DNA from: Streptomyces xanthophaeus
GTDB lineage: Bacteria; Actinomycetota; Actinomycetes; Streptomycetales; Streptomycetaceae
Direction of reading: 5' to 3'
DNA length: 64,000 nt
Assembly: GCF_000725805.1 (NCBI RefSeq)
Contig: NZ_KL647133.1
Coordinates: 248,001 to 312,000 of the forward strand
A model generated the notes under the pieces. That model ran no database searches and was not told the DNA's origin. It was given only the letters and a program-made list of their open reading frames with translations. The position numbers and the translations under genes are program-made. The stretch's first letter is position 1, and the number at the start of each line of letters is the position of its first letter. Shown in pieces: positions 1-64,000 of the stretch.

Positions 1-1700
1 GCAGGCAGGGCCGCGCGGGCGCACCCGGCACCGCCCCTCCCGCGCCGGGCCTGGTCTTCCTCCAGCTCGACGGGGTCGGGTACGAGGTGCTGCGCCGGGC
101 CGCGGCCGGCGCCGTGATGCCGACCGTGCAGGCCTGGCTGGACGACGGCCACCGCATCGCGTCGTGGCGTACGGACTGGTCCAGCCAGACCGGGGCCAGC
201 CAGCTGGGCATCCTGCACGGCTCCAACTTCGACGTGCCCGCCTTCCGCTGGTACGAGAAGGACACCGGCGAGGTGGTCGTCTGCAACCGGCCGACCAGCG
301 CCGCCGAACTCCAGCGGCGGGCCGTGGAGCGCACCGGTGACGGCGGACTGCTCAGTCTGGACGGGGCCAGCCGCGGCAACCTGTTCAGCGGCGGCGCCGA
401 CCAGCTGGCGCTGGTGCTGTCGGTCTCGGCGCGGCGGGGCCGGGCGAACCGGTCCCGCGCGGGCTACTTCGCGTACTTCAGCGACCCGGCCAACGCCGTC
501 CGCACGGCCCTGTCCTTCGTCGCCGAGGTGGTCCGGGAGATCGGCCAGTCGGTACGGGCGCGGCTGCGCGGGGACCGGCCCAGGGTGTCGCGGGGCGGGC
601 TGTACCCGCTGATCCGGGCCTTCGCCACGGTCGTGGAACGGGACGTGGTGGTGGCGGCCGTGATCGGAGACATGCTCGCGGGCCGGGCCGCCGTCTACGC
701 GGACCTGGTCGCCTACGACGAGGTCGCGCACCACAGCGGTCCGAGCGGCCGGGACACCGACCGGGTCCTGGCCCGGCTCGACCGCAGCCTGGCACTGCTC
801 GCCCGGGTCGCCGAGCACGCCCCGCGCCGGTACCGGATCGTGCTGCTGTCCGACCACGGCCAGAGCCCGGGGGAGACCTTCCTGGGCCGCTACGGGCTCA
901 CCCTGAAGGACCTCGTGCGCGCGGGCTGCGGGCTGCCGGTGTCCCGTCGGGCCGGCCGTACCCGCAGCGGGGCCGAGGCCCGTGCGGCGGTCCTCGCGGC
1001 CCTGCACCGGCCGGAGGAGGACGGCGAGGAGGAGGCCCACCCGGAGCCCGGTTCCGCGCCCGTGGTGCTGGCCTCGGGCAACCTGGCGCTGATCTCCTTC
1101 CCGGAAGTGCCCGGGCGGGCCTCCAGGGAGTGGATCGAACGGGCGCACCCCGCGCTGCTGGCGACCCTGGCCAACCATCCGGGCGTCGGCTTCCTGCTGG
1201 TGGACGGGGTGCTGCTGGGCCCGGGCGGGATGACGGCGCGCCTCGACGTGCCCGGGGAGGCGGAGGAGTTCCTGGCACCCTTCGGCCCGGGCGCGGCCGA
1301 GGCCGTCCGGCGCACCGACTCCTTCCCGCACGTGGCCGACGTGATGGTGAACTCGGCGTACGACCCCGTGACCGGTGCGGTGCACGCCTTCGAGGAGCAG
1401 ATCGGCTCGCACGGCGGCCTGGGCGGGGAGCAGGGACACCCGTTCCTGATGTGGCCGACGGACCTCTCGGACCCGGACGCGGAACTGGTGGGCGCGGAGT
1501 CGGTGCACCGCGTCCTGCGGCGCTGGCTGCGGGAGGCGGACGGGCCGCAGGTCCCGGTGGAACCCGGGCCCGCGGCGCGAGCGGCCCGGCAGCCGGGCCC
1601 GCTGCCCGGCGCGGGGGCGGCGGAGGATCCCCGGCCGGAGGGCGACGGGAGCGCAACCCTTCCTTCTGCGGGGGCGCCCGCACGGGACGAAATCCGGTGA
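1..1700 (+). CDS. Alkaline-phosphatase-superfamily phosphodiesterase domain protein, 3' part (5' end outside window)
   Basis: The reading frame is open from base 3, so the start lies upstream; about 565 residues are visible. The visible part resembles type I phosphodiesterase/nucleotide pyrophosphatase domains: LQLDGVG near the left edge would hold the first metal-binding Asp, WSSQTGASQLGILHG fits the nucleophile region, and DEVAHHSGP, LLSDHGQS and GSHGGLGG fit the later metal ligands. In Streptomyces such domains often follow an N-terminal holin-like membrane region; that part would be upstream, so this is inference. The last 50 or so residues are Pro/Ala/Gly-rich and probably unstructured. 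The stop is 75 bases before the next gene. The substrate is unknown. Confidence 0.75.
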   Translation, partial: RQGRAGAPGTAPPAPGLVFLQLDGVGYEVLRRAAAGAVMPTVQAWLDDGHRIASWRTDWSSQTGASQLGILHGSNFDVPAFRWYEKDTGEVVVCNRPTSAAELQRRAVERTGDGGLLSLDGASRGNLFSGGADQLALVLSVSARRGRANRSRAGYFAYFSDPANAVRTALSFVAEVVREIGQSVRARLRGDRPRVSRGGLYPLIRAFATVVERDVVVAAVIGDMLAGRAAVYADLVAYDEVAHHSGPSGRDTDRVLARLDRSLALLARVAEHAPRRYRIVLLSDHGQSPGETFLGRYGLTLKDLVRAGCGLPVSRRAGRTRSGAEARAAVLAALHRPEEDGEEEAHPEPGSAPVVLASGNLALISFPEVPGRASREWIERAHPALLATLANHPGVGFLLVDGVLLGPGGMTARLDVPGEAEEFLAPFGPGAAEAVRRTDSFPHVADVMVNSAYDPVTGAVHAFEEQIGSHGGLGGEQGHPFLMWPTDLSDPDAELVGAESVHRVLRRWLREADGPQVPVEPGPAARAARQPGPLPGAGAAEDPRPEGDGSATLPSAGAPARDEIR

Positions 1701-1775
1701 TTTGGTGCCGGTCGGGCGGTGGCCGACCATGTGTCGACCTGCCCACCATGTGAGACGACCCGAGGCGCACCACCG

Positions 1776-3269
1776 ATGACCAGCACCACCGCCCCGCCCG
1801 CAGAGACCACCGGGACGGGCGGACCCACGGGGACGACCGCCACGGGGACGACCGACACCGCGGGAACGACCCGGACCGCGGGGACCGCCGGCCCGGCATC
1901 AGGGCCCGCGAGGGCCGCCGGGACCACCCCGGACGGAGGCCCGCACACCCGCCGCTTCGGCCTCCCGATCGCCACCTGCCTGGTCATGGGCAACATCATC
2001 GGCGGCGGAATCTTCCTCCTCCCCGCCTCGGTGGCGCCCTTCGGGACCATCAGCCTGGTCGCCTTCGCCGTGCTCACCGCCGGTGCGATCGCCCTCGCCC
2101 TCGTCTTCGGACGGCTCGCGGAGCAGCACCCGCGCACCGGCGGCCCGTACGTCTACGCCCGAGCCGCCTTCGGCGACTTCGCCGGCTTCCTCGCCGCCTG
2201 GAGCTACTGGATCACGACCTGGGTCTCGAACGCGGCCCTCGCCGTGGCCGCCGTCGGCTACCTGACGGTGCTCTTCCCGGCCGTCGGCGCCCACAAGTGG
2301 TCCATGTGCCTGGCCGCACTGGCCGTGCAGTGGCTGCCCGCGCTCGCCAACCTGGCCGGCACCCGGTACGTGGGCGCGGTCCAGCTGGTCGCGACCGTGC
2401 TGAAGTTCGCCCCGCTCCTGCTGGTGGCCGTCGGCGGGCTGTTCTTCTTCGACCCGGACAACCTCGGCCCCTTCCGGGCCACCGACCAGAGCGCGGTCGG
2501 CGCCGTCTCCGCCTCCGCGGCGATCCTGCTCTTCAGCTACCTCGGCGTCGAGTCCGCCGCCGTCAGCGCGGGCGAGGTGCGCGACCCGGCCCGCAACGTC
2601 GGCAGGGCCACCGTCCTCGGCACGGCCGGCGCCGCCGCCGTGTACCTGCTCGGCACCCTCGCCGTCTTCGGCCTGGTCGCCCACGACACCCTGGTCGGCT
2701 CCCAGGCCCCCTTCACGGACGCCGTGAACGCCATGTTCGGCGGCACCTGGGGCGGCACGGCGGTCGCCTGCGCAGCGGTGGTCTCGATGGTGGGCGCCCT
2801 CAACGGCTGGACCCTGCTCAGCGCGCAGACCCCGTACGCCGCCGCCCGCGACGGGCTCTTCCCGAAGGCCTTCGCGAAGAAGAAGCGCGGCGTGCCCGTC
2901 GTCGGCGTCCTCGTCACCGTCGCGCTCGCCTCGGCCCTGACCGTCTACAACTACACGGCCGGCTCGGAGGGGGTCTTCGAGGTCCTGGTCCTGGTCACCA
3001 CCTTCACCGCCACCGTCCCGTACCTGCTGTCCACCGCCGCGCAGCTGTACTTCCTCGCCTCGGGCCGCTCGGCGCGCGTGGACCGCCCCCGCCTCGTGCG
3101 CGACGCGGTCCTCGCCTGCCTGGCCTTCGGCTTCTCGATGTGGCTGGTGGCCGGTTCCGGCTACGCGGCGGTCTACCAGGGCGTGCTGTTCCTCTTCGTG
3201 GGCGTGCTCGTCCACGCCGTCCTGTCGGCCCGCCGCGCCCGGCGCTCCGCCGGACCCACCGGAGCCTGA
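1776..3269 (+). CDS. APC-superfamily amino acid permease
   Basis: A 497-residue integral membrane protein with about twelve hydrophobic segments after a soluble N-terminal leader. The first helix carries VMGNIIGGGIFLLPAS, the unwound Gly-rich substrate-binding motif of APC transporters related to the arginine/agmatine antiporter AdiC and PotE. FSYLGVESAAVSAGEV in helix 6 matches the family's substrate-gating segment. It probably exchanges or imports a cationic or other amino acid across the cytoplasmic membrane; the substrate cannot be read. The first 55 residues are low-complexity Thr/Gly/Ala encoded by degenerate ACGGGGACGACC-like repeats. A longer in-frame start exists at 1719; I prefer ATG 1776 because the added residues look non-coding. 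Confidence 0.85.
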   Translation: MTSTTAPPAETTGTGGPTGTTATGTTDTAGTTRTAGTAGPASGPARAAGTTPDGGPHTRRFGLPIATCLVMGNIIGGGIFLLPASVAPFGTISLVAFAVLTAGAIALALVFGRLAEQHPRTGGPYVYARAAFGDFAGFLAAWSYWITTWVSNAALAVAAVGYLTVLFPAVGAHKWSMCLAALAVQWLPALANLAGTRYVGAVQLVATVLKFAPLLLVAVGGLFFFDPDNLGPFRATDQSAVGAVSASAAILLFSYLGVESAAVSAGEVRDPARNVGRATVLGTAGAAAVYLLGTLAVFGLVAHDTLVGSQAPFTDAVNAMFGGTWGGTAVACAAVVSMVGALNGWTLLSAQTPYAAARDGLFPKAFAKKKRGVPVVGVLVTVALASALTVYNYTAGSEGVFEVLVLVTTFTATVPYLLSTAAQLYFLASGRSARVDRPRLVRDAVLACLAFGFSMWLVAGSGYAAVYQGVLFLFVGVLVHAVLSARRARRSAGPTGA

Positions 3270-3385
3270 GGGGCCCGGCGCCCGGCGGGGTTCACCCGGA
3301 CGGCCACACCCCGGATGCCGTCCCCGCCGGGCCGGGGCAGGCTGTGCCCATTGACAGCCGCCACCGCACAGACGAGGACCGTGCC

Positions 3386-3733
3386 ATGACCCACAGCCGG
3401 CGCATCGGCGTCATGACCGGGGTCGCAGCACTGCTGCTGACCGCCACCGCCTGCTCGGCGGGCCGGACCACAGTGGGCATGCTCAGCTTCCGGGGCCACG
3501 ACTCCACGCTCGAAGTGAGCTACTCCAACACCCCGGTGGCGGGCTGCCACCGCATCGCCGTCCCGCACGGCGCCACCCACGTGGAGAACAACACGCTCGT
3601 CGACGTCGTCCTGTACCGGACGCCGGACTGCCGCAAGAGCGACCGCGACGACGGCATCTACGTCGCCACCACCTTCTCCAACGTGACCGCCCCCGCCAGC
3701 CTCCCCTGGCGCAGCTTCAGCGTCATCCACTGA
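3386..3733 (+). CDS. Small secreted lipoprotein of unknown function
   Basis: A 115-residue protein with a basic start, a hydrophobic stretch and the lipobox LTATAC (Cys 23), so it should be exported and lipid-anchored at the outer face of the membrane. The mature part is about 90 residues with two further cysteines (in AGCHRIAV and TPDCRKSD) that could form a disulfide. I do not recognise a domain. The gap to the permease before it is 116 bases, with no clear terminator. An internal ATG at residue 10 is an alternative start that would keep the lipobox. Confidence 0.7.
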   Translation: MTHSRRIGVMTGVAALLLTATACSAGRTTVGMLSFRGHDSTLEVSYSNTPVAGCHRIAVPHGATHVENNTLVDVVLYRTPDCRKSDRDDGIYVATTFSNVTAPASLPWRSFSVIH

Positions 3734-3839
3734 CCCGAAGTCCGAGGACGGCCCCCGCACGGGAAAAAAATCGGCTGCGGCCGGGAGCCGGGTGCGCCCA
3801 CACTGGGCGCGTTCCGCCCTCCCGCCGCGAAGGAAGTCC

Positions 3840-4901
3840 GTGCAGGCCGCCGTCACCGTCACCCCCGCCCAGATCCCCGAACTGCTCCTCGGCCTCGCCA
3901 CCGTGCGGCCCGTGTTCCTCTGGGGAGCGCCGGGCATCGGCAAGTCCTCGCTGGTGCGCAAGTTCGCCGACTCCCTCGGGCTGGAGTGCGTCAGCCTCCT
4001 TGGGACGCAGCTCGCCCCCGAGGACCTGATCGGCGTACCCCAGATCCGCGACGGCCGGTCCGTGTTCTGCCCGCCCGAGGCGATCGCCCGCGACGAGCCC
4101 TACTGCCTCTTCCTCGACGAGCTCAACGCCGCGACCCCGGACGTCCAGAAGGCCTTCTACTCGCTGATCCTCGACCGCCGGATCGGCTCCTACGAACTCC
4201 CCGCGGGCTCCATCGTGATCGGCGCGGGCAACCGGGCCACCGACAACGCCCTCGCCCGCCCCATCGCCTCGGCCCTCGTCAACCGTCTCACCCACGTGCA
4301 CCTCCAGGCGTCCGCGGGCGACTGGCTGGTGTGGGCCGGCGAGAACGGAATCCACCCCTGGGTCACCGACTACCTCACCGACCGCCCCGACCACCTCTGG
4401 TCGCCGCCGCCGAAGACCGAGGAGCCCTTCTCGACCCCGCGCTCCTGGCACATGCTCTCCGACGCCCTGCACTCCTTCGGGACGGGCATGGACGAGCAGA
4501 CCCTGAAGATCGTCGCGCACGGCACGCTCACCCCCGCCCACGCCGTCTCCTTCTGCGGCTACGCGAAGATCGTCCGGCACACCTTCGGCATCGAGGCGAT
4601 CCTCAAGGGCGACGCCTCCTGGCCCACCCGCCTCGCCGACCGCGACCTTCTCTACTACCTCGCCGAGGCCTTCCGCGGCCGCCTGGTCAAGGAACTCCCC
4701 GCGCAGAAGGAACACGTCTCGCCCGCCGTCCGGCAGACCGCCCACCGGGCCAAGTCCCTGCTCGTGCAGCTCGCCGAGATCTCCGTCGAGGTCGCCCAGA
4801 CCGTCATCGCCGACGACGCCGACGGCCTGCCCGTCCTGCCCGCCTGGTTCCTCGTCGAAGCCGCCCGCGACATGCCCCGCCTGGTCGAGGCCCGCCGGTG
4901 A
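3840..4901 (+). CDS. MoxR-type AAA+ ATPase
   Basis: A 353-residue AAA+ ATPase. Walker A GAPGIGKS is at about residues 28-35 and Walker B LFLDELNAA at about residue 90, followed by a sensor-1 region GAGNRATDN. MoxR ATPases act as chaperones with VWA-domain partners to assemble or activate complexes. Here the next gene encodes a VWA-like protein, and the two overlap in GTGA, so they are translationally coupled. I chose GTG 3840 over the upstream in-frame ATG 3792 because GAAGGA stands just before it and the protein then begins at the conserved domain. The client complex is unknown. Confidence 0.85.
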   Translation: MQAAVTVTPAQIPELLLGLATVRPVFLWGAPGIGKSSLVRKFADSLGLECVSLLGTQLAPEDLIGVPQIRDGRSVFCPPEAIARDEPYCLFLDELNAATPDVQKAFYSLILDRRIGSYELPAGSIVIGAGNRATDNALARPIASALVNRLTHVHLQASAGDWLVWAGENGIHPWVTDYLTDRPDHLWSPPPKTEEPFSTPRSWHMLSDALHSFGTGMDEQTLKIVAHGTLTPAHAVSFCGYAKIVRHTFGIEAILKGDASWPTRLADRDLLYYLAEAFRGRLVKELPAQKEHVSPAVRQTAHRAKSLLVQLAEISVEVAQTVIADDADGLPVLPAWFLVEAARDMPRLVEARR

Positions 4902-6709
4902 GCGCACGCACCCGCGCCCGCAAGGACGGACGGCCCGACCCCGCCGCCGAGGCCTTCGCCGAAGGTCTCGCCCTGGTCAAGCGGAACCCGGCCCTCGCCG
5001 CCGTGGACGCCGGGATCTGCCGCCAGGCCAAGTGCCCGGGCACCCCCGCCGGGGGACTGGCCGCCGTGGACTCCAACGGCACCGTCCACGTCCACCCCAC
5101 CCGGCGAGCCGACCCCCGTGAATGGGCCTGGACGCTCGCCCACGCCTTCCTCCACCTCGGCTTCGGCCACGTCCCCGCCGCCAAGGACCCGGACCGGACC
5201 CAGCCCGACCGCTTCGAGCGCGCCGCCCGCTGCGCCGTCGTCAACCGCTTCCTGCTCACCTTCCCGGCCGGACGGGCCCCGGACCACCTGCCCGCCGACT
5301 ACCCCGGCGGCGACGAGGAGACCCTGGCCGCCCGCTGGCGCCGCGACGGCATCCCCGAGGCGTACGCGCAGTGCGGCACCGCCGGGGACCACCCCGACCA
5401 GGTCCTGGTGGCCTGGAACGCCTGGAACACGACCGTCCCCCACTGGGAGACCGCCTTCGCGCACGCCCTCACCCGCAGCGTCTCCGCCTCCATGGACGTG
5501 GCCGGCGGACGCCGCGACCGGACCACGGGGGAGCGGGTCCGCCAGCACCCCTGGGACCGCGCCCTGAACTGGTTCGTCTCCTCGTACCCGCTGCTCGGCG
5601 GCCTCGCCGCAGGGCTGCGGATCGTCGCCGACGCCGAGCTGGCCCGCTCCCAGGGCATCGCCGTCGCGGCGGTCAGCGCGAGCGCGGGGGAGATCTACGT
5701 CAACCCGCTGCGCAGATTCACCGACGAGCAGTGGCGGTTCGTCCTCGCCCACGAGATGCTGCACGCCGCCCTGCGCCACGGCGAACGCTGCGGCGGCCGC
5801 GACCCGTACCTGCACAACGTGGCCGCCGACTACGTGGTCAACGGCTGGCTCGTGGAGATGGGCGTCGGCGAGATGCCCGAGGGGCTGCTCCACGACCAGG
5901 CGCTGAAGGGCCTGTCCACCGAGGAGGTCTACGACCGCATCACCACCGACCTGCGCCGGATGCGCCGCCTGTCGACCCTGCGGGGCAAGGGCGTCGGCGA
6001 CATCCTGGGCGAAGCGCTGCCGCACCCGGCAGCCGGCCCGTACACGGACCTCGACGAGTTCTACCGGCGCGCCCTGGTGCAGGGCTTCGACCTGCACGCG
6101 TACGGGGAGCGCGGGCTGCTGCCCGCCGGGCTGGTCCAGGAGATCCGGGCGCTGGCCCACCCGCCGGTGCCCTGGGACGCCCGCCTCGCCCGCTGGTTCG
6201 ACGAGTACGTGCCGCGTCCGGTGGCCGTACGGTCCTACGCGCGCCCGGCCCGCCGCCAGGCCTCGACCCCGGACATCCCGCGCGCGGGCCGGTACTTCCC
6301 GCCCGAGGAGACCGCCCGCTGCACGTTCGGGGTGGTGCTCGACACCTCGGGGTCCATGCCCGCGGCCCTGCTCGGCAAGGCGCTGGGCGCCATCGCTTCG
6401 TACGCGCAGGCCCGCGACGTACCGGCGGCCCGCGTGGTGTTCTGCGACGCCGCGCCGTACGACGCGGGCTATCTGCCCCCGACCGAGATCGCGGGCCGGG
6501 TGAAGGTGCGGGGGCGGGGCGGGACCGTGCTGCAGCCGGGCATCGACCTGCTCCAGCGGGCCGAGGACTTCCCGCCCGGGGCCCCGGTCCTGGTGATCAC
6601 GGACGGGTGGTGCGACACCCTGCGGATCCGGCGCGAGCACGCCTATCTGGTTCCGCAGGGTGCCTCCCTGCCGTTCACACCCAAGGGGCCCGTCTTCCGA
6701 CTGGCCTGA
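4898..6709 (+). CDS. Metallopeptidase-like / VWA-like domain protein (DUF2201-type), MoxR partner
   Basis: A 603-residue protein starting at a GTG whose last two bases begin the stop codon of the MoxR gene. A C-terminal region (about 478-603) carries VVLDTSGSMP, the DxSxS metal-ion-dependent adhesion motif of VWA domains, and a later VITDGWCD. At about residue 285 is LAHEMLHAALRHGER, a zinc-peptidase HExxH motif. About 200 residues earlier a similar block reads LAHAFLHLGFGHVP, in which the catalytic Glu is replaced by Ala. The sequence around both blocks also matches (see findings). The family is usually found next to a MoxR ATPase. The natural role is unknown; both enzyme and scaffold roles are possible. 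Confidence 0.8.
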   Translation: MSARTRARKDGRPDPAAEAFAEGLALVKRNPALAAVDAGICRQAKCPGTPAGGLAAVDSNGTVHVHPTRRADPREWAWTLAHAFLHLGFGHVPAAKDPDRTQPDRFERAARCAVVNRFLLTFPAGRAPDHLPADYPGGDEETLAARWRRDGIPEAYAQCGTAGDHPDQVLVAWNAWNTTVPHWETAFAHALTRSVSASMDVAGGRRDRTTGERVRQHPWDRALNWFVSSYPLLGGLAAGLRIVADAELARSQGIAVAAVSASAGEIYVNPLRRFTDEQWRFVLAHEMLHAALRHGERCGGRDPYLHNVAADYVVNGWLVEMGVGEMPEGLLHDQALKGLSTEEVYDRITTDLRRMRRLSTLRGKGVGDILGEALPHPAAGPYTDLDEFYRRALVQGFDLHAYGERGLLPAGLVQEIRALAHPPVPWDARLARWFDEYVPRPVAVRSYARPARRQASTPDIPRAGRYFPPEETARCTFGVVLDTSGSMPAALLGKALGAIASYAQARDVPAARVVFCDAAPYDAGYLPPTEIAGRVKVRGRGGTVLQPGIDLLQRAEDFPPGAPVLVITDGWCDTLRIRREHAYLVPQGASLPFTPKGPVFRLA

Positions 6710-6713
6710 GGGC

Positions 6714-8288
6714 CTAGTCGAGGTAGTCGCGCAGGACCTGCGAACGCGACGGGTGGCGCAGCTTCGACATGGTCTTGGACTCGATCTGGCGGATGCGCTC
6801 ACGGGTGACCCCGTACACGCGGCCGATCTCGTCCAGGGTCTTCGGCTGGCCGTCGTTGAGGCCGTAGCGCATGGAGACCACGCCCGCCTCGCGCTCCGAG
6901 AGCGTGCCCAGGATGGACTGGAGCTGCTCCTGGAGGAAGGTGAAGGACACCGCGTCGGCCGGCACGACGGCTTCGGAGTCCTCGATGAGGTCACCGAACT
7001 CGCTGTCGCCCTCCTCACCCAGGGGGGTGTGCAGGGAGATCGGCTCGCGGCCGTACTTCTGGACCTCGATGACCTTCTCGGGGGTCATGTCGAGTTCCTT
7101 GCCCAGCTCCTCCGGGGTGGGCTCGCGGCCCAGGTCCTGGAGCATCTGGCGCTGCACGCGGGCGAGCTTGTTGATGATCTCGACCATGTGCACGGGGATG
7201 CGGATGGTGCGCGACTGGTCGGCCATGGCGCGGGTGATCGCCTGCCGGATCCACCACGTCGCGTACGTGGAGAACTTGAAGCCCTTGGTGTAGTCGAACT
7301 TCTCCACGGCGCGGATCAGGCCGACGTTGCCCTCCTGGATCAGGTCCAGGAAGAGCATGCCGCGGCCGGTGTAGCGCTTGGCGAGGGAGACCACGAGACG
7401 GAGGTTGGCCTCCAGCAGGTGGTTCTTGGCGCGGCGGCCGTCCTCGACGAGGATCTCCAGCTCGCGCTTGAAGGCGGGCTTGTGGTCCTCCTCCTCTTCG
7501 AGCTTGTACTCGGAGAAGAGACCCGCCTCGATGCGCTTGGCGAGCTCGACCTCCTGCTCCGCGTTGAGGAGCGGCACCTTGCCGATGAGCTTGAGGTAGT
7601 CCTTGACGGGGTCGGCGGTGGCACCGGCGACCATGACCGTCTGCGCCGGGGCGTCGTCCTCGTCGTCGTCGGACAGGACGAAGCCCTGGGAGCCGCCCGT
7701 CTTGGGGGCCTCCTCCTCGGCCTCGTCGGCGAGGTCCTCGGCGGCCCAGTCCTCGCCCTCGGCGGCGGCGGGGGTCTCGCCCTCGTCCGCGTCCTTGGCT
7801 CCGGTCTTCTTCGCCGCAGCGGTCTTCTTGACGGCGGTCTTCTTCACGGCGGTCTTCTTGACCGTGCGCTTCTTCGGCTCGGCGGTCTCCGCCGAGTCCT
7901 CGGGAGCGGCCGCGGGGTCTGCCGATATCGCCGCCGCGGCGGCGACGGGGGCGGCCGTCTTGCGCGCGCCGATGGGGCGCGGCGCGGCAGCGGCCTTCTT
8001 GGCCACGGTGCGGGCGGGGGCGGCGGCGGCCTTGCGGGGCTTCTTGGCTGCAGCCTTGGTGGCGGGGGCCGCGCTGACGTGAAGGGCGACACCCTCCTCG
8101 TCCAGGACCTGGTTCAGGCTGCGCAGGACCCGCTTCCACTGGTCCACCGGGATGCGGCCGGCCTCGAAGGCCTGGCGCACGTCGTCACCGTTGATGTGAC
8201 CCTGCTCGCGGCCGCGCTCGACGAGCGCGACGAGGGCCTCCGATTCGGCGATCTCCGGAGGGAACGTACGGGACGGGCTGAGCGACAC
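6714..8288 (-). CDS. hrdB: RNA polymerase principal sigma factor HrdB
   Basis: A 524-residue group 1 sigma-70 factor. Region 1.2 starts near residue 220 ([16 protein letters not shown]), region 2 spans about 290-365 ([17 protein letters not shown], then [17 protein letters not shown]), and region 4 at the C-terminus ends [17 protein letters not shown] with the helix-turn-helix. The N-terminal 200 residues contain Lys/Ala-rich repeats ([18 protein letters not shown]) followed by an acidic stretch, a layout typical of Streptomyces HrdB. It directs transcription of most housekeeping genes. The start is GTG 8288, with GAGAGG just upstream. The stop is only 4 bases from the convergent VWA gene. 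See the promoter entry for the SigR-type element. Confidence 0.97.
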
Positions 8289-8349
8289 AAGGAGCCTCTC
8301 GTTGCGAACAGATAAAGGTCGGGCGGGACATCATCGCGCGAACTCGGGA

Positions 8350-8376
8350 AACAGACCCGAGGGGGGTCTGTATTCC
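8350..8376 (-). promoter_or_regulatory. SigR-like promoter of hrdB with an inverted repeat in its spacer
   Basis: On the minus strand GGAAT (8372-8376) and GTT (8350-8352) are separated by 19 bases. This matches the SigR consensus GGAAT-N18/19-GTT. In S. coelicolor one hrdB promoter is SigR-dependent, which links oxidative thiol stress to supply of the principal sigma factor. A perfect 7-bp inverted repeat (CAGACCC/GGGTCTG, 8352-8370) lies in the spacer. Confidence 0.75.
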
Positions 8377-8503
8377 GTGGCCGCGCGAGGACACCTGTCG
8401 GTTCATCGCACGCCCGAGTCGATTCGTTACGCGCTGAATTGAGTGACCTGCGCCACGCTGTGTCCGCGCAACCGATCCGGCGCGGATCCGTCCGGCCTCG
8501 CCG

Positions 8504-9265
8504 TCAGCCCGTTTTGCGGGCCTCGACGAGGAAACGGGCGGTGTGCGCGACGAACGGACCGTCGCTTTCGATCTGTTCGTGCAGCTCGCGCAACCGGTCC
8601 CGGTACTGCCCGACCGTGAAGCCGGGCACCATCCAGATCACCTTCCGTAGAAAGTAGATCACGGCTCCGATGTCATGGAACTCCGTCCGCAGTCGCTCGG
8701 AGCGCAGATCGACCACTTCGAGCCCGGCCCGCGCGGCCTCGGCCACCGCGTCGTCGGGGTGCCGGCCGCGCCGGACCTCCTCGGGCTGAGGGCCGAGGAA
8801 GTACTCGACGAGCTCGAAGACGCTCGCCGGTCCGACCTGCTGGGAGAGGTAGGCGCCGCCCGGCGCCAGGACCCGCGCGACCTCGTCCCACCAGACGGCC
8901 ACCGGGTGCCGGCTGGTGACCAGCTCGAAGGCCCCGTCGCCGAAGGGCAGCGGCGGCTCGTCGCTGTCGACGACCACGGCCGCACCGAGCGGGTGGAGCA
9001 GCGCGGTGGCCTTCTGGACGTTGGGTGGCCAGGACTCGGTGGCCACCGTCAGCGGGGGCAGCGGACCGGCCCCGGCGAGCACCTCGCCGCCTCCGGTCTG
9101 GATGTCGAGCACGGAGCGGACCGTGGCCAGCCGCTCCCGCAGCAGGCCCTGGTAGCCCCAGGAGGGCCGCTGCTCGGTCGCCCGGCCGTCGAGCCAGGAG
9201 AAGTCCCAGCCGTCCACGGAGACCGCGTCGGCTTCGGCGACAAGGTGGTCGAAAGTGCGCGTCAT
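8504..9265 (-). CDS. Class I SAM-dependent methyltransferase
   Basis: A 253-residue protein with a Rossmann-type methyltransferase core. VLDIQTGGGEVLA (about residues 55-67) corresponds to motif I with a QTGGGE variant of the usual GxGxG. PLPFGDGAFELVTSRH is the motif II/post-II region and RVLAPGGAYL is motif III. No membrane segment or signal peptide is seen, so it should be cytoplasmic. The substrate is unknown. ATG 9265 is chosen; an upstream in-frame start at 9301 would add only 12 residues running into the folD leader region. It reads away from the folD riboswitch and towards hrdB. Confidence 0.85.
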   Translation of the reverse strand: MTRTFDHLVAEADAVSVDGWDFSWLDGRATEQRPSWGYQGLLRERLATVRSVLDIQTGGGEVLAGAGPLPPLTVATESWPPNVQKATALLHPLGAAVVVDSDEPPLPFGDGAFELVTSRHPVAVWWDEVARVLAPGGAYLSQQVGPASVFELVEYFLGPQPEEVRRGRHPDDAVAEAARAGLEVVDLRSERLRTEFHDIGAVIYFLRKVIWMVPGFTVGQYRDRLRELHEQIESDGPFVAHTARFLVEARKTG

Positions 9266-9314
9266 GTCTAGATCGTCCCAGGTCGGGCGCCCGTCATCCA
9301 CCGGATATGTCGAC

Positions 9315-9320
9315 TAGAGT
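9315..9320 (+). promoter_or_regulatory. Probable -10 element of the folD transcript
   Basis: TAGAGT fits the HrdB -10 consensus and lies just before the riboswitch, so the transcript would start close to the first conserved helix. No good -35 hexamer is visible at the right spacing, so this is tentative. Confidence 0.4.
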
Positions 9321-9321
9321 G

Positions 9322-9411
9322 GCCCGCGGGCCGTGACTGGCGTTCGGGTGGATCACCACCGGGGAGCGGCCCGGCGTACGTGGCGTACGCCGACTGCCGC
9401 GCGCCTGGGCG
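9322..9411 (+). ncRNA. ZTP riboswitch (pfl motif) upstream of folD
   Basis: The conserved blocks of the ZTP/pfl motif appear in order: GTGACTGGCG (9333-9342), CCACCGGGGAGCG (9356-9368) and CCGC followed by GCCTGGGC (9397-9410). GTGG and CCAC flanking GATCA form the hairpin between the first two blocks. ZTP/ZMP accumulates when 10-formyl-tetrahydrofolate is short and switches on one-carbon genes. A position directly before folD is one of the classic locations. The folD ribosome binding site follows about 25 bases later, which would allow control of translation; the expression platform itself was not resolved. Confidence 0.9.
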
Positions 9412-9444
9412 ATCCGCGATCCGCAGCGACGTTCAGGAGACCCC

Positions 9445-10314
9445 GTGACGACTGCCACTGCCCAGCTGATGGACGGCACCGCCCTCGCCCGCCGCATCTC
9501 GGAGGAGACCGCCGCCCTCGCGGCGAAGATCACCGAGCGCACCGGCACCGCGCCCTGTCTCGCGACCGTCCTGGTCGGCGAGGACCCCGCCTCCGTGACC
9601 TACGTACGGATGAAGCAGAACCGTTGCGCCAAGGCCGGGATCACCTCCCGCCACGTGGAGCTGCCGGCCTCCACCACCACCGAGGAACTGGTGGCGACCC
9701 TCACCGCGCTCTCCGAGGACCCGGAGATCAGCGGCATCCTGCTCCAGCACCCCGTCCCGCACCACATCGACGAGCGCGCCGCCTTCGAGGCGATCGCCCC
9801 GGGCAAGGACGTCGACGGGGTCACGATGCACTCCTTCGCCGCCATGGGCTTCGGGCTGCCGGGCTTCGTCTCCTGCACCCCCGGCGGCATCATGCGCCTG
9901 CTCGCCGCCTACGACGTGGACCTGACCGGCAAGCACGCCGTGGTCGTGGGCCGCAGCGCGATCCTGGGCAAGCCCGCCGGGATGCTGCTGCTCGAACAGA
10001 ACGCCACCGTCACCTACTGCCACTCCCGCACCCAGGACCTGCCCTCGATCGTGCGCCAGGCCGACGTGCTGGTCGCCGCGGTCGGCAAGGCCGAGTTCAT
10101 CCGCGGCGAGGACATCAAGCCGGGCGCCGTGGTCCTGGACGCCGGCTACAACGAGGGCAACGTCGGCGACGTCCACTTCGAGTCGGCCGCCGCCCGCGCC
10201 TCGCTGATCACCCCCGTACCGGGCGGGGTCGGCCCGATGACCATCGCCGTCCTGCTGGAGCAGACCGTGCAGGCCGCGGCCGCGCAGGCGGGCCTGGACC
10301 TCGCGGACCTCTGA
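9445..10314 (+). CDS. folD: Bifunctional methylenetetrahydrofolate dehydrogenase / methenyltetrahydrofolate cyclohydrolase
   Basis: A 289-residue cytoplasmic enzyme that converts 5,10-methylene-THF to 10-formyl-THF with NADP. YVRMKQ (catalytic Lys 57) and the loop ILLQHPVPHHID are the tetrahydrofolate-site signatures. GRSAILGKPAG (about residue 169) is the NADP-binding signature, and DAGYNEGNVGDV with TPVPGGVGPMT closes the family pattern. The start is GTG 9445 with CAGGAG 4-10 bases upstream. It is preceded by a ZTP riboswitch and followed by a strong terminator, so it is probably monocistronic. Confidence 0.97.
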   Translation: MTTATAQLMDGTALARRISEETAALAAKITERTGTAPCLATVLVGEDPASVTYVRMKQNRCAKAGITSRHVELPASTTTEELVATLTALSEDPEISGILLQHPVPHHIDERAAFEAIAPGKDVDGVTMHSFAAMGFGLPGFVSCTPGGIMRLLAAYDVDLTGKHAVVVGRSAILGKPAGMLLLEQNATVTYCHSRTQDLPSIVRQADVLVAAVGKAEFIRGEDIKPGAVVLDAGYNEGNVGDVHFESAAARASLITPVPGGVGPMTIAVLLEQTVQAAAAQAGLDLADL

Positions 10315-10341
10315 CCCCTCCCGCACCGCCTTCCGCACGGC

Positions 10342-10373
10342 GAACGCCCCGGGCCCTTCGGTCCGGGGCGTTC
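10342..10373 (+). terminator. Rho-independent-like terminator after folD
   Basis: An 11-bp perfect stem GAACGCCCCGG / CCGGGGCGTTC (10342-10352 with 10363-10373) around a 10-base loop, followed by CGTTT. It sits 28 bases after the folD stop. Confidence 0.85.
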
Positions 10374-10438
10374 CGTTTCCGCCGGTAACCGGCCGAAGGA
10401 AGGATCCCGGGGGCGGGCTGCGGCGCTGCACTGGACCT

Positions 10439-11971
10439 GTGAACGCAACCGTGGACATGCAGACGCAAGCGCCCCGCGGGCCCGCCCGGCCCACCAGGCC
10501 CGCCCGGCACCCGCGCGGGCTCGCCACCCTCGTCCTCGCCGAGCTGTGGGAGCGGTTCAGCCTCTACGGCATGGTCGCGATCCTCGTGCACTTCCTCGCC
10601 GCCTCCCGCGGCCACGGCGGCATGGGCCTGCACGTGGGCACCGCCGAGGCCGTCGAAGGCGTCTACATGGCCATGATCTCGCTGCTGGCCCTGCCGGGCG
10701 GCTGGATCGCCGACCGCTTCCTCGGGGCCCGCAGGGCCGTCCTGTGGGGCGGCCTGGTGATCATGGCCGGTCACGCCCTGATGGCCTTCCCGCAGCCCGC
10801 CCTGATCTGGCCCGGACTGGTCCTCATCGTCATCGGCACCGGACTCCTCAAGCCGAACATCTCCGCCCTCGTCGGCCGCCTCTACGCCCCCGAGGACGAC
10901 CAGCGCCGCGACGCCGGCTACTCGATCTTCTACATGGGCATCAACCTCGGCGCCGTCATCGCCCCGCTCGTCGTCGGCTTCCTCGGCGAGGAGGTCGACT
11001 GGCACCTCGGCTTCGGCGCCGCGGCCGTCGGCATGGCCCTCGGCCTGCTCCAGTACGTCCTCGGCGGGCGCCGGCTCTCCGCCCAGCTGCGCGAGGAGCC
11101 CGTGGTCCGCCTCACCCCCGCCGAGCGGTCCCGGCTGCGCCGCTCGTCCGCGTACGGGCTGGTCCTCACGGCCGTCCTGATCACCCTGCTGGCCGCCGGG
11201 CACGCGCTGAGCATCGACACCATCACCTTCGTGCTCACCGTCGTCGCCGTGGTCGTCCCGGCCGGGGTGCTGTTCTCCATGTACCGCAGCCCCAAGGTCA
11301 CTCCCGTGGAGAAGACCAGGCTGCGGGCCTACGTGTGGCTCTTCCTGGCCGCCACGCTCTTCTGGCTGGTCTACGACCAGATGGGCAACGAGCTGAACCT
11401 GTTCGCCGCCCAGAAGACCGACCTGAGCCTGCTGGGCCTGCACGTCCCGGCCAGCTGGACCCAGTCCCTGCCCTCGCTGTTCGTGATCCTGCTCGCCCCG
11501 CTCTTCGCCGCCTTCTGGGTGCGCCGGGGCCGCCGTATGAGCACCCCGCTCAAATTCGGTCTGGCCCTGCTGCTGACCGGCGCCTCCTTCGTGGTCATGT
11601 CGGGTGCCGCGGCCATCGCCTCCAAGGGCGTCAAGGTCTCCCTGATGTGGCTGGTCGGGGTGTACGTGATCCAGGTCATGGGAGAGATGTGCCTGAGCCC
11701 GGTGGGCCTGTCGGTCACCACCAAGCTGGCGCCGCGGGCCTTCGCAAATCAAATGATGGGCGTCTGGTTCCTCGCGGCCGCCACCGGAGATGCGATCGGC
11801 GCGCAGCTGCCCCGCCTCGACGCGGTGATCGGCCAGAGCCTGAACTTCCTCTGGCAGGGCGCCACGGTGATCGCCGCGGGCGCCGTCATGGTCTTCTTCG
11901 CCAAACGCCTCAGGGTCCTGACCGGGGAGAGCGCCACGGCCGCCCCCGTCCCCGCACCGGTGGCCGCCTGA
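10439..11971 (+). CDS. POT-family proton-dependent oligopeptide transporter
   Basis: A 510-residue membrane protein of the POT/PTR branch of the major facilitator superfamily, importing di- or tripeptides with protons. ELWERFSLYGM in helix 1 is the E-x-x-E-R-F/Y-x-x-Y-like signature, where Glu and Arg take part in proton coupling. GGWIADRFLGARR is the loop 2-3 motif, and GTGLLKPNISALVGRLY with YSIFYMGINLGA is the PTR2 signature pair. Gly-Asn in DQMGNELNLFA in the C-terminal half is also typical. The start is uncertain: GTG 10439 has no obvious ribosome binding site and ATG 10457 is possible. It is convergent with the following minus-strand cassette, 11 bases away. Confidence 0.87.
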   Translation: MNATVDMQTQAPRGPARPTRPARHPRGLATLVLAELWERFSLYGMVAILVHFLAASRGHGGMGLHVGTAEAVEGVYMAMISLLALPGGWIADRFLGARRAVLWGGLVIMAGHALMAFPQPALIWPGLVLIVIGTGLLKPNISALVGRLYAPEDDQRRDAGYSIFYMGINLGAVIAPLVVGFLGEEVDWHLGFGAAAVGMALGLLQYVLGGRRLSAQLREEPVVRLTPAERSRLRRSSAYGLVLTAVLITLLAAGHALSIDTITFVLTVVAVVVPAGVLFSMYRSPKVTPVEKTRLRAYVWLFLAATLFWLVYDQMGNELNLFAAQKTDLSLLGLHVPASWTQSLPSLFVILLAPLFAAFWVRRGRRMSTPLKFGLALLLTGASFVVMSGAAAIASKGVKVSLMWLVGVYVIQVMGEMCLSPVGLSVTTKLAPRAFANQMMGVWFLAAATGDAIGAQLPRLDAVIGQSLNFLWQGATVIAAGAVMVFFAKRLRVLTGESATAAPVPAPVAA

Positions 11972-11982
11972 GCCCTCGGGTC

Positions 11983-13167
11983 TCAGGCCACCGCCGGCGC
12001 CCGTACGCCCCTGCGCGCCGCGTCGACGATGGGGGAGCCGCGGAACTCCCGGGCGAGCCCGGTCAGCGGCCTGCTGTCCAGGCGGTACGGGTCCGTCTTC
12101 CCCGCTCCGCCGCCGGGACGCGGCGCGGCGCCTGCCGTCCGGCTCTGGCAGGCCGCGGCGAGCATGGCCGCGTCCGCCACCACGGCGGCCCGTTCCCCGT
12201 CCATGCCCTGCCCGCGCGCGGCCTCGTACGCGGCCGCCCGCACGTCCGGGTCGAACCAGGGGGCGAGCGCCAGGATCCCGTCGTCGATGAGGGACTCCCG
12301 GTGGATCAGCCGGATCCCGACCGGCGACCACCAGGCCAGCGGCACGGAGCGGGCGTTGGAGGCGGTGAAGCCGCGCAGCGCCTTCGACAGCGGGGTCAGC
12401 CGCCGGTACCGGCTGTAGTCCAGCCAGGCCGTCGAGCCGCCGACCAGGGGCACGATGAAGCCCGCGCCGACCATCATGCCCGCGGCGGCCGCCATGGGCG
12501 GTGCCACGTCCGTGGACAGGTACACCCAGTCGCGGCCTGCCCAGCGGGCCGCCACCGAGGCCCACTTGGCGGCGAGGTAGCCCAGGTCCAGCACCCCGCC
12601 GACGACGATCAGGGCCAGCCCGGTCCGCAGCGGCCGCAGCGAACGGTCCGCGCGCAGCAGCCACTTCGCGCACAGGTGGGTCAGCGCCGAGGTGCCCACG
12701 GTGTGGGCCACCAGGAAGCAGACGATCATCTCGCGGATCCACGGCGTGGTGGCGTAGTACGTGTCCAGGTCCCGGAGCCGCTCCACCGGTGCGTCGCCGA
12801 TCAGGAACAGGACGACGATCGCCACGGTCGCCGCACCGAACACGGCGGCCGTCAGCCGCGTGGCCCGCCGCACGGCCCCGGCCGGGCCGCCGCGCCATTG
12901 CAGGACCAGGACCACGCACGTCCCGGAGAACACGGTGGCCAGGCAGAACACCAGCGGCGCGGAGAAGTTGACCACGCCGGTGAAACGGTTGACGGCGGAG
13001 ATCGTCGGCGGCGCCGCCAGGAAATTGATCGGAGCGCCCACGACGAGCAGCGCGCACGCGGCCCGGTTCAGCGGCTGGTCCCAGTCGCGGCGCAGCATGG
13101 GCGCCTTGATCAGCAGGGCCAGGACCATCAGGAATCCCGGCAGGTACAGCAGGAGCCCGCCGTTCAC
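11983..13167 (-). CDS. MAB_1171c-like polytopic membrane protein, cassette 1
   Basis: A 394-residue protein with seven or so hydrophobic segments in the first 260 residues and a soluble, probably cytoplasmic C-terminal region. It has the blocks PLVFCLATVFSG, VLQWRGGP and PVERLRDLDTYYATTPW in the membrane part, and YRRLTPLSKAL, WWSPVGIRLIHRES and LAPWFD in the tail. The same blocks recur in the protein encoded at 56720-57907, so the two are paralogues. It starts with GTG overlapping the stop of the FAD enzyme gene (GTGA). Molecular function is unknown; transport is only a database-style guess. Confidence 0.75.
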   Translation of the reverse strand: MNGGLLLYLPGFLMVLALLIKAPMLRRDWDQPLNRAACALLVVGAPINFLAAPPTISAVNRFTGVVNFSAPLVFCLATVFSGTCVVLVLQWRGGPAGAVRRATRLTAAVFGAATVAIVVLFLIGDAPVERLRDLDTYYATTPWIREMIVCFLVAHTVGTSALTHLCAKWLLRADRSLRPLRTGLALIVVGGVLDLGYLAAKWASVAARWAGRDWVYLSTDVAPPMAAAAGMMVGAGFIVPLVGGSTAWLDYSRYRRLTPLSKALRGFTASNARSVPLAWWSPVGIRLIHRESLIDDGILALAPWFDPDVRAAAYEAARGQGMDGERAAVVADAAMLAAACQSRTAGAAPRPGGGAGKTDPYRLDSRPLTGLAREFRGSPIVDAARRGVRAPAVA

Positions 13168-14639
13168 CGGGCCTGTCCGACGGCGTCCGCGGGGCCGACC
13201 GGGTCCACCGGGCCGGAGACCGGGCCGGAGACCGGGCCGGAGGCCGGGCCCAGTCCGGCGACGGCCCGCTCGGCGACGGAGAGCGGCGGCGCCTGGAGGG
13301 CGCCCCGCTCCGAGGCGCGCAGGACGTGCCAGACCACCGAGGGGCGCAGCCAGTGGGTGGGGGTGCTGCTCATGGTGAGGACGTTGAACAGGGCGGCGGT
13401 CAGCACCTCGTCGGTGGTGGCCCCCGTCATCAGCCGGTTGACGTACCCGTTGAGCAGGCCGGTCCCGGCCCGCGGCTTCATCCCGGTGGCCCCCGGGTAC
13501 AGGATGTCCTGCGAGGTGGCCAGCTCCCACGCGGTGCTCACCTGCGGGGCGATCGCGCGCTGCGCCTCGCGGCAGAAGCCGGGGTGGGCGAGGCCCTTGG
13601 CCCGCAGCAGGGTGCGTACGGCCAGCAGGCCCTGGGCGGCGACCGTCATGCCCTGCCCGTACAGGGGGTTGAAGGTGGCGACCGAGTCGCCGACGGCGAA
13701 GAAGCCGTCGGGCAGTTCGGCCTTCTCGAAGTAGACGCGCCGGTTGGCCGTGCCCTGGGTGACGGCGACGTCCGTCAGGGGCTTCCTGCCTTCGAGGAGT
13801 TCGCCGACGATCGGGTCCCGGATGCCCTTGGCGAACGGGATGAACCGGTCGGGGTCGCCGGTCGGCTGGCCGCCCCGGGTGCCGGAGAGGGTGGCCTGCC
13901 ACTGGCCGTTCTCGATGGGCACGATCGTCGCGGTCTGTCCGGGTACGGGCACCCGCGGGTCGGACTGCACGTTGATGATGGGGAAGCCCATCTCGTGCGC
14001 CCCGGGCGGGGCTTCGAAGATCCGGGTCGCGTAGACGAGGCCGGAGTCGACCTCGGCCTGGCGGATGCCGCTCACGCCCAGGGTCTGGAGCCAGGTCCGG
14101 GCGCGCGAGCCGCGTCCGCTGGCGTCGATCACGAGGTCGGCGCTGACCAGCAGGTCCTTCTCCTGCGGGGTGTCGACGCGGACGCCGGTGACCTTGGCCG
14201 CGGTGCCTTCGAGGCCCCGTACGCGGCTCTGCTGGAGCGTGGTGACCCCCTTGAGGGCGGTCACCCGGGCGCGGACGACGGAGTCGAGGAGGTCGCGGCT
14301 GCAGGAGATGTTGAACTGCTTCTCCCCGCAGCGCGGGATCCAGCCCTGCGCGGTCTTGGTGACCAGGTCGGTGGGCAGGCTGCGGCGGATGGCTCCCGCG
14401 TCCGTCCAGTCCTGGGTGATGCCGGGCAGGATCTGCTCGATGGCGCGGGCGCCGCCGGACCACAGGAGGTGGGTGTGCCGGGCCTGCGGCAGCCCGCGGC
14501 GCGGCGCCGGGCCCTCGGGCAGCGGGTCCGCGTCGATGACAGTGACCGTCGCGTGCTCGGCGAGGACGGCCGCCGCGAGGAGGCCGGCCAGACTGCCGCC
14601 GATGACGACGGCGTGGCGGGGCGGGGAAGACTGGTTCAT
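13164..14639 (-). CDS. FAD-dependent monooxygenase/hydroxylase-like protein, cassette 1
   Basis: A 491-residue flavoprotein. HAVVIGGSLAGLLAAAVLAEH near the start is the dinucleotide-binding fold and ends with an acidic VIDAD; VIDASGRGSRARTWL is the DG-type NADPH/FAD motif, and FFAVGDSVATFNPLYGQGM is the second FAD-binding (GD) motif. This pattern matches group A aromatic hydroxylases and related squalene-epoxidase-like enzymes. The C-terminal 30 residues are Gly/Pro repeats (GPVSGPVSGPV). It starts at ATG 14639, lies 71 bases after the peptidase gene and overlaps the membrane protein gene by 4 bases. The equivalent gene is missing from the second cassette. The substrate is unknown. Confidence 0.82.
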   Translation of the reverse strand: MNQSSPPRHAVVIGGSLAGLLAAAVLAEHATVTVIDADPLPEGPAPRRGLPQARHTHLLWSGGARAIEQILPGITQDWTDAGAIRRSLPTDLVTKTAQGWIPRCGEKQFNISCSRDLLDSVVRARVTALKGVTTLQQSRVRGLEGTAAKVTGVRVDTPQEKDLLVSADLVIDASGRGSRARTWLQTLGVSGIRQAEVDSGLVYATRIFEAPPGAHEMGFPIINVQSDPRVPVPGQTATIVPIENGQWQATLSGTRGGQPTGDPDRFIPFAKGIRDPIVGELLEGRKPLTDVAVTQGTANRRVYFEKAELPDGFFAVGDSVATFNPLYGQGMTVAAQGLLAVRTLLRAKGLAHPGFCREAQRAIAPQVSTAWELATSQDILYPGATGMKPRAGTGLLNGYVNRLMTGATTDEVLTAALFNVLTMSSTPTHWLRPSVVWHVLRASERGALQAPPLSVAERAVAGLGPASGPVSGPVSGPVDPVGPADAVGQAR

Positions 14640-14710
14640 CGTGTCGTGCTCTCTGTCAGGGCCGTGCTGAGGGCATCGGCGCGAGGGTGCGGCGGCTGGC
14701 GTGGCGCAGG

Positions 14711-15292
14711 TCACCGGCGTGACACGGGGCTTCCCCAGCCGAGCGAGGTCTTGATGCGCTCGATCGCCTCGGGGAACTGTTCTTCCCGGGGTGCGGGCAG
14801 GTAGGGCCGCAGGAGCTTGCCGAGGTGCAGCCCGAACATCTCGGCCCGGATCTCCGCCGGGTCCCCCTGGTCGGCCCGGGCGGCGGCCTGCCGGACCACG
14901 GCGTCCAGCCCGTTGCCCGGGTCGAGCAGTTCGGCGAGGCAGCCGTGGCGTCCCGTCAGCCGGGCGGCGACCGCCATGCCCGGCCCGAGACTGTCGCTGG
15001 TCCCCTCGTCCAGGTGCCACAGCTCGTGGCAGGCGATGACGAGCTGGTGCTCGGGACGGGTGTGCGCCTCGACGACGATCAGGTCGATGTCGTCGAGCTC
15101 CAGCCACAGGCCGCTCGCCGTGTCGGGCGGGAAGGAGGCGAAGTGGAAGTCGACTTGCCGGTCACTGCCGCGGTGGCGGGCGTAGGCGGCGCACAGCCCC
15201 CCGATGACCTCCGCGACCTCGCCCGGCGGCTCCAGGCGGATGTCCTTCAGCAGGTCGGAACCCAGCTTTCGCATGGCCCGTGTGGTCCTCAT
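14711..15292 (-). CDS. ImmA/IrrE-like HExxH metallopeptidase, cassette 1
   Basis: A 193-residue soluble protein with the zinc-peptidase motif HQLVIACHELWHLDEG (His 89, Glu 90, His 93). It is preceded by FPPDTASGLWLELDDIDLIVVE, a strand pattern seen in ImmA/IrrE-type peptidases; these often cleave a partner regulator. The paralogue at 57904-58461 has the same order: RHRGRRVDFR, FPPGTASGLWLDM and HQLVILGHELWHMK. Automated annotation sometimes calls such proteins toxins of toxin-antitoxin systems; nothing here shows toxicity. ATG 15292 overlaps the stop of the regulator gene (ATGA), so translation is probably coupled. Confidence 0.8.
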   Translation of the reverse strand: MRTTRAMRKLGSDLLKDIRLEPPGEVAEVIGGLCAAYARHRGSDRQVDFHFASFPPDTASGLWLELDDIDLIVVEAHTRPEHQLVIACHELWHLDEGTSDSLGPGMAVAARLTGRHGCLAELLDPGNGLDAVVRQAAARADQGDPAEIRAEMFGLHLGKLLRPYLPAPREEQFPEAIERIKTSLGWGSPVSRR

Positions 15293-16365
15293 GGCGCTTT
15301 CCCCTCGGCGGTGCGGCCATCGGCCGCCGGTCCGCCCTTCGTGCCCGGTATTCCGAGCTGCCCCTCGCGCGCGAGGAGGTCGTCCAGGTGGTCGGCCAGC
15401 GATTTCCAGCCCTGCGGGGACAGCCGTCCGGCCCTGGTGACGATGCTCCGTACGTCGTGCGCCCGCATCACCGCCAGCATCGGGTTCTGCGCCTCCCGCT
15501 CGGTCGACTCCAGTTCGCGTTCGATCCCGGACAGTGCGGTGGCGATCGCCTCGGCGTCCTCGGCCATCAGGAAGCCGCCGTCGACCCCGTAGAAGCGCTG
15601 GATCCCGGCGGCCGCCGCCAGGTTCGGCAGTCCCTCGCGCTGGGCGAGACGGGTCAGGGACTGGCCGGAGGCGTCGAAGGACTTGGCGATGGCGGCCAGC
15701 GAATGGGGCTGGCCGTCCTCCCGCGGACGGGTCCGGCGCAGGTGCTCGAACCGCTGGTGCACCTGCTCCTTCAGCGGCAGCCGGGGCGGCCTGCCGTCGA
15801 GGGTCAGCCGGATGGCCTGCGGGGTCATGCCCGTGAGGTGGGAGAGGTGTTCGAGGTCGTCGCACCGCTCCGGCGCGGTGGCCGCCGCGAGGGCGAGGGC
15901 CCGTTCCACCGCGCTCTTGCTGTCGGCGAGGAGGAAACCCGCGTAGACCCCGAAGAACCGCTGGACGCCCGCCGCGTGGCCCAGCCGCGGCAGTCCGGTG
16001 CCCGCGTTGAGGGGGCCGAGGGAGGCGCCGGGTGCGTCGAAGTCGTCGGCTATGGCGGCGAGCGGCCACTCCCGGCCGTGCTTGTCGCGGCGGGTGGCCC
16101 GCAGCCGCAGGAACCGCAGGTGCACGCGCTGGTCCAGCGGCAGTTCGCCGACGGTGCCCGCCACCACCCCGGACACGCGCGCGGGTTCGACCCCGGAGAG
16201 GTGGCTGAGCCGCTCCACGGACAGCACCGCGGCCGGATCCTGGCCGCGCTGCCCGGACAGTTCCTCGATCCGACGCCAGGCCGCGGCGAGGTCGGGTCGG
16301 GCGGCGGCTCGCACCTGCGGATTCTCCGTATGTCGACAAGGCGTTCGAGTGGGGCTGGGCTGCAC
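15289..16365 (-). CDS. XRE-like regulator with two tandem HTH-type units, cassette 1
   Basis: A 358-residue soluble protein containing two similar units of about 120 residues. Each has a helix-turn-helix-like segment (VERLSHLSGVEPARVSGVV and LEHLSHLTGMTPQAIRLTL), then a basic LRLRATRR or LRRTRP region, then a signature (VQRFFGVYAGFLLAD and IQRFYGVDGGFLMAE). A C-terminal tail (MRAHDVRSIVTRAGRL) is shared with the single-unit paralogue at 58526-59194. It is probably the DNA-binding regulator of the cassette and the likely partner of the peptidase. GTG 16365 is chosen because GGGAGG stands 9 bases before it. Confidence 0.75.
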   Translation of the reverse strand: MQPSPTRTPCRHTENPQVRAAARPDLAAAWRRIEELSGQRGQDPAAVLSVERLSHLSGVEPARVSGVVAGTVGELPLDQRVHLRFLRLRATRRDKHGREWPLAAIADDFDAPGASLGPLNAGTGLPRLGHAAGVQRFFGVYAGFLLADSKSAVERALALAAATAPERCDDLEHLSHLTGMTPQAIRLTLDGRPPRLPLKEQVHQRFEHLRRTRPREDGQPHSLAAIAKSFDASGQSLTRLAQREGLPNLAAAAGIQRFYGVDGGFLMAEDAEAIATALSGIERELESTEREAQNPMLAVMRAHDVRSIVTRAGRLSPQGWKSLADHLDDLLAREGQLGIPGTKGGPAADGRTAEGKAP

Positions 16366-16539
16366 GAAGCGTAACCTCCCGACTCCCGCGGAACCAGGCC
16401 GCCCTCAACATTTCCTGCCGTGGGGCTCAAGAAAGGTTGGTATGCCGCTGGACAACCGACCACCGACCCCTGCCATGCGGCTCACGGCCGGTGGCGCGGT
16501 CGCCGGGGAGAGAGTTGCTCCGGCGGGGCGGTCGCTCCG

Positions 16540-17040
16540 TCAGTCCAGCCGCACGATCACGGCCTGCCCTTCGGCTGCCGCCGCGGTGAGGTACTCCGTG
16601 AGTCCGCAGTAGTAGTCCCTGCCCCACTCCAGGGAGGCCTCGTCCTCCCAGCCCAGGGGGTAGACGTCCGCCGCGAGCAGCTCCGCGGCGTCGACCCCCT
16701 TCAGGAGCTGGTCGTACGTCAGGCGGCCCAGCGCCCCGGCCGCGAGCCCGACGCGGTCCGCGGTCAGGTGGAGCGGCGGACCGTACCCCCAGTCGCCCGC
16801 CGCTCCGAGCGGCTCCTCCCCGTGGACCACGTCCACGGGGAAGCTCGCCCGCCGCAGGAGGAAGCGCAACAGGTCCCACGTCTTGTAGGTGGAGAAGTGC
16901 CGCGCCCCGGCGGGCGAAGCCCCGGCATCCAGCTCGGAGTCCTGCATCTCCTGGATCCACTCGCGCATCCGGTCCGGTTCCCGGACGGCACGTTCCAGCT
17001 CGGCGGGCGACACGCGGAAGTACTCACCGATCACGCTCAT
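16540..17040 (-). CDS. DUF1877 (YfbM-like) family protein
   Basis: A 166-residue soluble protein. The opening MSVIGEYFRVSPAELERAV, the central LGWEDEASLEWGRDYY and the short C-terminal YLTAAAAEGQAVIV agree with the DUF1877 pattern, in which a small alpha/beta protein senses or binds an unknown ligand. The middle segment TYKTWDLLRFLLRR is also typical. No enzyme motif is visible. It begins at ATG 17040 and follows the next minus-strand gene by 51 bases, so the two may share a transcript. Confidence 0.75.
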   Translation of the reverse strand: MSVIGEYFRVSPAELERAVREPDRMREWIQEMQDSELDAGASPAGARHFSTYKTWDLLRFLLRRASFPVDVVHGEEPLGAAGDWGYGPPLHLTADRVGLAAGALGRLTYDQLLKGVDAAELLAADVYPLGWEDEASLEWGRDYYCGLTEYLTAAAAEGQAVIVRLD

Positions 17041-17091
17041 GGCCGGAGGGTAGGCGCCGCCACTGACAGCGACCCGAGTCGCCGGGGGGCG

Positions 17092-17685
17092 CTACGGGGC
17101 AGTGGCCGGCAGCGGTTCGTGGTGGTGCCAGAGCAGGTACCGGTCCTCCCGGCGCAGTTCGGCGGAGCCCCACTCGATGTGCATCACGCCGCGGTCCATG
17201 GCGCAGGCGTAGGCGACCAGGACCAGCCGGACGTCCTCGGGAAGGATCCCGAGGTCGGGATGGACCTCCGGGTCCTCCAGTTCGTCCAGGCCCAGGTCGA
17301 GCGCCTGCTGCATGGGCTCCGGGCCGTGCCGGCGGATCAGTTCCGCGCGGAAGCCCGTGGCACGGCGCAGCCGGGCGGCGGTCACCGGGACGTTCTTCTT
17401 CGCGTACCGGATCGGGTAGATCACGCGGTCCGCGAGCACCACCACGGTGCGTCCTTGCAGGCGCACCGCCGTGGCATCGCCCACGGAACCCAGTCCGGCC
17501 GCCAGTTCCTCGTACTGAGCCGCGTACAGCCCGTGCCCGTACGCCTCCAACGTCTGTGTGTGGACGCCCTCGTGACCGTTGCGCGCCCTCTCGTGGGCCC
17601 GTCGCAGGCAAGCCGGGATGATGTCCACCAATTGGTGGGCCACATCGCCGAACGTCGCACGCGCCCATGCCGTAGCCGACCCCAT
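17092..17685 (-). CDS. Hypothetical protein
   Basis: A 197-residue soluble protein, not recognised. It contains a predicted long helix (LVDIIPACLRRAHERARNG), the block VVVLADRVIYPIRYAKK, and an Asp/Glu-rich region (LGLDELEDPEVHPDLGI), and ends in a His-rich tail (LLWHHHEPLP). ATG 17685 is chosen because GGAGGG lies just upstream. The longer in-frame ORF from 17784 would add 33 residues of low-quality sequence. It is divergent from the membrane protein gene at 17992. Confidence 0.6.
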   Translation of the reverse strand: MGSATAWARATFGDVAHQLVDIIPACLRRAHERARNGHEGVHTQTLEAYGHGLYAAQYEELAAGLGSVGDATAVRLQGRTVVVLADRVIYPIRYAKKNVPVTAARLRRATGFRAELIRRHGPEPMQQALDLGLDELEDPEVHPDLGILPEDVRLVLVAYACAMDRGVMHIEWGSAELRREDRYLLWHHHEPLPATAP

Positions 17686-17991
17686 GGCACCGCCCTCCCC
17701 CTCGTGCGCCGCAGCGCCGAGCAGCATCAAGGAAAACCGTGCTGGCCGCACGCGCATCGCGCAAGAGGGCGCCCGGCGGCGCACAGGGGCGCACGGCGCA
17801 GGCCTGCGGGCCCCGGGAGGGCGGATCCCCCGCCCTCCCGGGAGACCGCCGGTCGGCGCGCGTTACCTCTCAGGTAATCGACCGCTCCGGACCTGCGCGG
17901 CACAGTGGTGGAAGCGGGTTCCGGGGTCGCGCACTCGGCTCCGGGGCCTGCTCCCACCAGCGCAATCGACCTCGACGGAGGCTCACCCGCC
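17686..17991. promoter_or_regulatory. Divergent intergenic region with a long hairpin and an operator-like repeat
   Basis: This 306-base gap between divergent genes holds two inverted repeats. The first is a 13-bp perfect stem CCCGGGAGGGCGG / CCGCCCTCCCGGG (17812-17842, 5-base loop). The second is TTACCT-CTC-AGGTAA (17863-17877), which looks like a binding site for a dimeric regulator. No gene is convincing within it. Confidence 0.6.
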
Positions 17992-18417
17992 ATGTCCGTG
18001 ACCGTGTTCGCGACCCTTGCCCGTACCACCGCCCCGCAGATCGCGCTGCGCCGGTTCCTCGCCCTCGACGCGATCGTCACCACCGCCAACGCCCTCGCCT
18101 ACGTGGCCTTCGCGGGCCCGCTCGGCGAGCTGTTCGGCGTCGGCCGTACGACCGTCCTCGTGTTCGGCGTCCTCCTCACGCTCTACGGGGCCGCCGTGGG
18201 CCTGCTGGCCTCGCGCCGGCAGCCCCCGGCCTTCCCGGTGACCTGCGTGGTCGAGGCCAACTACGCCTGGGCCGTGCTCAGCCTGGTCTCCCTCTTCGCG
18301 TGGTTCTCGCCCACCACCGCCGGGGCGGTGTGGATCGCGGCGCAGGCCCTCACCGTCGCCGCGTTCGCCGTCCTCCAGCAGCTGGCCCTGCGCTCGCGCG
18401 GCTCAGAAGCCCAGTGA
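17992..18417 (+). CDS. Small four-helix integral membrane protein
   Basis: A 141-residue protein with four hydrophobic segments (FLALDAIVTTANALAYVAF, VLVFGVLLTLYGAAVGLLA, YAWAVLSLVSLFAW and AVWIAAQALTVAAFAVLQQ). It is widespread in Streptomyces under the label integral membrane protein, with no known function. ATG 17992 is chosen because CGGAGG lies 10 bases upstream; the upstream extension to 17905 has no coding character. The last 15 bases overlap the 3' end of the convergent XRE regulator gene. An operator-like repeat lies about 115 bases upstream. Confidence 0.75.
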   Translation: MSVTVFATLARTTAPQIALRRFLALDAIVTTANALAYVAFAGPLGELFGVGRTTVLVFGVLLTLYGAAVGLLASRRQPPAFPVTCVVEANYAWAVLSLVSLFAWFSPTTAGAVWIAAQALTVAAFAVLQQLALRSRGSEAQ

Positions 18418-19206
18418 GCGCAGGTACTTCGCCGTCGCCGGGTCGGCCGGGAGCATCGTCTCGATGGCCAGCTCGGCGACGGTCACGTCCATCGGCGTGT
18501 TGAAGGTGGAGATGGACGAGACGAAGGACAGCAGCTGGCCGTCGTGCTCGATCCGCAGCGGCAGGGCGATGTACGGGACCGCCTCCTCGGGTTCGGCGTC
18601 CGCAGGCCCGTCCGTCCCGGGCCGGTCCGGCACGGGGTACGCCGCCACCTCCTCGTACAGGGCGCGCAGCGGCGCCGAACGGGACAGGGCGATCTGCCGC
18701 TCCATCTGCGCCAGCAGGTGCCCGCGCCACTCCCTCAGGTTGTGGATCCGCGGGGCGAGGCCCTCGGGGTGCAGGGTGAGCCGCATGGCGTTCAGCGGCG
18801 GCTCCAGCAGGTGCCCGGGCACCCCGTCCAGCAGCATCGTGATGCCCCGGTTCGCCGCCACCACCGTGTAGGTGCCGTCCACCACCAGTGCCGGATACGG
18901 TTCGTAGCCGGTCAGCAGCCGCTCCAGGCCCTCGCGCAGCACGCCCATCGCCGGGTCGTCGAGCGGGGTGTGCGGATAGCGCGGGGCGTAACCGGCCGCC
19001 AGCAGCAGGGCGTTGCGGTCCCGGACCGGCACCTCCAGGTGGTCCGCGAGCCGCAGCACCATCTCCTCGCTCGGCCGGGACCGCCCGTTCTCCACGAAGC
19101 TGATGTGCCGGGAGGAGGAGTCGGCGCGTCCCGCCAGCTCCAGCTGGCTGATCCCGCGCCGCTCCCGCCAGTCGCGCAGCAGCGCGCCCACCTTCGCCGT
19201 CGTCAT
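18403..19206 (-). CDS. XRE-family regulator with MmyB-like ligand-binding domain
   Basis: A 267-residue regulator. The N-terminal XRE helix-turn-helix spans about residues 5-65 (LLRDWRERRGISQLELAGRADSS, then RHISFVENGRSRPSEEMVLRLA). The C-terminal PAS-like MmyB domain, with VVDGTYTVVAANRGITMLL, is thought to bind a fatty acid or similar small molecule. The ending LAIETMLPADPATAKYLRSL is characteristic. Such regulators usually control one adjacent gene. Here the neighbour is the convergent membrane protein, with which it shares 15 bases of 3' end. ATG 19206 is used; GTG two codons upstream is equally possible. Confidence 0.88.
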   Translation of the reverse strand: MTTAKVGALLRDWRERRGISQLELAGRADSSSRHISFVENGRSRPSEEMVLRLADHLEVPVRDRNALLLAAGYAPRYPHTPLDDPAMGVLREGLERLLTGYEPYPALVVDGTYTVVAANRGITMLLDGVPGHLLEPPLNAMRLTLHPEGLAPRIHNLREWRGHLLAQMERQIALSRSAPLRALYEEVAAYPVPDRPGTDGPADAEPEEAVPYIALPLRIEHDGQLLSFVSSISTFNTPMDVTVAELAIETMLPADPATAKYLRSLGF

Positions 19207-19275
19207 GCCCACGACGGTAGCCGCTGTCCGCGCCCAGCCGGGCGCGGCTCATCCACGCGGCTCATCCCACGCGGC

Positions 19276-21084
19276 TCATCCCACGTCGAACACGTTCCGC
19301 AGGCCCAGCCGGTAGCGCCACCGGTCGTGCCGCAGGGCGGCTTCCATGCCCGGCGCCCGGTAGCGCGGCGTCACGGTGCACCGCGCGGCCTGGGAGTCGT
19401 CCCGGTCCAGCAGGGCGTTGACGGCCGCGCGTGCCGAGGCGTTGGCCCCCTCCATCGTGGCCAGGTCGATGTCGACGGCCACGTAGTCCCCGCTGAGGAA
19501 GAAGTTCGGGACGCGGGTGCCCGCGCTCGGCCGGTTGTGGAGGGTGCCGGTCGGGTGGATCAGCAGCTCGTCCTCGTTGGTGGGGTGAGGGGTGCCGAGC
19601 CCGTCCACCCCCGGGTCCAGGAACCACGAGTGCAGCGCGGAATCGCTGAGCAGGGTCCGCCCGGTGTCGTTGAGGGAGGCCTTCAGCTGCGCCCACACCT
19701 CCCGCGCCACCTCGTCGCGGGTGCACTGCTTGGCCGTCTTGCCGTAGAGGATGCCCGGCTTGTCCCACTCCGAGATGTCCACCGACAGACAGTCCACCGC
19801 CGCGCCGTCCCCGTAGTGGGCGGGGAAGTCCCGGGACGGCCAGTGCTCGGCCTGCTGGATCGCCGTCAGCGACCAGGCGGAATCGATGCAGTTGAGGTGT
19901 CCGTGCACGAGCGGGGCCCGCTCGGTCAGATAGAACTGGATGCCGGTCATCCAGTCGGTCTCCAGCTTGTCGCAGCGCCCCAGCATCGGATCGGCGGCCC
20001 GCAGGGCCGCGCTCCAGGTGCGGCGTGCGTGCTCGACGGGCAGCGCCGACACGTAGTGGTCGGCGGTGACGGTCTGCCGCGTACCGGCCGGGTCCGAGGC
20101 CACGACCCCGCTCACCCGGCCGCCGCCGTACTGCACCTCGCGCACCGTCCAGCCGATCCTGAACTCCACCCCGAGGGAGCGCAGATGGGCCTCCCAGGGG
20201 TCGATCCAGGCCTCGTTGGTCGGCAGGTTCAGGATCCGGTCGGGCGGCCCGTCCGCGCCGCGCCCGAGCGCGTTGAAGACGAAGGCCTCGCCGAGGGTGC
20301 CGACCGTACGGGTGGAGGCCTCCTCGGCTTTGGTGGCCACGATGTTGCGGGTGATGCCGACGGCGAGGATGCGCTGGTACTCGGCGGACATCTGCGCGGC
20401 GCGCACGAACTCCCACCAGGGCGTGTGCTCCCACACCTCGTCGCGCCGCTCGTCGCAGCTGGTCAGGAAGACGAGCACCCGGTCGAGGAAGTACGCCGTC
20501 TCGTGCAGGGGGAGGCGGACCAGGGTCTGGAGGATGCCGCCGAGGGCGCGCCGCAGCTCGTCGGGCGTCAGGTCGGCCGCGGAGTGGCCGGGCCAGGGGA
20601 TGGGTGCGCGCAGGTCCTCGCGGCCGCCGGCCCGGGCGAACATCATCTCGCGCGGGGCGACGAGGTTGTCCCACACGCCGTTCGGGTTCCCGGGGAAGGG
20701 GATGCGCCGCATGGTGTCGGGCAGGTTGTGGTAGATCCCGGGGATGAAGCGGAAGCCGTGCTCGGCGGGCAGCGGCCGGCGTCCGCCGCGGGCGCTGCCG
20801 GGCACGTCCATGCTGCGGGCCTTGCCGCCGAGCGCCCGGCGCTCGTACACGGTGACGGCGTAGCCGCGCTCCGCCAGTTCGTGAGCGGCCGTCAGGCCGG
20901 CCACCCCGCCGCCGAGTACGGCCACCCGGCGGCCGGCGGCCCGGGGCGATGCGGCCGTGGCCGCCGCGCCCGCAGGAGCTGCCGTGGCCGCTGCGGCCGT
21001 CGTCGCCCCGGCAGCCGTCAGTGCTCCGGCGCCGGCCGCCGCTCCCGCCATGAACGTACGTCTGGAACTTCCCGTGCCCGCCAT
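19276..21084 (-). CDS. Tat-exported FAD-dependent amine oxidase/dehydrogenase-like protein
   Basis: A 602-residue flavoprotein with a twin-arginine signal (SSRRTFMAGAAAGAGALTA, residues 5-23) followed by a long Ala-rich stretch. RRVAVLGGGVAGLTAAHEL is the FAD-binding fold, followed by ERRALGGKARS, and FFLSGDYVAVDIDLATMEGA is the C-terminal FAD contact. This layout matches phytoene-desaturase/amine oxidase relatives, including hydroxysqualene dehydroxylase; which one cannot be decided. Folded export with bound FAD is the reason for Tat use. ATG 21084 is chosen because a GAAGGGG site precedes it and the signal peptide then sits at the N-terminus. The substrate is unknown. Confidence 0.82.
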   Translation of the reverse strand: MAGTGSSRRTFMAGAAAGAGALTAAGATTAAAATAAPAGAAATAASPRAAGRRVAVLGGGVAGLTAAHELAERGYAVTVYERRALGGKARSMDVPGSARGGRRPLPAEHGFRFIPGIYHNLPDTMRRIPFPGNPNGVWDNLVAPREMMFARAGGREDLRAPIPWPGHSAADLTPDELRRALGGILQTLVRLPLHETAYFLDRVLVFLTSCDERRDEVWEHTPWWEFVRAAQMSAEYQRILAVGITRNIVATKAEEASTRTVGTLGEAFVFNALGRGADGPPDRILNLPTNEAWIDPWEAHLRSLGVEFRIGWTVREVQYGGGRVSGVVASDPAGTRQTVTADHYVSALPVEHARRTWSAALRAADPMLGRCDKLETDWMTGIQFYLTERAPLVHGHLNCIDSAWSLTAIQQAEHWPSRDFPAHYGDGAAVDCLSVDISEWDKPGILYGKTAKQCTRDEVAREVWAQLKASLNDTGRTLLSDSALHSWFLDPGVDGLGTPHPTNEDELLIHPTGTLHNRPSAGTRVPNFFLSGDYVAVDIDLATMEGANASARAAVNALLDRDDSQAARCTVTPRYRAPGMEAALRHDRWRYRLGLRNVFDVG

Positions 21085-21257
21085 CCGGTGCCCCTTCGTT
21101 ACCGCTGGTAACAGTGCTGTCCGGCGCAGGAGCATAGGGGCGCCGCGCCCGGCACGGAAGGCACGGAAGTACCCGGGCGCACTATGGCGCGAAAGGGTCA
21201 CACCGGCGCCCGCTGTGCGAACCTTGACTCCACGTCACGGGAAAAAGGAGCCGGTGC

Positions 21258-21563
21258 ATGCCGAGTGAGCCGCTGTCGCAGAAGGAGATCGAGGACCGCC
21301 TGCGGGAACTCCCGGGCTGGGCCTTCGAGGACGACCGGATCTTCCGTACCTACCGGCTGGGAACGCACTTCGCCGCGAGCGCCCTGGTCGCCCACATCGC
21401 CTCCGTCCAGCAGGAGTTGAACCACCACTCCGACCTGACCCTCGGCTACGACACCGTCCGCCTGTCGGTGAACTCCCACGACGCGGGCGGCGTCGTGACC
21501 GAGACCGACTTCGCGCTCGCCGAACGGGTCGAGGCCATCGCCCCGGCCCACGGCGCGAGCTGA
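21258..21563 (+). CDS. Pterin-4a-carbinolamine dehydratase
   Basis: A 101-residue protein of normal length for the family. QQELNHHSDLTLGYD holds the catalytic His 56, His 57 and Asp 59 of the E-x-x-H-H-P-x-x-x-x-x-Y-like signature. It opens with the usual LSQKEIEDRLRELPGWAFEDD. It dehydrates 4a-hydroxy-tetrahydropterin during cofactor recycling, but no aromatic amino acid hydroxylase gene is in the window. It begins at ATG 21258 and is followed after 4 bases by a methyltransferase gene, so the two form an operon. It is divergent from the Tat flavoprotein gene. Confidence 0.93.
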   Translation: MPSEPLSQKEIEDRLRELPGWAFEDDRIFRTYRLGTHFAASALVAHIASVQQELNHHSDLTLGYDTVRLSVNSHDAGGVVTETDFALAERVEAIAPAHGAS

Positions 21564-21567
21564 TCCG

Positions 21568-22332
21568 GTGCCGCTGAGCCACCCCGCACCGAAGACCCTG
21601 CTCGACTACGACAAGGAGGCGGGGGCCTACGACGCCACCCGCGGCGGCACCCCGCGCGCCGAGGCCGCCGCCGCGGCGGTCCTCGGCCTGCTCCCGGCGC
21701 ACACCCGGACCCTCCTGGACCTGGGCTGCGGCACCGGCATCGTCACCATCCGGCTGACCCGCCCCGGCCTGCGCGTCCTGGGCGCTGACGCCTCGTACGG
21801 GATGGCCGCGACCGCCTCCCGCCGCGGTGTCCCGGTGGTCCTCGCCTCCGGGACCCGGCTGCCGGTCCGCACGGGCTCCCTGGACGCGGTGAGCGCGGTC
21901 TGGCTGCTGCACCTGCTGCGGGAGCCGGGCGCCGTCGCCGCGCTGGTCGCCGAGGCCGGCCGGGTGCTGCGCCCGGGCGGGGTCCTGGTCACCACCGTGG
22001 ACAAGGACGCCGCACACGACGTCGGCAGCGACATCGACGTCCTCCTCGCACCGCACCTGACGACGGCCCCGGCCGACTCCTCGGAGCAGGTCGCGCACTG
22101 CGCGGCCCGCGCGGGCCTGCGGCCCACGGGCGAGGCCCGGTTCACCGGCCACGGCCAGGGCCGCACCCCGCGCGCGGCGGCCGCCGACCTGCTGGCGGGC
22201 CGGTACGCCTCCCGGATCGGCCCGCGCGGGACCACCACGCAGGAGCTGGCGGCCCGGCTGGGCGCGCTGCCCGATCCGGACGAGCCCCGGGCGGAGCCGA
22301 CGTACACCCTGCGCCGCTACACCCGGGCCTGA
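21568..22332 (+). CDS. Class I SAM-dependent methyltransferase
   Basis: A 254-residue cytoplasmic enzyme. LLDLGCGTGIVTIRL (about residues 49-63) is the SAM-binding motif I, GADAS is the acidic end of strand 2, and RVLRPGGVLVTTVDK covers motif III. The N-terminal LLDYDKEAGAYDATRGG resembles UbiE/Methyltransf_11-type enzymes. It starts with GTG 21568, four bases after the dehydratase stop. The substrate is not deducible. Downstream lies a 12-bp hairpin that should terminate it. Confidence 0.88.
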   Translation: MPLSHPAPKTLLDYDKEAGAYDATRGGTPRAEAAAAAVLGLLPAHTRTLLDLGCGTGIVTIRLTRPGLRVLGADASYGMAATASRRGVPVVLASGTRLPVRTGSLDAVSAVWLLHLLREPGAVAALVAEAGRVLRPGGVLVTTVDKDAAHDVGSDIDVLLAPHLTTAPADSSEQVAHCAARAGLRPTGEARFTGHGQGRTPRAAAADLLAGRYASRIGPRGTTTQELAARLGALPDPDEPRAEPTYTLRRYTRA

Positions 22333-22358
22333 GGGCCCGGGCGCGGGGCGCGGGGGAT

Positions 22359-22385
22359 GCGCCGGGCGCCCGGGGCGCCCGGCGC
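22359..22385. terminator. Bidirectional hairpin terminator between convergent genes
   Basis: A perfect 12-bp stem GCGCCGGGCGCC / GGCGCCCGGCGC with loop CGG sits between the methyltransferase (+) and the trefoil protein (-). There is no T-tract, which is common in Streptomyces. Confidence 0.7.
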
Positions 22386-22393
22386 GCCAGGGG

Positions 22394-22819
22394 TCACTGG
22401 GGTTCCAGGCGCCACCACTGGGCGGGGGAGTCGGTGTCCTCGCCCTGCCGGGTGCGGCCCTGCCCGTCGGCCTCCAGCGGCAGGCCGCTGATGCACGCGA
22501 TCAGCGACACCACCCCGGGGTCGTCGAGGTGCTCCTCGACGATCCACTCCTGCGCACCGAAGGCGTTCGCCCGCCACACCTGGACGCGGGCACCGCTCTC
22601 CGTCGAGGCGTTCGCCACGTCGAGCCGCCGCTCGTTGTCCTCGCTCACCACGTGGAAGATCCCGCCGCCGCTGTGCACCGGCGAGATCCGCCACCGGCGG
22701 GCCGCCTCCGGGGCGGGCGGCCCGTCGGGGCCGACCCGCACCCGGGAGGCGCCCTCCAGCTGGAGCACCAGCCCGCTCTCCACGTTCCGGATCTTGTAGA
22801 GCCCTTCGGAAAGGTTCAC
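22394..22819 (-). CDS. Ricin-type beta-trefoil-like protein
   Basis: A 141-residue protein without a signal peptide. Three repeats end in aromatic blocks resembling the QxW element of ricin B-type trefoils: ARRWRIS, AQEWIVE and AQWWRLE. The opening LSEGLYKIRNVESGLVLQL and the middle ERRLDVANASTESGARVQV fit trefoil strands. Trefoils bind sugars or act as protease inhibitors; the I66-type serine protease inhibitors share the same fold and a GLYKIRN-like start, so that is an alternative. GTG 22819 lies 11 bases after the aldo/keto reductase stop on the same strand, so they are probably cotranscribed. Confidence 0.7.
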   Translation of the reverse strand: MNLSEGLYKIRNVESGLVLQLEGASRVRVGPDGPPAPEAARRWRISPVHSGGGIFHVVSEDNERRLDVANASTESGARVQVWRANAFGAQEWIVEEHLDDPGVVSLIACISGLPLEADGQGRTRQGEDTDSPAQWWRLEPQ

Positions 22820-22830
22820 GCGGGCGCCGC

Positions 22831-23679
22831 TCACACGTCGAAGACGGCCGGGTCCGGACCGATCCGGCGGCCCGCCGAGCCCGCGCCCAGGGCGTCCAGT
22901 GCGGCGATGTCGGCGGCGTCCAGCTCGAAGCCGAAGACGTCCAGGTTCTCCCGGATCCGCTCCGGGGTCACGGACTTCGGGATCGCGACGTTCCCCAGCT
23001 GCAGGTGCCAGCGCAGCACCACCTGCGCGGCGCTGCGGCCGTGCTTGGCGGCGATCGCGGTGACGGCCGGCAGCGTCAGCAGCTCCTTGCCCTGGCCCAG
23101 CGGGGACCAGGCCTCGGTGGCGATGCCGCGCTCGGCGTGCAGGGCGCGCAGCTCGGCCTGCGGGAACAGCGGGTGCAGCTCGATCTGGTTCACGGCCGGG
23201 ACCAGCGCGCTCACCCCGGCCAGCCGGTCCAGGTCCGCGGGGCGGAAGTTGGACACGCCGACGGCCTTCGCCCGGCCGCTCGCGGCGATCTCCTCGAAGG
23301 ACTGCCAGATGGTGAGGAAGTCCTCGCGCATCGGGCGCGGCCAGTGGATCAGGTACAGGTCGACCTGGTCGAGGCCCAGCTTGTCCAGCGAGTCGTCGAA
23401 CGCGCGCAGCACCGCGTCCCGGTCCCAGGTCTGCTTCGGGCCGTTCCACAGCTTGGTGGTGACGAACAGCTCCTCCCGGGGCAGCCCGGAGGCGGCGATG
23501 CCCTTGCCGGTGCCGCTCTCGTTGCCGTAGACGGACGCGGTGTCGATGCTGCGGTAGCCGGCCTCCAGCGCGGTCGCGACGGCACGCTCCGCCTCGGCGT
23601 CGGGGACCTGCCACACGCCGTAGCCGAGCTGGGGCATCGCGGTGCCGTTGTTGAGCTGGATGGTGGGGACCTGGTTCAC
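22831..23679 (-). CDS. Aldo/keto reductase
   Basis: A 282-residue NADPH-dependent oxidoreductase with a TIM-barrel pattern. The catalytic tetrad is visible: Asp 46 and Tyr 51 in SIDTASVYGNE, Lys 76 in VTTKLW and His 112 in LIHWPRP. IPKSVTPERIRENL near the C-terminus is the cofactor-binding signature. It resembles 2,5-diketo-gluconate reductase-type AKR5 enzymes that reduce aldehydes and ketones in the cytoplasm. The start is GTG 23679 with GAGGGA about 11 bases upstream. The trefoil gene follows at once. Confidence 0.92.
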   Translation of the reverse strand: MNQVPTIQLNNGTAMPQLGYGVWQVPDAEAERAVATALEAGYRSIDTASVYGNESGTGKGIAASGLPREELFVTTKLWNGPKQTWDRDAVLRAFDDSLDKLGLDQVDLYLIHWPRPMREDFLTIWQSFEEIAASGRAKAVGVSNFRPADLDRLAGVSALVPAVNQIELHPLFPQAELRALHAERGIATEAWSPLGQGKELLTLPAVTAIAAKHGRSAAQVVLRWHLQLGNVAIPKSVTPERIRENLDVFGFELDAADIAALDALGAGSAGRRIGPDPAVFDV

Positions 23680-23840
23680 GTCTGGTGCTTCCCTCGCGTC
23701 GGTGGTGAGGCGGCGTACGAGGGTCGACAACCGGCCCCCCGTGCGACGTATTCCCGCCGCCCGGGCCCGGCCCGGCACCGCGTACGGGGCCTGGCCGGGT
23801 ACTCCGTACGGGGCCCGGTCCGGCACCCCGTACGGGCGCC

Positions 23841-24611
23841 TCACGCGGCCCCGAGGTACGCCTCCCGCACCAGCGGGTCCGCCCGGACCTCGGCCGCCGT
23901 GCCCTCGGCGAGCACCGCTCCGAGGTCCAGGACGACCACCCGGGTGCACAGGTCCATCACGAAGGCCACGTTGTGTTCCACGAGCAGCACCGCGCAGCCC
24001 TCCTCCGCAGCCAGCCGCCGGACCACCGCGGAGAGCCGTTCGCGCTCGGGAGCGGACATGCCGGAGGCCGGCTCGTCCAGCAGCAGCACCCGCGGCGGAT
24101 CGGCCACCGCCCGGGCCAGCTCCACCATCCGGGCCTGCCCGACCGGCAGCCCGCCGGCGTACTCCGCCCCGAGCGCGCCGATCCCGCAGCCCGCCAGCAC
24201 CCGCTCGCCCCGCTCCCGCCGGGCCCGTTCCCGGGCCCGGCGGGCCGGGAAGGCGACGAGGTCGGCGGCGAGACCGCCCCCGCCGCCCCGCCACTCCTGC
24301 GCCACCAGCACGTTGTCGGCCACGCTGAGCTGGCCGAACAACTGCTGGCGCTGGAAGGTCCGGCGCATGCCGTGCCGGGCCCGCCAGACGGGGGAGCGCC
24401 GGGTGATGTCCGTGCCGTCCAGCAGCATCCGCCCCTCGTCGGGCCGCCGGATCCCGGACAGGACGTCGAACAGGGTGGTCTTCCCGGCCCCGTTGGGCCC
24501 GATCAGCCCGCACACCTCGCCCGCCCGGATGCCGAGGTCCACCCCCGTGAGCGCGCGGACGCCGCCGAACCGCACGCTGACGCCACGGGCCTGAAGTACG
24601 TATCCGCTCAT
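23841..24611 (-). CDS. ABC transporter ATP-binding protein, LivG type
   Basis: A 256-residue ABC ATPase. Walker A is GPNGAGKT at about residues 38-45, and the Q-loop lies in RTFQRQQLFG. The signature region reads YAGGLPVGQARMVEL, where the usual LSGGQ is replaced by LPVGQ, so one half of the ATPase pair is divergent. Walker B is RVLLLDEPASGM, followed by the His switch in LVEHN. MSAPE after Walker B and the C-terminal EAYLGAA are typical of LivG. ATG 24611 overlaps the stop of the fused permease/ATPase gene (ATGA). It is the last gene of the transporter operon. Confidence 0.9.
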   Translation of the reverse strand: MSGYVLQARGVSVRFGGVRALTGVDLGIRAGEVCGLIGPNGAGKTTLFDVLSGIRRPDEGRMLLDGTDITRRSPVWRARHGMRRTFQRQQLFGQLSVADNVLVAQEWRGGGGGLAADLVAFPARRARERARRERGERVLAGCGIGALGAEYAGGLPVGQARMVELARAVADPPRVLLLDEPASGMSAPERERLSAVVRRLAAEEGCAVLLVEHNVAFVMDLCTRVVVLDLGAVLAEGTAAEVRADPLVREAYLGAA

Positions 24612-27400
24612 GTCGCCATCCCCAGATAGGCCTCGGTCAGCCGGTCCGCCTCCACCTCGGCCCGCGGGCCGCACCAGGAGACCCGGCCCTGGGAGAGGTA
24701 GGCGACGGTGTCGGCGATCCCGAGGATCTCCGCCGCCTTCTCCTCCACGAGCAGCAGCGCGGTCCCGGCCCCGCGGAGCTCGGTGAGCAGCGCGTACACC
24801 TCGTCCACGACGCGCGGGGCGAGCCCGAGCGAGGGCTCGTCGGCGATCAGCACCTCCGGCGGCCGCTGGAGCAGCGGGGCCAGGGCCAGCATCTGCTGCT
24901 CCCCGCCGGACAGCGCACCCGCGGGGATCCCGCGCCGCTCCGCGAGGCGGGGGAAGCGGTCGTAGACGGCGGCCCGGGCCTCGGCCCCGCCGAGGTACAG
25001 GGCCAGGTTCTCCTCGATGGTGAGCGCGGGGAAGATCCCGCGGCCCTCGGGTGCGAGCAGCACCCCGGCCCGCGACCGGCGCACGGCCCCGTCGGCCGTG
25101 GCGTCGCGCCCGCCCACGTGCACGGAGCCGCCCGACACGGGCAGCAGTCCGGCGGCCACCCGGCACGCGGTGCTCTTCCCGGCCCCGTTGGGCCCGAGCA
25201 CGGCGAGGATCTCCCCCCTGCGCACGGTGAGGTCGACCCCGTGCAGCACCAGGCCCCCGTCGTACCCGGCGGTGACGCCGCGCAGCTCCAGGGCGGGCCG
25301 GTCCGCGGCCACGGCCATGCCACCGACCGGCGCGGGCCGGTCCGCGGCCACGGCCCCGCCACCGGCGGGCGGAGTACGGGGCGCGGGCACCGGGGCCGGA
25401 ACCGCAGCGGGAGGCGGGGCGGGAACCGCAGCGGGAGGCGGGGCGGGAGCCCCAGCAGGAGCCTTGACCGCCACCGGGGCAGGAGCCGCGGCTGCGGCCC
25501 GTCTGCGGGCCCGCCGCACCGAGACCGCCGCGCAGTACCCGTCCGGGTCGTTGGCCAGGGCCAGTCCCGCCAGGCCGAACAGGATCACCGGCAGATGGGC
25601 CGACTCCGTCACGTAGTCCGCGAGCAGCCGCGGCGCCACGGCGAACACCAGCCCGGCCACCACCGCGTACTGCGGCCTGCGGACCCCCGCGGCCACCACG
25701 ACCGCCAGCCACACCAGCCCGGTCATCGCCGTGAAATCGGTGGCCGTGATGCGGGTGTTGTACGAGGCGTACAGGACGCCCCCGAACCCGGCCAGTCCGG
25801 CCGACAGCGTGAAGAGCAGCAGCTTGGTCCGCAGGACGGAGACCCCCGAGGCCATCGCCGCCGCGGGAGCCGACCGTACGGCCAGCATCGCGCGCCCCGA
25901 CGGGGAGTTGCGCAGCGCGCTCAGCCCGGCGGCGGCCAGCGCGGCCAGGACCACCAGGGCCACCCCCATCGCCCGGTCGTCGGACAGGTCCACCGGCCCG
26001 ATCACCGGGCGCGGCACCGGCCAGCCCGCGTCCCCGTTGCGCAGCCACCTCAGCTGGAACAGCACCTGGTCGGCGAGGAAGGCCAGGGCCAGCGTGGCCA
26101 GCGCAAGTGACCGCCCGCCCAGGCGCAGCGCCGGCAGGGCGACGAGCGCTCCCAGTGCGGCCGCGACGAGGGTCCCGGCCGCCAGTGCCGCGACGAAGGG
26201 CCAGCCGCGGCTCATCAGCAGCCCGGCGACCAGCGCGGCGCCGGTCACGAAGGTGGCCTGGGCCAGCGAGACCATCGCCCCGAGCCCGGTCACCAGGGTG
26301 AAGGACATGAACACCAGGGCGATGGCCAGTCCTTGGGCCAGCAGTCCGCTCCAGAACGGGGTCGTCACGGTGTAGAAGGCCACGCAGAGCAGCCCCGCAC
26401 CTGCTGCCCACACCCCCCAGCGCCGCCCCCAGGACGCCCCGGCCAGGTGGTCCACCGGCGGGGCGTCGGTGGCCGCGACCCCGGCGGTCCGGGCCCGCCG
26501 GGTGAGCAGGAGCAGGCCGGCGAAGAGGATCAGGAACGGCACCGCCGTGCGGAAGCCGGTGATCCGCTCGGCGAAGGAGGCGTATCCGGCCACCAGGTTC
26601 TGCAGGACGCCCAGCCCCAGCCCGCCCGCGAAGGCGAGCGGTACGGACGCGAACCGCCCGATGACCGCCGCCGTCGCGGAGACGAACAGGAACAGGGTGA
26701 AGTCGTGCGCCGACAGCCCCAGCAGCGGCGTCGCCAGCACCCCCGCCAGCCCGGCCAGCCCCGACGCGATCATCCAGGCCACCGACGACAGCCGGTCGGC
26801 GCTGATCCCGCGCAGCTCGGTCAATGACCGGTTGTCGACGGCGGCGCGCAGCCGCAGGCCCAGCCGGGTGTGCCGCATCAGCACCCACAGCGCCACCGCG
26901 ACCAGCGCCGTCACCACCCAGGTGATCAGCTGGTCGGAGTCGATGCCGACGCCCTCCGTGAGCTGCCAGGACTTCGCGGGGCTGGGCCCCACCCCCGGCA
27001 GCCCGAACTGGTTCTCGGCGGGCTTGACCGGTGCGCCCGCGTCGGCCAGCAGCTCGACCACCCACAGCCCGGCGGCCGGCAGGGCCACCAGCAGCCCGAT
27101 GGTCGCGACGATCTGCGCGGTCTCGCCGACCCGCGCGAGCCGCCGGAACATCAGCCGGTCCAGCCCCCAGCCCAGGGCGGGGGCCAGGACGAACACCACC
27201 AGCAGCGCCGCGGGCACCGCGGGCCAGCCGAGCCCCGAGTGCAGCTCGTAGAAGGTGAGGGCGCACAGGTAGGCGGTGGCCCCGTGCGCGAAGTTGAACA
27301 GCCCGGACGCCGAGTACGACAGCACCAGCCCGGTGGCCAGCAGTGCGTACAGGGCGCCGGAGACCAGACCGCTCAGTACGAAGACGAGCAGATCGCCCAT
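24608..27400 (-). CDS. Fused LivH-LivM-LivF: two permease domains and one ATPase of a branched-chain-type ABC importer
   Basis: A 930-residue protein that joins three usually separate subunits. Residues 1-305 are LivH-like (LSGLVSGALYALLATGLVL, FNFAHGATAYL, VDNRSLTELRGI). Residues 330-630 are LivM-like (GLGAMVSLAQATFVTGA, LALATLALAFLADQV, NSPSGRAMLAVRS). A Pro/Ala linker (about 645-700) contains repeated PPPAAVPA blocks and two copies of AVAADRPA. Residues 705-930 are a LivF-like ATPase with GPNGAGKS, LSGGEQQML, VLIADEPSLGL and LLVEEKA; the switch His is replaced by Glu. ATG 27400 lies 10 bases after the binding-protein gene. Substrates of the family include amino acids, amides, urea and aromatic acids. 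Confidence 0.92.
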   Translation of the reverse strand: MGDLLVFVLSGLVSGALYALLATGLVLSYSASGLFNFAHGATAYLCALTFYELHSGLGWPAVPAALLVVFVLAPALGWGLDRLMFRRLARVGETAQIVATIGLLVALPAAGLWVVELLADAGAPVKPAENQFGLPGVGPSPAKSWQLTEGVGIDSDQLITWVVTALVAVALWVLMRHTRLGLRLRAAVDNRSLTELRGISADRLSSVAWMIASGLAGLAGVLATPLLGLSAHDFTLFLFVSATAAVIGRFASVPLAFAGGLGLGVLQNLVAGYASFAERITGFRTAVPFLILFAGLLLLTRRARTAGVAATDAPPVDHLAGASWGRRWGVWAAGAGLLCVAFYTVTTPFWSGLLAQGLAIALVFMSFTLVTGLGAMVSLAQATFVTGAALVAGLLMSRGWPFVAALAAGTLVAAALGALVALPALRLGGRSLALATLALAFLADQVLFQLRWLRNGDAGWPVPRPVIGPVDLSDDRAMGVALVVLAALAAAGLSALRNSPSGRAMLAVRSAPAAAMASGVSVLRTKLLLFTLSAGLAGFGGVLYASYNTRITATDFTAMTGLVWLAVVVAAGVRRPQYAVVAGLVFAVAPRLLADYVTESAHLPVILFGLAGLALANDPDGYCAAVSVRRARRRAAAAAPAPVAVKAPAGAPAPPPAAVPAPPPAAVPAPVPAPRTPPAGGGAVAADRPAPVGGMAVAADRPALELRGVTAGYDGGLVLHGVDLTVRRGEILAVLGPNGAGKSTACRVAAGLLPVSGGSVHVGGRDATADGAVRRSRAGVLLAPEGRGIFPALTIEENLALYLGGAEARAAVYDRFPRLAERRGIPAGALSGGEQQMLALAPLLQRPPEVLIADEPSLGLAPRVVDEVYALLTELRGAGTALLLVEEKAAEILGIADTVAYLSQGRVSWCGPRAEVEADRLTEAYLGMAT

Positions 27401-27410
27401 GCCGCGTCCT

Positions 27411-28676
27411 CTACTTGAAGGGGATGGGCTCGTAGCACTTGAACGGGACGGAGACCTCGTACGCGCCGTTCTTCAGCTGTACGAGCGCCCCGCAGCCGAA
27501 GCTGTCCTTCTGCCCCTTGGGTTCCGCCCGGTCGCCGACGAGCGTGCCGGTGTCGGAGAAGCCCTGCGCGGCGGCCTGGAAGGACTCGACGGTCAGCTCC
27601 TTGCCCGCCTTCTGCGCGATGGACAGGAACAGGTCGGCCGACATGTACCCGGTCATCATGTGCATGTTGAGCGGTACGTCCTGGCCGCCCGCGGCCGCCT
27701 TGATGTCGGCCTTGAACTGCGCCATCTGCGGATCGGCCGACTCGAAGGGCTGGAACTGCAGCAGGACGTGCACCCCGTCGAGCGCCTGCTTGGTGGCGTC
27801 CTTGGCGAGCAGGCCCGGGTCGTAGTCGGTGGGGTCGGAGATCAGGCCCTTGTAGCCGCTGCGCTTGAGTGCGGTGAACAGACCGATGTTGTTGGGGGTC
27901 TGCATCACGGAGACCACGGCGTCCGGCGCCTTGCCGCCGTTGCTCTCCATGATCTCCTTCACGTACGCGGACCAGTCGTTGGGAACGGCCGTGCCGGGTA
28001 CGGAGGCCTTGGCGTAGGAGACGGTGAACCCGGCGCTCGTGAAGCCCTGCTGGAAGGTCCGGATGCCGAACTTGCCGGCGTCGCTGTCGTTGGCGATGAC
28101 CGCCACCGATTTGCCCTGGGCCCCGCCGAGGATCTGCGCGATGCCCTCGGGCCAGGTCTGGTTGAGGGTTCCGCCGGGGGTGGGCACCAGGCAGCCGTTG
28201 AACCCGTAGACGTACTTGGGCCCGCAGAAGGAGGGCAGGGTGCCCCAGCCGAAGGTGGGGACCTTCTCCTGCTCCAGGAAGTCGGCTCCGGAGAAGGTCA
28301 CCGAGCTCATGGGGGACACCGCGAAGACCTTGTCCTGCTGGACGAGCTTGCGGGCTGCGGCGAGGTTCTTCGCCGGGTCCTGGCCGTCGTCCTCCGCGCC
28401 GAGGTATTCGATCTTGCGTCCGTTGACGCCGCCCTCGGCGTTGGCTCTGAGGTAGCGCGCCCTGGCCCCGAGGTCGGTGTCCTTCTTGCTGTAGCCGCTG
28501 GCGGTGGTCATCGACACGATCCCGCCGACCTTGATCGAGTCTGCGGTCACCCCGCGGGCGTTCCCGGCGGGGCCGGGCTTCGGGCCGGTGCCGCTGGAGG
28601 TGGAGGCGGAGTTGCAGGCGGAGACGAGCGCGAGGGCCGCTGCCGCGGCGGCCAGGGTGCGGATCGGTCGCAACAT
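27411..28676 (-). CDS. ABC transporter substrate-binding lipoprotein, LivJ/Peripla_BP_6 type
   Basis: A 421-residue lipoprotein. The signal ends in the lipobox LALVSAC (Cys 21), followed by a Ser/Thr/Gly linker. ADSIKVGGIVSMT is the usual first strand of Peripla_BP_6 domains, and GGVNGRKIEYLGAEDDGQDP with LVQQDKVFAVSP are family blocks. It should bind the ligand outside the membrane and hand it to the fused permease. ATG 28676 is chosen because GGAGGGGATC stands just upstream; the longer in-frame ORF runs through the promoter. It is the first gene of the transporter operon and has its own promoter with operator-like repeats. Confidence 0.92.
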   Translation of the reverse strand: MLRPIRTLAAAAAALALVSACNSASTSSGTGPKPGPAGNARGVTADSIKVGGIVSMTTASGYSKKDTDLGARARYLRANAEGGVNGRKIEYLGAEDDGQDPAKNLAAARKLVQQDKVFAVSPMSSVTFSGADFLEQEKVPTFGWGTLPSFCGPKYVYGFNGCLVPTPGGTLNQTWPEGIAQILGGAQGKSVAVIANDSDAGKFGIRTFQQGFTSAGFTVSYAKASVPGTAVPNDWSAYVKEIMESNGGKAPDAVVSVMQTPNNIGLFTALKRSGYKGLISDPTDYDPGLLAKDATKQALDGVHVLLQFQPFESADPQMAQFKADIKAAAGGQDVPLNMHMMTGYMSADLFLSIAQKAGKELTVESFQAAAQGFSDTGTLVGDRAEPKGQKDSFGCGALVQLKNGAYEVSVPFKCYEPIPFK

Positions 28677-28707
28677 GTAAAGGATCCCCTCCGGTCGGAA
28701 TCCCCGC

Positions 28708-28768
28708 ATTCTGTGCGCGACCTGACGGATCGTCAATATCAAGGACGAAGTAAAGTGATGGACCGTCA
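28708..28768 (-). promoter_or_regulatory. Promoter and paired operator-like repeats of the ABC transporter operon
   Basis: On the minus strand TTGACG (28731-28736), a 17-base spacer and CAGAAT (28708-28713) form a good HrdB-type promoter. Two related inverted repeats, TGACGGATCGTCA (28723-28735) and TGATGGACCGTCA (28756-28768), are 33 bases apart, which places them on the same helix face. The first overlaps the -35 hexamer, so bound protein would block transcription. TGACGnnnCGTCA-like sites are typical of TetR-family repressors. Confidence 0.65.
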
Positions 28769-28800
28769 GAATCCATGGGACGGCGCCCCGGCCGGGTACG

Positions 28801-30630
28801 TCATGCCTGGTAGAGGGCCGCGACCTCCTTGGCGTACGTCTTCTCGATCGCCCGCCGCTTCAGCTTCAGCGAAGGGGTCAGCAGCCCCTGTTCCTCCGTG
28901 AACTGATCCGCCAGCACCCGGAAGTTGCGGATCGCCTCGGCCTGCGAGACCAGGGTGTTGGCGGCCACCACCGCCCTGCGGACCTCCGTCGTCAGCTCCT
29001 CGTCGTGCACCAGGTCCGCGGCCCCCAGCTGCGGCCGGCCGCGCATGGCCAGCCAGTGCGCGACCCCCTCCATGTCCAGGGTGAGCAGCGCGGCGATGTA
29101 GGGCCGGTCATTGCCCACCAATACGCACTGCGACACCAGTGGATGCGAACGCACCCGCTCCTCCAGGGCGTTGGGGGCCACGCTCTTGCCGTTGGAGGTC
29201 ACCAGGATCTCCTTCTTGCGGCCCGTGATGGTCAGGTACCCGCCCTCGTCGAGCCGCCCCAGGTCCCCGGTCGCCAGCCAGCCGCCGCGCAGCACCTCAT
29301 CCGTGGCGTGCGGGTCGTTGAGGTAGCCGGAGAAGATGTGCCCGCCGTGCAGCCACACCTCCCCGTCCTGCGCGATGTGCACCGTACTGCCCGGGATGGG
29401 CGGGCCCACCGTGCCGTACTTCGTGGCCCCCGGCGGGTTCGCCGTCGCCGCCGCGCACGACTCCGTCAGCCCGTACCCCTCGAACACCGTGATCCCCGCG
29501 CCCTCGAAGAACAGCCCGAGGCGGCGCGACATCGCCGAACCGCCCGACATCGCGTGCCGCACCCGGCCGCCCATCGCCTCGCGGACCTTCGCGTACACCA
29601 GCTTCTCGAACAGCTGGTGCTCCATCCGCAGCCCCGCCGAAGGCCCCGGTCCGGTGCCGAAGGCCTTCTCCTCGCGGGCTTCCGCGTACCGCACCGCCGT
29701 CTCCACCGCCCGGTCGAAGGGCCCCGTACGCCCCTGCGCCTCCGCCGTACGGCGGGCCGCCGCGAAGACCTTCTCGAAGACGTACGGGACCCCGAGTACG
29801 AAGGTCGGCCGGAACGCGGCCAGGTCCGGCAGCAGCTCGGCCGCCGCCAGCACCGGCTGGTGCCCGAGCTTGACCCGGGCCCGGACCGCGGCCACCTCCA
29901 CCATCCGCCCGAAGACGTGGGCCAGCGGCAGGAAGAGCAGGGTGGAGGGCTCCTCGCCGGGGCGCGCCCGGAAGACCGACTCCCAGCGGCTGACCAGCGT
30001 GTCGGCCTCGTACATGAAGTTCGCGTGGGTCAGCACGCACCCCTTCGGGCGGCCCGTGGTGCCCGAGGTGTAGATGACGGTGGCGACCGCGTCGGGGGTC
30101 ACGGCGCTCCGGTGGCGGTGCACGACGTCCTCGGCGACCCCGCTCCCGGCGGCCACGAGCTCGTCCACCGCCCCGGTGTCGAGCTGCCACAGCCGGCGCA
30201 GCATCGGCAGCCGGTCGATCACCGAGCCCACGGTCATGGCCTGGTCCTCGTTCTCCACGACACAGGCCGTGCACTGCGCGTCGTACAGGATCCAGTGCAC
30301 CTGCTCGGTGGAGGAGGTCGGGTACACCGGGACGGGCTGTGCCCCGACGGCCCACAGCGCGAAGTCGAAGAGCGTCCACTCGTACCGGGTGCGGGACATC
30401 ACCGCGACGCGGTCCCCGAACCGCACTCCCTGGGCCAGCAGCCCCTTGGCCAGTGCGAGCACCTGCGCCGCCAGTTCCCGTGAGGTCACATCGCGCCAGA
30501 TCCCCCCGGTCTTCCGGCCGAGCACCACCCGGCCGGGATCCTGGCGGGCATGCTGGAAGACGACGTCGGCCAGGCCGCCGACGGGCGCGCCCGTGGCGAC
30601 CGGCGGGACGGTGATCTCGCGCAAGGTCAC
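28801..30630 (-). CDS. Long-chain acyl-CoA ligase (AMP-forming), FadD15-like
   Basis: A 609-residue adenylate-forming enzyme. VIYTSGTTGRPKGCVLTH is the P-loop motif, EGYGLTESCAA is the A5 motif, and GWLATGDLGRLDEGGYLTITGRKKE contains the A7/A8 hinge; the catalytic Lys near the end lies in LTPSLKLKRRAIEKTYA. The length and the LMEHQLFEKLVYAKVREAMGG-like middle are typical of bacterial long-chain ligases of the FadD15 group. It activates a fatty or similar carboxylic acid with ATP and CoA at the inner membrane face. The start is GTG 30630 after GGAGAGGAGC. It lies on the same strand 124 bases before the transporter operon, which has its own promoter. Confidence 0.92.
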   Translation of the reverse strand: MTLREITVPPVATGAPVGGLADVVFQHARQDPGRVVLGRKTGGIWRDVTSRELAAQVLALAKGLLAQGVRFGDRVAVMSRTRYEWTLFDFALWAVGAQPVPVYPTSSTEQVHWILYDAQCTACVVENEDQAMTVGSVIDRLPMLRRLWQLDTGAVDELVAAGSGVAEDVVHRHRSAVTPDAVATVIYTSGTTGRPKGCVLTHANFMYEADTLVSRWESVFRARPGEEPSTLLFLPLAHVFGRMVEVAAVRARVKLGHQPVLAAAELLPDLAAFRPTFVLGVPYVFEKVFAAARRTAEAQGRTGPFDRAVETAVRYAEAREEKAFGTGPGPSAGLRMEHQLFEKLVYAKVREAMGGRVRHAMSGGSAMSRRLGLFFEGAGITVFEGYGLTESCAAATANPPGATKYGTVGPPIPGSTVHIAQDGEVWLHGGHIFSGYLNDPHATDEVLRGGWLATGDLGRLDEGGYLTITGRKKEILVTSNGKSVAPNALEERVRSHPLVSQCVLVGNDRPYIAALLTLDMEGVAHWLAMRGRPQLGAADLVHDEELTTEVRRAVVAANTLVSQAEAIRNFRVLADQFTEEQGLLTPSLKLKRRAIEKTYAKEVAALYQA

Positions 30631-30767
30631 GCTCCTCTCCGCACGGCGCGGCGACGCTACCCCACGCCCGGCTACAGATGATCAGCCTGCGGATTCCTCC
30701 ACAAGACCTCCGCAGCCAGCGGTTTCCCGCCCGCGGGGGCCCCGCCGGGTCCGCCGGGTCCGCCGGG

Positions 30768-31619
30768 TCAGGAGGCACGGCTGAGGCGGTCCGCGCCGCC
30801 GAGGACGGCCGCGGCCAGGGCGTCCGAGGCCGGGGTCGGCCGCTGTCCCTGGAGCAGTGCGAAGTCCACCGGCCCGAGCTCCGGCAGCCCGCCCACCCGC
30901 ACCAGTCCCGGCGGGATCAGGCCCCGGGTGTGCGCCATCACCCCGAGCCCGGCCCGGGCCGCCGCGACCAGACCGCTCAGGCTGCCGCTCGTGCACGCGA
31001 TCCGCCAGGCCCGGCCCTCCCGCTCCAGCGCCTCCAGTGCCCGCGCCCGGGTGATCCCCGGCGGCGGGAAGACGATCAGCGGCACCGGCCGCTCCGGGTC
31101 CACCCGCAGCCCCTCCGCCCCGATCCACACCATCCGGTCCCGCCACACCAGCCGGCCCCGCTCGTCCCCCGGACCCCGCCGCTTCGCCAGCACCAGGTCG
31201 AGGCGCCCCGCGTCCAGCCGTTCGTGCAGGGTGCCCGACAGCTCCACCGACAGCTCCAGGTCCACCTCCGGGTGCTCGTGCCGGAAGCCCTCCAGGATCT
31301 CCGGCAGCCGCGTCAGCACGAAGTCCTCCGACGCCCCGAACCGCAGCCGGCCGCGCAGCCGCGTACCCGCGAAGAAGGCCGCCGCCCGCTCGTGCGCCTC
31401 CAGGATCGTCCGGGCGAAGCCCAGCAGGGCCTCGCCGTCCTCCGTCAGCTCCACGCGGTGCGTGTCCCGGACGAACAGCGGCCGTCCCGTCGCCTCCTCC
31501 AGCCGCCGCACGTGCTGGCTGACCGTGGACTGCCCCACACCGAGCCGCCCGGCGGCCTGGGTGAAGCTGAGCGTCTGGGCGACCGTGAGGAAGGTGCGCA
31601 ACTGGACGGGGTCGTACAT
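30768..31619 (-). CDS. LysR-family transcriptional regulator
   Basis: A 283-residue LysR regulator. The winged helix-turn-helix is at residues 1-60 (LRTFLTVAQTLSFTQAAGRLGVGQSTVSQHVRRLEEATGRPLF with RDTHRVELTEDGE). The rest is a two-lobed co-inducer domain starting LRGRLRFGASEDFVLTRLPE. LysR regulators usually control a divergent neighbour; here that is the bile-acid-type symporter, about 570 bases away across a tandem repeat array. ATG 31619 is used. A 10-bp inverted repeat stands 18 bases upstream and could be its autoregulatory site. Confidence 0.92.
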   Translation of the reverse strand: MYDPVQLRTFLTVAQTLSFTQAAGRLGVGQSTVSQHVRRLEEATGRPLFVRDTHRVELTEDGEALLGFARTILEAHERAAAFFAGTRLRGRLRFGASEDFVLTRLPEILEGFRHEHPEVDLELSVELSGTLHERLDAGRLDLVLAKRRGPGDERGRLVWRDRMVWIGAEGLRVDPERPVPLIVFPPPGITRARALEALEREGRAWRIACTSGSLSGLVAAARAGLGVMAHTRGLIPPGLVRVGGLPELGPVDFALLQGQRPTPASDALAAAVLGGADRLSRAS

Positions 31620-31637
31620 ACCCCCATGTTAGGGCGG

Positions 31638-31660
31638 TGTCATTGCGCTTCGCGATGACA
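31638..31660. promoter_or_regulatory. Inverted repeat upstream of the LysR gene
   Basis: TGTCATTGCG and CGCGATGACA form 10-bp arms with one mismatch around CTT, immediately upstream of the LysR start. The position and size fit a LysR recognition site, but this is inferred only from symmetry. Confidence 0.5.
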
Positions 31661-31718
31661 GTGAGTGCAGTGTGCAGGTTTCCCGATGACTGCCGTCCGG
31701 TGACGATGGAGGTGAGCG

Positions 31719-32155
31719 ACCCGACCTGCCCGTGGGCACGGGCGGGGGAGCCACCCGACGTGCCTGTGCGCGGGAGCGGGGAGCGCCCGACCTGCCCCCG
31801 GGTGGGAGTGGGGAGCGCCCCTGACCTACCTGTGGGCGGGAAAGGGTGGCACCCCTGACCTGCATGTGGGCGGGAAAGGGTGGCACCCCTGACCTGCATG
31901 TGGGCGGGAAAGGGTGGCACCCCTGACCTGCATGTGGGTGGGTGGCGGAGCACCCGACTTGCCTGTGGGTGGGAACGGGTGGCACCCCGATCTGCCTGTG
32001 GGCATGGGCGGGGAAGCGACCTGCCCGTGGGCGGGCGCGGGAGCACCCCGACCTGCCCGCTGGGCGGGCGCAGGGAGCACCCGCCCGCGCCCGTAGGCAT
32101 GACCCCCGACCTGCCCCTGAGCGGGAGGCGGGAGCACCCCACCCCAACCCATGGG
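31719..32155. repeat. Degenerate 34-bp tandem repeat array, about 13 units
   Basis: The unit begins CCGACCTGCCTGTGGGCGGG and continues with about 14 bases of purine-rich sequence ending in GCACC. Copies start near 31723, 31757, 31789, 31823, 31857, 31891, 31925, 31956, 31989, 32018, 32050 and 32083, with worn copies to about 32150. Five consecutive spacings (from 31789 to 31925) are 34 or exact multiples of it; others range from 25 to 34. Units four to six are almost identical, so they were copied recently. There are no spacers, so this is a minisatellite. It fills most of the 570-base gap between the LysR gene and the symporter gene. Confidence 0.88.
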
Positions 32156-32189
32156 CACCCCGCCCCGACAGCGAAAGAGCACCCCGCGC

Positions 32190-33299
32190 ATGCGCCGCCC
32201 GCACCTCCCCGCCAGGCTGCCCCTGGACCCGTACGTCCTGGCCCTGCTCGGCACCGTCGGCCTCGCCGCCCTGTTGCCCGCCCGCGGCGCGGCCGCCGCC
32301 CTCGCGGACGGCGCCTCCACCGCGGCCGTGGCCCTGCTCTTCTTCCTCTACGGCGCCCGGCTCTCCACCCGCGAGGCCCTCGACGGGTTCCGGCACTGGC
32401 GACTCCACCTCACCGTGCTCGCCTGCACCTTCCTCCTCTTCCCCCTCCTCGGTCTGGCCGCCCGGGGCCTGGTCCCGACCCTCCTGACGCCCCCGCTCTA
32501 CAGCGGCCTGCTCTTCCTCTGCCTGGTCCCCTCGACCATCCAGTCCTCGATCGCCTTCACGTCCATGGCCCGGGGCAACGTCCCCGCCGCGATATGCGCC
32601 GGCTCCTTCTCCAGCCTCGCCGGGATCCTCCTCACCCCCCTGCTCGCGGCGCTCCTGCTCGGTGGCCACGCGGGCGGCTTCTCCCTCGGCTCCCTGCTGA
32701 AGATCGTCCTCCAGCTCCTGCTGCCCTTCCTCCTCGGCCAGTTCCTGCGCCGCTGGGTCGGCGGCTTCCTCGTCCGCCACAAGAAGGTCCTCGGCCGCGT
32801 CGACCGCGGTTCGATCCTGCTCGTCGTCTACGCGGCCTTCAGCGCGGGCATGGCCGCCGGGGTCTGGCAGCAGGTGAGCCTCCCGCGCCTCGGTGCCCTG
32901 CTGCTGGTGGAGGCCGCGCTCCTCGGCGTGATGCTCCTCGTGACCTGGTACGGGGCCAAGCGTCTCGGCTTCGACCGCGCCGACCGCATCGCCGTCCAGT
33001 TCGCCGGGTCGAAGAAGAGCCTGGCGGCCGGACTCCCCATGGCCAGCGTGCTGTTCGGGGCCCAGGCGAGCCTCGCCGTGCTCCCACTGATGCTGTTCCA
33101 CCAGATGCAGCTCATGGTCTGCGCGGTCCTCGCCCGACGCCGCGCCGAGGACCCGCTCGACGACGCGGACGACGACGCGGACGACGTCGGCGACGCCGGG
33201 GGCGCGGGGGACTCCAGGGGCCGGGGCGGCGAACTTCCCGCCGCCCGTGTGGTGGAGGTCTCCTGGAGCTCCCAACACCCCGCCCGGCAGGCCCGGTAA
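32190..33299 (+). CDS. Bile acid:sodium symporter (BASS/SBF-like) family protein
   Basis: A 369-residue membrane protein with nine or ten hydrophobic segments. LFFLYGARLSTREAL, LVPSTIQSSIAFTSMARGNVP (the first crossover region), FSSLAGILLTPLLAALLL and FAGSKKSLAAGLPMA (the second crossover) match the SBF-like 7/YfeH branch of the BASS family. These proteins import organic anions with sodium; the bacterial substrate is usually unknown. The C-terminal 50 residues are an acidic soluble tail with repeated DDADDDADD. ATG 32190 is preferred (GAAAGAG upstream); an in-frame ATG at 32151 lies inside the repeat array. Confidence 0.88.
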   Translation: MRRPHLPARLPLDPYVLALLGTVGLAALLPARGAAAALADGASTAAVALLFFLYGARLSTREALDGFRHWRLHLTVLACTFLLFPLLGLAARGLVPTLLTPPLYSGLLFLCLVPSTIQSSIAFTSMARGNVPAAICAGSFSSLAGILLTPLLAALLLGGHAGGFSLGSLLKIVLQLLLPFLLGQFLRRWVGGFLVRHKKVLGRVDRGSILLVVYAAFSAGMAAGVWQQVSLPRLGALLLVEAALLGVMLLVTWYGAKRLGFDRADRIAVQFAGSKKSLAAGLPMASVLFGAQASLAVLPLMLFHQMQLMVCAVLARRRAEDPLDDADDDADDVGDAGGAGDSRGRGGELPAARVVEVSWSSQHPARQAR

Positions 33300-33308
33300 C
33301 GTGCGGCG

Positions 33309-33740
33309 GTGACCTGGATACGCCCGATCGCCGCCCGTGCCGAACGCCCCTGCACCCTCGTGGTCTGCCGCGGGTGCTGCTGCGGTGACCCCCGCAAGAA
33401 TCCCGGCTCCGACCACGCCGGGCAGCTCGCCCGGCTGCGCGAGGCCGCCGAAGCCTCCGGGGGCCGGCTGGCCGTCCGTACGAGCGAGTGCCTCGGCCCC
33501 TGCGCGCAGGCCAACGTCATCGTGGTGCAGCCCACCAGCGAGGCCCGCCGCCGTGGCGCCCGGGCGGTGTGGTTCGGCTGGGCCCTGGACGACACGGCGA
33601 CCGACGAGATCATCGCCTGGGCCGAGTCGGGCGGCCCGGGCGCCACACCGCTTCCCGCCACGCTCGACCTGCACCGCATCGACCCGCCGGAGCCCAAGCC
33701 GTCACCGGCCGTGGGCCGCCGCTCCCGCCGGGGCCGCTGA
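33309..33740 (+). CDS. Thioredoxin-like [2Fe-2S] ferredoxin domain protein
   Basis: A 143-residue soluble protein. LVVCRGCCCGDPRKNPGSDH supplies the first cysteines and RTSECLGPCAQANVIVV the second pair. This spacing matches thioredoxin-like [2Fe-2S] proteins related to the NuoE C-terminal domain. It probably carries electrons for an unknown partner. The start is GTG 33309, 10 bases after the symporter stop, so it may be the second gene of that transcript. The downstream convergent gene is fdhD, which matures formate dehydrogenase; a shared role with a formate dehydrogenase is possible but no such gene is present here. Confidence 0.78.
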   Translation: MTWIRPIAARAERPCTLVVCRGCCCGDPRKNPGSDHAGQLARLREAAEASGGRLAVRTSECLGPCAQANVIVVQPTSEARRRGARAVWFGWALDDTATDEIIAWAESGGPGATPLPATLDLHRIDPPEPKPSPAVGRRSRRGR

Positions 33741-33844
33741 GGGGAGCCCCAGGGGGAGCCGTGCCGGGCCCGCAGCCCGGGCACCCGTGCCGGGCCCGAA
33801 CGGGGAGCCCCGTACCGGCCCCGCACGGGGAGCCGTCCGCCCCG

Positions 33845-34675
33845 CTACAAGGTGATCCGCTCCTCGCCCGCGTAGACGTTCATGTCCGCCCCGCGCAGGA
33901 AGCCCACCAGCGTCAGCCCCGACTCCAGTGCCAGGTCCACGGCCAGCGAGGACGGGGCCGAGACCGCGGCCAGGACCGGGATGCCCGCCATCACGGCCTT
34001 CTGCGCGAGCTCGAAGGAGGCCCGGCCCGAGACCAGCAGGACGGCGCCGGTCAGCGGCAGCAGGCCGCCCTGCAGGGCCCGGCCGACGACCTTGTCGACG
34101 GCGTTGTGCCGCCCCACGTCCTCCCGTACGTCCAGCAGCTCGCCCTGCGCCGAGAACAGACCGGCCGCGTGCAGCCCGCCGGTCCGGTCGAAGACCTTCT
34201 GGGCCGCGCGGAGCCGGTCCGGGAGCTTGCCGAGGAGCTCCGCGGGGACCCGTACGGGGTCGGCGGCGGCGGCTCCCGGGAAGCGGGTGGCGGTGCGGAC
34301 CGCGTCCAGGCTGGCCTTTCCGCACAGGCCGCAGGAGGAGGTGGTGTAGACGTTCCGTTCCAGTGTGATGTCCGGCACCGGAACTCCCGCGGCGAGCTGC
34401 ACGTTGACGACGTTGTAGGTGTTCACACCGTCCTCGTCCGCGCCCTCGCAGTAAGTGACGGCCCGCACCTCGGAGGCGGCGCCGAGCACTCCCTCGCTCA
34501 CCAGGAAGCCCACGGCGAGTGCGAAATCGTCCCCCGGTGTGCGCATCGTGATGGCGAGCGGTTTGCCGTTCAGCCTTATCTCCAGCGGCTCCTCGGCCAC
34601 CAGCGTGTCCGGCCGGACCCCTGCGACCCCGTTCCGGATCCGGACGACGCGACGGCGCTCGGTGACCCGTCCCAT
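33845..34675 (-). CDS. fdhD: Formate dehydrogenase accessory sulfurtransferase FdhD
   Basis: A 276-residue protein that passes sulfur to the molybdenum cofactor of formate dehydrogenase. [15 protein letters not shown] contains the CxxC pair that carries the persulfide. [34 protein letters not shown] and [13 protein letters not shown] are the family's other strong blocks. ATG 34675 is chosen because the protein then starts [13 protein letters not shown] as usual; an in-frame ATG at 34723 would add 16 residues. It is divergent from the KAS III gene, with about 205 bases between the starts. Confidence 0.94.
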
Positions 34676-34880
34676 GGTGATCAGCCCACCCCTTCTGTTC
34701 TCGTCTGCATCCGACAAGGTCATTCTCCCGGTTCCGTTTTGCACCCCGCTCCCGGCAGGAAGATCCTCGGGAATCTCCAAATTCCAGTAGCGGAATCCTG
34801 TCGGGTCACGCGCCCCCGTACCCACCAGTAGCAGGCGAAGCTGGGTGATCCTGACTTCCGTACGAGGGGGGACCCCGCCC

Positions 34881-35822
34881 ATGACCGGTTCACGAGTGGT
34901 GGCGCTAGGGCACTACCAGCCCGCGAGAGTGCTCACCAACGAGGACCTCGCGGCCAGGGTGGACACCACCGACGAGTGGATCCGGTCCCGCGTCGGGATC
35001 AAGACCCGGCACATCGCGGGCCCGGACGAGCCCGTCGACGAGCTGGCCTACCAGGCGGCGGGCAAGGCCCTGGCGAGCGCGGGCCTGACCCCCGACGACA
35101 TCGACCTCGTCCTCGTGGCCACCTCCACCGCGATCGACCGCTCGCCCAACATGGCCGCGCGCGTCGCCGCCAAGCTGGGCATGGGCGGCGGCCCGGCCGT
35201 GATGGACCTCAACGTCGTCTGCTCGGGCTTCACGCACGCGCTGGCCACCGCCGACCACGCGATCCGGGCCGGCTCCGCCACCCGCGCCCTGGTCATCGGC
35301 GCCGACAAGATGACCGAGATCACCGACTGGTCCGACCGCACCACCTGCGTCCTCACCGGCGACGGCGCGGGCGCGGCCGTGGTCGAGGCCTGCGCGGAGC
35401 CGGGCATCGGCCCGGTGCTGTGGGGCTCGGTCCCGGAGATGGGCCACGCGGTCCGGATCGAGGGCTCGCCGCCGGTCTTCGCGCAGGAGGGCCAGTCCGT
35501 CTACCGATGGACCACCAGCCAGCTCCCGCCGCTGGCCCGCAAGGTGTGCGAGAAGGCCGGGGTCGCCCCGGAGGACCTCGCCGCGGTCGTCCTGCACCAG
35601 GCCAACCTGCGGATCATCGAGCCGCTCGCGCAGAAGATCGGGGCCGTCAACGCCGTCGTCGCCCGCGACGTCGTCGACTCCGGCAACACCTCGGCCGCCA
35701 GCATCCCGATGGCGCTGTCCAAGCTGGTGGAACGCGGCGAGATCCCCTCCGGGGCCCCGGTCCTCCTCTTCGGCTTCGGCGGAAACCTCTCCTACGCGGG
35801 CCAGGTCATCAGCTGCCCCTGA
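34881..35822 (+). CDS. 3-oxoacyl-ACP synthase III family protein (KAS III, FabH-like)
   Basis: A 313-residue thiolase-fold enzyme. The catalytic triad is visible: Cys 114 in DLNVVCSGF, His 239 in [11 protein letters not shown] and Asn 269 in [32 protein letters not shown] near the start and [15 protein letters not shown] at the end are classic. KAS III starts fatty acid or polyketide chains by condensing an acyl-CoA with malonyl-ACP. It stands alone rather than in the fabD-fabH-acpP-fabF cluster, so it is probably a paralogue. ATG 34881 follows GAGGGGGGA. Confidence 0.92.
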
Positions 35823-35882
35823 GCGGGACGCCCCCGGGCGCAGGCGGGTTGACCCGCCACGGCGCCGCCGCAGGACGGCCAC

Positions 35883-35911
35883 ACGCCGCGAGACGATTCG
35901 TCTCGCGGCGT
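35883..35911 (+). terminator. Strong terminator hairpin after the KAS III gene
   Basis: ACGCCGCGAGACGA and TCGTCTCGCGGCGT form a near-continuous perfect inverted repeat with one central base; the inner three pairs cannot close, so the practical stem is about 11 bp. TTGTG follows. Confidence 0.85.
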
Positions 35912-36040
35912 TGTGCTGTGCATGCATGCAGGTCAGCGCGGCGTGGCGGACCGGAGGCCGGGCAAATATGTGGTCGGAGCCCCGCCGATCCTTTGCTATT
36001 GTTGTCCATGTCGCCGCGGGAAACCGGGGCCGACCACCTG

Positions 36041-36125
36041 GTCCGGGTGGCGGAATGGCAGACGCGCTAGCTTGAGGTGCTAGTGCCCTTTATCGGGCGT
36101 GGGGGTTCAAGTCCCCCCTCGGACA
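36041..36125 (+). tRNA. tRNA-Leu (anticodon GAG)
   Basis: An 85-base class II tRNA. The acceptor arms are GTCCGGG (36041-36047) and CTCGGAC with one G-T pair, followed by discriminator A. The anticodon stem CTAGC/GCTAG closes the loop TTGAGGT, giving GAG at 36074-36076, which reads CTC and CTT leucine codons. A long variable arm (TGCCCTTTATCGGGCG) and the T arm GGGGGTTCAAGTCCCCC are present. CCA is not encoded. No integrase or att-like repeat is seen beside it. Confidence 0.97.
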
Positions 36126-36130
36126 CAAGC

Positions 36131-36160
36131 AAGAACCCCACTCCGGTGGGGTTCTTTTGC
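36131..36160 (+). terminator. Terminator after tRNA-Leu
   Basis: An 11-bp perfect stem AAGAACCCCAC / GTGGGGTTCTT with loop TCCG, running into TTTTGC. It starts 5 bases after the tRNA and is a textbook intrinsic terminator. Confidence 0.95.
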
Positions 36161-36284
36161 GTTCCACGGACGGCGTCGCCTGTCAGTGCCCCCTCGCGCC
36201 CTCGTACGATGCCGCCGGACCGTACGGCTCCACCTCGGCGACCTGATCGGCGACTCGGCCGGGGCGCCAGCGGGAGCCGTTCGC

Positions 36285-38201
36285 TCACGTGTGGAGGACC
36301 ACCAGGCCGTCCGGTGTCGTCAGGCTGCCCGGGGCGACCTCGGTGAAGGTGTGGGGGAGCGCGAGGCAGGGCCGGCCCGTGGGCGGGGCGGCGTCGAAGA
36401 GGTAGGCGGCCGCGGCCGTGCTGTCGCTGACCAGGTGGGGGCCGTCGGACGGCAGGGTCGCGCCGGTGAGCGGGGTGCGGAACAGCCGCCGGAGGTGGCG
36501 CAGGGTCTCCGGGGTGACCGGGGCCCGCGCCTGCTGCGGCAGGGGCCGGGGCTGCGGTTCGGTACCGGCCCGGTACTCGGCGGGGCCCGCGCCGCCGGGG
36601 CCTTGCGGCTCCGGGGCCTCCGTGGTGTCCGGGGCGGCGGGCGCGGCCGCCGGATCCGGCGGGATCGCGCCGCTCAGCAGCAGCGCGAGCAGCACCGGAA
36701 CGGCCTTGCGCCGCAGGGCCCCGGTGGCCGAGGGCAGGCGGTGGGCGTGGACGGCGGGCAGGGAGAGCGCGAGGCTCCCGGCGGCGTCGCCGGTGGCGAT
36801 CGGGACCGCCGAGCAGACCACTCCGGGCGCGTACTCGCGCAGGTCGAAGACGGGCGCCCCCGGGGCCACCGCGTCCAGGGCGCTGAACAGGGCCCTGCTG
36901 TCGGTGATGGTCTGCGGGGTGAGGCGCGCGGGACGGTGCCGGGCCACGTGGTCCGCGCGGCCGTCGTGGTCGAGCTGCGTCAGCAGGCACTTGCCGACCG
37001 CGCTGGCGTGGGCCGCCGCCCGGAAGTCCACCCACTCCTGGACCGGCGGGGTGCCGGGCCCGTCGGCCATCTGCGTGATGCGGACCTCGCCGTCGGCGTA
37101 CCGGCTCAGGTACACCGCCGCGCCCGCGCTGTCCCGCGCCAGGGCCAGGGTGCGCTGGAGCTGTCCCGCCAGCCCGCTGCCCCCGGGCGCGGCGAGCCGG
37201 TCGAGGGCCGGGCCGGGTGCGTACACCCCGGCGCCCGGGCGGTACGCGTACTCCTCCTCGCACAGCATCGCGAGCAGGGGACCGAGTTCCGCCTCGGCGA
37301 GGCCCGACTCCCGGCCGAGCTGTCCGCCCCGCACCCCCAGCGGATGCCTCTCCAGGACCCGTACGACGGCCAGCGCGCGACGGGCCTCCGCCAGAGCCTC
37401 GCCGGTCCCGGAGCCCTGGACGGCCGTCCTGCGGGCCGCCGCCGTCAGCGCGGGGTTCCGCAGTGGACCGGCGGCGGGCCGGTCGGGCGCTGCCGGCGCG
37501 GCGGCGGCCCGCGGGGGCAGGAACGCGGCCAGGACCCCGGGCAGCCCGGGCCGCGGCAGCGGCACCGGGCCCAGATCGGGGTCGTCGGACTGCTCCACGA
37601 AGCGCAGGACGGCCGCCTGGGCGCACAGCCGCACCTCCCGCAGGTCGCGGGCCCCGCTCGGCCGGAAACCGCGGCGGCCGAGCTCGCGGGCCCAGAGCCC
37701 GGCGTCGTGGTGCTCGCCGCGGCGGGAGTGGTCGAGGAAGAGGCAGTAGGCCGCCGGGGCGGTCCACGGACTGCCGGAACCCGCCGCGAACTGCCACCAG
37801 AACCGGGCCCCTTCGCGCATCCCGGACAGGTGCAGCAGGCAGCCGAAGACGACCGCGCCGGCCAGGTCGGTGTGGGCGTGGGCGACGAAGGAGCCGAGCC
37901 GTGCCTGCGCCTCGGGCGCGCACACGGAGGCCAGGCAGGCGGCCTTGAGGTCGCGCCGGGCGCGTTCGGCGTCGAGCGGGCAGTCCCGCGCGGGGTCGCT
38001 CCAGCCGGAGGAGCGGCGCCGGGTCCGGGTCGCGATGCCGGCCCCGCGCGGCGCGCGCAGCAGCCGGGCCTCGGCCGCGCCGAGGTCGTAGTGCGGGTAG
38101 CGGTCGCGGACCCCCGCCCGGGCCAGGAACTCGGCGAGGGAGCGGGGGGTTCCGTCGGCGTCCCCCTGCTCGCGGCGGTCGCGGCGGTCGCGGCGGCTCA
38201 T
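36285..38201 (-). CDS. Large IclR-like regulator with an N-terminal extension
   Basis: A 638-residue soluble protein. Residues 270-320 resemble a winged helix (EARRALAVVRVLERHPLGV, then LAEAELGPLLAMLCEEEYAYR). Residues about 340-500 resemble the IclR effector domain (LARDSAGAAVYLSRYADGEVRI, AHASAVGKCLLTQL, PVFDLREYAPGVVCSAVPI). The first 260 residues are Ala/Arg-rich, with a cell-surface-independent, possibly helical-repeat character (FVAHAHTDLAGAVVFGCLLH, ARFWWQFAAGSGS), and are not recognised. IclR proteins are normally about 250 residues, so this one is extended at both ends. ATG 38201 overlaps the sigma-factor stop (ATGA), so the two are made together. Confidence 0.7.
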   Translation of the reverse strand: MSRRDRRDRREQGDADGTPRSLAEFLARAGVRDRYPHYDLGAAEARLLRAPRGAGIATRTRRRSSGWSDPARDCPLDAERARRDLKAACLASVCAPEAQARLGSFVAHAHTDLAGAVVFGCLLHLSGMREGARFWWQFAAGSGSPWTAPAAYCLFLDHSRRGEHHDAGLWARELGRRGFRPSGARDLREVRLCAQAAVLRFVEQSDDPDLGPVPLPRPGLPGVLAAFLPPRAAAAPAAPDRPAAGPLRNPALTAAARRTAVQGSGTGEALAEARRALAVVRVLERHPLGVRGGQLGRESGLAEAELGPLLAMLCEEEYAYRPGAGVYAPGPALDRLAAPGGSGLAGQLQRTLALARDSAGAAVYLSRYADGEVRITQMADGPGTPPVQEWVDFRAAAHASAVGKCLLTQLDHDGRADHVARHRPARLTPQTITDSRALFSALDAVAPGAPVFDLREYAPGVVCSAVPIATGDAAGSLALSLPAVHAHRLPSATGALRRKAVPVLLALLLSGAIPPDPAAAPAAPDTTEAPEPQGPGGAGPAEYRAGTEPQPRPLPQQARAPVTPETLRHLRRLFRTPLTGATLPSDGPHLVSDSTAAAAYLFDAAPPTGRPCLALPHTFTEVAPGSLTTPDGLVVLHT

Positions 38202-38800
38202 GATTCGGCGGGGGTGTCGAGCAGGCGGGAGAGCCGCCGGTGCGCCTGGCCGAGGTACGAGCCGACGGTGGCCTCGTCGACGCCCATGACGGCGGCGGCC
38301 TCGCCGGGGGAGCACCGGAGCCCGTACCGCAGCAGGACGGCATCGCGCTGCCGCTCGGCCAGCCGGGACACGGCGGAGTAGAAGCGGATGGTGTCGGTCA
38401 GTACTTCGTACTGGTCCGCGTGAGCCTCCTTCAGGGCGGCCTCGAAGGCGCTGATGTCCATCGGCTCGGGACGCTGCTGCCGGGGGGAGCGGCGGCGCTC
38501 CCGGTCGACGATGCAGTGCTTGAGGACGGTCCAGGCGTAGGCGTCCAGCCGGTCCATGTGGAGCATCCGGAGCCACTGGCTCATGATCGAGTCGAAGGCG
38601 GCGTCCACCGTCTGCTCGGCCGCCGCGTCGGAACCCAGGTGCAGGTACGCGAACCGCATGTACGCAGGCCGCCGGTCGGCGTGGAACGCCCAGTACGACA
38701 GGCGTGCCGCCGCGTCCCACTGGCTCATGGGAGTCGGCCGCCGACGCCGGCTCGGCAGTCCCACGGCCCCACCGGACTCCTCCGGTCCGCCATCGCTCAC
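38198..38800 (-). CDS. ECF-like RNA polymerase sigma factor
   Basis: A 200-residue protein with a sigma-70 region 2-like segment (FAYLHLGSDAAAEQTVDAAFDSIMSQW, LDAYAWTVLKHCIVDRERRR) and a clear region 4 (AVSRLAERQRDAVLLRYGLRCSPGEAAAVMGVDEATVGSYLGQAHRRLSRLL in sense). Region 2 is weak, so it may be an unusual ECF factor. The start GTG 38800 follows GAGGTGG at 5 bases. It is coupled to the IclR-like regulator and divergent from a protein with a sigma-like N-terminus at 39015. Confidence 0.75.
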   Translation of the reverse strand: MSDGGPEESGGAVGLPSRRRRPTPMSQWDAAARLSYWAFHADRRPAYMRFAYLHLGSDAAAEQTVDAAFDSIMSQWLRMLHMDRLDAYAWTVLKHCIVDRERRRSPRQQRPEPMDISAFEAALKEAHADQYEVLTDTIRFYSAVSRLAERQRDAVLLRYGLRCSPGEAAAVMGVDEATVGSYLGQAHRRLSRLLDTPAES

Positions 38801-39014
38801 CGTTCCACCTCATCCCCTGTGCGGGCTCAGGAAATCAGCGCGGGCGCATCCGCGGGGCGCAGAAGAGGAAACCTGGAAATATTACGTTCGGTGATGATCG
38901 GCTCGTGATCGATGCCGATCGGGCAGGCCTGCAACCAGCGCGTATGCATATGCCGCCAGCCGATGTCGGTGCACTGGGTGTGACCATCCCAAGATTCACT
39001 CGTTTGTCGGAAAC

Positions 39015-41114
39015 GTGAGCACATCACCGCGATTCCGCTCCACCGCCCTCGAACAGGCCGAGGCGGTCCTCGTCGAGCAGTACCCCCGACTCGTACGGCT
39101 CGCCTACCTCACGCTCCCCGACTCCCTCGGCCGCCACAGCCGGGTGCTGCTGGCCCACCGGGCCGTGCAGCGCGCGCTGCCCCGCTCCGGCGCAGGCGGC
39201 GAGCGCGGCGGTCCGGGCGGCCCCGACAGCCCCGGCGGACCGCTCGCCGAGGTGCGGGTACGGGTCCTGCGCGGCTGCCTCGCTCCCGCCGGGCGGGCCG
39301 GCACCGCCCTGGCGCGCGCGGGCTGGCCGCCGCTCCCGCCCTTCGTGTGGGGGCTGCGGCTGTGGCCGCCCGCCGGGGGCATCGAGGAGGCCGCCCGGGC
39401 GCTGGCGGATGAGCCCGCGCCGGTCCGGGCGGCGTTCGTCCTGCACCGCATGGACGGCCTGCCCGAGGAGGCGGCCGCCCGGCTGCTGGGCGCGGCCGGT
39501 GTCCCGGCCCCCGCCGACGTGATGGGCGAGGCCCTGGCGGTGCGGGTCGGTGAAACGCTCCTGCGGGAGCTGGGCCGCCCGGAGTTCGACGCCAGCGTGG
39601 TCAGCACCCGCCCCACCGACCTGCTGCGCCGGCGCCGCCGGATGCGGGCCGGGTGGGCCGCGGCCGCCGCGCTCGCCGTCGTCGCCGGGGTACTGGTCGC
39701 CGACGGTCCGCCCGAGCCGTACGCCTCGCGGCCCGCGGGCGGTTCGGCGGGCGCCGGGGCGCTGGACCCCGGCCGCCTCCAGCGGGTCCCGGCGCAGGCC
39801 TGGGCCGACACCGCCAGGGTGGACTTCACCGCCTGGCCCGCCCGCGGCGCGCGCGCCGAGGACCGGGCGCTGCTCGCGCGGGCGCTCGGCACCTGGTCGT
39901 CCGTGGCCGCCCGGGGGCCGGTGCCCTCCTCCGCGCCGGGCTCATCCGCCTCCGCAGGGACCCCCTCCGCCCCGGCCGCCTCCGCCGGGAGCCCCTCCGC
40001 CCCGGGCTCCTCCGCCTCCGCCGCGCAGAACCCGTACGCGCAGGCCCCGTACGCGCAGGTGCAGCGCGGCGGCGTACGGGTCGGCGTCGCCCCGGGGACC
40101 GCCGCCGACCTGCCCGCCCGGCCCCCGCAGCTGCTGTACGCGGGGGACAGCGAGGGCCGGACCGTGGTGCTCCTGCTCGACGGGGAACGGGTGGTGCGCT
40201 ACGCCGAAGCCACCGGCGGGCAGCGCGGACGGGAGCTGGAGTTCGCCCGTACCGACGAGGCCGGGGTCACCACCGCCGCCGCACTCACCCTGGTCCGCGG
40301 CTCCGGCGGAACCCGCGCCCGCTACCTGCTCGCCCCGTGGATCGCCGCGGCGGGCACCCGCGACCTGCTCCGGGCCGGGGACGGGACCAGGCCGCTGGCC
40401 TTCGCCGCCGACGGGGTCACGGAACCCGTCCCCGTACCTCCCGCCGAGGGCGCCTGCGGGGCCTGGCCCGTCCTCGAAGTCACCTCCTCGGCCCGCATCG
40501 TGGAGAAGCACTCCTTCGTCCTCGCCGACCTGGGCGCGCTGACCCCCGTACACCTCACCTACACGCCGCTGCCCGACGGGCCGGGCGCCGTCGCCGCGCG
40601 GCAGCCGCGCGAGGCCACCGGACCGGCCGCCCGGGCCGCCTGGGCGCCCATCGCCTGCCGGCTGCGGGAGGTGCGGGGCGGCGGGGTGCGCGCCGTCAAC
40701 GTCTGGGAGTTCGCCGCCTCGGAGCTGCCCGACGGCGGCGGCCGGGGCGTGTGGTCCTGCACCAGGGCCTCGTCCTGGGAAGGCCCCGGCGACGTGCTCG
40801 TCCGGCTGAGCCCGCCGTCCGGGCCGCCGCAGGACGTGGCACGGGCCCGGGCCACCGCGGCCTGCGGGCGCTTCGGCCAGCACCTCCTCGCGGGCACCCG
40901 GTGGCGGTCCCCGGCCGGACGCTGGTACCAGCTCGCGGCCGGCAGCCGGGAGGTCACCGGGATCACCGCCACCGGTGCCGTCGGGGCGGAGGCGGCGGGC
41001 CGGACCCTGACCGCACCCGCCGGGCCGGAGGGCGCCGCGGTCTCGCTGACGGGCCGGCTCGCGGGCGGCGGCCGCGTCACCGCGCTCGACGGGGAGGGCG
41101 GCGGCCGGGACTGA
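39015..41114 (+). CDS. Sigma-like domain fused to a transmembrane segment and large extracellular region
   Basis: A 699-residue protein. Residues 1-200 resemble a worn ECF sigma factor: [20 protein letters not shown] for region 2 and [30 protein letters not shown] for region 4. A single hydrophobic helix ([16 protein letters not shown]) follows RRRRRMRAG at about 205-230, so the N-terminal part should be inside. About 470 residues would be outside, including a Ser/Ala/Pro linker (residues 310-345) and a beta-rich region with several cysteines. The layout resembles sigma/anti-sigma chimeras. The start is GTG 39015. The extracellular domain is not recognised. Confidence 0.65.
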
Positions 41115-41156
41115 CGGGTCGGTGGCACCGCCCACCGGCTGTAACATTGGCCCATT

Positions 41157-41190
41157 GCGAGGGCCGTGACGGAGAGGTCACTGCCCTCGC
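41157..41190 (+). terminator. Two-part hairpin between the sigma-like gene and metG
   Basis: GCGAGGGC-GTGAC and GTCAC-GCCCTCGC pair as 8 plus 5 bp with one C/T mismatch and a 6-base loop (GGAGAG), followed by TTTCACG. It may terminate the upstream gene, 43 bases before it. It could also be part of the metG leader, as the metG start is 122 bases further on. Confidence 0.7.
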
Positions 41191-41311
41191 TTTCACGTAT
41201 GTCCACCCAGTGAAAAAGCGGGACGTGGCCTTTGGGCGGTTCGATACGATGAACCGCATCGTCGCCCGGCAGGCCACGTGGTACCGCATATATGAAATGG
41301 AGCATCCGAGG

Positions 41312-43030
41312 ATGGCTCGACACCTGATCACCAGCGCGCTTCCGTACATCAACGGGATCAAGCACCTGGGCAACATGGTCGGGTCGATGCTTCCGGCGGA
41401 TGTGTACTCCCGGTACCTCCGCCAGCGCGGCCACGACGTCCTCTACATCTGCGCCACCGACGAGCACGGCACCCCCGCCGAACTCGCCGCCAAGGCGGCC
41501 GGCCTCTCGGTCGCCGAGTTCTGCGCGCAGGCCCACGACGCCCAGAAGGCGGTCTACGACGGCTTCGCGCTGTCCTTCGACTACTTCGGCCGCAGCTCCT
41601 CGGAGCAGAACCGCGAGATCACCCAGCACTTCGCGCGCCAGCTCCAGAAGAACGGCTTCATCGAGGAGCGTGCGATCCGGCAGGTCTACTCGCCGGTCGA
41701 CGGCCGCTTCCTCCCCGACCGCTACGTCGAGGGCACCTGCCCGCACTGCGGTTACGACAAGGCCCGCGGCGACCAGTGCGAGAACTGCACCCGCGTCCTG
41801 GACCCCACGGACCTGATCGAGCCCCGCTCGGCCATCTCCGGCTCCACCGAGCTGGAGGTCCGCGAGACCAAGCACCTCTTCCTCCTCCAGTCCAAGCTCC
41901 AGCACGAGGTCGAGGCCTGGGTCGCGCAGCACGAGGAGGAGTGGCCGCAGCTGGCCTCCTCCATCGCCCGCAAGTGGCTGACCGAGGGCCTGCACGACCG
42001 CGCCATCACCCGCGACCTGGACTGGGGCGTCCCGGTGCCGGCCGACACCTGGCCCGAGCTGGCCGCCGAGGGCAAGGTCTTCTACGTCTGGTTCGACGCC
42101 CCGATCGAGTACATCGGCTCGACCAAGGAGTGGTCGGACCTGGACCCGGCGAACCGCGACTACAAGTCGTGGTGGTACGAGGCCGAGGACGTGCGCTACA
42201 CGCAGTTCATGGCGAAGGACAACGTCCCGTTCCACACCGTGATGTTCCCGGCCACCGAGCTCGGTGTCCGTGAGCCGTGGAAGATGGTCGACTACGTCAA
42301 GGCCTTCAACTGGCTGACGTACTACGGCGGCAAGTTCTCCACCTCGCAGAAGCGCGGCGTCTTCACCGACCAGGCGCTGGAGATCCTCCCGGCCGACTAC
42401 TGGCGCTACTTCCTCATCGCCAACGCGCCCGAGTCGGACGACTCGTCCTTCACGTGGGAGCACTTCACCGCCACGGTCAACAAGGACCTCGCCGACACCC
42501 TCGGCAACTTCGTCAACCGCGTGCTCTCCTTCTCCCGCAAGCGCTTCGGCGACGAGGTCCCGGCGGGCACCGCCGCCGGCGGGGCCGAGGCCAAGCTCGG
42601 CGAGCAGATCGCCGAGCTCCTCGCCGAGTACGAGGGCCACATGGAGGACCTCCAGTACCGCAAGGCCGCGGCCGCGCTGCGCGCCCTGTGGTCGGCCGGA
42701 AACTCCTACCTGGAGGAGAAGGCCCCCTGGCTGGAGATCAAGACCGACCCCGAGGGCGCGGCGCTCACCCTGCGCACCGCGATGAACCTCATCCACCTCT
42801 ACTCGGTGGTCTCCGAGCCGCTCATCCCGGCCTCGGCCCGCGCCATGCGCTCCGCGTTCACGCTCGCCGACGACACGGCGGCCTGGGTGACCCCCGAGCA
42901 GGCCAAGGCCCTCGACGCCGTTCCGGCGGGGACGCCGTTCACCGTCCCGCCGGTCCTCTTCGCGAAGATCACCGAAGAGGACCTGGAGTCGTACAAGGAG
43001 CGCTTCGGCGGCTCCCCCGAGGCGGCCTGA
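41312..43030 (+). CDS. metG: Methionyl-tRNA synthetase
   Basis: A 572-residue class I aminoacyl-tRNA synthetase that charges tRNA-Met. [25 protein letters not shown] holds the HIGH-type motif (HLGN), and [12 protein letters not shown] is the KMSKS-type motif in its FSTSQ form. [17 protein letters not shown] is the four-cysteine zinc knuckle. The protein ends after the helical anticodon-binding domain and lacks the C-terminal dimerisation extension of the E. coli enzyme. ATG 41312 is directly preceded by a short GAGG site. It is the only metG in the window and should be essential. Confidence 0.97.
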
Positions 43031-43072
43031 ACCGTCGGCACGCGGCTGACCGGAGCCCGATGAGCACGTGAC

Positions 43073-43107
43073 GTGAAGGGCGCGACCTACAGGGTCGCGC
43101 CCCTCAC
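43073..43107 (+). terminator. Terminator after metG
   Basis: A 15-bp stem GTGAAGGGCGCGACC / GGTCGCGCCCCTCAC with one mismatch and a 5-base loop, located 43 bases after the metG stop. Confidence 0.85.
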
Positions 43108-43235
43108 GCGTATCCGGCCGTACCGACGCCCCCGCGAACGCCCCGCCAACACCCCCTACGGGTAGGGAAAACCCCACCGCGAAGTGTCCCCTTGAGCGTG
43201 CAGACCGGGCGGGGCCCCGCGGCTGGAATGGGTCC

Positions 43236-44474
43236 ATGACCCCTTCCCGCACCGTTCACCGGACCGTCGGCTGGCTGCTCGCAGCCGCCTGGGCCCTGTC
43301 CTTCCCGCTGTTCTCCACGCTGGCACCGCACCGGCTCTGGGGCTGGTGCGCGGCCGCCGGGTACCTGGCCGCCGCCGCGGCCACCCTCCTCGGCCGCCGC
43401 CGCGAGGCGCTGGTGGCGGCCCTGCTGGGGGCCGTCGCGGTGCCCCTGCTCTGGCTCGTGCTGACCGGACGGGGCCAGTCGGAGGTCACGGTCATCGAGC
43501 GGGCGGGGCGGCTCCTGCTCCAGTCGGGCCGGCTCTACGTGGACGGGCCCGAGCGGGTCGAGGAGTACACCCCCTACCTGCCGGGCACGGCCCTGCTCGG
43601 ACTCCCGCGGGCGCTGCTCGGCGGTGGCGGCGCGGGCGGCGACGGCTGGGTCGTGCGGCTGCTGGGCGATGCCCGGATCTGGTGCGCGGCGACCCTGTTC
43701 GGCTGCCTGTGGGCGGCCCGGCGGGTGCTGGGCAGTACCCGGCCCGCCCTCCCGGCCGCCCTGGTGGCCTCCCCGGTCGTGGCCCTGCCGCTGGCGGTGA
43801 GCGGGGTGGACCTGCCCCTGGCCGGACTGTGCTGCCTGGCCCTGGCGGCCGCTGCGGCCGGACGGCCGGCCGTGGCCGGAGCGGCGCTGGCCGGGGCGTG
43901 CGCGCTGAAGTGGACGGCGCTGCCCGCGGTGGCCGTGGCGGTGGCCCTGCTCGCGGCCTGCCGGGGCGGGCGGGCCGCGGTCCGCTGCGCGCTGGTGACA
44001 CTGGCCGGCACGGCCCTGCTGGTGCTGCCGGGCGCGGTGCTCCAGCCGGGCGAGCTGTGGCGGCAGGTGTTCGCCTTCCCCACCGGGCGGGCCGAGGTGC
44101 CGACCCCGGCGAGCAGTCCGCTGCCGGGGCGGCTGCTGGCCGGACTGGGTGACTGGGGCTGGTACCTGACGGTGGGACTGCTCCTGGGGGGCGCTCTGGT
44201 GGTCGCGCTCTCGCTGGCGGTGCGGCCGCCGCGGACCCTGGTGGCCGCCGCCGACCGCCTCGCCCTCGGCCTCACGCTGGCCTTCCTGCTGGCACCCGCC
44301 GGCCGCTTCGGCTATCTGGCGCTGCCGGTCCTGCTGGCGCTCTGGGCCCGGTCGGCGGCCGTCCAGGGGGCCGTCGGGCGGGCCGCCCCGAGGGCCTCCC
44401 GCATCGTGACGGGCTCCTTCCGGTCCGCCGGGACACGGGGCCGGGCGCAGGAGCGGGACACCCGAATCGCCTGA
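43236..44474 (+). CDS. Polytopic membrane protein, GT87/mannosyltransferase-like
   Basis: A 412-residue integral membrane protein with about ten hydrophobic segments. After helix 3 lies a loop with LLQSGRLYVDGPERVEEYTPYLPGTALLGLPRAL. Loops of this kind, with a Tyr-rich TPYLPG block, occur in GT87/DUF2029 polyprenol-phosphate-mannose-dependent mannosyltransferases, where an acidic residue in the first loop is catalytic. Later blocks include AGACALKWTALPAVAVAV, which fits the same group. It probably adds sugars to lipids or glycans at the outer membrane face; the acceptor is unknown. The last 40 residues are basic and cytoplasmic. The start is ATG 43236. Confidence 0.7.
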   Translation: MTPSRTVHRTVGWLLAAAWALSFPLFSTLAPHRLWGWCAAAGYLAAAAATLLGRRREALVAALLGAVAVPLLWLVLTGRGQSEVTVIERAGRLLLQSGRLYVDGPERVEEYTPYLPGTALLGLPRALLGGGGAGGDGWVVRLLGDARIWCAATLFGCLWAARRVLGSTRPALPAALVASPVVALPLAVSGVDLPLAGLCCLALAAAAAGRPAVAGAALAGACALKWTALPAVAVAVALLAACRGGRAAVRCALVTLAGTALLVLPGAVLQPGELWRQVFAFPTGRAEVPTPASSPLPGRLLAGLGDWGWYLTVGLLLGGALVVALSLAVRPPRTLVAAADRLALGLTLAFLLAPAGRFGYLALPVLLALWARSAAVQGAVGRAAPRASRIVTGSFRSAGTRGRAQERDTRIA

Positions 44475-44490
44475 TGGTCCCCAGCTGTTG

Positions 44491-44505
44491 GATAGTTCGA
44501 CTATC
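44491..44505. promoter_or_regulatory. Inverted repeat just before the kinase-MFS gene
   Basis: GATAGT-TCG-ACTATC is a perfect 15-base palindromic site 8 bases before the GTG start. It overlaps TATCTT (44502-44507), a possible -10 hexamer positioned for leaderless transcription from the start codon. No ribosome binding site is seen. A regulator bound here could block transcription. Confidence 0.5.
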
Positions 44506-44513
44506 TTGCTCCC

Positions 44514-47114
<2,601 letters not shown>

Positions 47115-47223
47115 GCCCCCGCGACGGGCGGTCCGGCGGCCGCCCGTCGGCCGTACCCGGAGAGATGTCAGTGGCGTGGGGAATGCTGGGCGCTTCATGT
47201 CACCGAGGCAGGGGAGCCTTGAA

Positions 47224-47778
47224 ATGCCGATCCGTGTGGCCGGCCGTCGCCGTGGGGAGGCGTCGCTGAACGCCGCGTTCCCCGGCGCGGAGATCATCGA
47301 CGTGACCTCCAGGGCGGCGCAGCCGTGGGTGCGGCTCAGCCCGTTCTACCCGCACGGCGGCATCCCGGTGCCCTACGGCGACGGTGTGACGGGCCAGTCG
47401 GTGGAGGGCATCTGGCAAGCCCTGAAGGTCTTCGAGCACGCCGACGTCGATCCGGCGAAGCTCGACGTCACCACGATGAAGGGGCTGAAGCGGACGGTGC
47501 GCCGCCACGGCCCCGTCCGAGGCCACCGCACCGGACCGGGCGGAGACCGGCTCCTGCCTTACGAGACGGCCCGCCGCCGGATCTACCTGCCGGCCTACCG
47601 GTGGGTCCTCGAACACCGCGTCGCGGATCTGGTCGAGCGGCTCCGCGACAAGACGGACGTCGTCCTCCTCGACTACACCACCAACGGTGACGTCGCCGAC
47701 CTCACGAGCCCGCTCTCGCACGCCGCGCTCATCCGGCTGCACGTGGAAGGCCGCTGGCCCGCGGAGGACGGGAGCTGA
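47224..47778 (+). CDS. DUF6939-like hypothetical protein
   Basis: A 184-residue soluble protein that I recognise as a conserved Streptomyces family of unknown function. Its blocks are PGAEIIDVTSRAAQPWVRLSPFYPHGGIPVP, QSVEGIWQALKVFEHADVDP and LLDYTTNGDVADLTSPLSHAALIRLHVEG in order. MKGLKRTVRRHG and RLLPYETARRRIYLPAYRWVL are in the middle. There is no known catalytic motif. ATG 47224 follows GGGGAG; the longer ORF from 47176 lacks such a site. The downstream hairpin is shared with a convergent small gene. Confidence 0.65.
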   Translation: MPIRVAGRRRGEASLNAAFPGAEIIDVTSRAAQPWVRLSPFYPHGGIPVPYGDGVTGQSVEGIWQALKVFEHADVDPAKLDVTTMKGLKRTVRRHGPVRGHRTGPGGDRLLPYETARRRIYLPAYRWVLEHRVADLVERLRDKTDVVLLDYTTNGDVADLTSPLSHAALIRLHVEGRWPAEDGS

Positions 47779-47823
47779 CCGGACCGGCCGCGCACGGTAC
47801 GCCGGCAAGGCTCCCGGTACGCC

Positions 47824-47862
47824 GGCAGGGCCCGGACCGCGCGTCGCGGTCCGGGCCCTGCC
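47824..47862. terminator. Bidirectional 18-bp hairpin terminator
   Basis: GGCAGGGCCCGGACCGCG and CGCGGTCCGGGCCCTGCC pair perfectly around loop CGT. It lies between convergent genes at 47224-47778 and 47897-48112, so it can terminate both. Confidence 0.92.
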
Positions 47863-47896
47863 CCGTACGGTGCCCGCCCTGCGGCGGGGTGGCGTG

Positions 47897-48112
47897 TCAG
47901 TCCTGTGCGGTGTCGTCGCCCGCCTGCCCGGCGCCCTCGTCGACGCCGGCCTTCTCGCGCATCTTGCGCACCAGCTCCGCCTTCTGGTCGGCGGCACCCT
48001 GGCGGTCGAGGTTGCGGTGCGGACCGTTGTTCTGCCGTTCGGCGCGGGACAGCCTCTTGCGCTGGCCGCCGCCCTGGCCCACGGGGTTGTTGATGTTCTT
48101 GCTGACGGTCAC
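47897..48112 (-). CDS. DUF6243-like small protein
   Basis: A 71-residue, very hydrophilic protein with many Gln, Lys and Asn. MTVSKNINNPVGQGGGQRKRLSRAERQ and LDRQGAADQKAELVRKMREKA match a Streptomyces family listed as DUF6243, once called plasmid-stabilisation-like. The C-terminal third is acidic and probably disordered. The start is GTG 48112 with GGGAGAA just upstream. The role is unknown. Confidence 0.7.
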   Translation of the reverse strand: MTVSKNINNPVGQGGGQRKRLSRAERQNNGPHRNLDRQGAADQKAELVRKMREKAGVDEGAGQAGDDTAQD

Positions 48113-48277
48113 GGGTTCTCCCGGTCATGATGCGAAGTGATCTACGGATTCACCGGCGGGGGACGGGCGGCGACGTCGAAGGACGTCCGCAGGGGCCCAT
48201 CACGCTCTCACTCGTAAATCGGCGTCTGAAAGACGTTACCCGCTTCCGTCGGCTCCGCACACCAACCCTTGCGCGTC

Positions 48278-48994
48278 CTAGGAGGTCGGAGGGGTGCTGG
48301 GAGCCGGCGACGGCCACGACGCCGGGGGCGGGCCGAACGCGCGACGGCCGGCCCTCACGGCCAGACCGGCCATGGCCGCATTGGCGCCGCCACCGATCAC
48401 GGCGCCGATGCCGAACGGTGCCACCCGGCCGAGAACGATGATTCCCTGCTTGGTCCCGTACTTCGTGACGAAGTTCCTCCCCAGGATCTTGTTGATCTGC
48501 CGCAACGTCTCGACGGGCACCTTCGCGACCACCTGACGGCCCCAGTGCTGCCCCGTGCGCTCGGCGACCTTGGAAATGGTGGCGGAGCCGCCCCCGCCGA
48601 GCATGATGCCCATCACGATCGTCCGGCGGCGTTCGATCTCGTCGATGGGGACTCCGTGGACTTCGGCGACCGAGAGCGCGAAGAGGGCGCCCAGCTCAAG
48701 AGAGGAGAGGGCCTCGCCCGCCGACAGTGCCAGTGCGACTCCCGTACCGACGCCGGGCGCGGCTGCGGTTCCGCCGACGGCAGCGCCCGTCCCGGTCAGG
48801 GCACTGACGTACATCCGCTCCAGATTGCGGATCACCTGCGCCGGTGTCGCCCCGGGGTTCCGCTGGCGGGCCCGGGCGATGTTCTTGCGCACCAGCGGGC
48901 TCTGGAGGTCGATCGCCTTGTCCAGGAGGTCGAGGACCCGCTGCCCGCGTATGCCTGCTGTTGGATCCTGGCCCTCGGAGGCACCTGTTGCCAT
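48278..48994 (-). CDS. EcsC-family-like protein
   Basis: A 238-residue protein with a soluble helical start (RVLDLLDKAIDLQSPLVRKNIARARQRNPGATPAQVI). Two or three Gly/Ala-rich hydrophobic segments follow (ALTGTGAAVGGTAAAPGVGTGVALALSAGEA and VLGRVAPFGIGAVIGGGANAAMAGLAV). This alternation fits the EcsC family, which is membrane-associated and of unclear function. The C-terminal 20 residues are Pro/Ser-rich. It starts at ATG 48994. Confidence 0.6.
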   Translation of the reverse strand: MATGASEGQDPTAGIRGQRVLDLLDKAIDLQSPLVRKNIARARQRNPGATPAQVIRNLERMYVSALTGTGAAVGGTAAAPGVGTGVALALSAGEALSSLELGALFALSVAEVHGVPIDEIERRRTIVMGIMLGGGGSATISKVAERTGQHWGRQVVAKVPVETLRQINKILGRNFVTKYGTKQGIIVLGRVAPFGIGAVIGGGANAAMAGLAVRAGRRAFGPPPASWPSPAPSTPPTS

Positions 48995-49176
48995 GCCCTG
49001 GACTCCCTTGGTCGTCGTGTCCCAACTGAGTTTCGCACTCGATCAGTTCGAGCGAACCCCGGGCCAGGAGAACCAGGCCGCCGACCGCAAGGCCTTGTCC
49101 GCCGCCTCACCGTCCGATGCCTCCACCCCGCGTGCGAGACTGCGCGCGGGGTGGAGGCTCACGGAGGGGTGGATCG

Positions 49177-49734
49177 ATGCGGGTTTGGACGGGTGCGAAG
49201 GTCCGAGCCTGCCTCGGCGCGGCACTGGGCGGGGTGATCGTGCTGTCCTCGGCGGGCTGCTCGCCCGAGCAACGGCCGCTGGCCGCGGTGTACGTGGACC
49301 AGCAGGGCGCCGCGCACGCGCTGCTGCGGCCGTGCGGGGGCGACGGCCGGGTACGCGCCCCCGGGCTGCGCGGCACCGGCCTCCGCGGCGCGGACGGGCC
49401 CGCGCCGGAGGGGGCGCAGGACGTCGCACCGGGAGCTTCCCCGACGGAGGAGTCCTGGAACGGCTGGTACGCCCCCGGGCTGCACGAGGCCGCGGACTTC
49501 CCCCTGTTCGCCCCGCCCGCGTCATGGGCGGCCGAGAGCCGCGGTCCACAGGACCTGGTACCGGGCCACTCCTACGAGCTCGCGTTCGCCGATCCCGATG
49601 ACTCCTACGCCTACAGTGCCTCGGTGACGTTCGACGCCCGCCGACTGGCCGGGCTGCCGGCCGGAGAGGTCCTGACCCTGCGGGGCACGATGACGCGAGA
49701 GGCGTTCGAGGACCTCGCACGGCAGGCGTGCTGA
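49177..49734 (+). CDS. Putative lipoprotein of unknown function
   Basis: A 185-residue protein with a short basic start, a hydrophobic segment and the lipobox LSSAGC (Cys 28), so it should be exported and lipidated. The mature part carries a Gly/Ala/Pro-rich region (residues 60-90) and a beta-rich end (SYELAFADPDDSYAYSASVTFDA). I do not recognise a domain. ATG 49177 is preferred over the ORF start at 49117 because GGAGGGG stands 8-14 bases before it. It is convergent with the response regulator gene, 5 bases away. Confidence 0.72.
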   Translation: MRVWTGAKVRACLGAALGGVIVLSSAGCSPEQRPLAAVYVDQQGAAHALLRPCGGDGRVRAPGLRGTGLRGADGPAPEGAQDVAPGASPTEESWNGWYAPGLHEAADFPLFAPPASWAAESRGPQDLVPGHSYELAFADPDDSYAYSASVTFDARRLAGLPAGEVLTLRGTMTREAFEDLARQAC

Positions 49735-49739
49735 CCCGG

Positions 49740-50396
49740 TCAGGCCTGACGGCCCGACAGGTGGGCCAGGACCGCGAGGACGCGGCGGTTGCCCTCGGTG
49801 GCGTCCAGGTCGAGCTTCATGAAGATGCTGGACGCGTGCTTGACGACCGCGGCCTCGCTGATGAACAGGCGGCCCGCCAGGGCCTGGTTGTTGAGCCCCT
49901 CGGCCATCAGGGCCAGCACCTGCTGCTCGCGCGGGGTGAGCCGGGCGAGCGGGTCCGCCGTGGACCGGCGGCTGAGCAGGACCCGTACCACCTCGGGGTC
50001 GATGACGGTCTGGCCGGCCGCGACCCGTTCCAGGGCGTCGAGGAATTCGGCCACCTCGCCGACCCGGTCCTTGAGGAGGTAGCCCAGCCCGGCCGCCGAA
50101 GCCCCGGTGAGCAACTGGGTCGCGTACGCGGTGGCCACGTACTGCGAGAGGACCAGCACGGGCAACGAGGCGTCACGAGAGCGGAGTTCGAGAGCAGCAC
50201 GCAGCCCCTCGTCGCGCAGTCCGGGCGGCATCCGGACATCGGTGACGACGGCGTCCGGGCGCTCCGCGGCCACCGCCCGCAGCAGCTCCTCGGCGTCGCC
50301 GACGGCCGCCAGGACCTGGTGGCCGCCGCGCGTGAGCAGTTCGGTCAGTCCGGCGCGCAGCAGGACGGAGTCCTCCGCGAGGATCAGCCGGAGCAC
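49740..50396 (-). CDS. NarL/LuxR-family response regulator
   Basis: A 218-residue response regulator. The receiver domain has Asp 8-9 in LAEDS, the phosphoacceptor Asp 53 in AVVTDVRMP and Lys in YLLKD. The LuxR-type helix-turn-helix at about 150-205 reads LTPREQQVLALMAEGLNNQALAGRL then SEAAVVKHASSIFMKL. It starts with GTG 50396 inside the last 13 bases of the histidine kinase gene, so the pair is translationally coupled. Targets are unknown. Confidence 0.95.
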   Translation of the reverse strand: MLRLILAEDSVLLRAGLTELLTRGGHQVLAAVGDAEELLRAVAAERPDAVVTDVRMPPGLRDEGLRAALELRSRDASLPVLVLSQYVATAYATQLLTGASAAGLGYLLKDRVGEVAEFLDALERVAAGQTVIDPEVVRVLLSRRSTADPLARLTPREQQVLALMAEGLNNQALAGRLFISEAAVVKHASSIFMKLDLDATEGNRRVLAVLAHLSGRQA

Positions 50397-51697
50397 GGGA
50401 CCTCCGCCCTGAGTTCGGTCGGTCCGCCGACCGGACTGGACACCACCAGCCTGCCCTTCAACATCGCCACCCTGTCCGCCAGTCCCGTCAGTCCGGCTCC
50501 CGCGCCGGGATCGGCCCCGCCGCGGCCGTCGTCGGTGACGGTGAGCGTGAGCCGGTCGCCCTCGACCCTACCGACGACGGTGACGTGCGAGGCACCGCTG
50601 TGCTTGGCCGCGTTCGCCAGCGCCTCGGTGACCGTGAAGTAGGCGGTGACCTCCACGGATTCGTCGAGCCGCGGTACGTCCAGGTCCAGGGACACCGGTA
50701 CCGGATGGCGCAGGGCCACCTCGGCCACGGCCGCCGCCAGCCCGTGGTCGGTGAGGACCTGAGGGTGGATCCCGCGTACGAGCTCCCGCAGTTGCTCAAG
50801 GGCGACCCTGGCCTCGCCGCGGCCGCGGCCCACCAGGGCGGCGGCCTCGGCGGCCTGCGGGACCTTGCGCAGTTCGAGCTCGGCGAGCCCCAGGGTCATG
50901 CTGAGCGCGACCAGCTGCTGCTGCGCGCCGTCGTGCAGGTCCCGTTCGATGCGCCGCCGTTCGGCCTCGAAGGCATCGACGAGGCGGACCCGGGAGCGGG
51001 TCAGTTCCAGCACCCGCGCGTCCTCCTCGCGCGGCCCGAGCAGCAGCCGGGCGGTCTTCACCTGGGCCCCGGCCAGCAGGGCTCCCGCGTACGCCGCCAC
51101 CGCGGCGAGGAGCAGTCCCACGGCGGTGCCGCCGAAGGCCTCCAGCGGGCCGGAGAGCGGCCGGCCGGGGATCAGCATCAAGGTGTCCGGGGCGATGGCC
51201 CAGGCGATGACCGGGGTCGCCACGAGCAGCAGGGCGAAGGCCAGGAGCGCGACGACCCCGAACCCGGCGGCCCCGAAGACCGGTCCCAGCAGGGCCGCGT
51301 ACCCCAGCTCCCGCCAGGTGGCCCGCTCGCGCAGCCTCGTCCGCAGCCACGCCGCGGCCCCGGCGCCGGCGAGGGAGGCGTGCGGGTCCGGCACCCGCGC
51401 GGGCTCCACCCAGCGCAGCCGCCGCCGCTCCAGGGCTCCGAGGGGCACCGCGCCCACGACGGCGCCGAGCAGGAGCAGCAGCCCGATCCCGGCCACCGCG
51501 AGCACCACCCCCAGCCCCAGGAGCAGGGCCAGGGTGAGCAGGACGGCGTACCCGAGGAGGAAGCCGCTGCCGAGGTAGCCCCAGCACCGCCAGGGCCACC
51601 AGGAGCCCAGGAAGTGCAGGGGCCGGCGCAGCACCGCCCAGACGGCGACGGGTGGTTCGGGGGCCGCCGGCTCGGGGAGGGACACGGAGTCGGACAT
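50384..51697 (-). CDS. HisKA_3-type sensor histidine kinase
   Basis: A 437-residue membrane sensor. It has four hydrophobic segments in two pairs (LGSGFLLGYAVLLTLALLLG, LAVAGIGLLLLLGAVVGAV, then FGVVALLAFALLLVATPVI and VGLLLAAVAAYAGALLAG). RRRIERDLHDGAQQQLVALS near residue 250 contains the phosphoacceptor His, and EALANAAKHSGA with TVTDDGRGGADPGAGAGLTGLADRV form the N and G1 boxes of the ATPase. There is no large extracellular domain, so the signal is probably sensed in or at the membrane. It is the partner of the overlapping response regulator. Confidence 0.94.
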   Translation of the reverse strand: MSDSVSLPEPAAPEPPVAVWAVLRRPLHFLGSWWPWRCWGYLGSGFLLGYAVLLTLALLLGLGVVLAVAGIGLLLLLGAVVGAVPLGALERRRLRWVEPARVPDPHASLAGAGAAAWLRTRLRERATWRELGYAALLGPVFGAAGFGVVALLAFALLLVATPVIAWAIAPDTLMLIPGRPLSGPLEAFGGTAVGLLLAAVAAYAGALLAGAQVKTARLLLGPREEDARVLELTRSRVRLVDAFEAERRRIERDLHDGAQQQLVALSMTLGLAELELRKVPQAAEAAALVGRGRGEARVALEQLRELVRGIHPQVLTDHGLAAAVAEVALRHPVPVSLDLDVPRLDESVEVTAYFTVTEALANAAKHSGASHVTVVGRVEGDRLTLTVTDDGRGGADPGAGAGLTGLADRVAMLKGRLVVSSPVGGPTELRAEVPCSG

Positions 51698-51721
51698 GGG
51701 CCCAGCGTAGGCGGGGGCGGG

Positions 51722-52353
51722 TCACATCACCGCGCCCAGGGCCAGGAAACCGCAGATCAGCACGAGGAGGATGGCCAACAGGGGCCAGACGAACCGCAGG
51801 TAGCGGTCGTAGCCGACCTTGGCGAGGGCGACTCCGTCGATGGTCACGGCGGTGGTGGGCACCCACAGGTTCATCCAGCCGCTGGCCGACTGCCAGGCGG
51901 TGACCACCAGGGCCCTGATCTTCGAGTTGTTCATGATGACGGTGACCCCGCGCGCCGGCATGATGACCAGCGCGGGGGAGACGAAGTCGGCCGCGCCCAG
52001 GATGATGACCGAGAAGATCATGAAGGAGAAGACCAGGACGAGCAGCACCAGCACGGCCTTGTGCAGCCGGGTCAGTTCCGGTTCCTCCTGGTCCTCGGCG
52101 GTCGCCTGCTGCTCGCGGTCGCCGGGGAGGAATCCGCACAGGGAAGCGGCACCAGCAGGCCGTAGAACCCGAGGGTCTCCTCGGCGAAGCCCACCACGGT
52201 GCCGAGCACGGAGAACACCAGCATCACCGCGGCGATCAGCAGCGCGCCCCGGTGCCGCAGCCGGTGGGCGAGGAGGGCGATGCCCCGGTCGAGGGCGTTC
52301 CTCTGATGCCGCTGCTGATCCCAGCTGACCCCGCCGGATGATGTTCCGATCAT
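51722..52353 (-). pseudogene. Remnant of a YfcC-type (DcuC-like) carboxylate transporter
   Basis: Two minus-strand pieces in different frames look like separate parts of one transporter. The upstream piece (52353 to about 52072) reads LLIAAVMLVFSVLGTVVGFAEETLGFYGLLVPL and then turns into a non-membrane Ser/Arg-rich tail. The downstream piece (52054 to 51722) reads VLVFSFMIFSVIILGAADFVSPALVIMPARGVTVIMNN and SGWMNLWVPTTAVTIDGVAL. Intact YfcC-family proteins are about 450-500 residues and join such blocks through about 200 residues that are missing here. The N-terminal helices are also absent. Confidence 0.7.
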
Positions 52354-52462
52354 CGGGTGGGGGAGGGGCGGGCGCCGTGGCGGAGTGGGCCGGACGAGTG
52401 GATCATAGTAAAGGGGACATAAGTGAACATAGCCCCTGCGCGTGATCTCCAGGGAGGTCATG

Positions 52463-52882
52463 ATGGACGTCCTCGTACTGATCGGCCGCCTGCTGTTCCT
52501 CCTGCTCTTCGCCGCTTCCGGCGTGGCCCACGTGACGAAGACCCGGGAGATGGCCGGGTACACCGCCTCGCCCGGGGTGCCGATGGCCTTCGCGGCCACC
52601 TTCGTCAGCGGCGTGGTCATGCTGGCGGGTGCGGTGAGCGTGGCCCTCGGGATCTGGGCCGACCTCGGCGCGCTGGCGCTGGCGGCCTTCTGCTTCGCCG
52701 CGGCCCTGCTGATGCACCCCTTCTGGAAGGAGAGCGACCCGCAGGCCCGGATGATGGAGCAGACGCAGTTCTTCAAGGACCTCTCGCTCGGCGGAGCGGC
52801 GCTGGTGATGTTCGCGTTCTTCGCCTACGCCGGCCACGATCTCGGCCTCATGATCACGGGCCCGGCTCTCTCGGTCGACTGA
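52463..52882 (+). CDS. DoxX family membrane protein
   Basis: A 139-residue protein with four hydrophobic segments (VLIGRLLFLLLFAASGVAHV, FAATFVSGVVMLAGAVSVAL, LGALALAAFCFAAALLMHPFW and LGGAALVMFAFFAYAGHDL). The layout and the MHPFWKESDPQARMMEQTQFFKDLSL loop are typical of DoxX/YphA-type proteins, which in mycobacteria are linked to oxidoreductases and radical defence. An ATG three bases upstream is possible; ATG 52463 has better spacing from AGGGAGG. It is followed 23 bases later by an XRE regulator gene. Confidence 0.85.
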   Translation: MDVLVLIGRLLFLLLFAASGVAHVTKTREMAGYTASPGVPMAFAATFVSGVVMLAGAVSVALGIWADLGALALAAFCFAAALLMHPFWKESDPQARMMEQTQFFKDLSLGGAALVMFAFFAYAGHDLGLMITGPALSVD

Positions 52883-52905
52883 GCCGTCCGCGTAAGCTCG
52901 TGGGC

Positions 52906-53841
52906 ATGAACCAGAGCGGCCCCCGGACGGATCTCGGCGACTTCCTGAGGTCCCGACGTGCACGGATCCGCCCCGAGGACGTGGGCATGCGCTCCTACGG
53001 AGGCCGCCGCCGGGTGCCGGGCCTGCGCCGCGAAGAGCTGGCGCAGCTCGCCGGGGTGAGCGTCGACTACTACACCCGCTTCGAACAGGGCCGCGCCGAG
53101 AACGTCTCCGACTCCGTCCTCGGCGCCGTCGCCGCCGCCCTGCGCCTCGATCCGGCCGAAACCGCCCACCTCACCCGGCTCGTCCGCACGGCGGGGCGCG
53201 GCGGCGGGGAGTCCGCCGGTGCCGAGGCCGGGGCGGAGCGGGCCCAGGAGGTCCGGCCGGGGCTGCGCAGACTGCTGGAGTCGATGCCGCAGACCCCGGC
53301 CTTCGTCATCGGCCGCCGCACCGACATCCTGGCCTGGAACCCGCTGTTCGCCACCCTCGTCACCGATTTCGGCGCCCTGCCCCCGGAGCGCCGCAACAAG
53401 GCGTGGCTGGTCTTCCTCGACCCGCAGGTGCGCGGACGGTTCGTCAACTGGGAGCGCAAGGCCCAGGACCTCGTCGCCTACCTGCGCTTCGACCGCGGAC
53501 GCCACCCCCACGACAGCCGGTTCGCCGCGCTCGTCGAGGAACTGTCCGAGCGCAGCCCGGAATTCGCCGGCCTGTGGGCGGCCCAGGAAGTGGCGGAGAA
53601 GAGCCACGGCGGCTACCACCTGCGCCACCCGCTGGTCGGCGAGTTCACCCTCGCCTACGAGAGCCTGAACCTGCCGGACGATCCCGACCAGAGCCTGATC
53701 ACCTACACGGCGGCGGCCGGATCGCCCTCCGAGGCCGCCCTGCGGATCCTGGCCGAGGCCGCGTCGCGGACGCCGGTACGGGCCCCCGGGGCGGCGCACC
53801 CGGACCAGCGGCAGCAGGACCGGCAACGGCAGGACCGGTAG
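52906..53841 (+). CDS. XRE-family regulator with MmyB-like domain
   Basis: A 311-residue regulator. The N-terminal helix-turn-helix (RVPGLRREELAQLAGVSVDYYTRFEQGRA) is of the XRE type with the extra LRREE motif usual in this group. The C-terminal MmyB ligand domain has FVIGRRTDILAWNPLFATLV at about residue 130, a tract rich in aromatics, then SHGGYHLRHPLVGEF. Members often regulate a neighbouring oxidoreductase or membrane protein; here DoxX comes just before. The last 15 residues are Gln/Arg repeats. It starts at ATG 52906. Confidence 0.9.
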   Translation: MNQSGPRTDLGDFLRSRRARIRPEDVGMRSYGGRRRVPGLRREELAQLAGVSVDYYTRFEQGRAENVSDSVLGAVAAALRLDPAETAHLTRLVRTAGRGGGESAGAEAGAERAQEVRPGLRRLLESMPQTPAFVIGRRTDILAWNPLFATLVTDFGALPPERRNKAWLVFLDPQVRGRFVNWERKAQDLVAYLRFDRGRHPHDSRFAALVEELSERSPEFAGLWAAQEVAEKSHGGYHLRHPLVGEFTLAYESLNLPDDPDQSLITYTAAAGSPSEAALRILAEAASRTPVRAPGAAHPDQRQQDRQRQDR

Positions 53842-53847
53842 GCCAGG

Positions 53848-53882
53848 GCCAGGGGCAGCGGCAGCGGCAGCGGCAGCGGCAT
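53848..53882. repeat. Short GGCAGC repeat between convergent genes
   Basis: Four or five copies of GGCAGC between the XRE regulator and the P450 gene. It is a simple slippage-prone tract with no visible function. Confidence 0.7.
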
Positions 53883-53901
53883 CAGGGCGTCCGCAGCGGG
53901 A

Positions 53902-55125
53902 TCAGGGCGCCGGGAGCGCCGCGCGCAGCGACAGCCGCTCGTAGCCGGGGATCAGCACCCCCCGGGCCGGCTTGCGCCCCACGACCTCCAGCCCGGGAAA
54001 ACCCCGCAGGGCCCCCGTCACCGCCCGTATCTCGGCCATCGCCAGCGGCATCCCCAGGCAGAAGTGCGGCCCGGCGCCGAACCACAGCCGGCGCAGCTCC
54101 GCGGGATCGCGCACGCCCTCGCCCGCACCCCCGCCCGCACCCGCACGGGGGCAGCCCGCCGAGTCCCCCGAGCCCGCAGGGGCCGCGGCGGCCGCCCGGT
54201 CCGGCGCGAAGGGCCCGTAGGCCCGCGTGCACAGCAGCGTGGCGATGACCACCCGCTCCCCGGCCTGCACCCGGACCCCTCCGAGCCGCCCCGCCCCGGC
54301 CGCGCTGCGCAGCATCACGGGAGTGGGGGAGGTGACCCGCAGGGCCTCCTCGATCAGCGCGTCGGTGATCCCCTCGGGCCCCCGGCCGGTGTCATGGGCC
54401 AGCGCCACCAGCCGCGGCACGAAGGACACCAGCGTCTCCGTGCCGGTCAGCAGGAACACCCCGACCGCGCCCCGGGCCTCGGCCTCGTCCAGGCCTAGCG
54501 CGCGCAGCCGCCCCGGCACGGTGCTCTCGTCGCCAGCCCGGTACGCCGCCACGGCCGCCTCGCTCAGGCGCGCCAGGGCGGCCCGGGCCCGGTCCGCCTG
54601 ACGCCCGGTCAGCGAGGTGCGCCAGAGCCGGACCCCCGCCACCACCGCGGCGGCCTCGGCGAAGTCGGCCGAGGAGTCGGGCAGCCCCACGAGCTCGCGG
54701 ATCACCTCGGTGGCGCCCCGGCGCACGACCCGTACGAGGTCCACCTCCCCGCCCGCGGCGAGCCGCTGCTCCAGGGCGGCCAGCGGGGCGCGCAGCACCC
54801 GTTCGCAGACGGCCGCCACATGGCCGGGAGTGAACAGTGGGCCGAGCCGCCGTCGCAGCGCCGCGTGCTCGGAGCCCTCCGTGTTGATCAGCACCCGCGG
54901 GCCGAGCACCGACGTCCACAGGCCGCCCGCCGCGCCCGGCCCCGTCTTGGTCCAGCGCTCGGGGTCCATGAGCACCTCACGGGCGAGGCGCGCGTCGCTG
55001 ACCACCACACCGACCCGCGGCACCCGCACCACCGGGCCGCGCGCCCCGGCCGCGCTCAGCAGCCGGTACGCCACGGGATGTGCGGCCGTCTGGACCCGTC
55101 GTTCCCAGCGCTCCCACTCGTCCAT
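53902..55125 (-). CDS. Cytochrome P450
   Basis: A 407-residue soluble P450. [16 protein letters not shown] is the heme-ligand loop with Cys at about residue 355. EEALRV contains the ExxR of helix K. The I helix reads [14 protein letters not shown] where A/G-G-x-D/E-T is expected, so the oxygen-activating Thr is present but the surrounding residues differ. Between helix K and the heme loop is an Ala/Gly/Pro-rich insertion of about 30 residues ([14 protein letters not shown] onward). No ferredoxin, reductase or biosynthetic gene lies beside it, so the substrate is unknown. It starts at ATG 55125. Confidence 0.9.
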
Positions 55126-55266
55126 CGGCGCAGGCTACTGCCGCCGATGGCTTGAAGTGACCCCTGCGGCATGGATCTTGACCTGTCTGCCGCGTATCGA
55201 AGCCGAGCCGTGATCGTTTCTTCAGGCGTAACCCCTACATCTGCTGCGGAATCGGGAGGACGCGCG

Positions 55267-55851
55267 GTGACCGCTTGGCAGTACTTCGCCGGGGCGGGTC
55301 TGGTGGCGGCGCTCTGCCCCCTGCACGGCCACGTGGCGGTCGCGGGCGACGGCCATGGCCGGGGGGCCCGGATCGACCTGTGCGTGCCCGCCGGGCAGCC
55401 GCGGCCCCCCGGGACCCGTCCGTCGGTCAAGCCCTCGGTCCCGGCCCTCGTGCCCGGGACCGGCGGCCCGACCGTGCACCACCCGGGGGGCACGCCCCGG
55501 CCCCCCGGGCCGGCCGCCCCGGCAGCCCGTCCCGTCCCGGCGGCACCCGTCCCGGGCGGACCGGCCGCGGAGCCGGGGGCCGCCGGGGCGGTCGAGGACC
55601 ACAAGCCCGCGGAGCCCGCACCGGGCCCGGCGGCCGAGCCCGTACGGGCCGCGGCCGAAGCCCCCGAGCGGGCCCTCCCCGCAGCCGCGGTCGCGCGCGT
55701 CAGCGCCTTCCACGTGCGTCCGTACCGCTCCGTCGCCGTGGAACGGCGCAACCCGGCCGGCATGTCCACCCTGATGCTCATGGTGGTCGTCACCACCCCC
55801 GCCGTCCTCGCAGCCGCCGCGCTGCGGCCCCGCTCCAAGGGCCGCGGCTGA
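55267..55851 (+). CDS. Pro/Ala-rich surface or secreted protein with C-terminal membrane helix
   Basis: A 194-residue protein, not recognised. It has a hydrophobic start (WQYFAGAGLVAALCPLHGHV), a long low-complexity Pro/Gly/Ala region (residues 45-135), and a C-terminal hydrophobic segment (MLMVVVTTPAVLAAAAL) followed by RPRSKGRG. This resembles a wall-spanning protein anchored at both ends or a signal/anchor pair. GTG 55267 is chosen because GGGAGGA is 7-13 bases upstream; the ORF from 55171 has no such site. It precedes the DUF4239 gene by 95 bases. Confidence 0.6.
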   Translation: MTAWQYFAGAGLVAALCPLHGHVAVAGDGHGRGARIDLCVPAGQPRPPGTRPSVKPSVPALVPGTGGPTVHHPGGTPRPPGPAAPAARPVPAAPVPGGPAAEPGAAGAVEDHKPAEPAPGPAAEPVRAAAEAPERALPAAAVARVSAFHVRPYRSVAVERRNPAGMSTLMLMVVVTTPAVLAAAALRPRSKGRG

Positions 55852-55946
55852 CCGGCGCGGCCGACCCGTGCGGGCCGGCCTGCGAGCGGCCTCCGCACGC
55901 CCACCACTGACCCACCGCCCCACCGATCCACACCGGGAGAATCCAC

Positions 55947-56723
55947 GTGTCCGAATGGCTGGTCCTGGCCATCGCCATGGCGCTCGTCTGCGCCCTCGTC
56001 CTCACCATCACCGCGATCCGGCACCGCCGGGCCGCCGATGACGAGGACACCAGCGAAACCCCCGACGTCATCGAGTACATGACGATGATGGTGGGCGTGG
56101 TCTACGCGATCGTGCTCGGTCTGGCCATCGCGGGGGTCTGGGAGGCGCGCGGCGCCGCCGAGGACAGCGTGCGCCGCGAGGCCCAGGCGCTGTACGAGGT
56201 CACCCAGCGCGCCGACGTCTATCCGGCCGCCGTGCGCGACCGGATCCGCGGTGAGGTGGACGCCTACGTCTCCCACACCGTGGCCGTGGACTGGCCGCTG
56301 CTGACCTCGGGCGAGGGCGCCTCGCCCGAGGGGGCCCAGCTCCTCGGCAAGCTGCGCACCGACGTCACCCACCAGAGCCCGGCCACCGAGCTCCAGGCGC
56401 AGGCCTACCAGCCGCTGCTGGACCACATCGCCGCCGCCGACGACGCACGCCACTCGCGGACCCAGAGCTCCGAGTCCACGCTCCCGGGGGTGGTCTGGTT
56501 CGGGCTGCTGGTCGGCGGGGTGGTCACGGTCGGCCTGATCTTCACCCTGCAGATCCGCCGGTCGGGCCGGGAGCTTCTGCTGGCCGGGCTGTTCAGCGCG
56601 CTGATCGTGTTCCTGCTGTTCATGGTGTGGAGCTTCGACGCCCCCTACGGCCGGGACGGGATCGATTCGGCAGGCCCCTTCCAGGACCTGTTCCCGACCC
56701 TGGCGGCGGCCGCCGCCCGCTAG
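55947..56723 (+). CDS. DUF4239 (bestrophin-like) membrane protein
   Basis: A 258-residue membrane protein. It has two hydrophobic segments near the start (WLVLAIAMALVCALVLTI and MMVGVVYAIVLGLAIAGVW), a long soluble helical region of about 100 residues, and two more at the end (VVWFGLLVGGVVTVGLIFTL and LLLAGLFSALIVFLLFMVW). This topology and GVVYAIVLGLAIAGVWE match the DUF4239 family, distant relatives of bestrophin channels. The start is GTG 55947 after GGGAGAA. The 3' end overlaps the convergent membrane protein of cassette 2 by 4 bases. Confidence 0.85.
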   Translation: MSEWLVLAIAMALVCALVLTITAIRHRRAADDEDTSETPDVIEYMTMMVGVVYAIVLGLAIAGVWEARGAAEDSVRREAQALYEVTQRADVYPAAVRDRIRGEVDAYVSHTVAVDWPLLTSGEGASPEGAQLLGKLRTDVTHQSPATELQAQAYQPLLDHIAAADDARHSRTQSSESTLPGVVWFGLLVGGVVTVGLIFTLQIRRSGRELLLAGLFSALIVFLLFMVWSFDAPYGRDGIDSAGPFQDLFPTLAAAAAR

Positions 56724-57907
56724 CGGCTGCTGCTGCCCGACGGGGCCACTTCCCGGCGTACGGACGCGACCACCGGGGAGTGGCGCAGGGCGTGCGAGAT
56801 CCTCAGCAGGTCGCGCGGCCCGTCCGCGGTGTCGAGCACGGTCTCCTCGCTGGCCACGATGACCCGGCCCTCCGGGTCCGCGGAGCGCGCCTGGACGGCG
56901 GCCGCGACCATGGCGGCGTCGGCGACCGCGCGGGCGGTCTCCTCGTCGGCCCCGGCCGCGACGGCGCTCGCATAGGCGTCGTCGCGGTGGCGCGTGTCGA
57001 AGTAGGGCCCCAGGTGCAGGAAGCCGTCGTGGATGTCGGATTCGCGCTGGATCACGCGCAGCTCGCCGGCGGTCCACCAGGACATCTGGACGGAGGGGGT
57101 ACCGCTGGGCGCGGAGATCTGCATCTCGTGCCAGAGCGTGCCGAGCCGACGGTAGGTCGTCCAGGTGTGCCAGTTGTCCGAGAGGCGCTGGCAGACGAGG
57201 GGGACCACGAAACCGATGGCGCTGATCAGCGCGCCCAGGGAGGCCAGCGGCGGGGCGGCGTAGGTGCTCAGGCCGTCCAGGTCGTTCCCGAGCCAGCGGG
57301 CGACGACCGCGGTCATCTTGGTGGCGTCGTAGGTCAGGTTGAAGATGTAGCCGGAGACGATGATCACCAGGCCGACGCGGAGCCAGCCGCGCACCTGGAG
57401 CGACCAGCGCCAGCACAGCACGACCATCACGACGGCCGCCACGTGGTGCGCGAGCAGGTAGAGCGTGATCATCATGCCGATGTACGGCGTGTTCGCGTAG
57501 TAGGTGTCGAAGTCGCGCAGCCGCTCGACCGGGGTCTCACCGAGGGCGAACAGCGCCACCAGGGCGACGATCACGATGCTGTAGGCCAGGATCCAGCGCC
57601 GTGAGATGCGCCTGGTCTCTTCGGGCGGCCCGCCCCGCCAGTTGACCATCAGGACCAGGCAGGACGCGCTGAACGCGGTGATCAGGCAGTACACCAGCGG
57701 GGCAGAGACGTTGACGATGCCGGTCCAGCGGTTGACCGCGGCGATGGTCGGCGGCGCGGCGAACGTGAAGACCAGCCCTGCCAGGGTCAGCAGGGCGCAG
57801 ACCGAGCGCAGCAGCGGGTCGCGCCAGTTGTGCCGCAGGGCCGGCACCTTGAAGGCGAGCGCGATGGCCATCGCGCCTGCCGGTATGTAGTAGTCCTCGC
57901 CGTTCAA
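56720..57907 (-). CDS. MAB_1171c-like polytopic membrane protein, cassette 2
   Basis: A 395-residue paralogue of the protein at 11983-13167. Shared blocks are PLVYCLITAFSA, VNWRGGPPEETRR and PVERLRDFDTYYANTPY in the membrane part, and YRRLGTLWHEM, WWTAGELRVIQRES and LGPYFD in the soluble tail. It has seven or so hydrophobic segments, then about 140 cytoplasmic residues. It starts with TTG 57907, whose last two bases begin the peptidase stop (TTGA); the cassette-1 protein starts with GTGAACGGC at the same overlap, so the start is well supported by comparison. Function is unknown. Confidence 0.77.
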   Translation of the reverse strand: MNGEDYYIPAGAMAIALAFKVPALRHNWRDPLLRSVCALLTLAGLVFTFAAPPTIAAVNRWTGIVNVSAPLVYCLITAFSASCLVLMVNWRGGPPEETRRISRRWILAYSIVIVALVALFALGETPVERLRDFDTYYANTPYIGMMITLYLLAHHVAAVVMVVLCWRWSLQVRGWLRVGLVIIVSGYIFNLTYDATKMTAVVARWLGNDLDGLSTYAAPPLASLGALISAIGFVVPLVCQRLSDNWHTWTTYRRLGTLWHEMQISAPSGTPSVQMSWWTAGELRVIQRESDIHDGFLHLGPYFDTRHRDDAYASAVAAGADEETARAVADAAMVAAAVQARSADPEGRVIVASEETVLDTADGPRDLLRISHALRHSPVVASVRREVAPSGSSSR

Positions 57908-58461
57908 CGGTCGTTCCTGTGCCCCCGGTATCCGAGCGAGGCCTCGATCCGGCCCGCCAACTGGTCACGCTGGGCCGGAGCCCGGTGGCTCGCCGAACCG
58001 GCCAGCCACGTCCTGCACCTGCTGCCCAGCAGTAAACCGAAGGTCTCCGCCTCCGTCTCCTCCTGGACGTCCGCGCGCGTGCGCGCTGCCACGCGCCGGA
58101 CGGTCTCGCCGATGTCCGCCTCGTCGGTCAGCAGCCGCGCGGCGACGGCGGCGCCGTCGACGTGGTGGCTGCAGTGGCCCGCCTTCATGTGCCACAGCTC
58201 GTGGCCGAGGATCACCAGCTGGTGGTCCGGAGCGGTGCGCTCCTCGATGACCACCAGGTCGCGGTCGGCCATGTCGAGCCACAGCCCGCTGGCCGTGCCC
58301 GGCGGGAACGCGGCCATCCGGAAGTCCACCCTGCGGCCACGGTGTCTGCTCATGCCCTCGCAGAGGGCAGCGTAGAGGTCCACGGGTTCCACGGGGGCGG
58401 TCAGCCGGATGCCGGCCACCAGCTCCCCGCACAACCGCCGCTGCTCTCTGCCTATGCTCAC
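57904..58461 (-). CDS. ImmA/IrrE-like HExxH metallopeptidase, cassette 2
   Basis: A 185-residue soluble protein with HQLVILGHELWHMKAG (His 87, Glu 88, His 91), the zinc-peptidase core. FPPGTASGLWLDMADRDLVVIEE comes just before it, as in the cassette 1 protein. The downstream region EETEAETFGLLLGSR holds a conserved Glu that could be the third metal ligand. It starts with GTG 58461, 64 bases after the regulator gene, and overlaps the membrane protein gene by 4 bases. The likely partner is the XRE-like protein encoded before it. Confidence 0.8.
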   Translation of the reverse strand: MSIGREQRRLCGELVAGIRLTAPVEPVDLYAALCEGMSRHRGRRVDFRMAAFPPGTASGLWLDMADRDLVVIEERTAPDHQLVILGHELWHMKAGHCSHHVDGAAVAARLLTDEADIGETVRRVAARTRADVQEETEAETFGLLLGSRCRTWLAGSASHRAPAQRDQLAGRIEASLGYRGHRNDR

Positions 58462-58525
58462 CGTTCTCCCCGTCGGCGCGGATCCGGACCAGGACTCAAG
58501 GATCAGACCCAGACTTTCGACTGGG

Positions 58526-59194
58526 TCAGGATTCGTTCGGTTTTACGCTTTCGAGGAGCATGTCCAGCCATTCGGTCACCTTGTCCCGGTGCTTGTCGCT
58601 GGGCAGTTGTGCGGCGCGCCAGGCGATGCCCCGCACTCCGTGGTTCTGGAGAAGTCTTGCCAGCGGATCGCCTGCCGAAGCGGCCGAGGCCGGTACGGTT
58701 TCCCGCGCGCGGCCAGCGAAGTCCTGAAGCAGCTGTTGCTCGGTCCGCTGGAGCGCGTCGGTCAGGGCGTCGGCGTCGTGGGCGGTGAGGAACCCCGCGT
58801 GGACGCCGAAGAACCGCTGGATCGCGTCGCAGTGTTCCATGGTGGGCCGACGGTCGCCGTTGATCAGCGCCCCGGCCTGCTGGCGTGACATGCCCGCGCC
58901 GTCGGCGATCTCCTGCTGCGTGTAGCGGCGCCCGTTGGACTTGACCCGGGTGCGCCGCAGCAGGTCGAGGCGCTGGAGGAAACGGGCCTGCAGATCGGGT
59001 TCGCCGGCCGGCCGTCCTTCCAGCAGGGTCCTGACCACGTCCGTGGGGACGCCGGAGGCCTCCGAGAGCCGCCGCAGGTCGAAGACCTGGTTCAGTTCGC
59101 GGCCCATCTTGCCCGCGAGTTCGGCAACCCGTGTGACGGTGGCTGCCAAGGGTGCGTTGGCCACCGCGACGGGAGCCGGGAAGCCGTCTGTCAC
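58526..59194 (-). CDS. XRE-like regulator with a single HTH unit, cassette 2
   Basis: A 222-residue protein corresponding to one unit plus tail of the cassette 1 regulator. LRRLSEASGVPTDVVRTLLEG is the first helix-turn-helix-like segment. RRYTQQEIADGAGMSRQQAGALINGDRRPT is a clear XRE-type helix-turn-helix in the second half, ending in the shared signature AIQRFFGVHAGFLTAHDADAL. The tail LLQNHGVRGIAWRAAQL matches the cassette 1 tail. GTG 59194 follows AGGAGA by 8 bases. The upstream region has a palindrome and a divergent promoter. Confidence 0.8.
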   Translation of the reverse strand: MTDGFPAPVAVANAPLAATVTRVAELAGKMGRELNQVFDLRRLSEASGVPTDVVRTLLEGRPAGEPDLQARFLQRLDLLRRTRVKSNGRRYTQQEIADGAGMSRQQAGALINGDRRPTMEHCDAIQRFFGVHAGFLTAHDADALTDALQRTEQQLLQDFAGRARETVPASAASAGDPLARLLQNHGVRGIAWRAAQLPSDKHRDKVTEWLDMLLESVKPNES

Positions 59195-59247
59195 CAGTGG
59201 TTCTCCTAGATCGCGCGAGGTCGGTACGGGCACGTGTCGGCCACTGG

Positions 59248-59364
59248 AATCTATCCGCTCCGCCTCCGGAGGACCAGAACTTGCCACAGCTGTGGCGGGA
59301 ATGAGCTGTCGGCAGGCTGGAATTGCCACAATAGTTGACACTCGAATGAAGTCGGTAGCAGGAT
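59248..59364. promoter_or_regulatory. Divergent promoter region of cassette 2 and the XRE gene, with a palindrome
   Basis: The palindrome GCCACAGCTGTGGC (59283-59296) and two further GCCACA copies (59325 and 59366) look like sites for a shared regulator. On the plus strand TTGACA (59335-59340), 18 bases and CAGGAT (59359-59364) form a good promoter for the gene at 59411. On the minus strand TAGATT (59248-59253) is a likely -10 for cassette 2. Confidence 0.6.
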
Positions 59365-59410
59365 CGCCACAGGAAATGAAGATCCAGACCGTGAGGAGGG
59401 GGAGCCCTCG

Positions 59411-60397
59411 GTGCCACATCTCGCAGCGGTGGGCCCGTCCGATGGCCTCGCCCGAGCCGACGGGGAGCGCCTGGCGGGCGATGAGTCGGCACGCGGCGCC
59501 GTGCGGTCGGAGCGACGCAAGGAGATTTTGCGCCAGCGCCGCGAAGAACTGGGCTTGAGCCAGGAAGACATCGCCGCACGGCTGCGCATCAGCGTGCGGG
59601 CGTACGGGAACTGGGAACGGGGCCTGGTCAAGGAGTGGACTGACCGCAAGCTGCTCGCCCTGGCCGAGGCCTTGGAGATGAGCGAGCGGCAGTGCTTCTG
59701 GCTCTTCCGCGTCATGGTGGACCGCGACCCGCCGCTCACCTGGCGGGCCTCGGAGGACGGCCGGCTCCCCGAGGACCCGGCCCAGCGCGACTACTTGTGC
59801 GACTACGCCGCACTCATGGAGGCGGTGCCCTACCCGAGCTTCCTGGTGGACCACCGCTGGGACGTCGCGCTGACCAATTCGGCCTTCGACCAGCTCTTCC
59901 AGTCCGTACGGCCGCACCCCACGGCGCTGCCGGACGACAACTTCCTGCGCTTCGTACTGTTCCACCCGGACGCCGCGGCGGTCCTGGAGGACCACGAGCC
60001 GGCCTGGTGCGTGCCCCTGCTCGCCCAGTTCGCCAACGCGCTGGCCGGAGCCCCGGAGGACGAGGGGCTGCGCAGCATCCGCCAGGAGGTGGCCCGTGAC
60101 CCGTTCATGGAGGCGGCCTACCGGTACGGGGTGCCGCACTGGCTGAGCACGCACGGGGCCGAGGCCGCCGAACAGGACGGGGCGGTGCGCACCGTGCGCC
60201 ACCCCGACCCGAGGTACGGGCTGGTGCGCTGCCGGATGGTGGCCGAAAGCAGCAGGATGCTGGGTGAGATGGGGCTGACCCGGATCACCCTGATCCTCTC
60301 CGCGCCGCAGGGCGTGCCCGTGGGCCCGGTCCGTGGCGGCGGCTTCGCCCCGCCGCAGGGCGCCCGGCTGCGAGCCGTGCCGCCGCTCGGCGAGTAA
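59411..60397 (+). CDS. XRE-family regulator with MmyB-like domain
   Basis: A 328-residue regulator. The helix-turn-helix (about residues 38-92) reads LRQRREELGLSQEDIAARLRISVRAYGNWERGLV. The C-terminal MmyB-type domain contains YPSFLVDHRWDVALTNSAFDQLF near residue 140 and DDNFLRFVLFHPDAAAVL after it. GTG 59411 follows GAGGAGGGGG by about 6 bases; the residues before the HTH form a disordered leader. It is divergent from cassette 2 with a shared regulatory region, so it may regulate that cassette. Confidence 0.85.
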   Translation: MPHLAAVGPSDGLARADGERLAGDESARGAVRSERRKEILRQRREELGLSQEDIAARLRISVRAYGNWERGLVKEWTDRKLLALAEALEMSERQCFWLFRVMVDRDPPLTWRASEDGRLPEDPAQRDYLCDYAALMEAVPYPSFLVDHRWDVALTNSAFDQLFQSVRPHPTALPDDNFLRFVLFHPDAAAVLEDHEPAWCVPLLAQFANALAGAPEDEGLRSIRQEVARDPFMEAAYRYGVPHWLSTHGAEAAEQDGAVRTVRHPDPRYGLVRCRMVAESSRMLGEMGLTRITLILSAPQGVPVGPVRGGGFAPPQGARLRAVPPLGE

Positions 60398-60417
60398 CCG
60401 ACCGGGGCAGACTGGTA

Positions 60418-60441
60418 CCCCGCCGCCCGTGTGCGGCGGGG
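60418..60441 (+). terminator. Hairpin after the XRE gene
   Basis: A 9-bp perfect stem CCCCGCCGC / GCGGCGGGG with a 6-base loop, 21 bases after the regulator stop. There is no T-tract. Confidence 0.65.
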
Positions 60442-60495
60442 ATGCCACGGATCGTGGCACCGGCGCGGAGCGGTGACGGCGAAGGGCGGTTGGAC

Positions 60496-61851
60496 GTGCG
60501 GCTGACGATCCTCGGAGGGGGCGGCTTCCGGGTCCCGCTCGTCTACGGAGCCCTGCTCGCGGACCGTGCCGAAGGCCGGGTGACCCGGGTGACCCTGTAC
60601 GACGAGGACCCCGCGCGGCTCGGTGCCATGGCCCGGGTCCTCGCCGGCCAGGCGGCTGCCGCCGGGCTGCCGGACGCCCCGGCCGTGACGGCCACCGGCG
60701 ACCTCGACGAGGCCCTGCGCGGCGCCGACTTCGTCTTCTCCGCCATCCGCGTCGGAGGTCTGGACGGGCGCGCCGCGGACGAGCGGGTCGCCCTGGCCGA
60801 AGGAGTGCTGGGCCAGGAGACGGTCGGCGCGGGCGGGATCGCGTACGGCCTGCGGACCGTGCCGGTGGCGCGCGCCCTCGCGCGGCGGATCGCCAGGGTG
60901 GCTCCCGAGGCCTGGGTCATCAACTTCACCAACCCGGCCGGCCTGGTGACCGAGGCGATGGCCGAGGAACTCGGGGAACGGGTCATCGGCATCTGCGACT
61001 CGCCCGTGGGGCTGGGCCGGCGCGTCGCGCGGCTGCTGGGTGCCCGGCCGCAGGAGGCATGGATCGACTACGTCGGCCTCAACCACCTGGGCTGGGTGCG
61101 CGGGCTGCGCATCGGCGGCCGCGACGAGCTGCCCCGGCTGCTGGCGGACACCGAGGCGCTGGAGTCCTTCGAGGAGGGCAGGCTCTTCGGAGCGGAGTGG
61201 CTCCGCTCGCTCGGTGCGATCCCGAACGAGTACCTGCACTACTACTACTTCAACCGCGACACGGTACGGGCCTACCAGGAGGCGAAGCAGACCCGCGGCG
61301 CGTTCCTGCGCGACCAGCAGCGCGGCTTCTACGCCGAGGCCGGCCGCGACGGCCTGCCCCCCGGGGCGGCGCTCGCCGCCTGGGACCGGACCAGGGCCGA
61401 GCGCGAGGCCACGTACATGGCCGAGAACCGCGAGGCGGCAGGGGCCGGCGAGCGCGAGGAGAGCGACCTGGAGTCGGGCGGCTACGAGAAGGTCGCGCTG
61501 GCCCTGATGCGGGCCATCTCCCGCGACGAGCGGGCCACGCTCATCCTCAACGTCCGCAACCGCTCCACGCTGTCCGTGCTCGACGACGAGGCCGTCATCG
61601 AGGTCCCCTGCCTGGTCGACGCGAACGGCGCCCATCCGGTGTCCGTCGCCCCGCTCCCGCTGCACGCCGTGGGGCTGGTGACGGCCGTCAAGGCGGTCGA
61701 ACGGGAGGTCCTGGCGGCCGCGGCGAGCGGCGCCCGGGCGGACGCGGTGAAGGCCTTCGCACTGCACCCGCTGGTCGACTCGGTCGCCGTGGCCCGCCGC
61801 CTGGTCGACGGCTACGCGCAGGCCCATCCGGGCCTGGCCCACCTGCGCTGA
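60496..61851 (+). CDS. Family 4 glycoside hydrolase (6-phospho-beta-glucosidase-like)
   Basis: A 451-residue enzyme of the NAD-dependent GH4 family. RLTILGGGGFRVP is the dinucleotide fold at the N-terminus. VINFTNPAGLVTEA and GICDSPVGLGRR are the family signatures (Cys and the Asn-Pro pair contribute to the metal and sugar site). YVGLNHLGWVRG follows with the metal-binding His. GH4 enzymes hydrolyse phosphorylated disaccharides by oxidation and elimination at C3. No PTS or sugar ABC gene is nearby. GTG 60496 has GAAGGG about 9 bases upstream; in-frame starts at 60442 and 60490 are possible. Confidence 0.92.
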   Translation: MRLTILGGGGFRVPLVYGALLADRAEGRVTRVTLYDEDPARLGAMARVLAGQAAAAGLPDAPAVTATGDLDEALRGADFVFSAIRVGGLDGRAADERVALAEGVLGQETVGAGGIAYGLRTVPVARALARRIARVAPEAWVINFTNPAGLVTEAMAEELGERVIGICDSPVGLGRRVARLLGARPQEAWIDYVGLNHLGWVRGLRIGGRDELPRLLADTEALESFEEGRLFGAEWLRSLGAIPNEYLHYYYFNRDTVRAYQEAKQTRGAFLRDQQRGFYAEAGRDGLPPGAALAAWDRTRAEREATYMAENREAAGAGEREESDLESGGYEKVALALMRAISRDERATLILNVRNRSTLSVLDDEAVIEVPCLVDANGAHPVSVAPLPLHAVGLVTAVKAVEREVLAAAASGARADAVKAFALHPLVDSVAVARRLVDGYAQAHPGLAHLR

Positions 61852-61980
61852 ACCCCGGCGGCCGCGGCGGTCCGAGCCGCCCCGGTGGCCGCGGCCGTCC
61901 CGGGGGCCCGGCCCCGGCGGGGTCCCCCGTCCGGCCCAGTGCGCATGCGGCCGGGCGGGGGCGCTGTGAGAGTGCGAGAT

Positions 61981-64000
61981 GTGACCACTGCCAGCGCCGA
62001 CGCCCCCGCCGCCCCGCGAGCGGCGCCCCCCGTGCTCGACCGGCGGCGGCGCAACGTCATCTTCGGCACGATCATGCTCGGCGTGCTGCTGGCCGCCCTC
62101 GACCAGACCATCGTGGGCACCGCCCTGCCCACGATCGTGGCGGACCTCGGCGGCGGCGACCACATGTCGTGGGTGGTGACCGCCTACCTCCTCGCGGAGA
62201 CCGTCGCGACGGTGCTCGTCGGCAAGTTCGGTGACGTCTTCGGCCGAAAACTGATCTTCCAGCTGTCGGCGATCATCTTCATCAGCGGCTCCTTCCTGTG
62301 CGGGTTCGCGAGCAACATGACCCTCCTGATCGTGTGGCGGGGCGTCCAGGGCATCGGCGCCGGCGGCCTGATGGTCACCGCCATGGCACTGATCGCCGAT
62401 GTGGTGCCGCTGCGCGAACGGGGCAAGTACCAGGGCGCGATCGGCGCCGTCTTCGGCGTGGCCACCGTCATCGGGCCGCTGCTGGGCGGGCTGTTCACCG
62501 ACTCCCTGAGCTGGCGCTGGTGCTTCTACGTCAACGTGCCCATCGCCATCCTGGTCGTGATCGCGGCCGCCCGCACGATCCCCTCGGTACGGGCCTCGGG
62601 CAAGACCGTGATCGACTACCTCGGCATCGCCCTGGTCTCGGCCGGCGCGAGCGCCCTGATCCTGGGCACGAGCTGGGGCGGCAACGAGTACGCCTGGACC
62701 TCCGGGGTGATCATCGGCCTGTTCACGGGCGGGGTGCTCGCCCTGGCGGCGTTCTGCGTGGTGGAGTCCCGGGCCGCCGAACCGATGCTCCCGATGCGGC
62801 TGTTCGGCAACCCCGTCTTCACGGTCTGCTCCGTACTGAGCTTCGTCGTCGGCTTCGCCATGCTCGGCGCGATGACCTTCCTGCCGACCTACCTCCAGTA
62901 CGTGGACGGGGACTCGGCCACCGTGTCGGGCGTACGGACCCTGCCGATGGTCATCGGCCTGCTGATCGCCTCGGTCTACAGCGGCAACGCCACCAGCAAG
63001 ACGGGCCGCTACCGGATCTTCCCCATCGTGGGCTGCGCGGTGATGGGCATCGGCCTCTACCTGCTGTCGCTGATGGGGCCGGGAACCAGCACCTGGCTGG
63101 AATCCCTGTACATGTTCGTGCTGGGCACCGGGATCGGCCTGTGCATGCAGGTGCTGACCATCGCCGTGCAGAACACCGTCGACTACGCCGACCTCGGCAC
63201 CGCCACCTCCGGCGTCACCTTCTTCCGCACCCTCGGCAGCGCCTTCGGGACCGCCGTCTTCGGCACCATCTACGCCAACACCCTGGGGCCCGGCCTGGAA
63301 ACGGCCGTGGCCGAGGCGTCCCGGGCCACCGGGGCCGACCCCGCGGAGCTGGGCGCGGCCGCGCAGAGCCCGCAGGGCGTGCACGGGATGGACCCGGAGG
63401 CGGCCGCGCCGGTGATCGCGGCGTACGCGGACGCCCTGCAGACGGTGTTCCTGTGGACGGTGCCGGTGGCCGTGGTCGGCTTCGTCGTGGCGCTCTTCCT
63501 CAAGCAGGTCAAGCTGCGCGACAGCGCCCGGGCCGGGTCGACGGACATGGGCGACGGCTTCGCCTCGCCCGCCACGGCCTCCGGGGACTCCGCCAAGCTG
63601 CTGGAGCTGGCCGTCGGCAAACTCGTACGGAACATGGGGCCGGAAACGGCGCGCGGGATCGTCGCCGCCTCGGACACGCGGCTCGACATCGCGGGGGCGT
63701 GGGCGGTGATGCAGGTGGAGCTGCTGACGCGCACCGTGGGCCACGCCAGCCTGGGCGTGATCGCCTCACGGCGCTCGCTACCGCCAGAGGTGCTGCTGCC
63801 GGTCTTCGACCGGATGGTGGACGAGGGCTACCTGACCCGCGCGGACGCCTTCCTCACGCTCACCGTGGCGGGGGAGCGGGAGGCGGCGACGATCTCGCAG
63901 GCCTGGGCGCAGTGGCTCGGGGACCAGCTGGAGAAGGACCGCGGACGGCCTCGGAGCGCCGAACTGCGGGTGGCGGCGGACGCGATCGCCAAACGCCTCC
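61981..64000 (+). CDS. DHA2-type MFS multidrug exporter, 5' part with C-terminal extension (3' end outside window)
   Basis: 673 residues are visible and the gene runs off the window. Motif C-like GVFGVATVIGPLLGGLF and motif A-like GKFGDVFGRKLIF, with LAALDQTIVGTALPTI in helix 1, identify a fourteen-helix EmrB/QacA-type proton antiporter. From about residue 515 a soluble tail contains a winged-helix-like segment (VMQVELLTRTVGHASLG, LPPEVLLPVFDRMVDEGYLTRAD, FLTLTVAGEREAATI) resembling a MarR-type DNA-binding domain. GTG 61981 is preferred (GAGAG 8 bases upstream); GTG 61966 and 61972 are in frame. Confidence 0.9.
   Translation, partial: MTTASADAPAAPRAAPPVLDRRRRNVIFGTIMLGVLLAALDQTIVGTALPTIVADLGGGDHMSWVVTAYLLAETVATVLVGKFGDVFGRKLIFQLSAIIFISGSFLCGFASNMTLLIVWRGVQGIGAGGLMVTAMALIADVVPLRERGKYQGAIGAVFGVATVIGPLLGGLFTDSLSWRWCFYVNVPIAILVVIAAARTIPSVRASGKTVIDYLGIALVSAGASALILGTSWGGNEYAWTSGVIIGLFTGGVLALAAFCVVESRAAEPMLPMRLFGNPVFTVCSVLSFVVGFAMLGAMTFLPTYLQYVDGDSATVSGVRTLPMVIGLLIASVYSGNATSKTGRYRIFPIVGCAVMGIGLYLLSLMGPGTSTWLESLYMFVLGTGIGLCMQVLTIAVQNTVDYADLGTATSGVTFFRTLGSAFGTAVFGTIYANTLGPGLETAVAEASRATGADPAELGAAAQSPQGVHGMDPEAAAPVIAAYADALQTVFLWTVPVAVVGFVVALFLKQVKLRDSARAGSTDMGDGFASPATASGDSAKLLELAVGKLVRNMGPETARGIVAASDTRLDIAGAWAVMQVELLTRTVGHASLGVIASRRSLPPEVLLPVFDRMVDEGYLTRADAFLTLTVAGEREAATISQAWAQWLGDQLEKDRGRPRSAELRVAADAIAKRL

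Follow-up and report, generated by a model that had tools for sequence, protein, structure and literature searches.

Recurrent operons of a DNA-binding regulator, an ImmA/IrrE-like peptidase and a DUF6545 membrane protein in Streptomyces: a possible chemical-response switch

Introduction

In the ImmA-ImmR pair of ICEBs1, the IrrE/PprI-DdrO pair of Deinococcus and the CapP-CapH pair of CBASS, a peptidase acts on a partner helix-turn-helix (HTH) protein. To our knowledge, the switch-on of ImmA/IrrE peptidases is understood in few cases only. BlaR1-BlaI, the beta-lactam sensor system, carries its protease domain in the sensor chain, and the bacterial 7TM receptors (7TMR-DISM, 7TMR-HD and the LytS/BtsS type) have their cytosolic signalling domain on the polypeptide that forms the seven helices. 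The signal of PprI, according to excerpts of PMC10904395, is intracellular ssDNA.

Copies of an operon encoding a DUF6545 membrane protein, a zinc protease and a DNA-binding regulator are frequent in Streptomyces genomes, and an enzyme, whose type varies between copies, is often attached. As in the three peptidase systems, a small HExxH zinc peptidase of predicted IrrE-like fold is encoded with an HTH regulator; the cassettes differ from them in adding nearly always a seven-helix membrane partner, an EspR-like regulator and frequently an enzyme gene. With BlaR1-BlaI they would share a membrane sensor, proteolysis, a repressor and an enzyme output, but in the cassettes one gene encodes the receptor-like protein and another the peptidase; unlike in the 7TM receptors, a distinct peptidase seems to serve as the output. 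The original prediction knew of no published description of such a module, and our literature search, which had most subscription papers and all preprints outside its scope, likewise found none.

Results

Two cassettes in the window

The window, by which we mean the whole stretch of 64,000 nt that was analysed, comes from Streptomyces xanthophaeus (GCF_000725805.1, contig NZ_KL647133.1, positions 248,001-312,000, forward strand). Genes were called with a custom codon-usage finder; as this finder is home-made, gene starts are approximate. In both cassette A and cassette B, which lie on the minus strand, the HTH regulator comes first, the HExxH peptidase after it and the seven-helix membrane protein last (Table 1).

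Table 1. Features of the two cassettes and of the region upstream of cassette B.
Feature	Position	Strand	Remarks
regA, EspR-like HTH regulator with tandem-duplicated N-terminal part	15289..16314	-	341 aa; start at 16365 in the original prediction
pepA, ImmA/IrrE-like zinc peptidase, HELWH	14711..15292	-	193 aa
FAD-dependent monooxygenase, homologue of epoxidases Lsd18/LasC and MonCI	13164..14639	-	491 aa; missed in the original prediction
memA, seven-helix DUF6545 / MAB_1171c-family membrane protein	11983..13167	-	394 aa; overlaps monooxygenase gene by 4 bases
regB, HTH regulator, EspR-like by profile	58526..59194	-	222 aa
pepB, ImmA/IrrE-like zinc peptidase, HELWH	57904..58461	-	185 aa
memB, seven-helix DUF6545 / MAB_1171c-family membrane protein, predicted GPCR-like helix arrangement	56720..57907	-	395 aa; overlaps pepB by 4 bases
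Palindrome CGCCACA-NN-TGTGGC, upstream of regB	59283..59297	-	kept in 79/80 aligned B-locus upstream regions
Second conserved box TGTCAA..AT.GTGGCA	59324..59340	-	kept in 79/80 aligned B-locus upstream regions
Divergent MmyB-like HTH regulator (MLTR_LBD), conserved neighbour of cassette B	59528..60397	+	

The original prediction had seen here two paralogous cassettes with the same three genes in one order on one strand. Strand and relative order hold, but a monooxygenase gene interrupts cassette A between pepA and memA. Homology of memA and memB is likewise borne out (45% identity), but the S. xanthophaeus genome holds seven such DUF6545-type membrane proteins. A close memB relative also occurs in a S. 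venezuelae strain. The 4-base overlap of each membrane-protein gene with the gene before it was found as described (GTGA at 13164-13167, TTGA at 57904-57907); in cassette A, however, the partner is not the peptidase gene, because the monooxygenase gene intervenes. Both peptidases carry the motifs FPP[DG]TASGLWL and HQLVI..HELWH that had been reported for them. The AACGGC codons after the start, by contrast, do not hold as a family signature: among the relatives listed one begins with MNG, the others with MDG, MQG, MKG, MSS and so on.

The upstream end of cassette A had been set at 16365. Judged by sequence, 16314 is the more likely start of regA, with GGAG a few bases upstream and a region that is similar in three relatives. 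The tandem duplication inside regA shows 45% identity across 115 residues. A pepA start at 15292 gives a 4-base overlap with regA; the gene finder picked 15274 instead. The monooxygenase matches Lsd18/LasC with its residues 7-464 of 491 (E = 9.6e-105) and MonCI with E = 1.4e-96. These homologues, related over nearly the whole length, are flavin epoxidases which, according to excerpts of the published accounts, work in polyether polyketide biosynthesis, whereas the cassette A enzyme stands in a regulator-peptidase operon.

Regulator and peptidase families

A profile of five regulators matched EspR (4ndw) in sequence with E = 8.3e-16, C-terminal part included, and the paralogue at locus L014 did so on its own (2.7e-20, residues 9-136 of 146), while regB alone retrieved nothing from the PDB at 0.01. 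The HTH and the C-terminal part are common to the cassette regulators and EspR of Mycobacterium tuberculosis; those of the window differ in an extra N-terminal part, which is duplicated in regA.

Five peptidases of the genome (the one at L018 excluded) were scanned with Pfam PF06114 (cut-off 22): two scored 17.5 and 19.7, and three, including pepA and pepB, were unmatched. A fold model was required, since a six-peptidase sequence profile gave no peptidase match in the PDB; the predicted fold of pepB is IrrE/CapP-like. The zinc ligands are kept in most members, a point that the original prediction had set as a check: HExxH is retained in 124 of 125 peptidases, and the presumed third-ligand column is acidic in all 125 (E in 109, D in 16).

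Many of the 120 peptidase relatives listed bear the NCBI label 'toxin-antitoxin system, toxin component', and pairs of a COG2856 peptidase with Xre were predicted as toxin-antitoxin systems by Makarova et al. 2009 (excerpts of PMC2701414). That the cassettes are such systems is nevertheless very unlikely: in the same excerpts Xre-membrane protein pairs were excluded because the type II systems known then had no membrane component, metabolic enzymes are frequent in the operon, and at 35 loci the supposed toxin stands with no regulator detected nearby.

Survey of membrane-protein loci

In 125 of 131 DUF6545 membrane-protein loci the same strand carries an ImmA/IrrE-like peptidase no more than 2 kb away, and in 91 an EspR-like regulator lies within 3 kb. 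The association of the genes exceeds chance; in a test set beforehand, they co-occur rather than standing mostly apart. The profiles used for all three proteins were derived iteratively from the surveyed loci themselves. Outside the sample are 17 matches in seven further Streptomyces genomes (G107, G128, G161, G182, G193, G246 and G447), a weak one in G351 and matches beyond these genomes. Also outside the 131 are two short-frame matches from the genus, L128 (163 aa) and L177 (139 aa), which are no membrane-protein loci by profile and have no nearby peptidase match. The other 40 of the 131 yielded no EspR-like regulator at up to 3 kb, and 35 of these 40 have a peptidase. The data argue against a rigid three-gene module, because these 35 loci have a peptidase without a detected regulator and 11 of 46 sampled genomes (see below) keep regulator and peptidase only at the B locus.

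Such counts bear on the peptidase's substrate. It could be the membrane protein itself or another protein, with the regulator an ordinary operon repressor; we consider this improbable. The peptidase is found near the membrane protein more often than the regulator is (125 against 91 of 131), which together with the 35 loci speaks for it, and so does the distance correlation over 90 triples, uncorrected for phylogeny, which is highest for the membrane protein-peptidase pair (r = 0.87; peptidase-regulator 0.78, membrane protein-regulator 0.73). Unlike in BlaR1, the peptidase and DUF6545 profiles match different reading frames at 124 of 125 loci with both. The remaining case, one natural fusion of peptidase and DUF6545 domain, also fits a membrane-protein substrate; it is a single gene without the helices, which may be a deletion product, and a broader search for fusions returned the same gene again and one protein matching 30% of it. 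On the other side, the characterised relatives ImmA, IrrE and CapP each have an HTH partner protein as their target (for ImmA, see also the excerpts of PMC2701414), and 11 B loci without the membrane protein retain regulator and HELWH peptidase.

The cassette B lineage

These 11 loci come from 46 sampled Streptomyces genomes; regulator, peptidase and upstream palindrome are kept there, and the membrane protein is absent. The peptidase still stands with the regulator and still has HELWH. No significant tblastn match to a membrane-protein remnant was obtained at these loci and L232 (best E 0.071). A regulator-peptidase pair can hence be maintained without the proposed sensor.

A conserved upstream palindrome was sought in 12 clades (2 to 5 loci each) and found in the B-lineage clade only, with none in the other 11. 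The genome holds a single copy of its core and likewise a single one of a backwards control pattern, and in the window one match with at most two mismatches compares with 0.74 expected. Since these counts are not above chance, the rarity of the palindrome carries no weight, and only its conservation does. The divergent MmyB-like regulator is a candidate that may bind it. The second box, in reverse complement, can by our reading of the sequence be taken as a TTGACA-like -35 element for the divergent gene.

Fourth-slot enzymes

The genes that follow the membrane protein belong to unrelated families (flavin monooxygenase, P450, SDR, amidohydrolase, amidase, aldo-keto reductase), and those identified are for the most part small-molecule enzymes. 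The enzyme family sorts mostly by clade. No tightly linked same-strand gene follows in 44 of 125 loci; these counts use 125 loci as six of the 131 have no called membrane-protein gene, and the tree 124, with one more dropped. The ancestor of cassette B most likely carried an enzyme of cassette A's kind and then lost it.

Reading the cassettes as CapH-CapP-like modules for phage defence or the DNA-damage response is barely plausible against this background of small-molecule enzymes. A PADLOC scan of 10 cassette proteins found no CBASS effector or cyclase among them and so lends a defence system no support.

The membrane protein

Both membrane proteins belong to the family by two curated models, Pfam DUF6545 (memA 63.8, memB 53.3 bits; cut-off 24.4) and NCBIfam MAB_1171c (108.4 and 153.9; cut-off 100). 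The predicted memB model, the one subfamily modelled, has seven helices in what looks like a GPCR-type arrangement. By VIA-align (residues 1-241) it is similar to receptors among the matches listed, although seven-helix bundles can look alike by geometry; Foldseek gave the memB model no significant match (best E 0.23). The best conserved segment, above any helix, is the second extracellular loop, with loop borders by our own reading of the predicted model. The membrane protein looks more sensor-like than output-like.

Annotation assigns the family to transporters, whereas our model and the gene context suggest a receptor. As a transporter or exporter, the membrane protein would serve, together with the enzyme, an operon for resistance or for the handling of small molecules; the role of peptidase and regulator would then be confined to expression control in response to a signal from inside the cell. 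The NCBIfam name 'MAB_1171c family putative transporter' and the one mutant study are both compatible with transport; in excerpts of PMC8707978, the MAB_1171c knockout had about 50% less biofilm mass and MICs of 4 vs 16 for cefoxitin and 0.5 vs 2 for clarithromycin. That the regulator-peptidase pair is kept at the B locus of 11 genomes where the membrane protein is absent fits as well. We still regard transport as unlikely, as the predicted model is receptor-like among the matches listed, an outer loop and not a helix is best conserved, and the membrane protein is tied to the peptidase (125 of 131 loci) far more constantly than to any enzyme.

Discussion

Gene content, pairing, order, ligand conservation, family relations and the exchange of the fourth gene are established here. 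The original prediction had read the cassettes as a proteolytically released regulator that controls its own membrane protein. The pairing, the IrrE/CapP-like model and the EspR-like regulators agree with that reading, but it falls short: in many copies an exchangeable enzyme comes next, and the membrane protein resembles a sensor more than an output.

Our preferred reading, for which we see the chances as evenly balanced, is a self-contained chemical-response switch running from receptor to peptidase to regulator. The DUF6545 protein would span the membrane, N-terminus on the outer side, and its predicted GPCR-like bundle and conserved outer loops would bind an extracellular small molecule. 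Its cytosolic domain may then activate or release the peptidase encoded beside it, as the near-constant pairing of the two genes suggests. By analogy with ImmA-ImmR, IrrE-DdrO and CapP-CapH, the peptidase would cleave the co-encoded EspR-like regulator, and loss of the regulator would derepress the operon, including the fourth-slot enzyme where there is one. This enzyme, in cassette A an Lsd18/MonCI-like flavin monooxygenase, might make, modify or destroy the sensed compound. Several observations weigh against this reading: the 11 B loci that lack a membrane protein, the 40 loci with no detected EspR-like regulator, the 44 where no tightly linked gene follows, the restriction of the conserved palindrome to the B lineage, the lack of a significant Foldseek match, and a family name and mutant phenotype that are compatible with transport.

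More tentatively, and short of an even chance, we suggest that GPCR-fold receptors form a large family in Streptomyces and would signal without kinases, through activation of a separate cytosolic ImmA-type protease which destroys an EspR-like regulator. Outer loops and linked enzyme would diversify together, giving modular small-molecule switches, perhaps for a hormone or an antibiotic.

If the proposed switch is real, a receptor-to-protease-to-regulator pathway would be added to bacterial signalling, and a function assigned to DUF6545 and to peptidases that are currently named 'toxin'. The membrane partner would also open the activation of ImmA/IrrE peptidases to testing, and a genus that produces many antibiotics would possess many uncharacterised, enzyme-linked chemical sensors.

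Gene content of cassettes A and B

The original prediction described two cassettes of identical order, each encoding an XRE-like regulator (reg), an HExxH peptidase (pep) and a seven-helix membrane protein (mem). The three genes were indeed present in both operons, with an EspR-like HTH regulator and an ImmA/IrrE-like zinc peptidase, but the orders differ because cassette A contains a monooxygenase gene that had been overlooked. Its product resembles Lsd18/LasC and MonCI across nearly its full length. Both memA and memB exceeded the curated thresholds for Pfam DUF6545 as well as NCBIfam MAB_1171c. The S. xanthophaeus genome carries seven DUF6545 genes, of which four lie on contig C2 (260-405 kb). 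A peptidase is found within 2 kb of six, and an EspR-like regulator accompanies five of these six. The seventh (locus L016) has neither nearby, and its surroundings look like a biosynthetic cluster.

Location of the cassette genes and of additional features (positions in the window unless a sampled locus, L, is named)
Feature	Position	Strand	Remark
regA	16314-15289	minus	cassette A, first gene
pepA	15292-14711	minus	cassette A, second gene
FAD monooxygenase	14639-13164	minus	cassette A, between pepA and memA
memA	13167-11983	minus	cassette A, last gene
regB	59194-58526	minus	cassette B, first gene
pepB	58461-57904	minus	cassette B, second gene
memB	57907-56720	minus	cassette B, last gene
MmyB-like HTH regulator (MLTR_LBD)	18403-19206	minus	
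MmyB-like HTH regulator (MLTR_LBD)	53014-53841	plus	
MmyB-like HTH regulator (MLTR_LBD)	59528-60397	plus	
sigma-70 region 4 protein and 638-aa protein	36285-38728	minus	4-base overlap; 638-aa protein with IclR C-terminal-like match
solitary DUF6545 gene	L016:7962-9170	plus	neighbours SDR-, MFS-, aminotransferase- and chorismate-mutase-like (named by eye)
reordered paralogue	L014:6747-9238	plus	membrane protein first, then EspR-like regulator, then peptidase; convergent with 1137-aa gene whose start is polyketide synthase-like (by eye)
region with polyprenyl synthetase-like gene (by eye)	L069:~11286-14668		convergent with tandem DUF6545 pair
decaying A-type cassette	L230:5003-8645		membrane-protein gene broken; monooxygenase frame matched over almost its entire length
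peptidase-DUF6545 fusion	L198:6340-8022	minus	single open frame; cytosolic DUF6545 domain, without seven helices

Co-occurrence of membrane protein, peptidase and regulator

Loci were picked by the membrane protein alone. DUF6545 was matched in 38 of 46 Streptomyces genomes including the window's own (123 matches), and in 23 of 148 in a sample of the class. Three protein profiles were run over all open frames of 120 retrieved regions, the window and five further stretches; the 142 membrane-protein genes fell into 131 loci, with tandem copies at 11. A same-strand peptidase was located within 2 kb at 125/131 loci (120 upstream; 5 downstream, including the L014 type), confirming the linkage of membrane protein and peptidase for which a check had been proposed. 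By sample, pairing was seen at 6/7 loci in the own genome, 100/104 in the genus, 13/13 in other genera of the class and 6/7 in the sampled genome G457. Contig ends explain three of the six loci lacking a peptidase. The zinc ligands, the second point raised originally, are kept: HExxH was intact in 124 of the 125 peptidases, and the column taken as third ligand held E in 109 and D in 16.

An EspR-like regulator was present within 3 kb at 91/131 loci (same strand: 72 upstream, 7 downstream; opposite strand: 12, all downstream) and was not found within this distance at 40, of which 35 have a peptidase. In other genera of the class both partners were present at all 13 loci. Pairwise distances of 90 triples correlated at 0.87 (membrane protein-peptidase), 0.78 (peptidase-regulator) and 0.73 (membrane protein-regulator), compared to a highest value of 0.11 in 200 permutations, which shows joint inheritance of the three proteins rather than contact.

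Exchange of enzymes in the fourth slot

The fourth slot was taken as the gene that follows the membrane-protein gene on the same strand at a distance of no more than 250 bases. It was assessed at the 125 loci where a membrane-protein gene had been called, and only cluster representatives were scanned against Pfam and NCBIfam to assign families. The slot held a flavin monooxygenase at 30 loci, with 5 more carrying this enzyme ahead of the membrane protein, the arrangement of cassette A; a weakly PAP2-like membrane protein, its match under the PAP2 cut-off, at 9; an SDR (7), P450 (7), amidohydrolase (5), amidase (3), aldo-keto reductase (1), NsdA-type TPR-like protein (3), regulator or peptidase (1) or others (10); and was empty at 44. 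At L112, L123 and L194 the NsdA-family protein is followed by a DUF3574 protein (L112 scanned, the others by clustering). Tight coupling (same strand, gap of at most 10 bases) was observed for 38/111 membrane-protein genes versus 126/758 control genes (Fisher p = 4e-5). On the tree, slot labels required at least 32 changes (theoretical least 10; shuffles 69.9), and the P450 slot occurred in two separate supported clades. The front part of the operon is therefore retained and the enzyme is swapped now and then.

The B locus across Streptomyces

Scanning the contigs of named Streptomyces genomes yielded 423 relatives, of which the best 80 were analysed. Nearly all of these 80 appear, by identity and synteny, to be cassette B orthologues. 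The peptidase immediately preceded the membrane protein in 79/80, the regulator preceded the peptidase in 78/80, a divergent MmyB-like regulator (family assigned from the window copy) was present in 76/80, and a cassette-A-like monooxygenase lay directly next on the same strand in 37/80. In a tree of 124 membrane proteins, A and B shared one supported clade of 54 rows containing all 35 monooxygenase-linked loci. L153 and L199, near relatives of B, still carry the monooxygenase; cassette B therefore most likely lost an ancestral one.

Upstream of regB, the palindrome CGCCACA-NN-TGTGGC and a second box, TGTCAA..AT.GTGGCA, were each present in 79/80 aligned regions of this best 80 of 423. The palindrome could be a site for RegB or the divergent MmyB-like protein. 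Its core occurred at one genomic site, as did the backwards control pattern, so that the genome-wide search gave no indication that a larger regulon shares the exact palindrome. A comparable upstream palindrome was not found in 11 other clades.

Peptidases without a membrane protein

In the reverse direction, searching with the peptidase profile yielded 126 matches, spread over 37 of the same 46 Streptomyces genomes; two are second pieces of split genes. A DUF6545 match lay within 3.5 kb for 109 and none that near for 17, whose regions were all examined together with L235, a contig-end locus that has a neighbour. Of the 17, L234 and L237 do have a membrane-protein gene by profile, L230 carries a broken copy, L233 and L236 are cut off by contig ends, and the gene was absent from 12. 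Eleven of these 12 (L220-L229 and L231), from 11 Streptomyces genomes, are syntenic with the B locus and retained the regulator, the HELWH peptidase and the palindrome, having lost membrane protein and monooxygenase. This is stepwise loss at a single syntenic site; it argues against a module in which all three genes are obligate and in favour of a regulator-peptidase pair able to exist alone. The finding of a membrane-protein gene near 107/107 peptidases in genus regions adds little, because these regions had been selected by that gene.

Two further variants were recorded. HExxH was not found in the peptidase frame of the decaying cassette at L230, and a second full-length fusion like that at L198 was not found among the scored candidates of a database search.

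A putative proteolytic switch

The analysis establishes which parts are present, that they are paired, that the zinc ligands are conserved, that the peptidases and regulators are related to known kinds and that the enzyme is exchanged. The best-supported order of action runs from sensor to protease, regulator and enzyme: the membrane protein would bind an extracellular ligand and control the peptidase, which in turn may cut the regulator. In public annotation the membrane protein bears the name putative transporter, and many of the peptidases are labelled as a toxin component. In a study on Mycobacterium abscessus (PMC8707978), a mutant of the family member is reported to form roughly half as much biofilm mass and to show reduced MICs of cefoxitin and clarithromycin. 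Peptidase-Xre pairs in general are described by Makarova et al. (2009; PMC2701414), who leave Xre-membrane protein pairs aside. As a literature search covering few subscription papers found no published account of the whole combination, we rate the receptor-like partner and the swappable enzyme as the new elements of a known kind of system, the proteolytic HTH switches.
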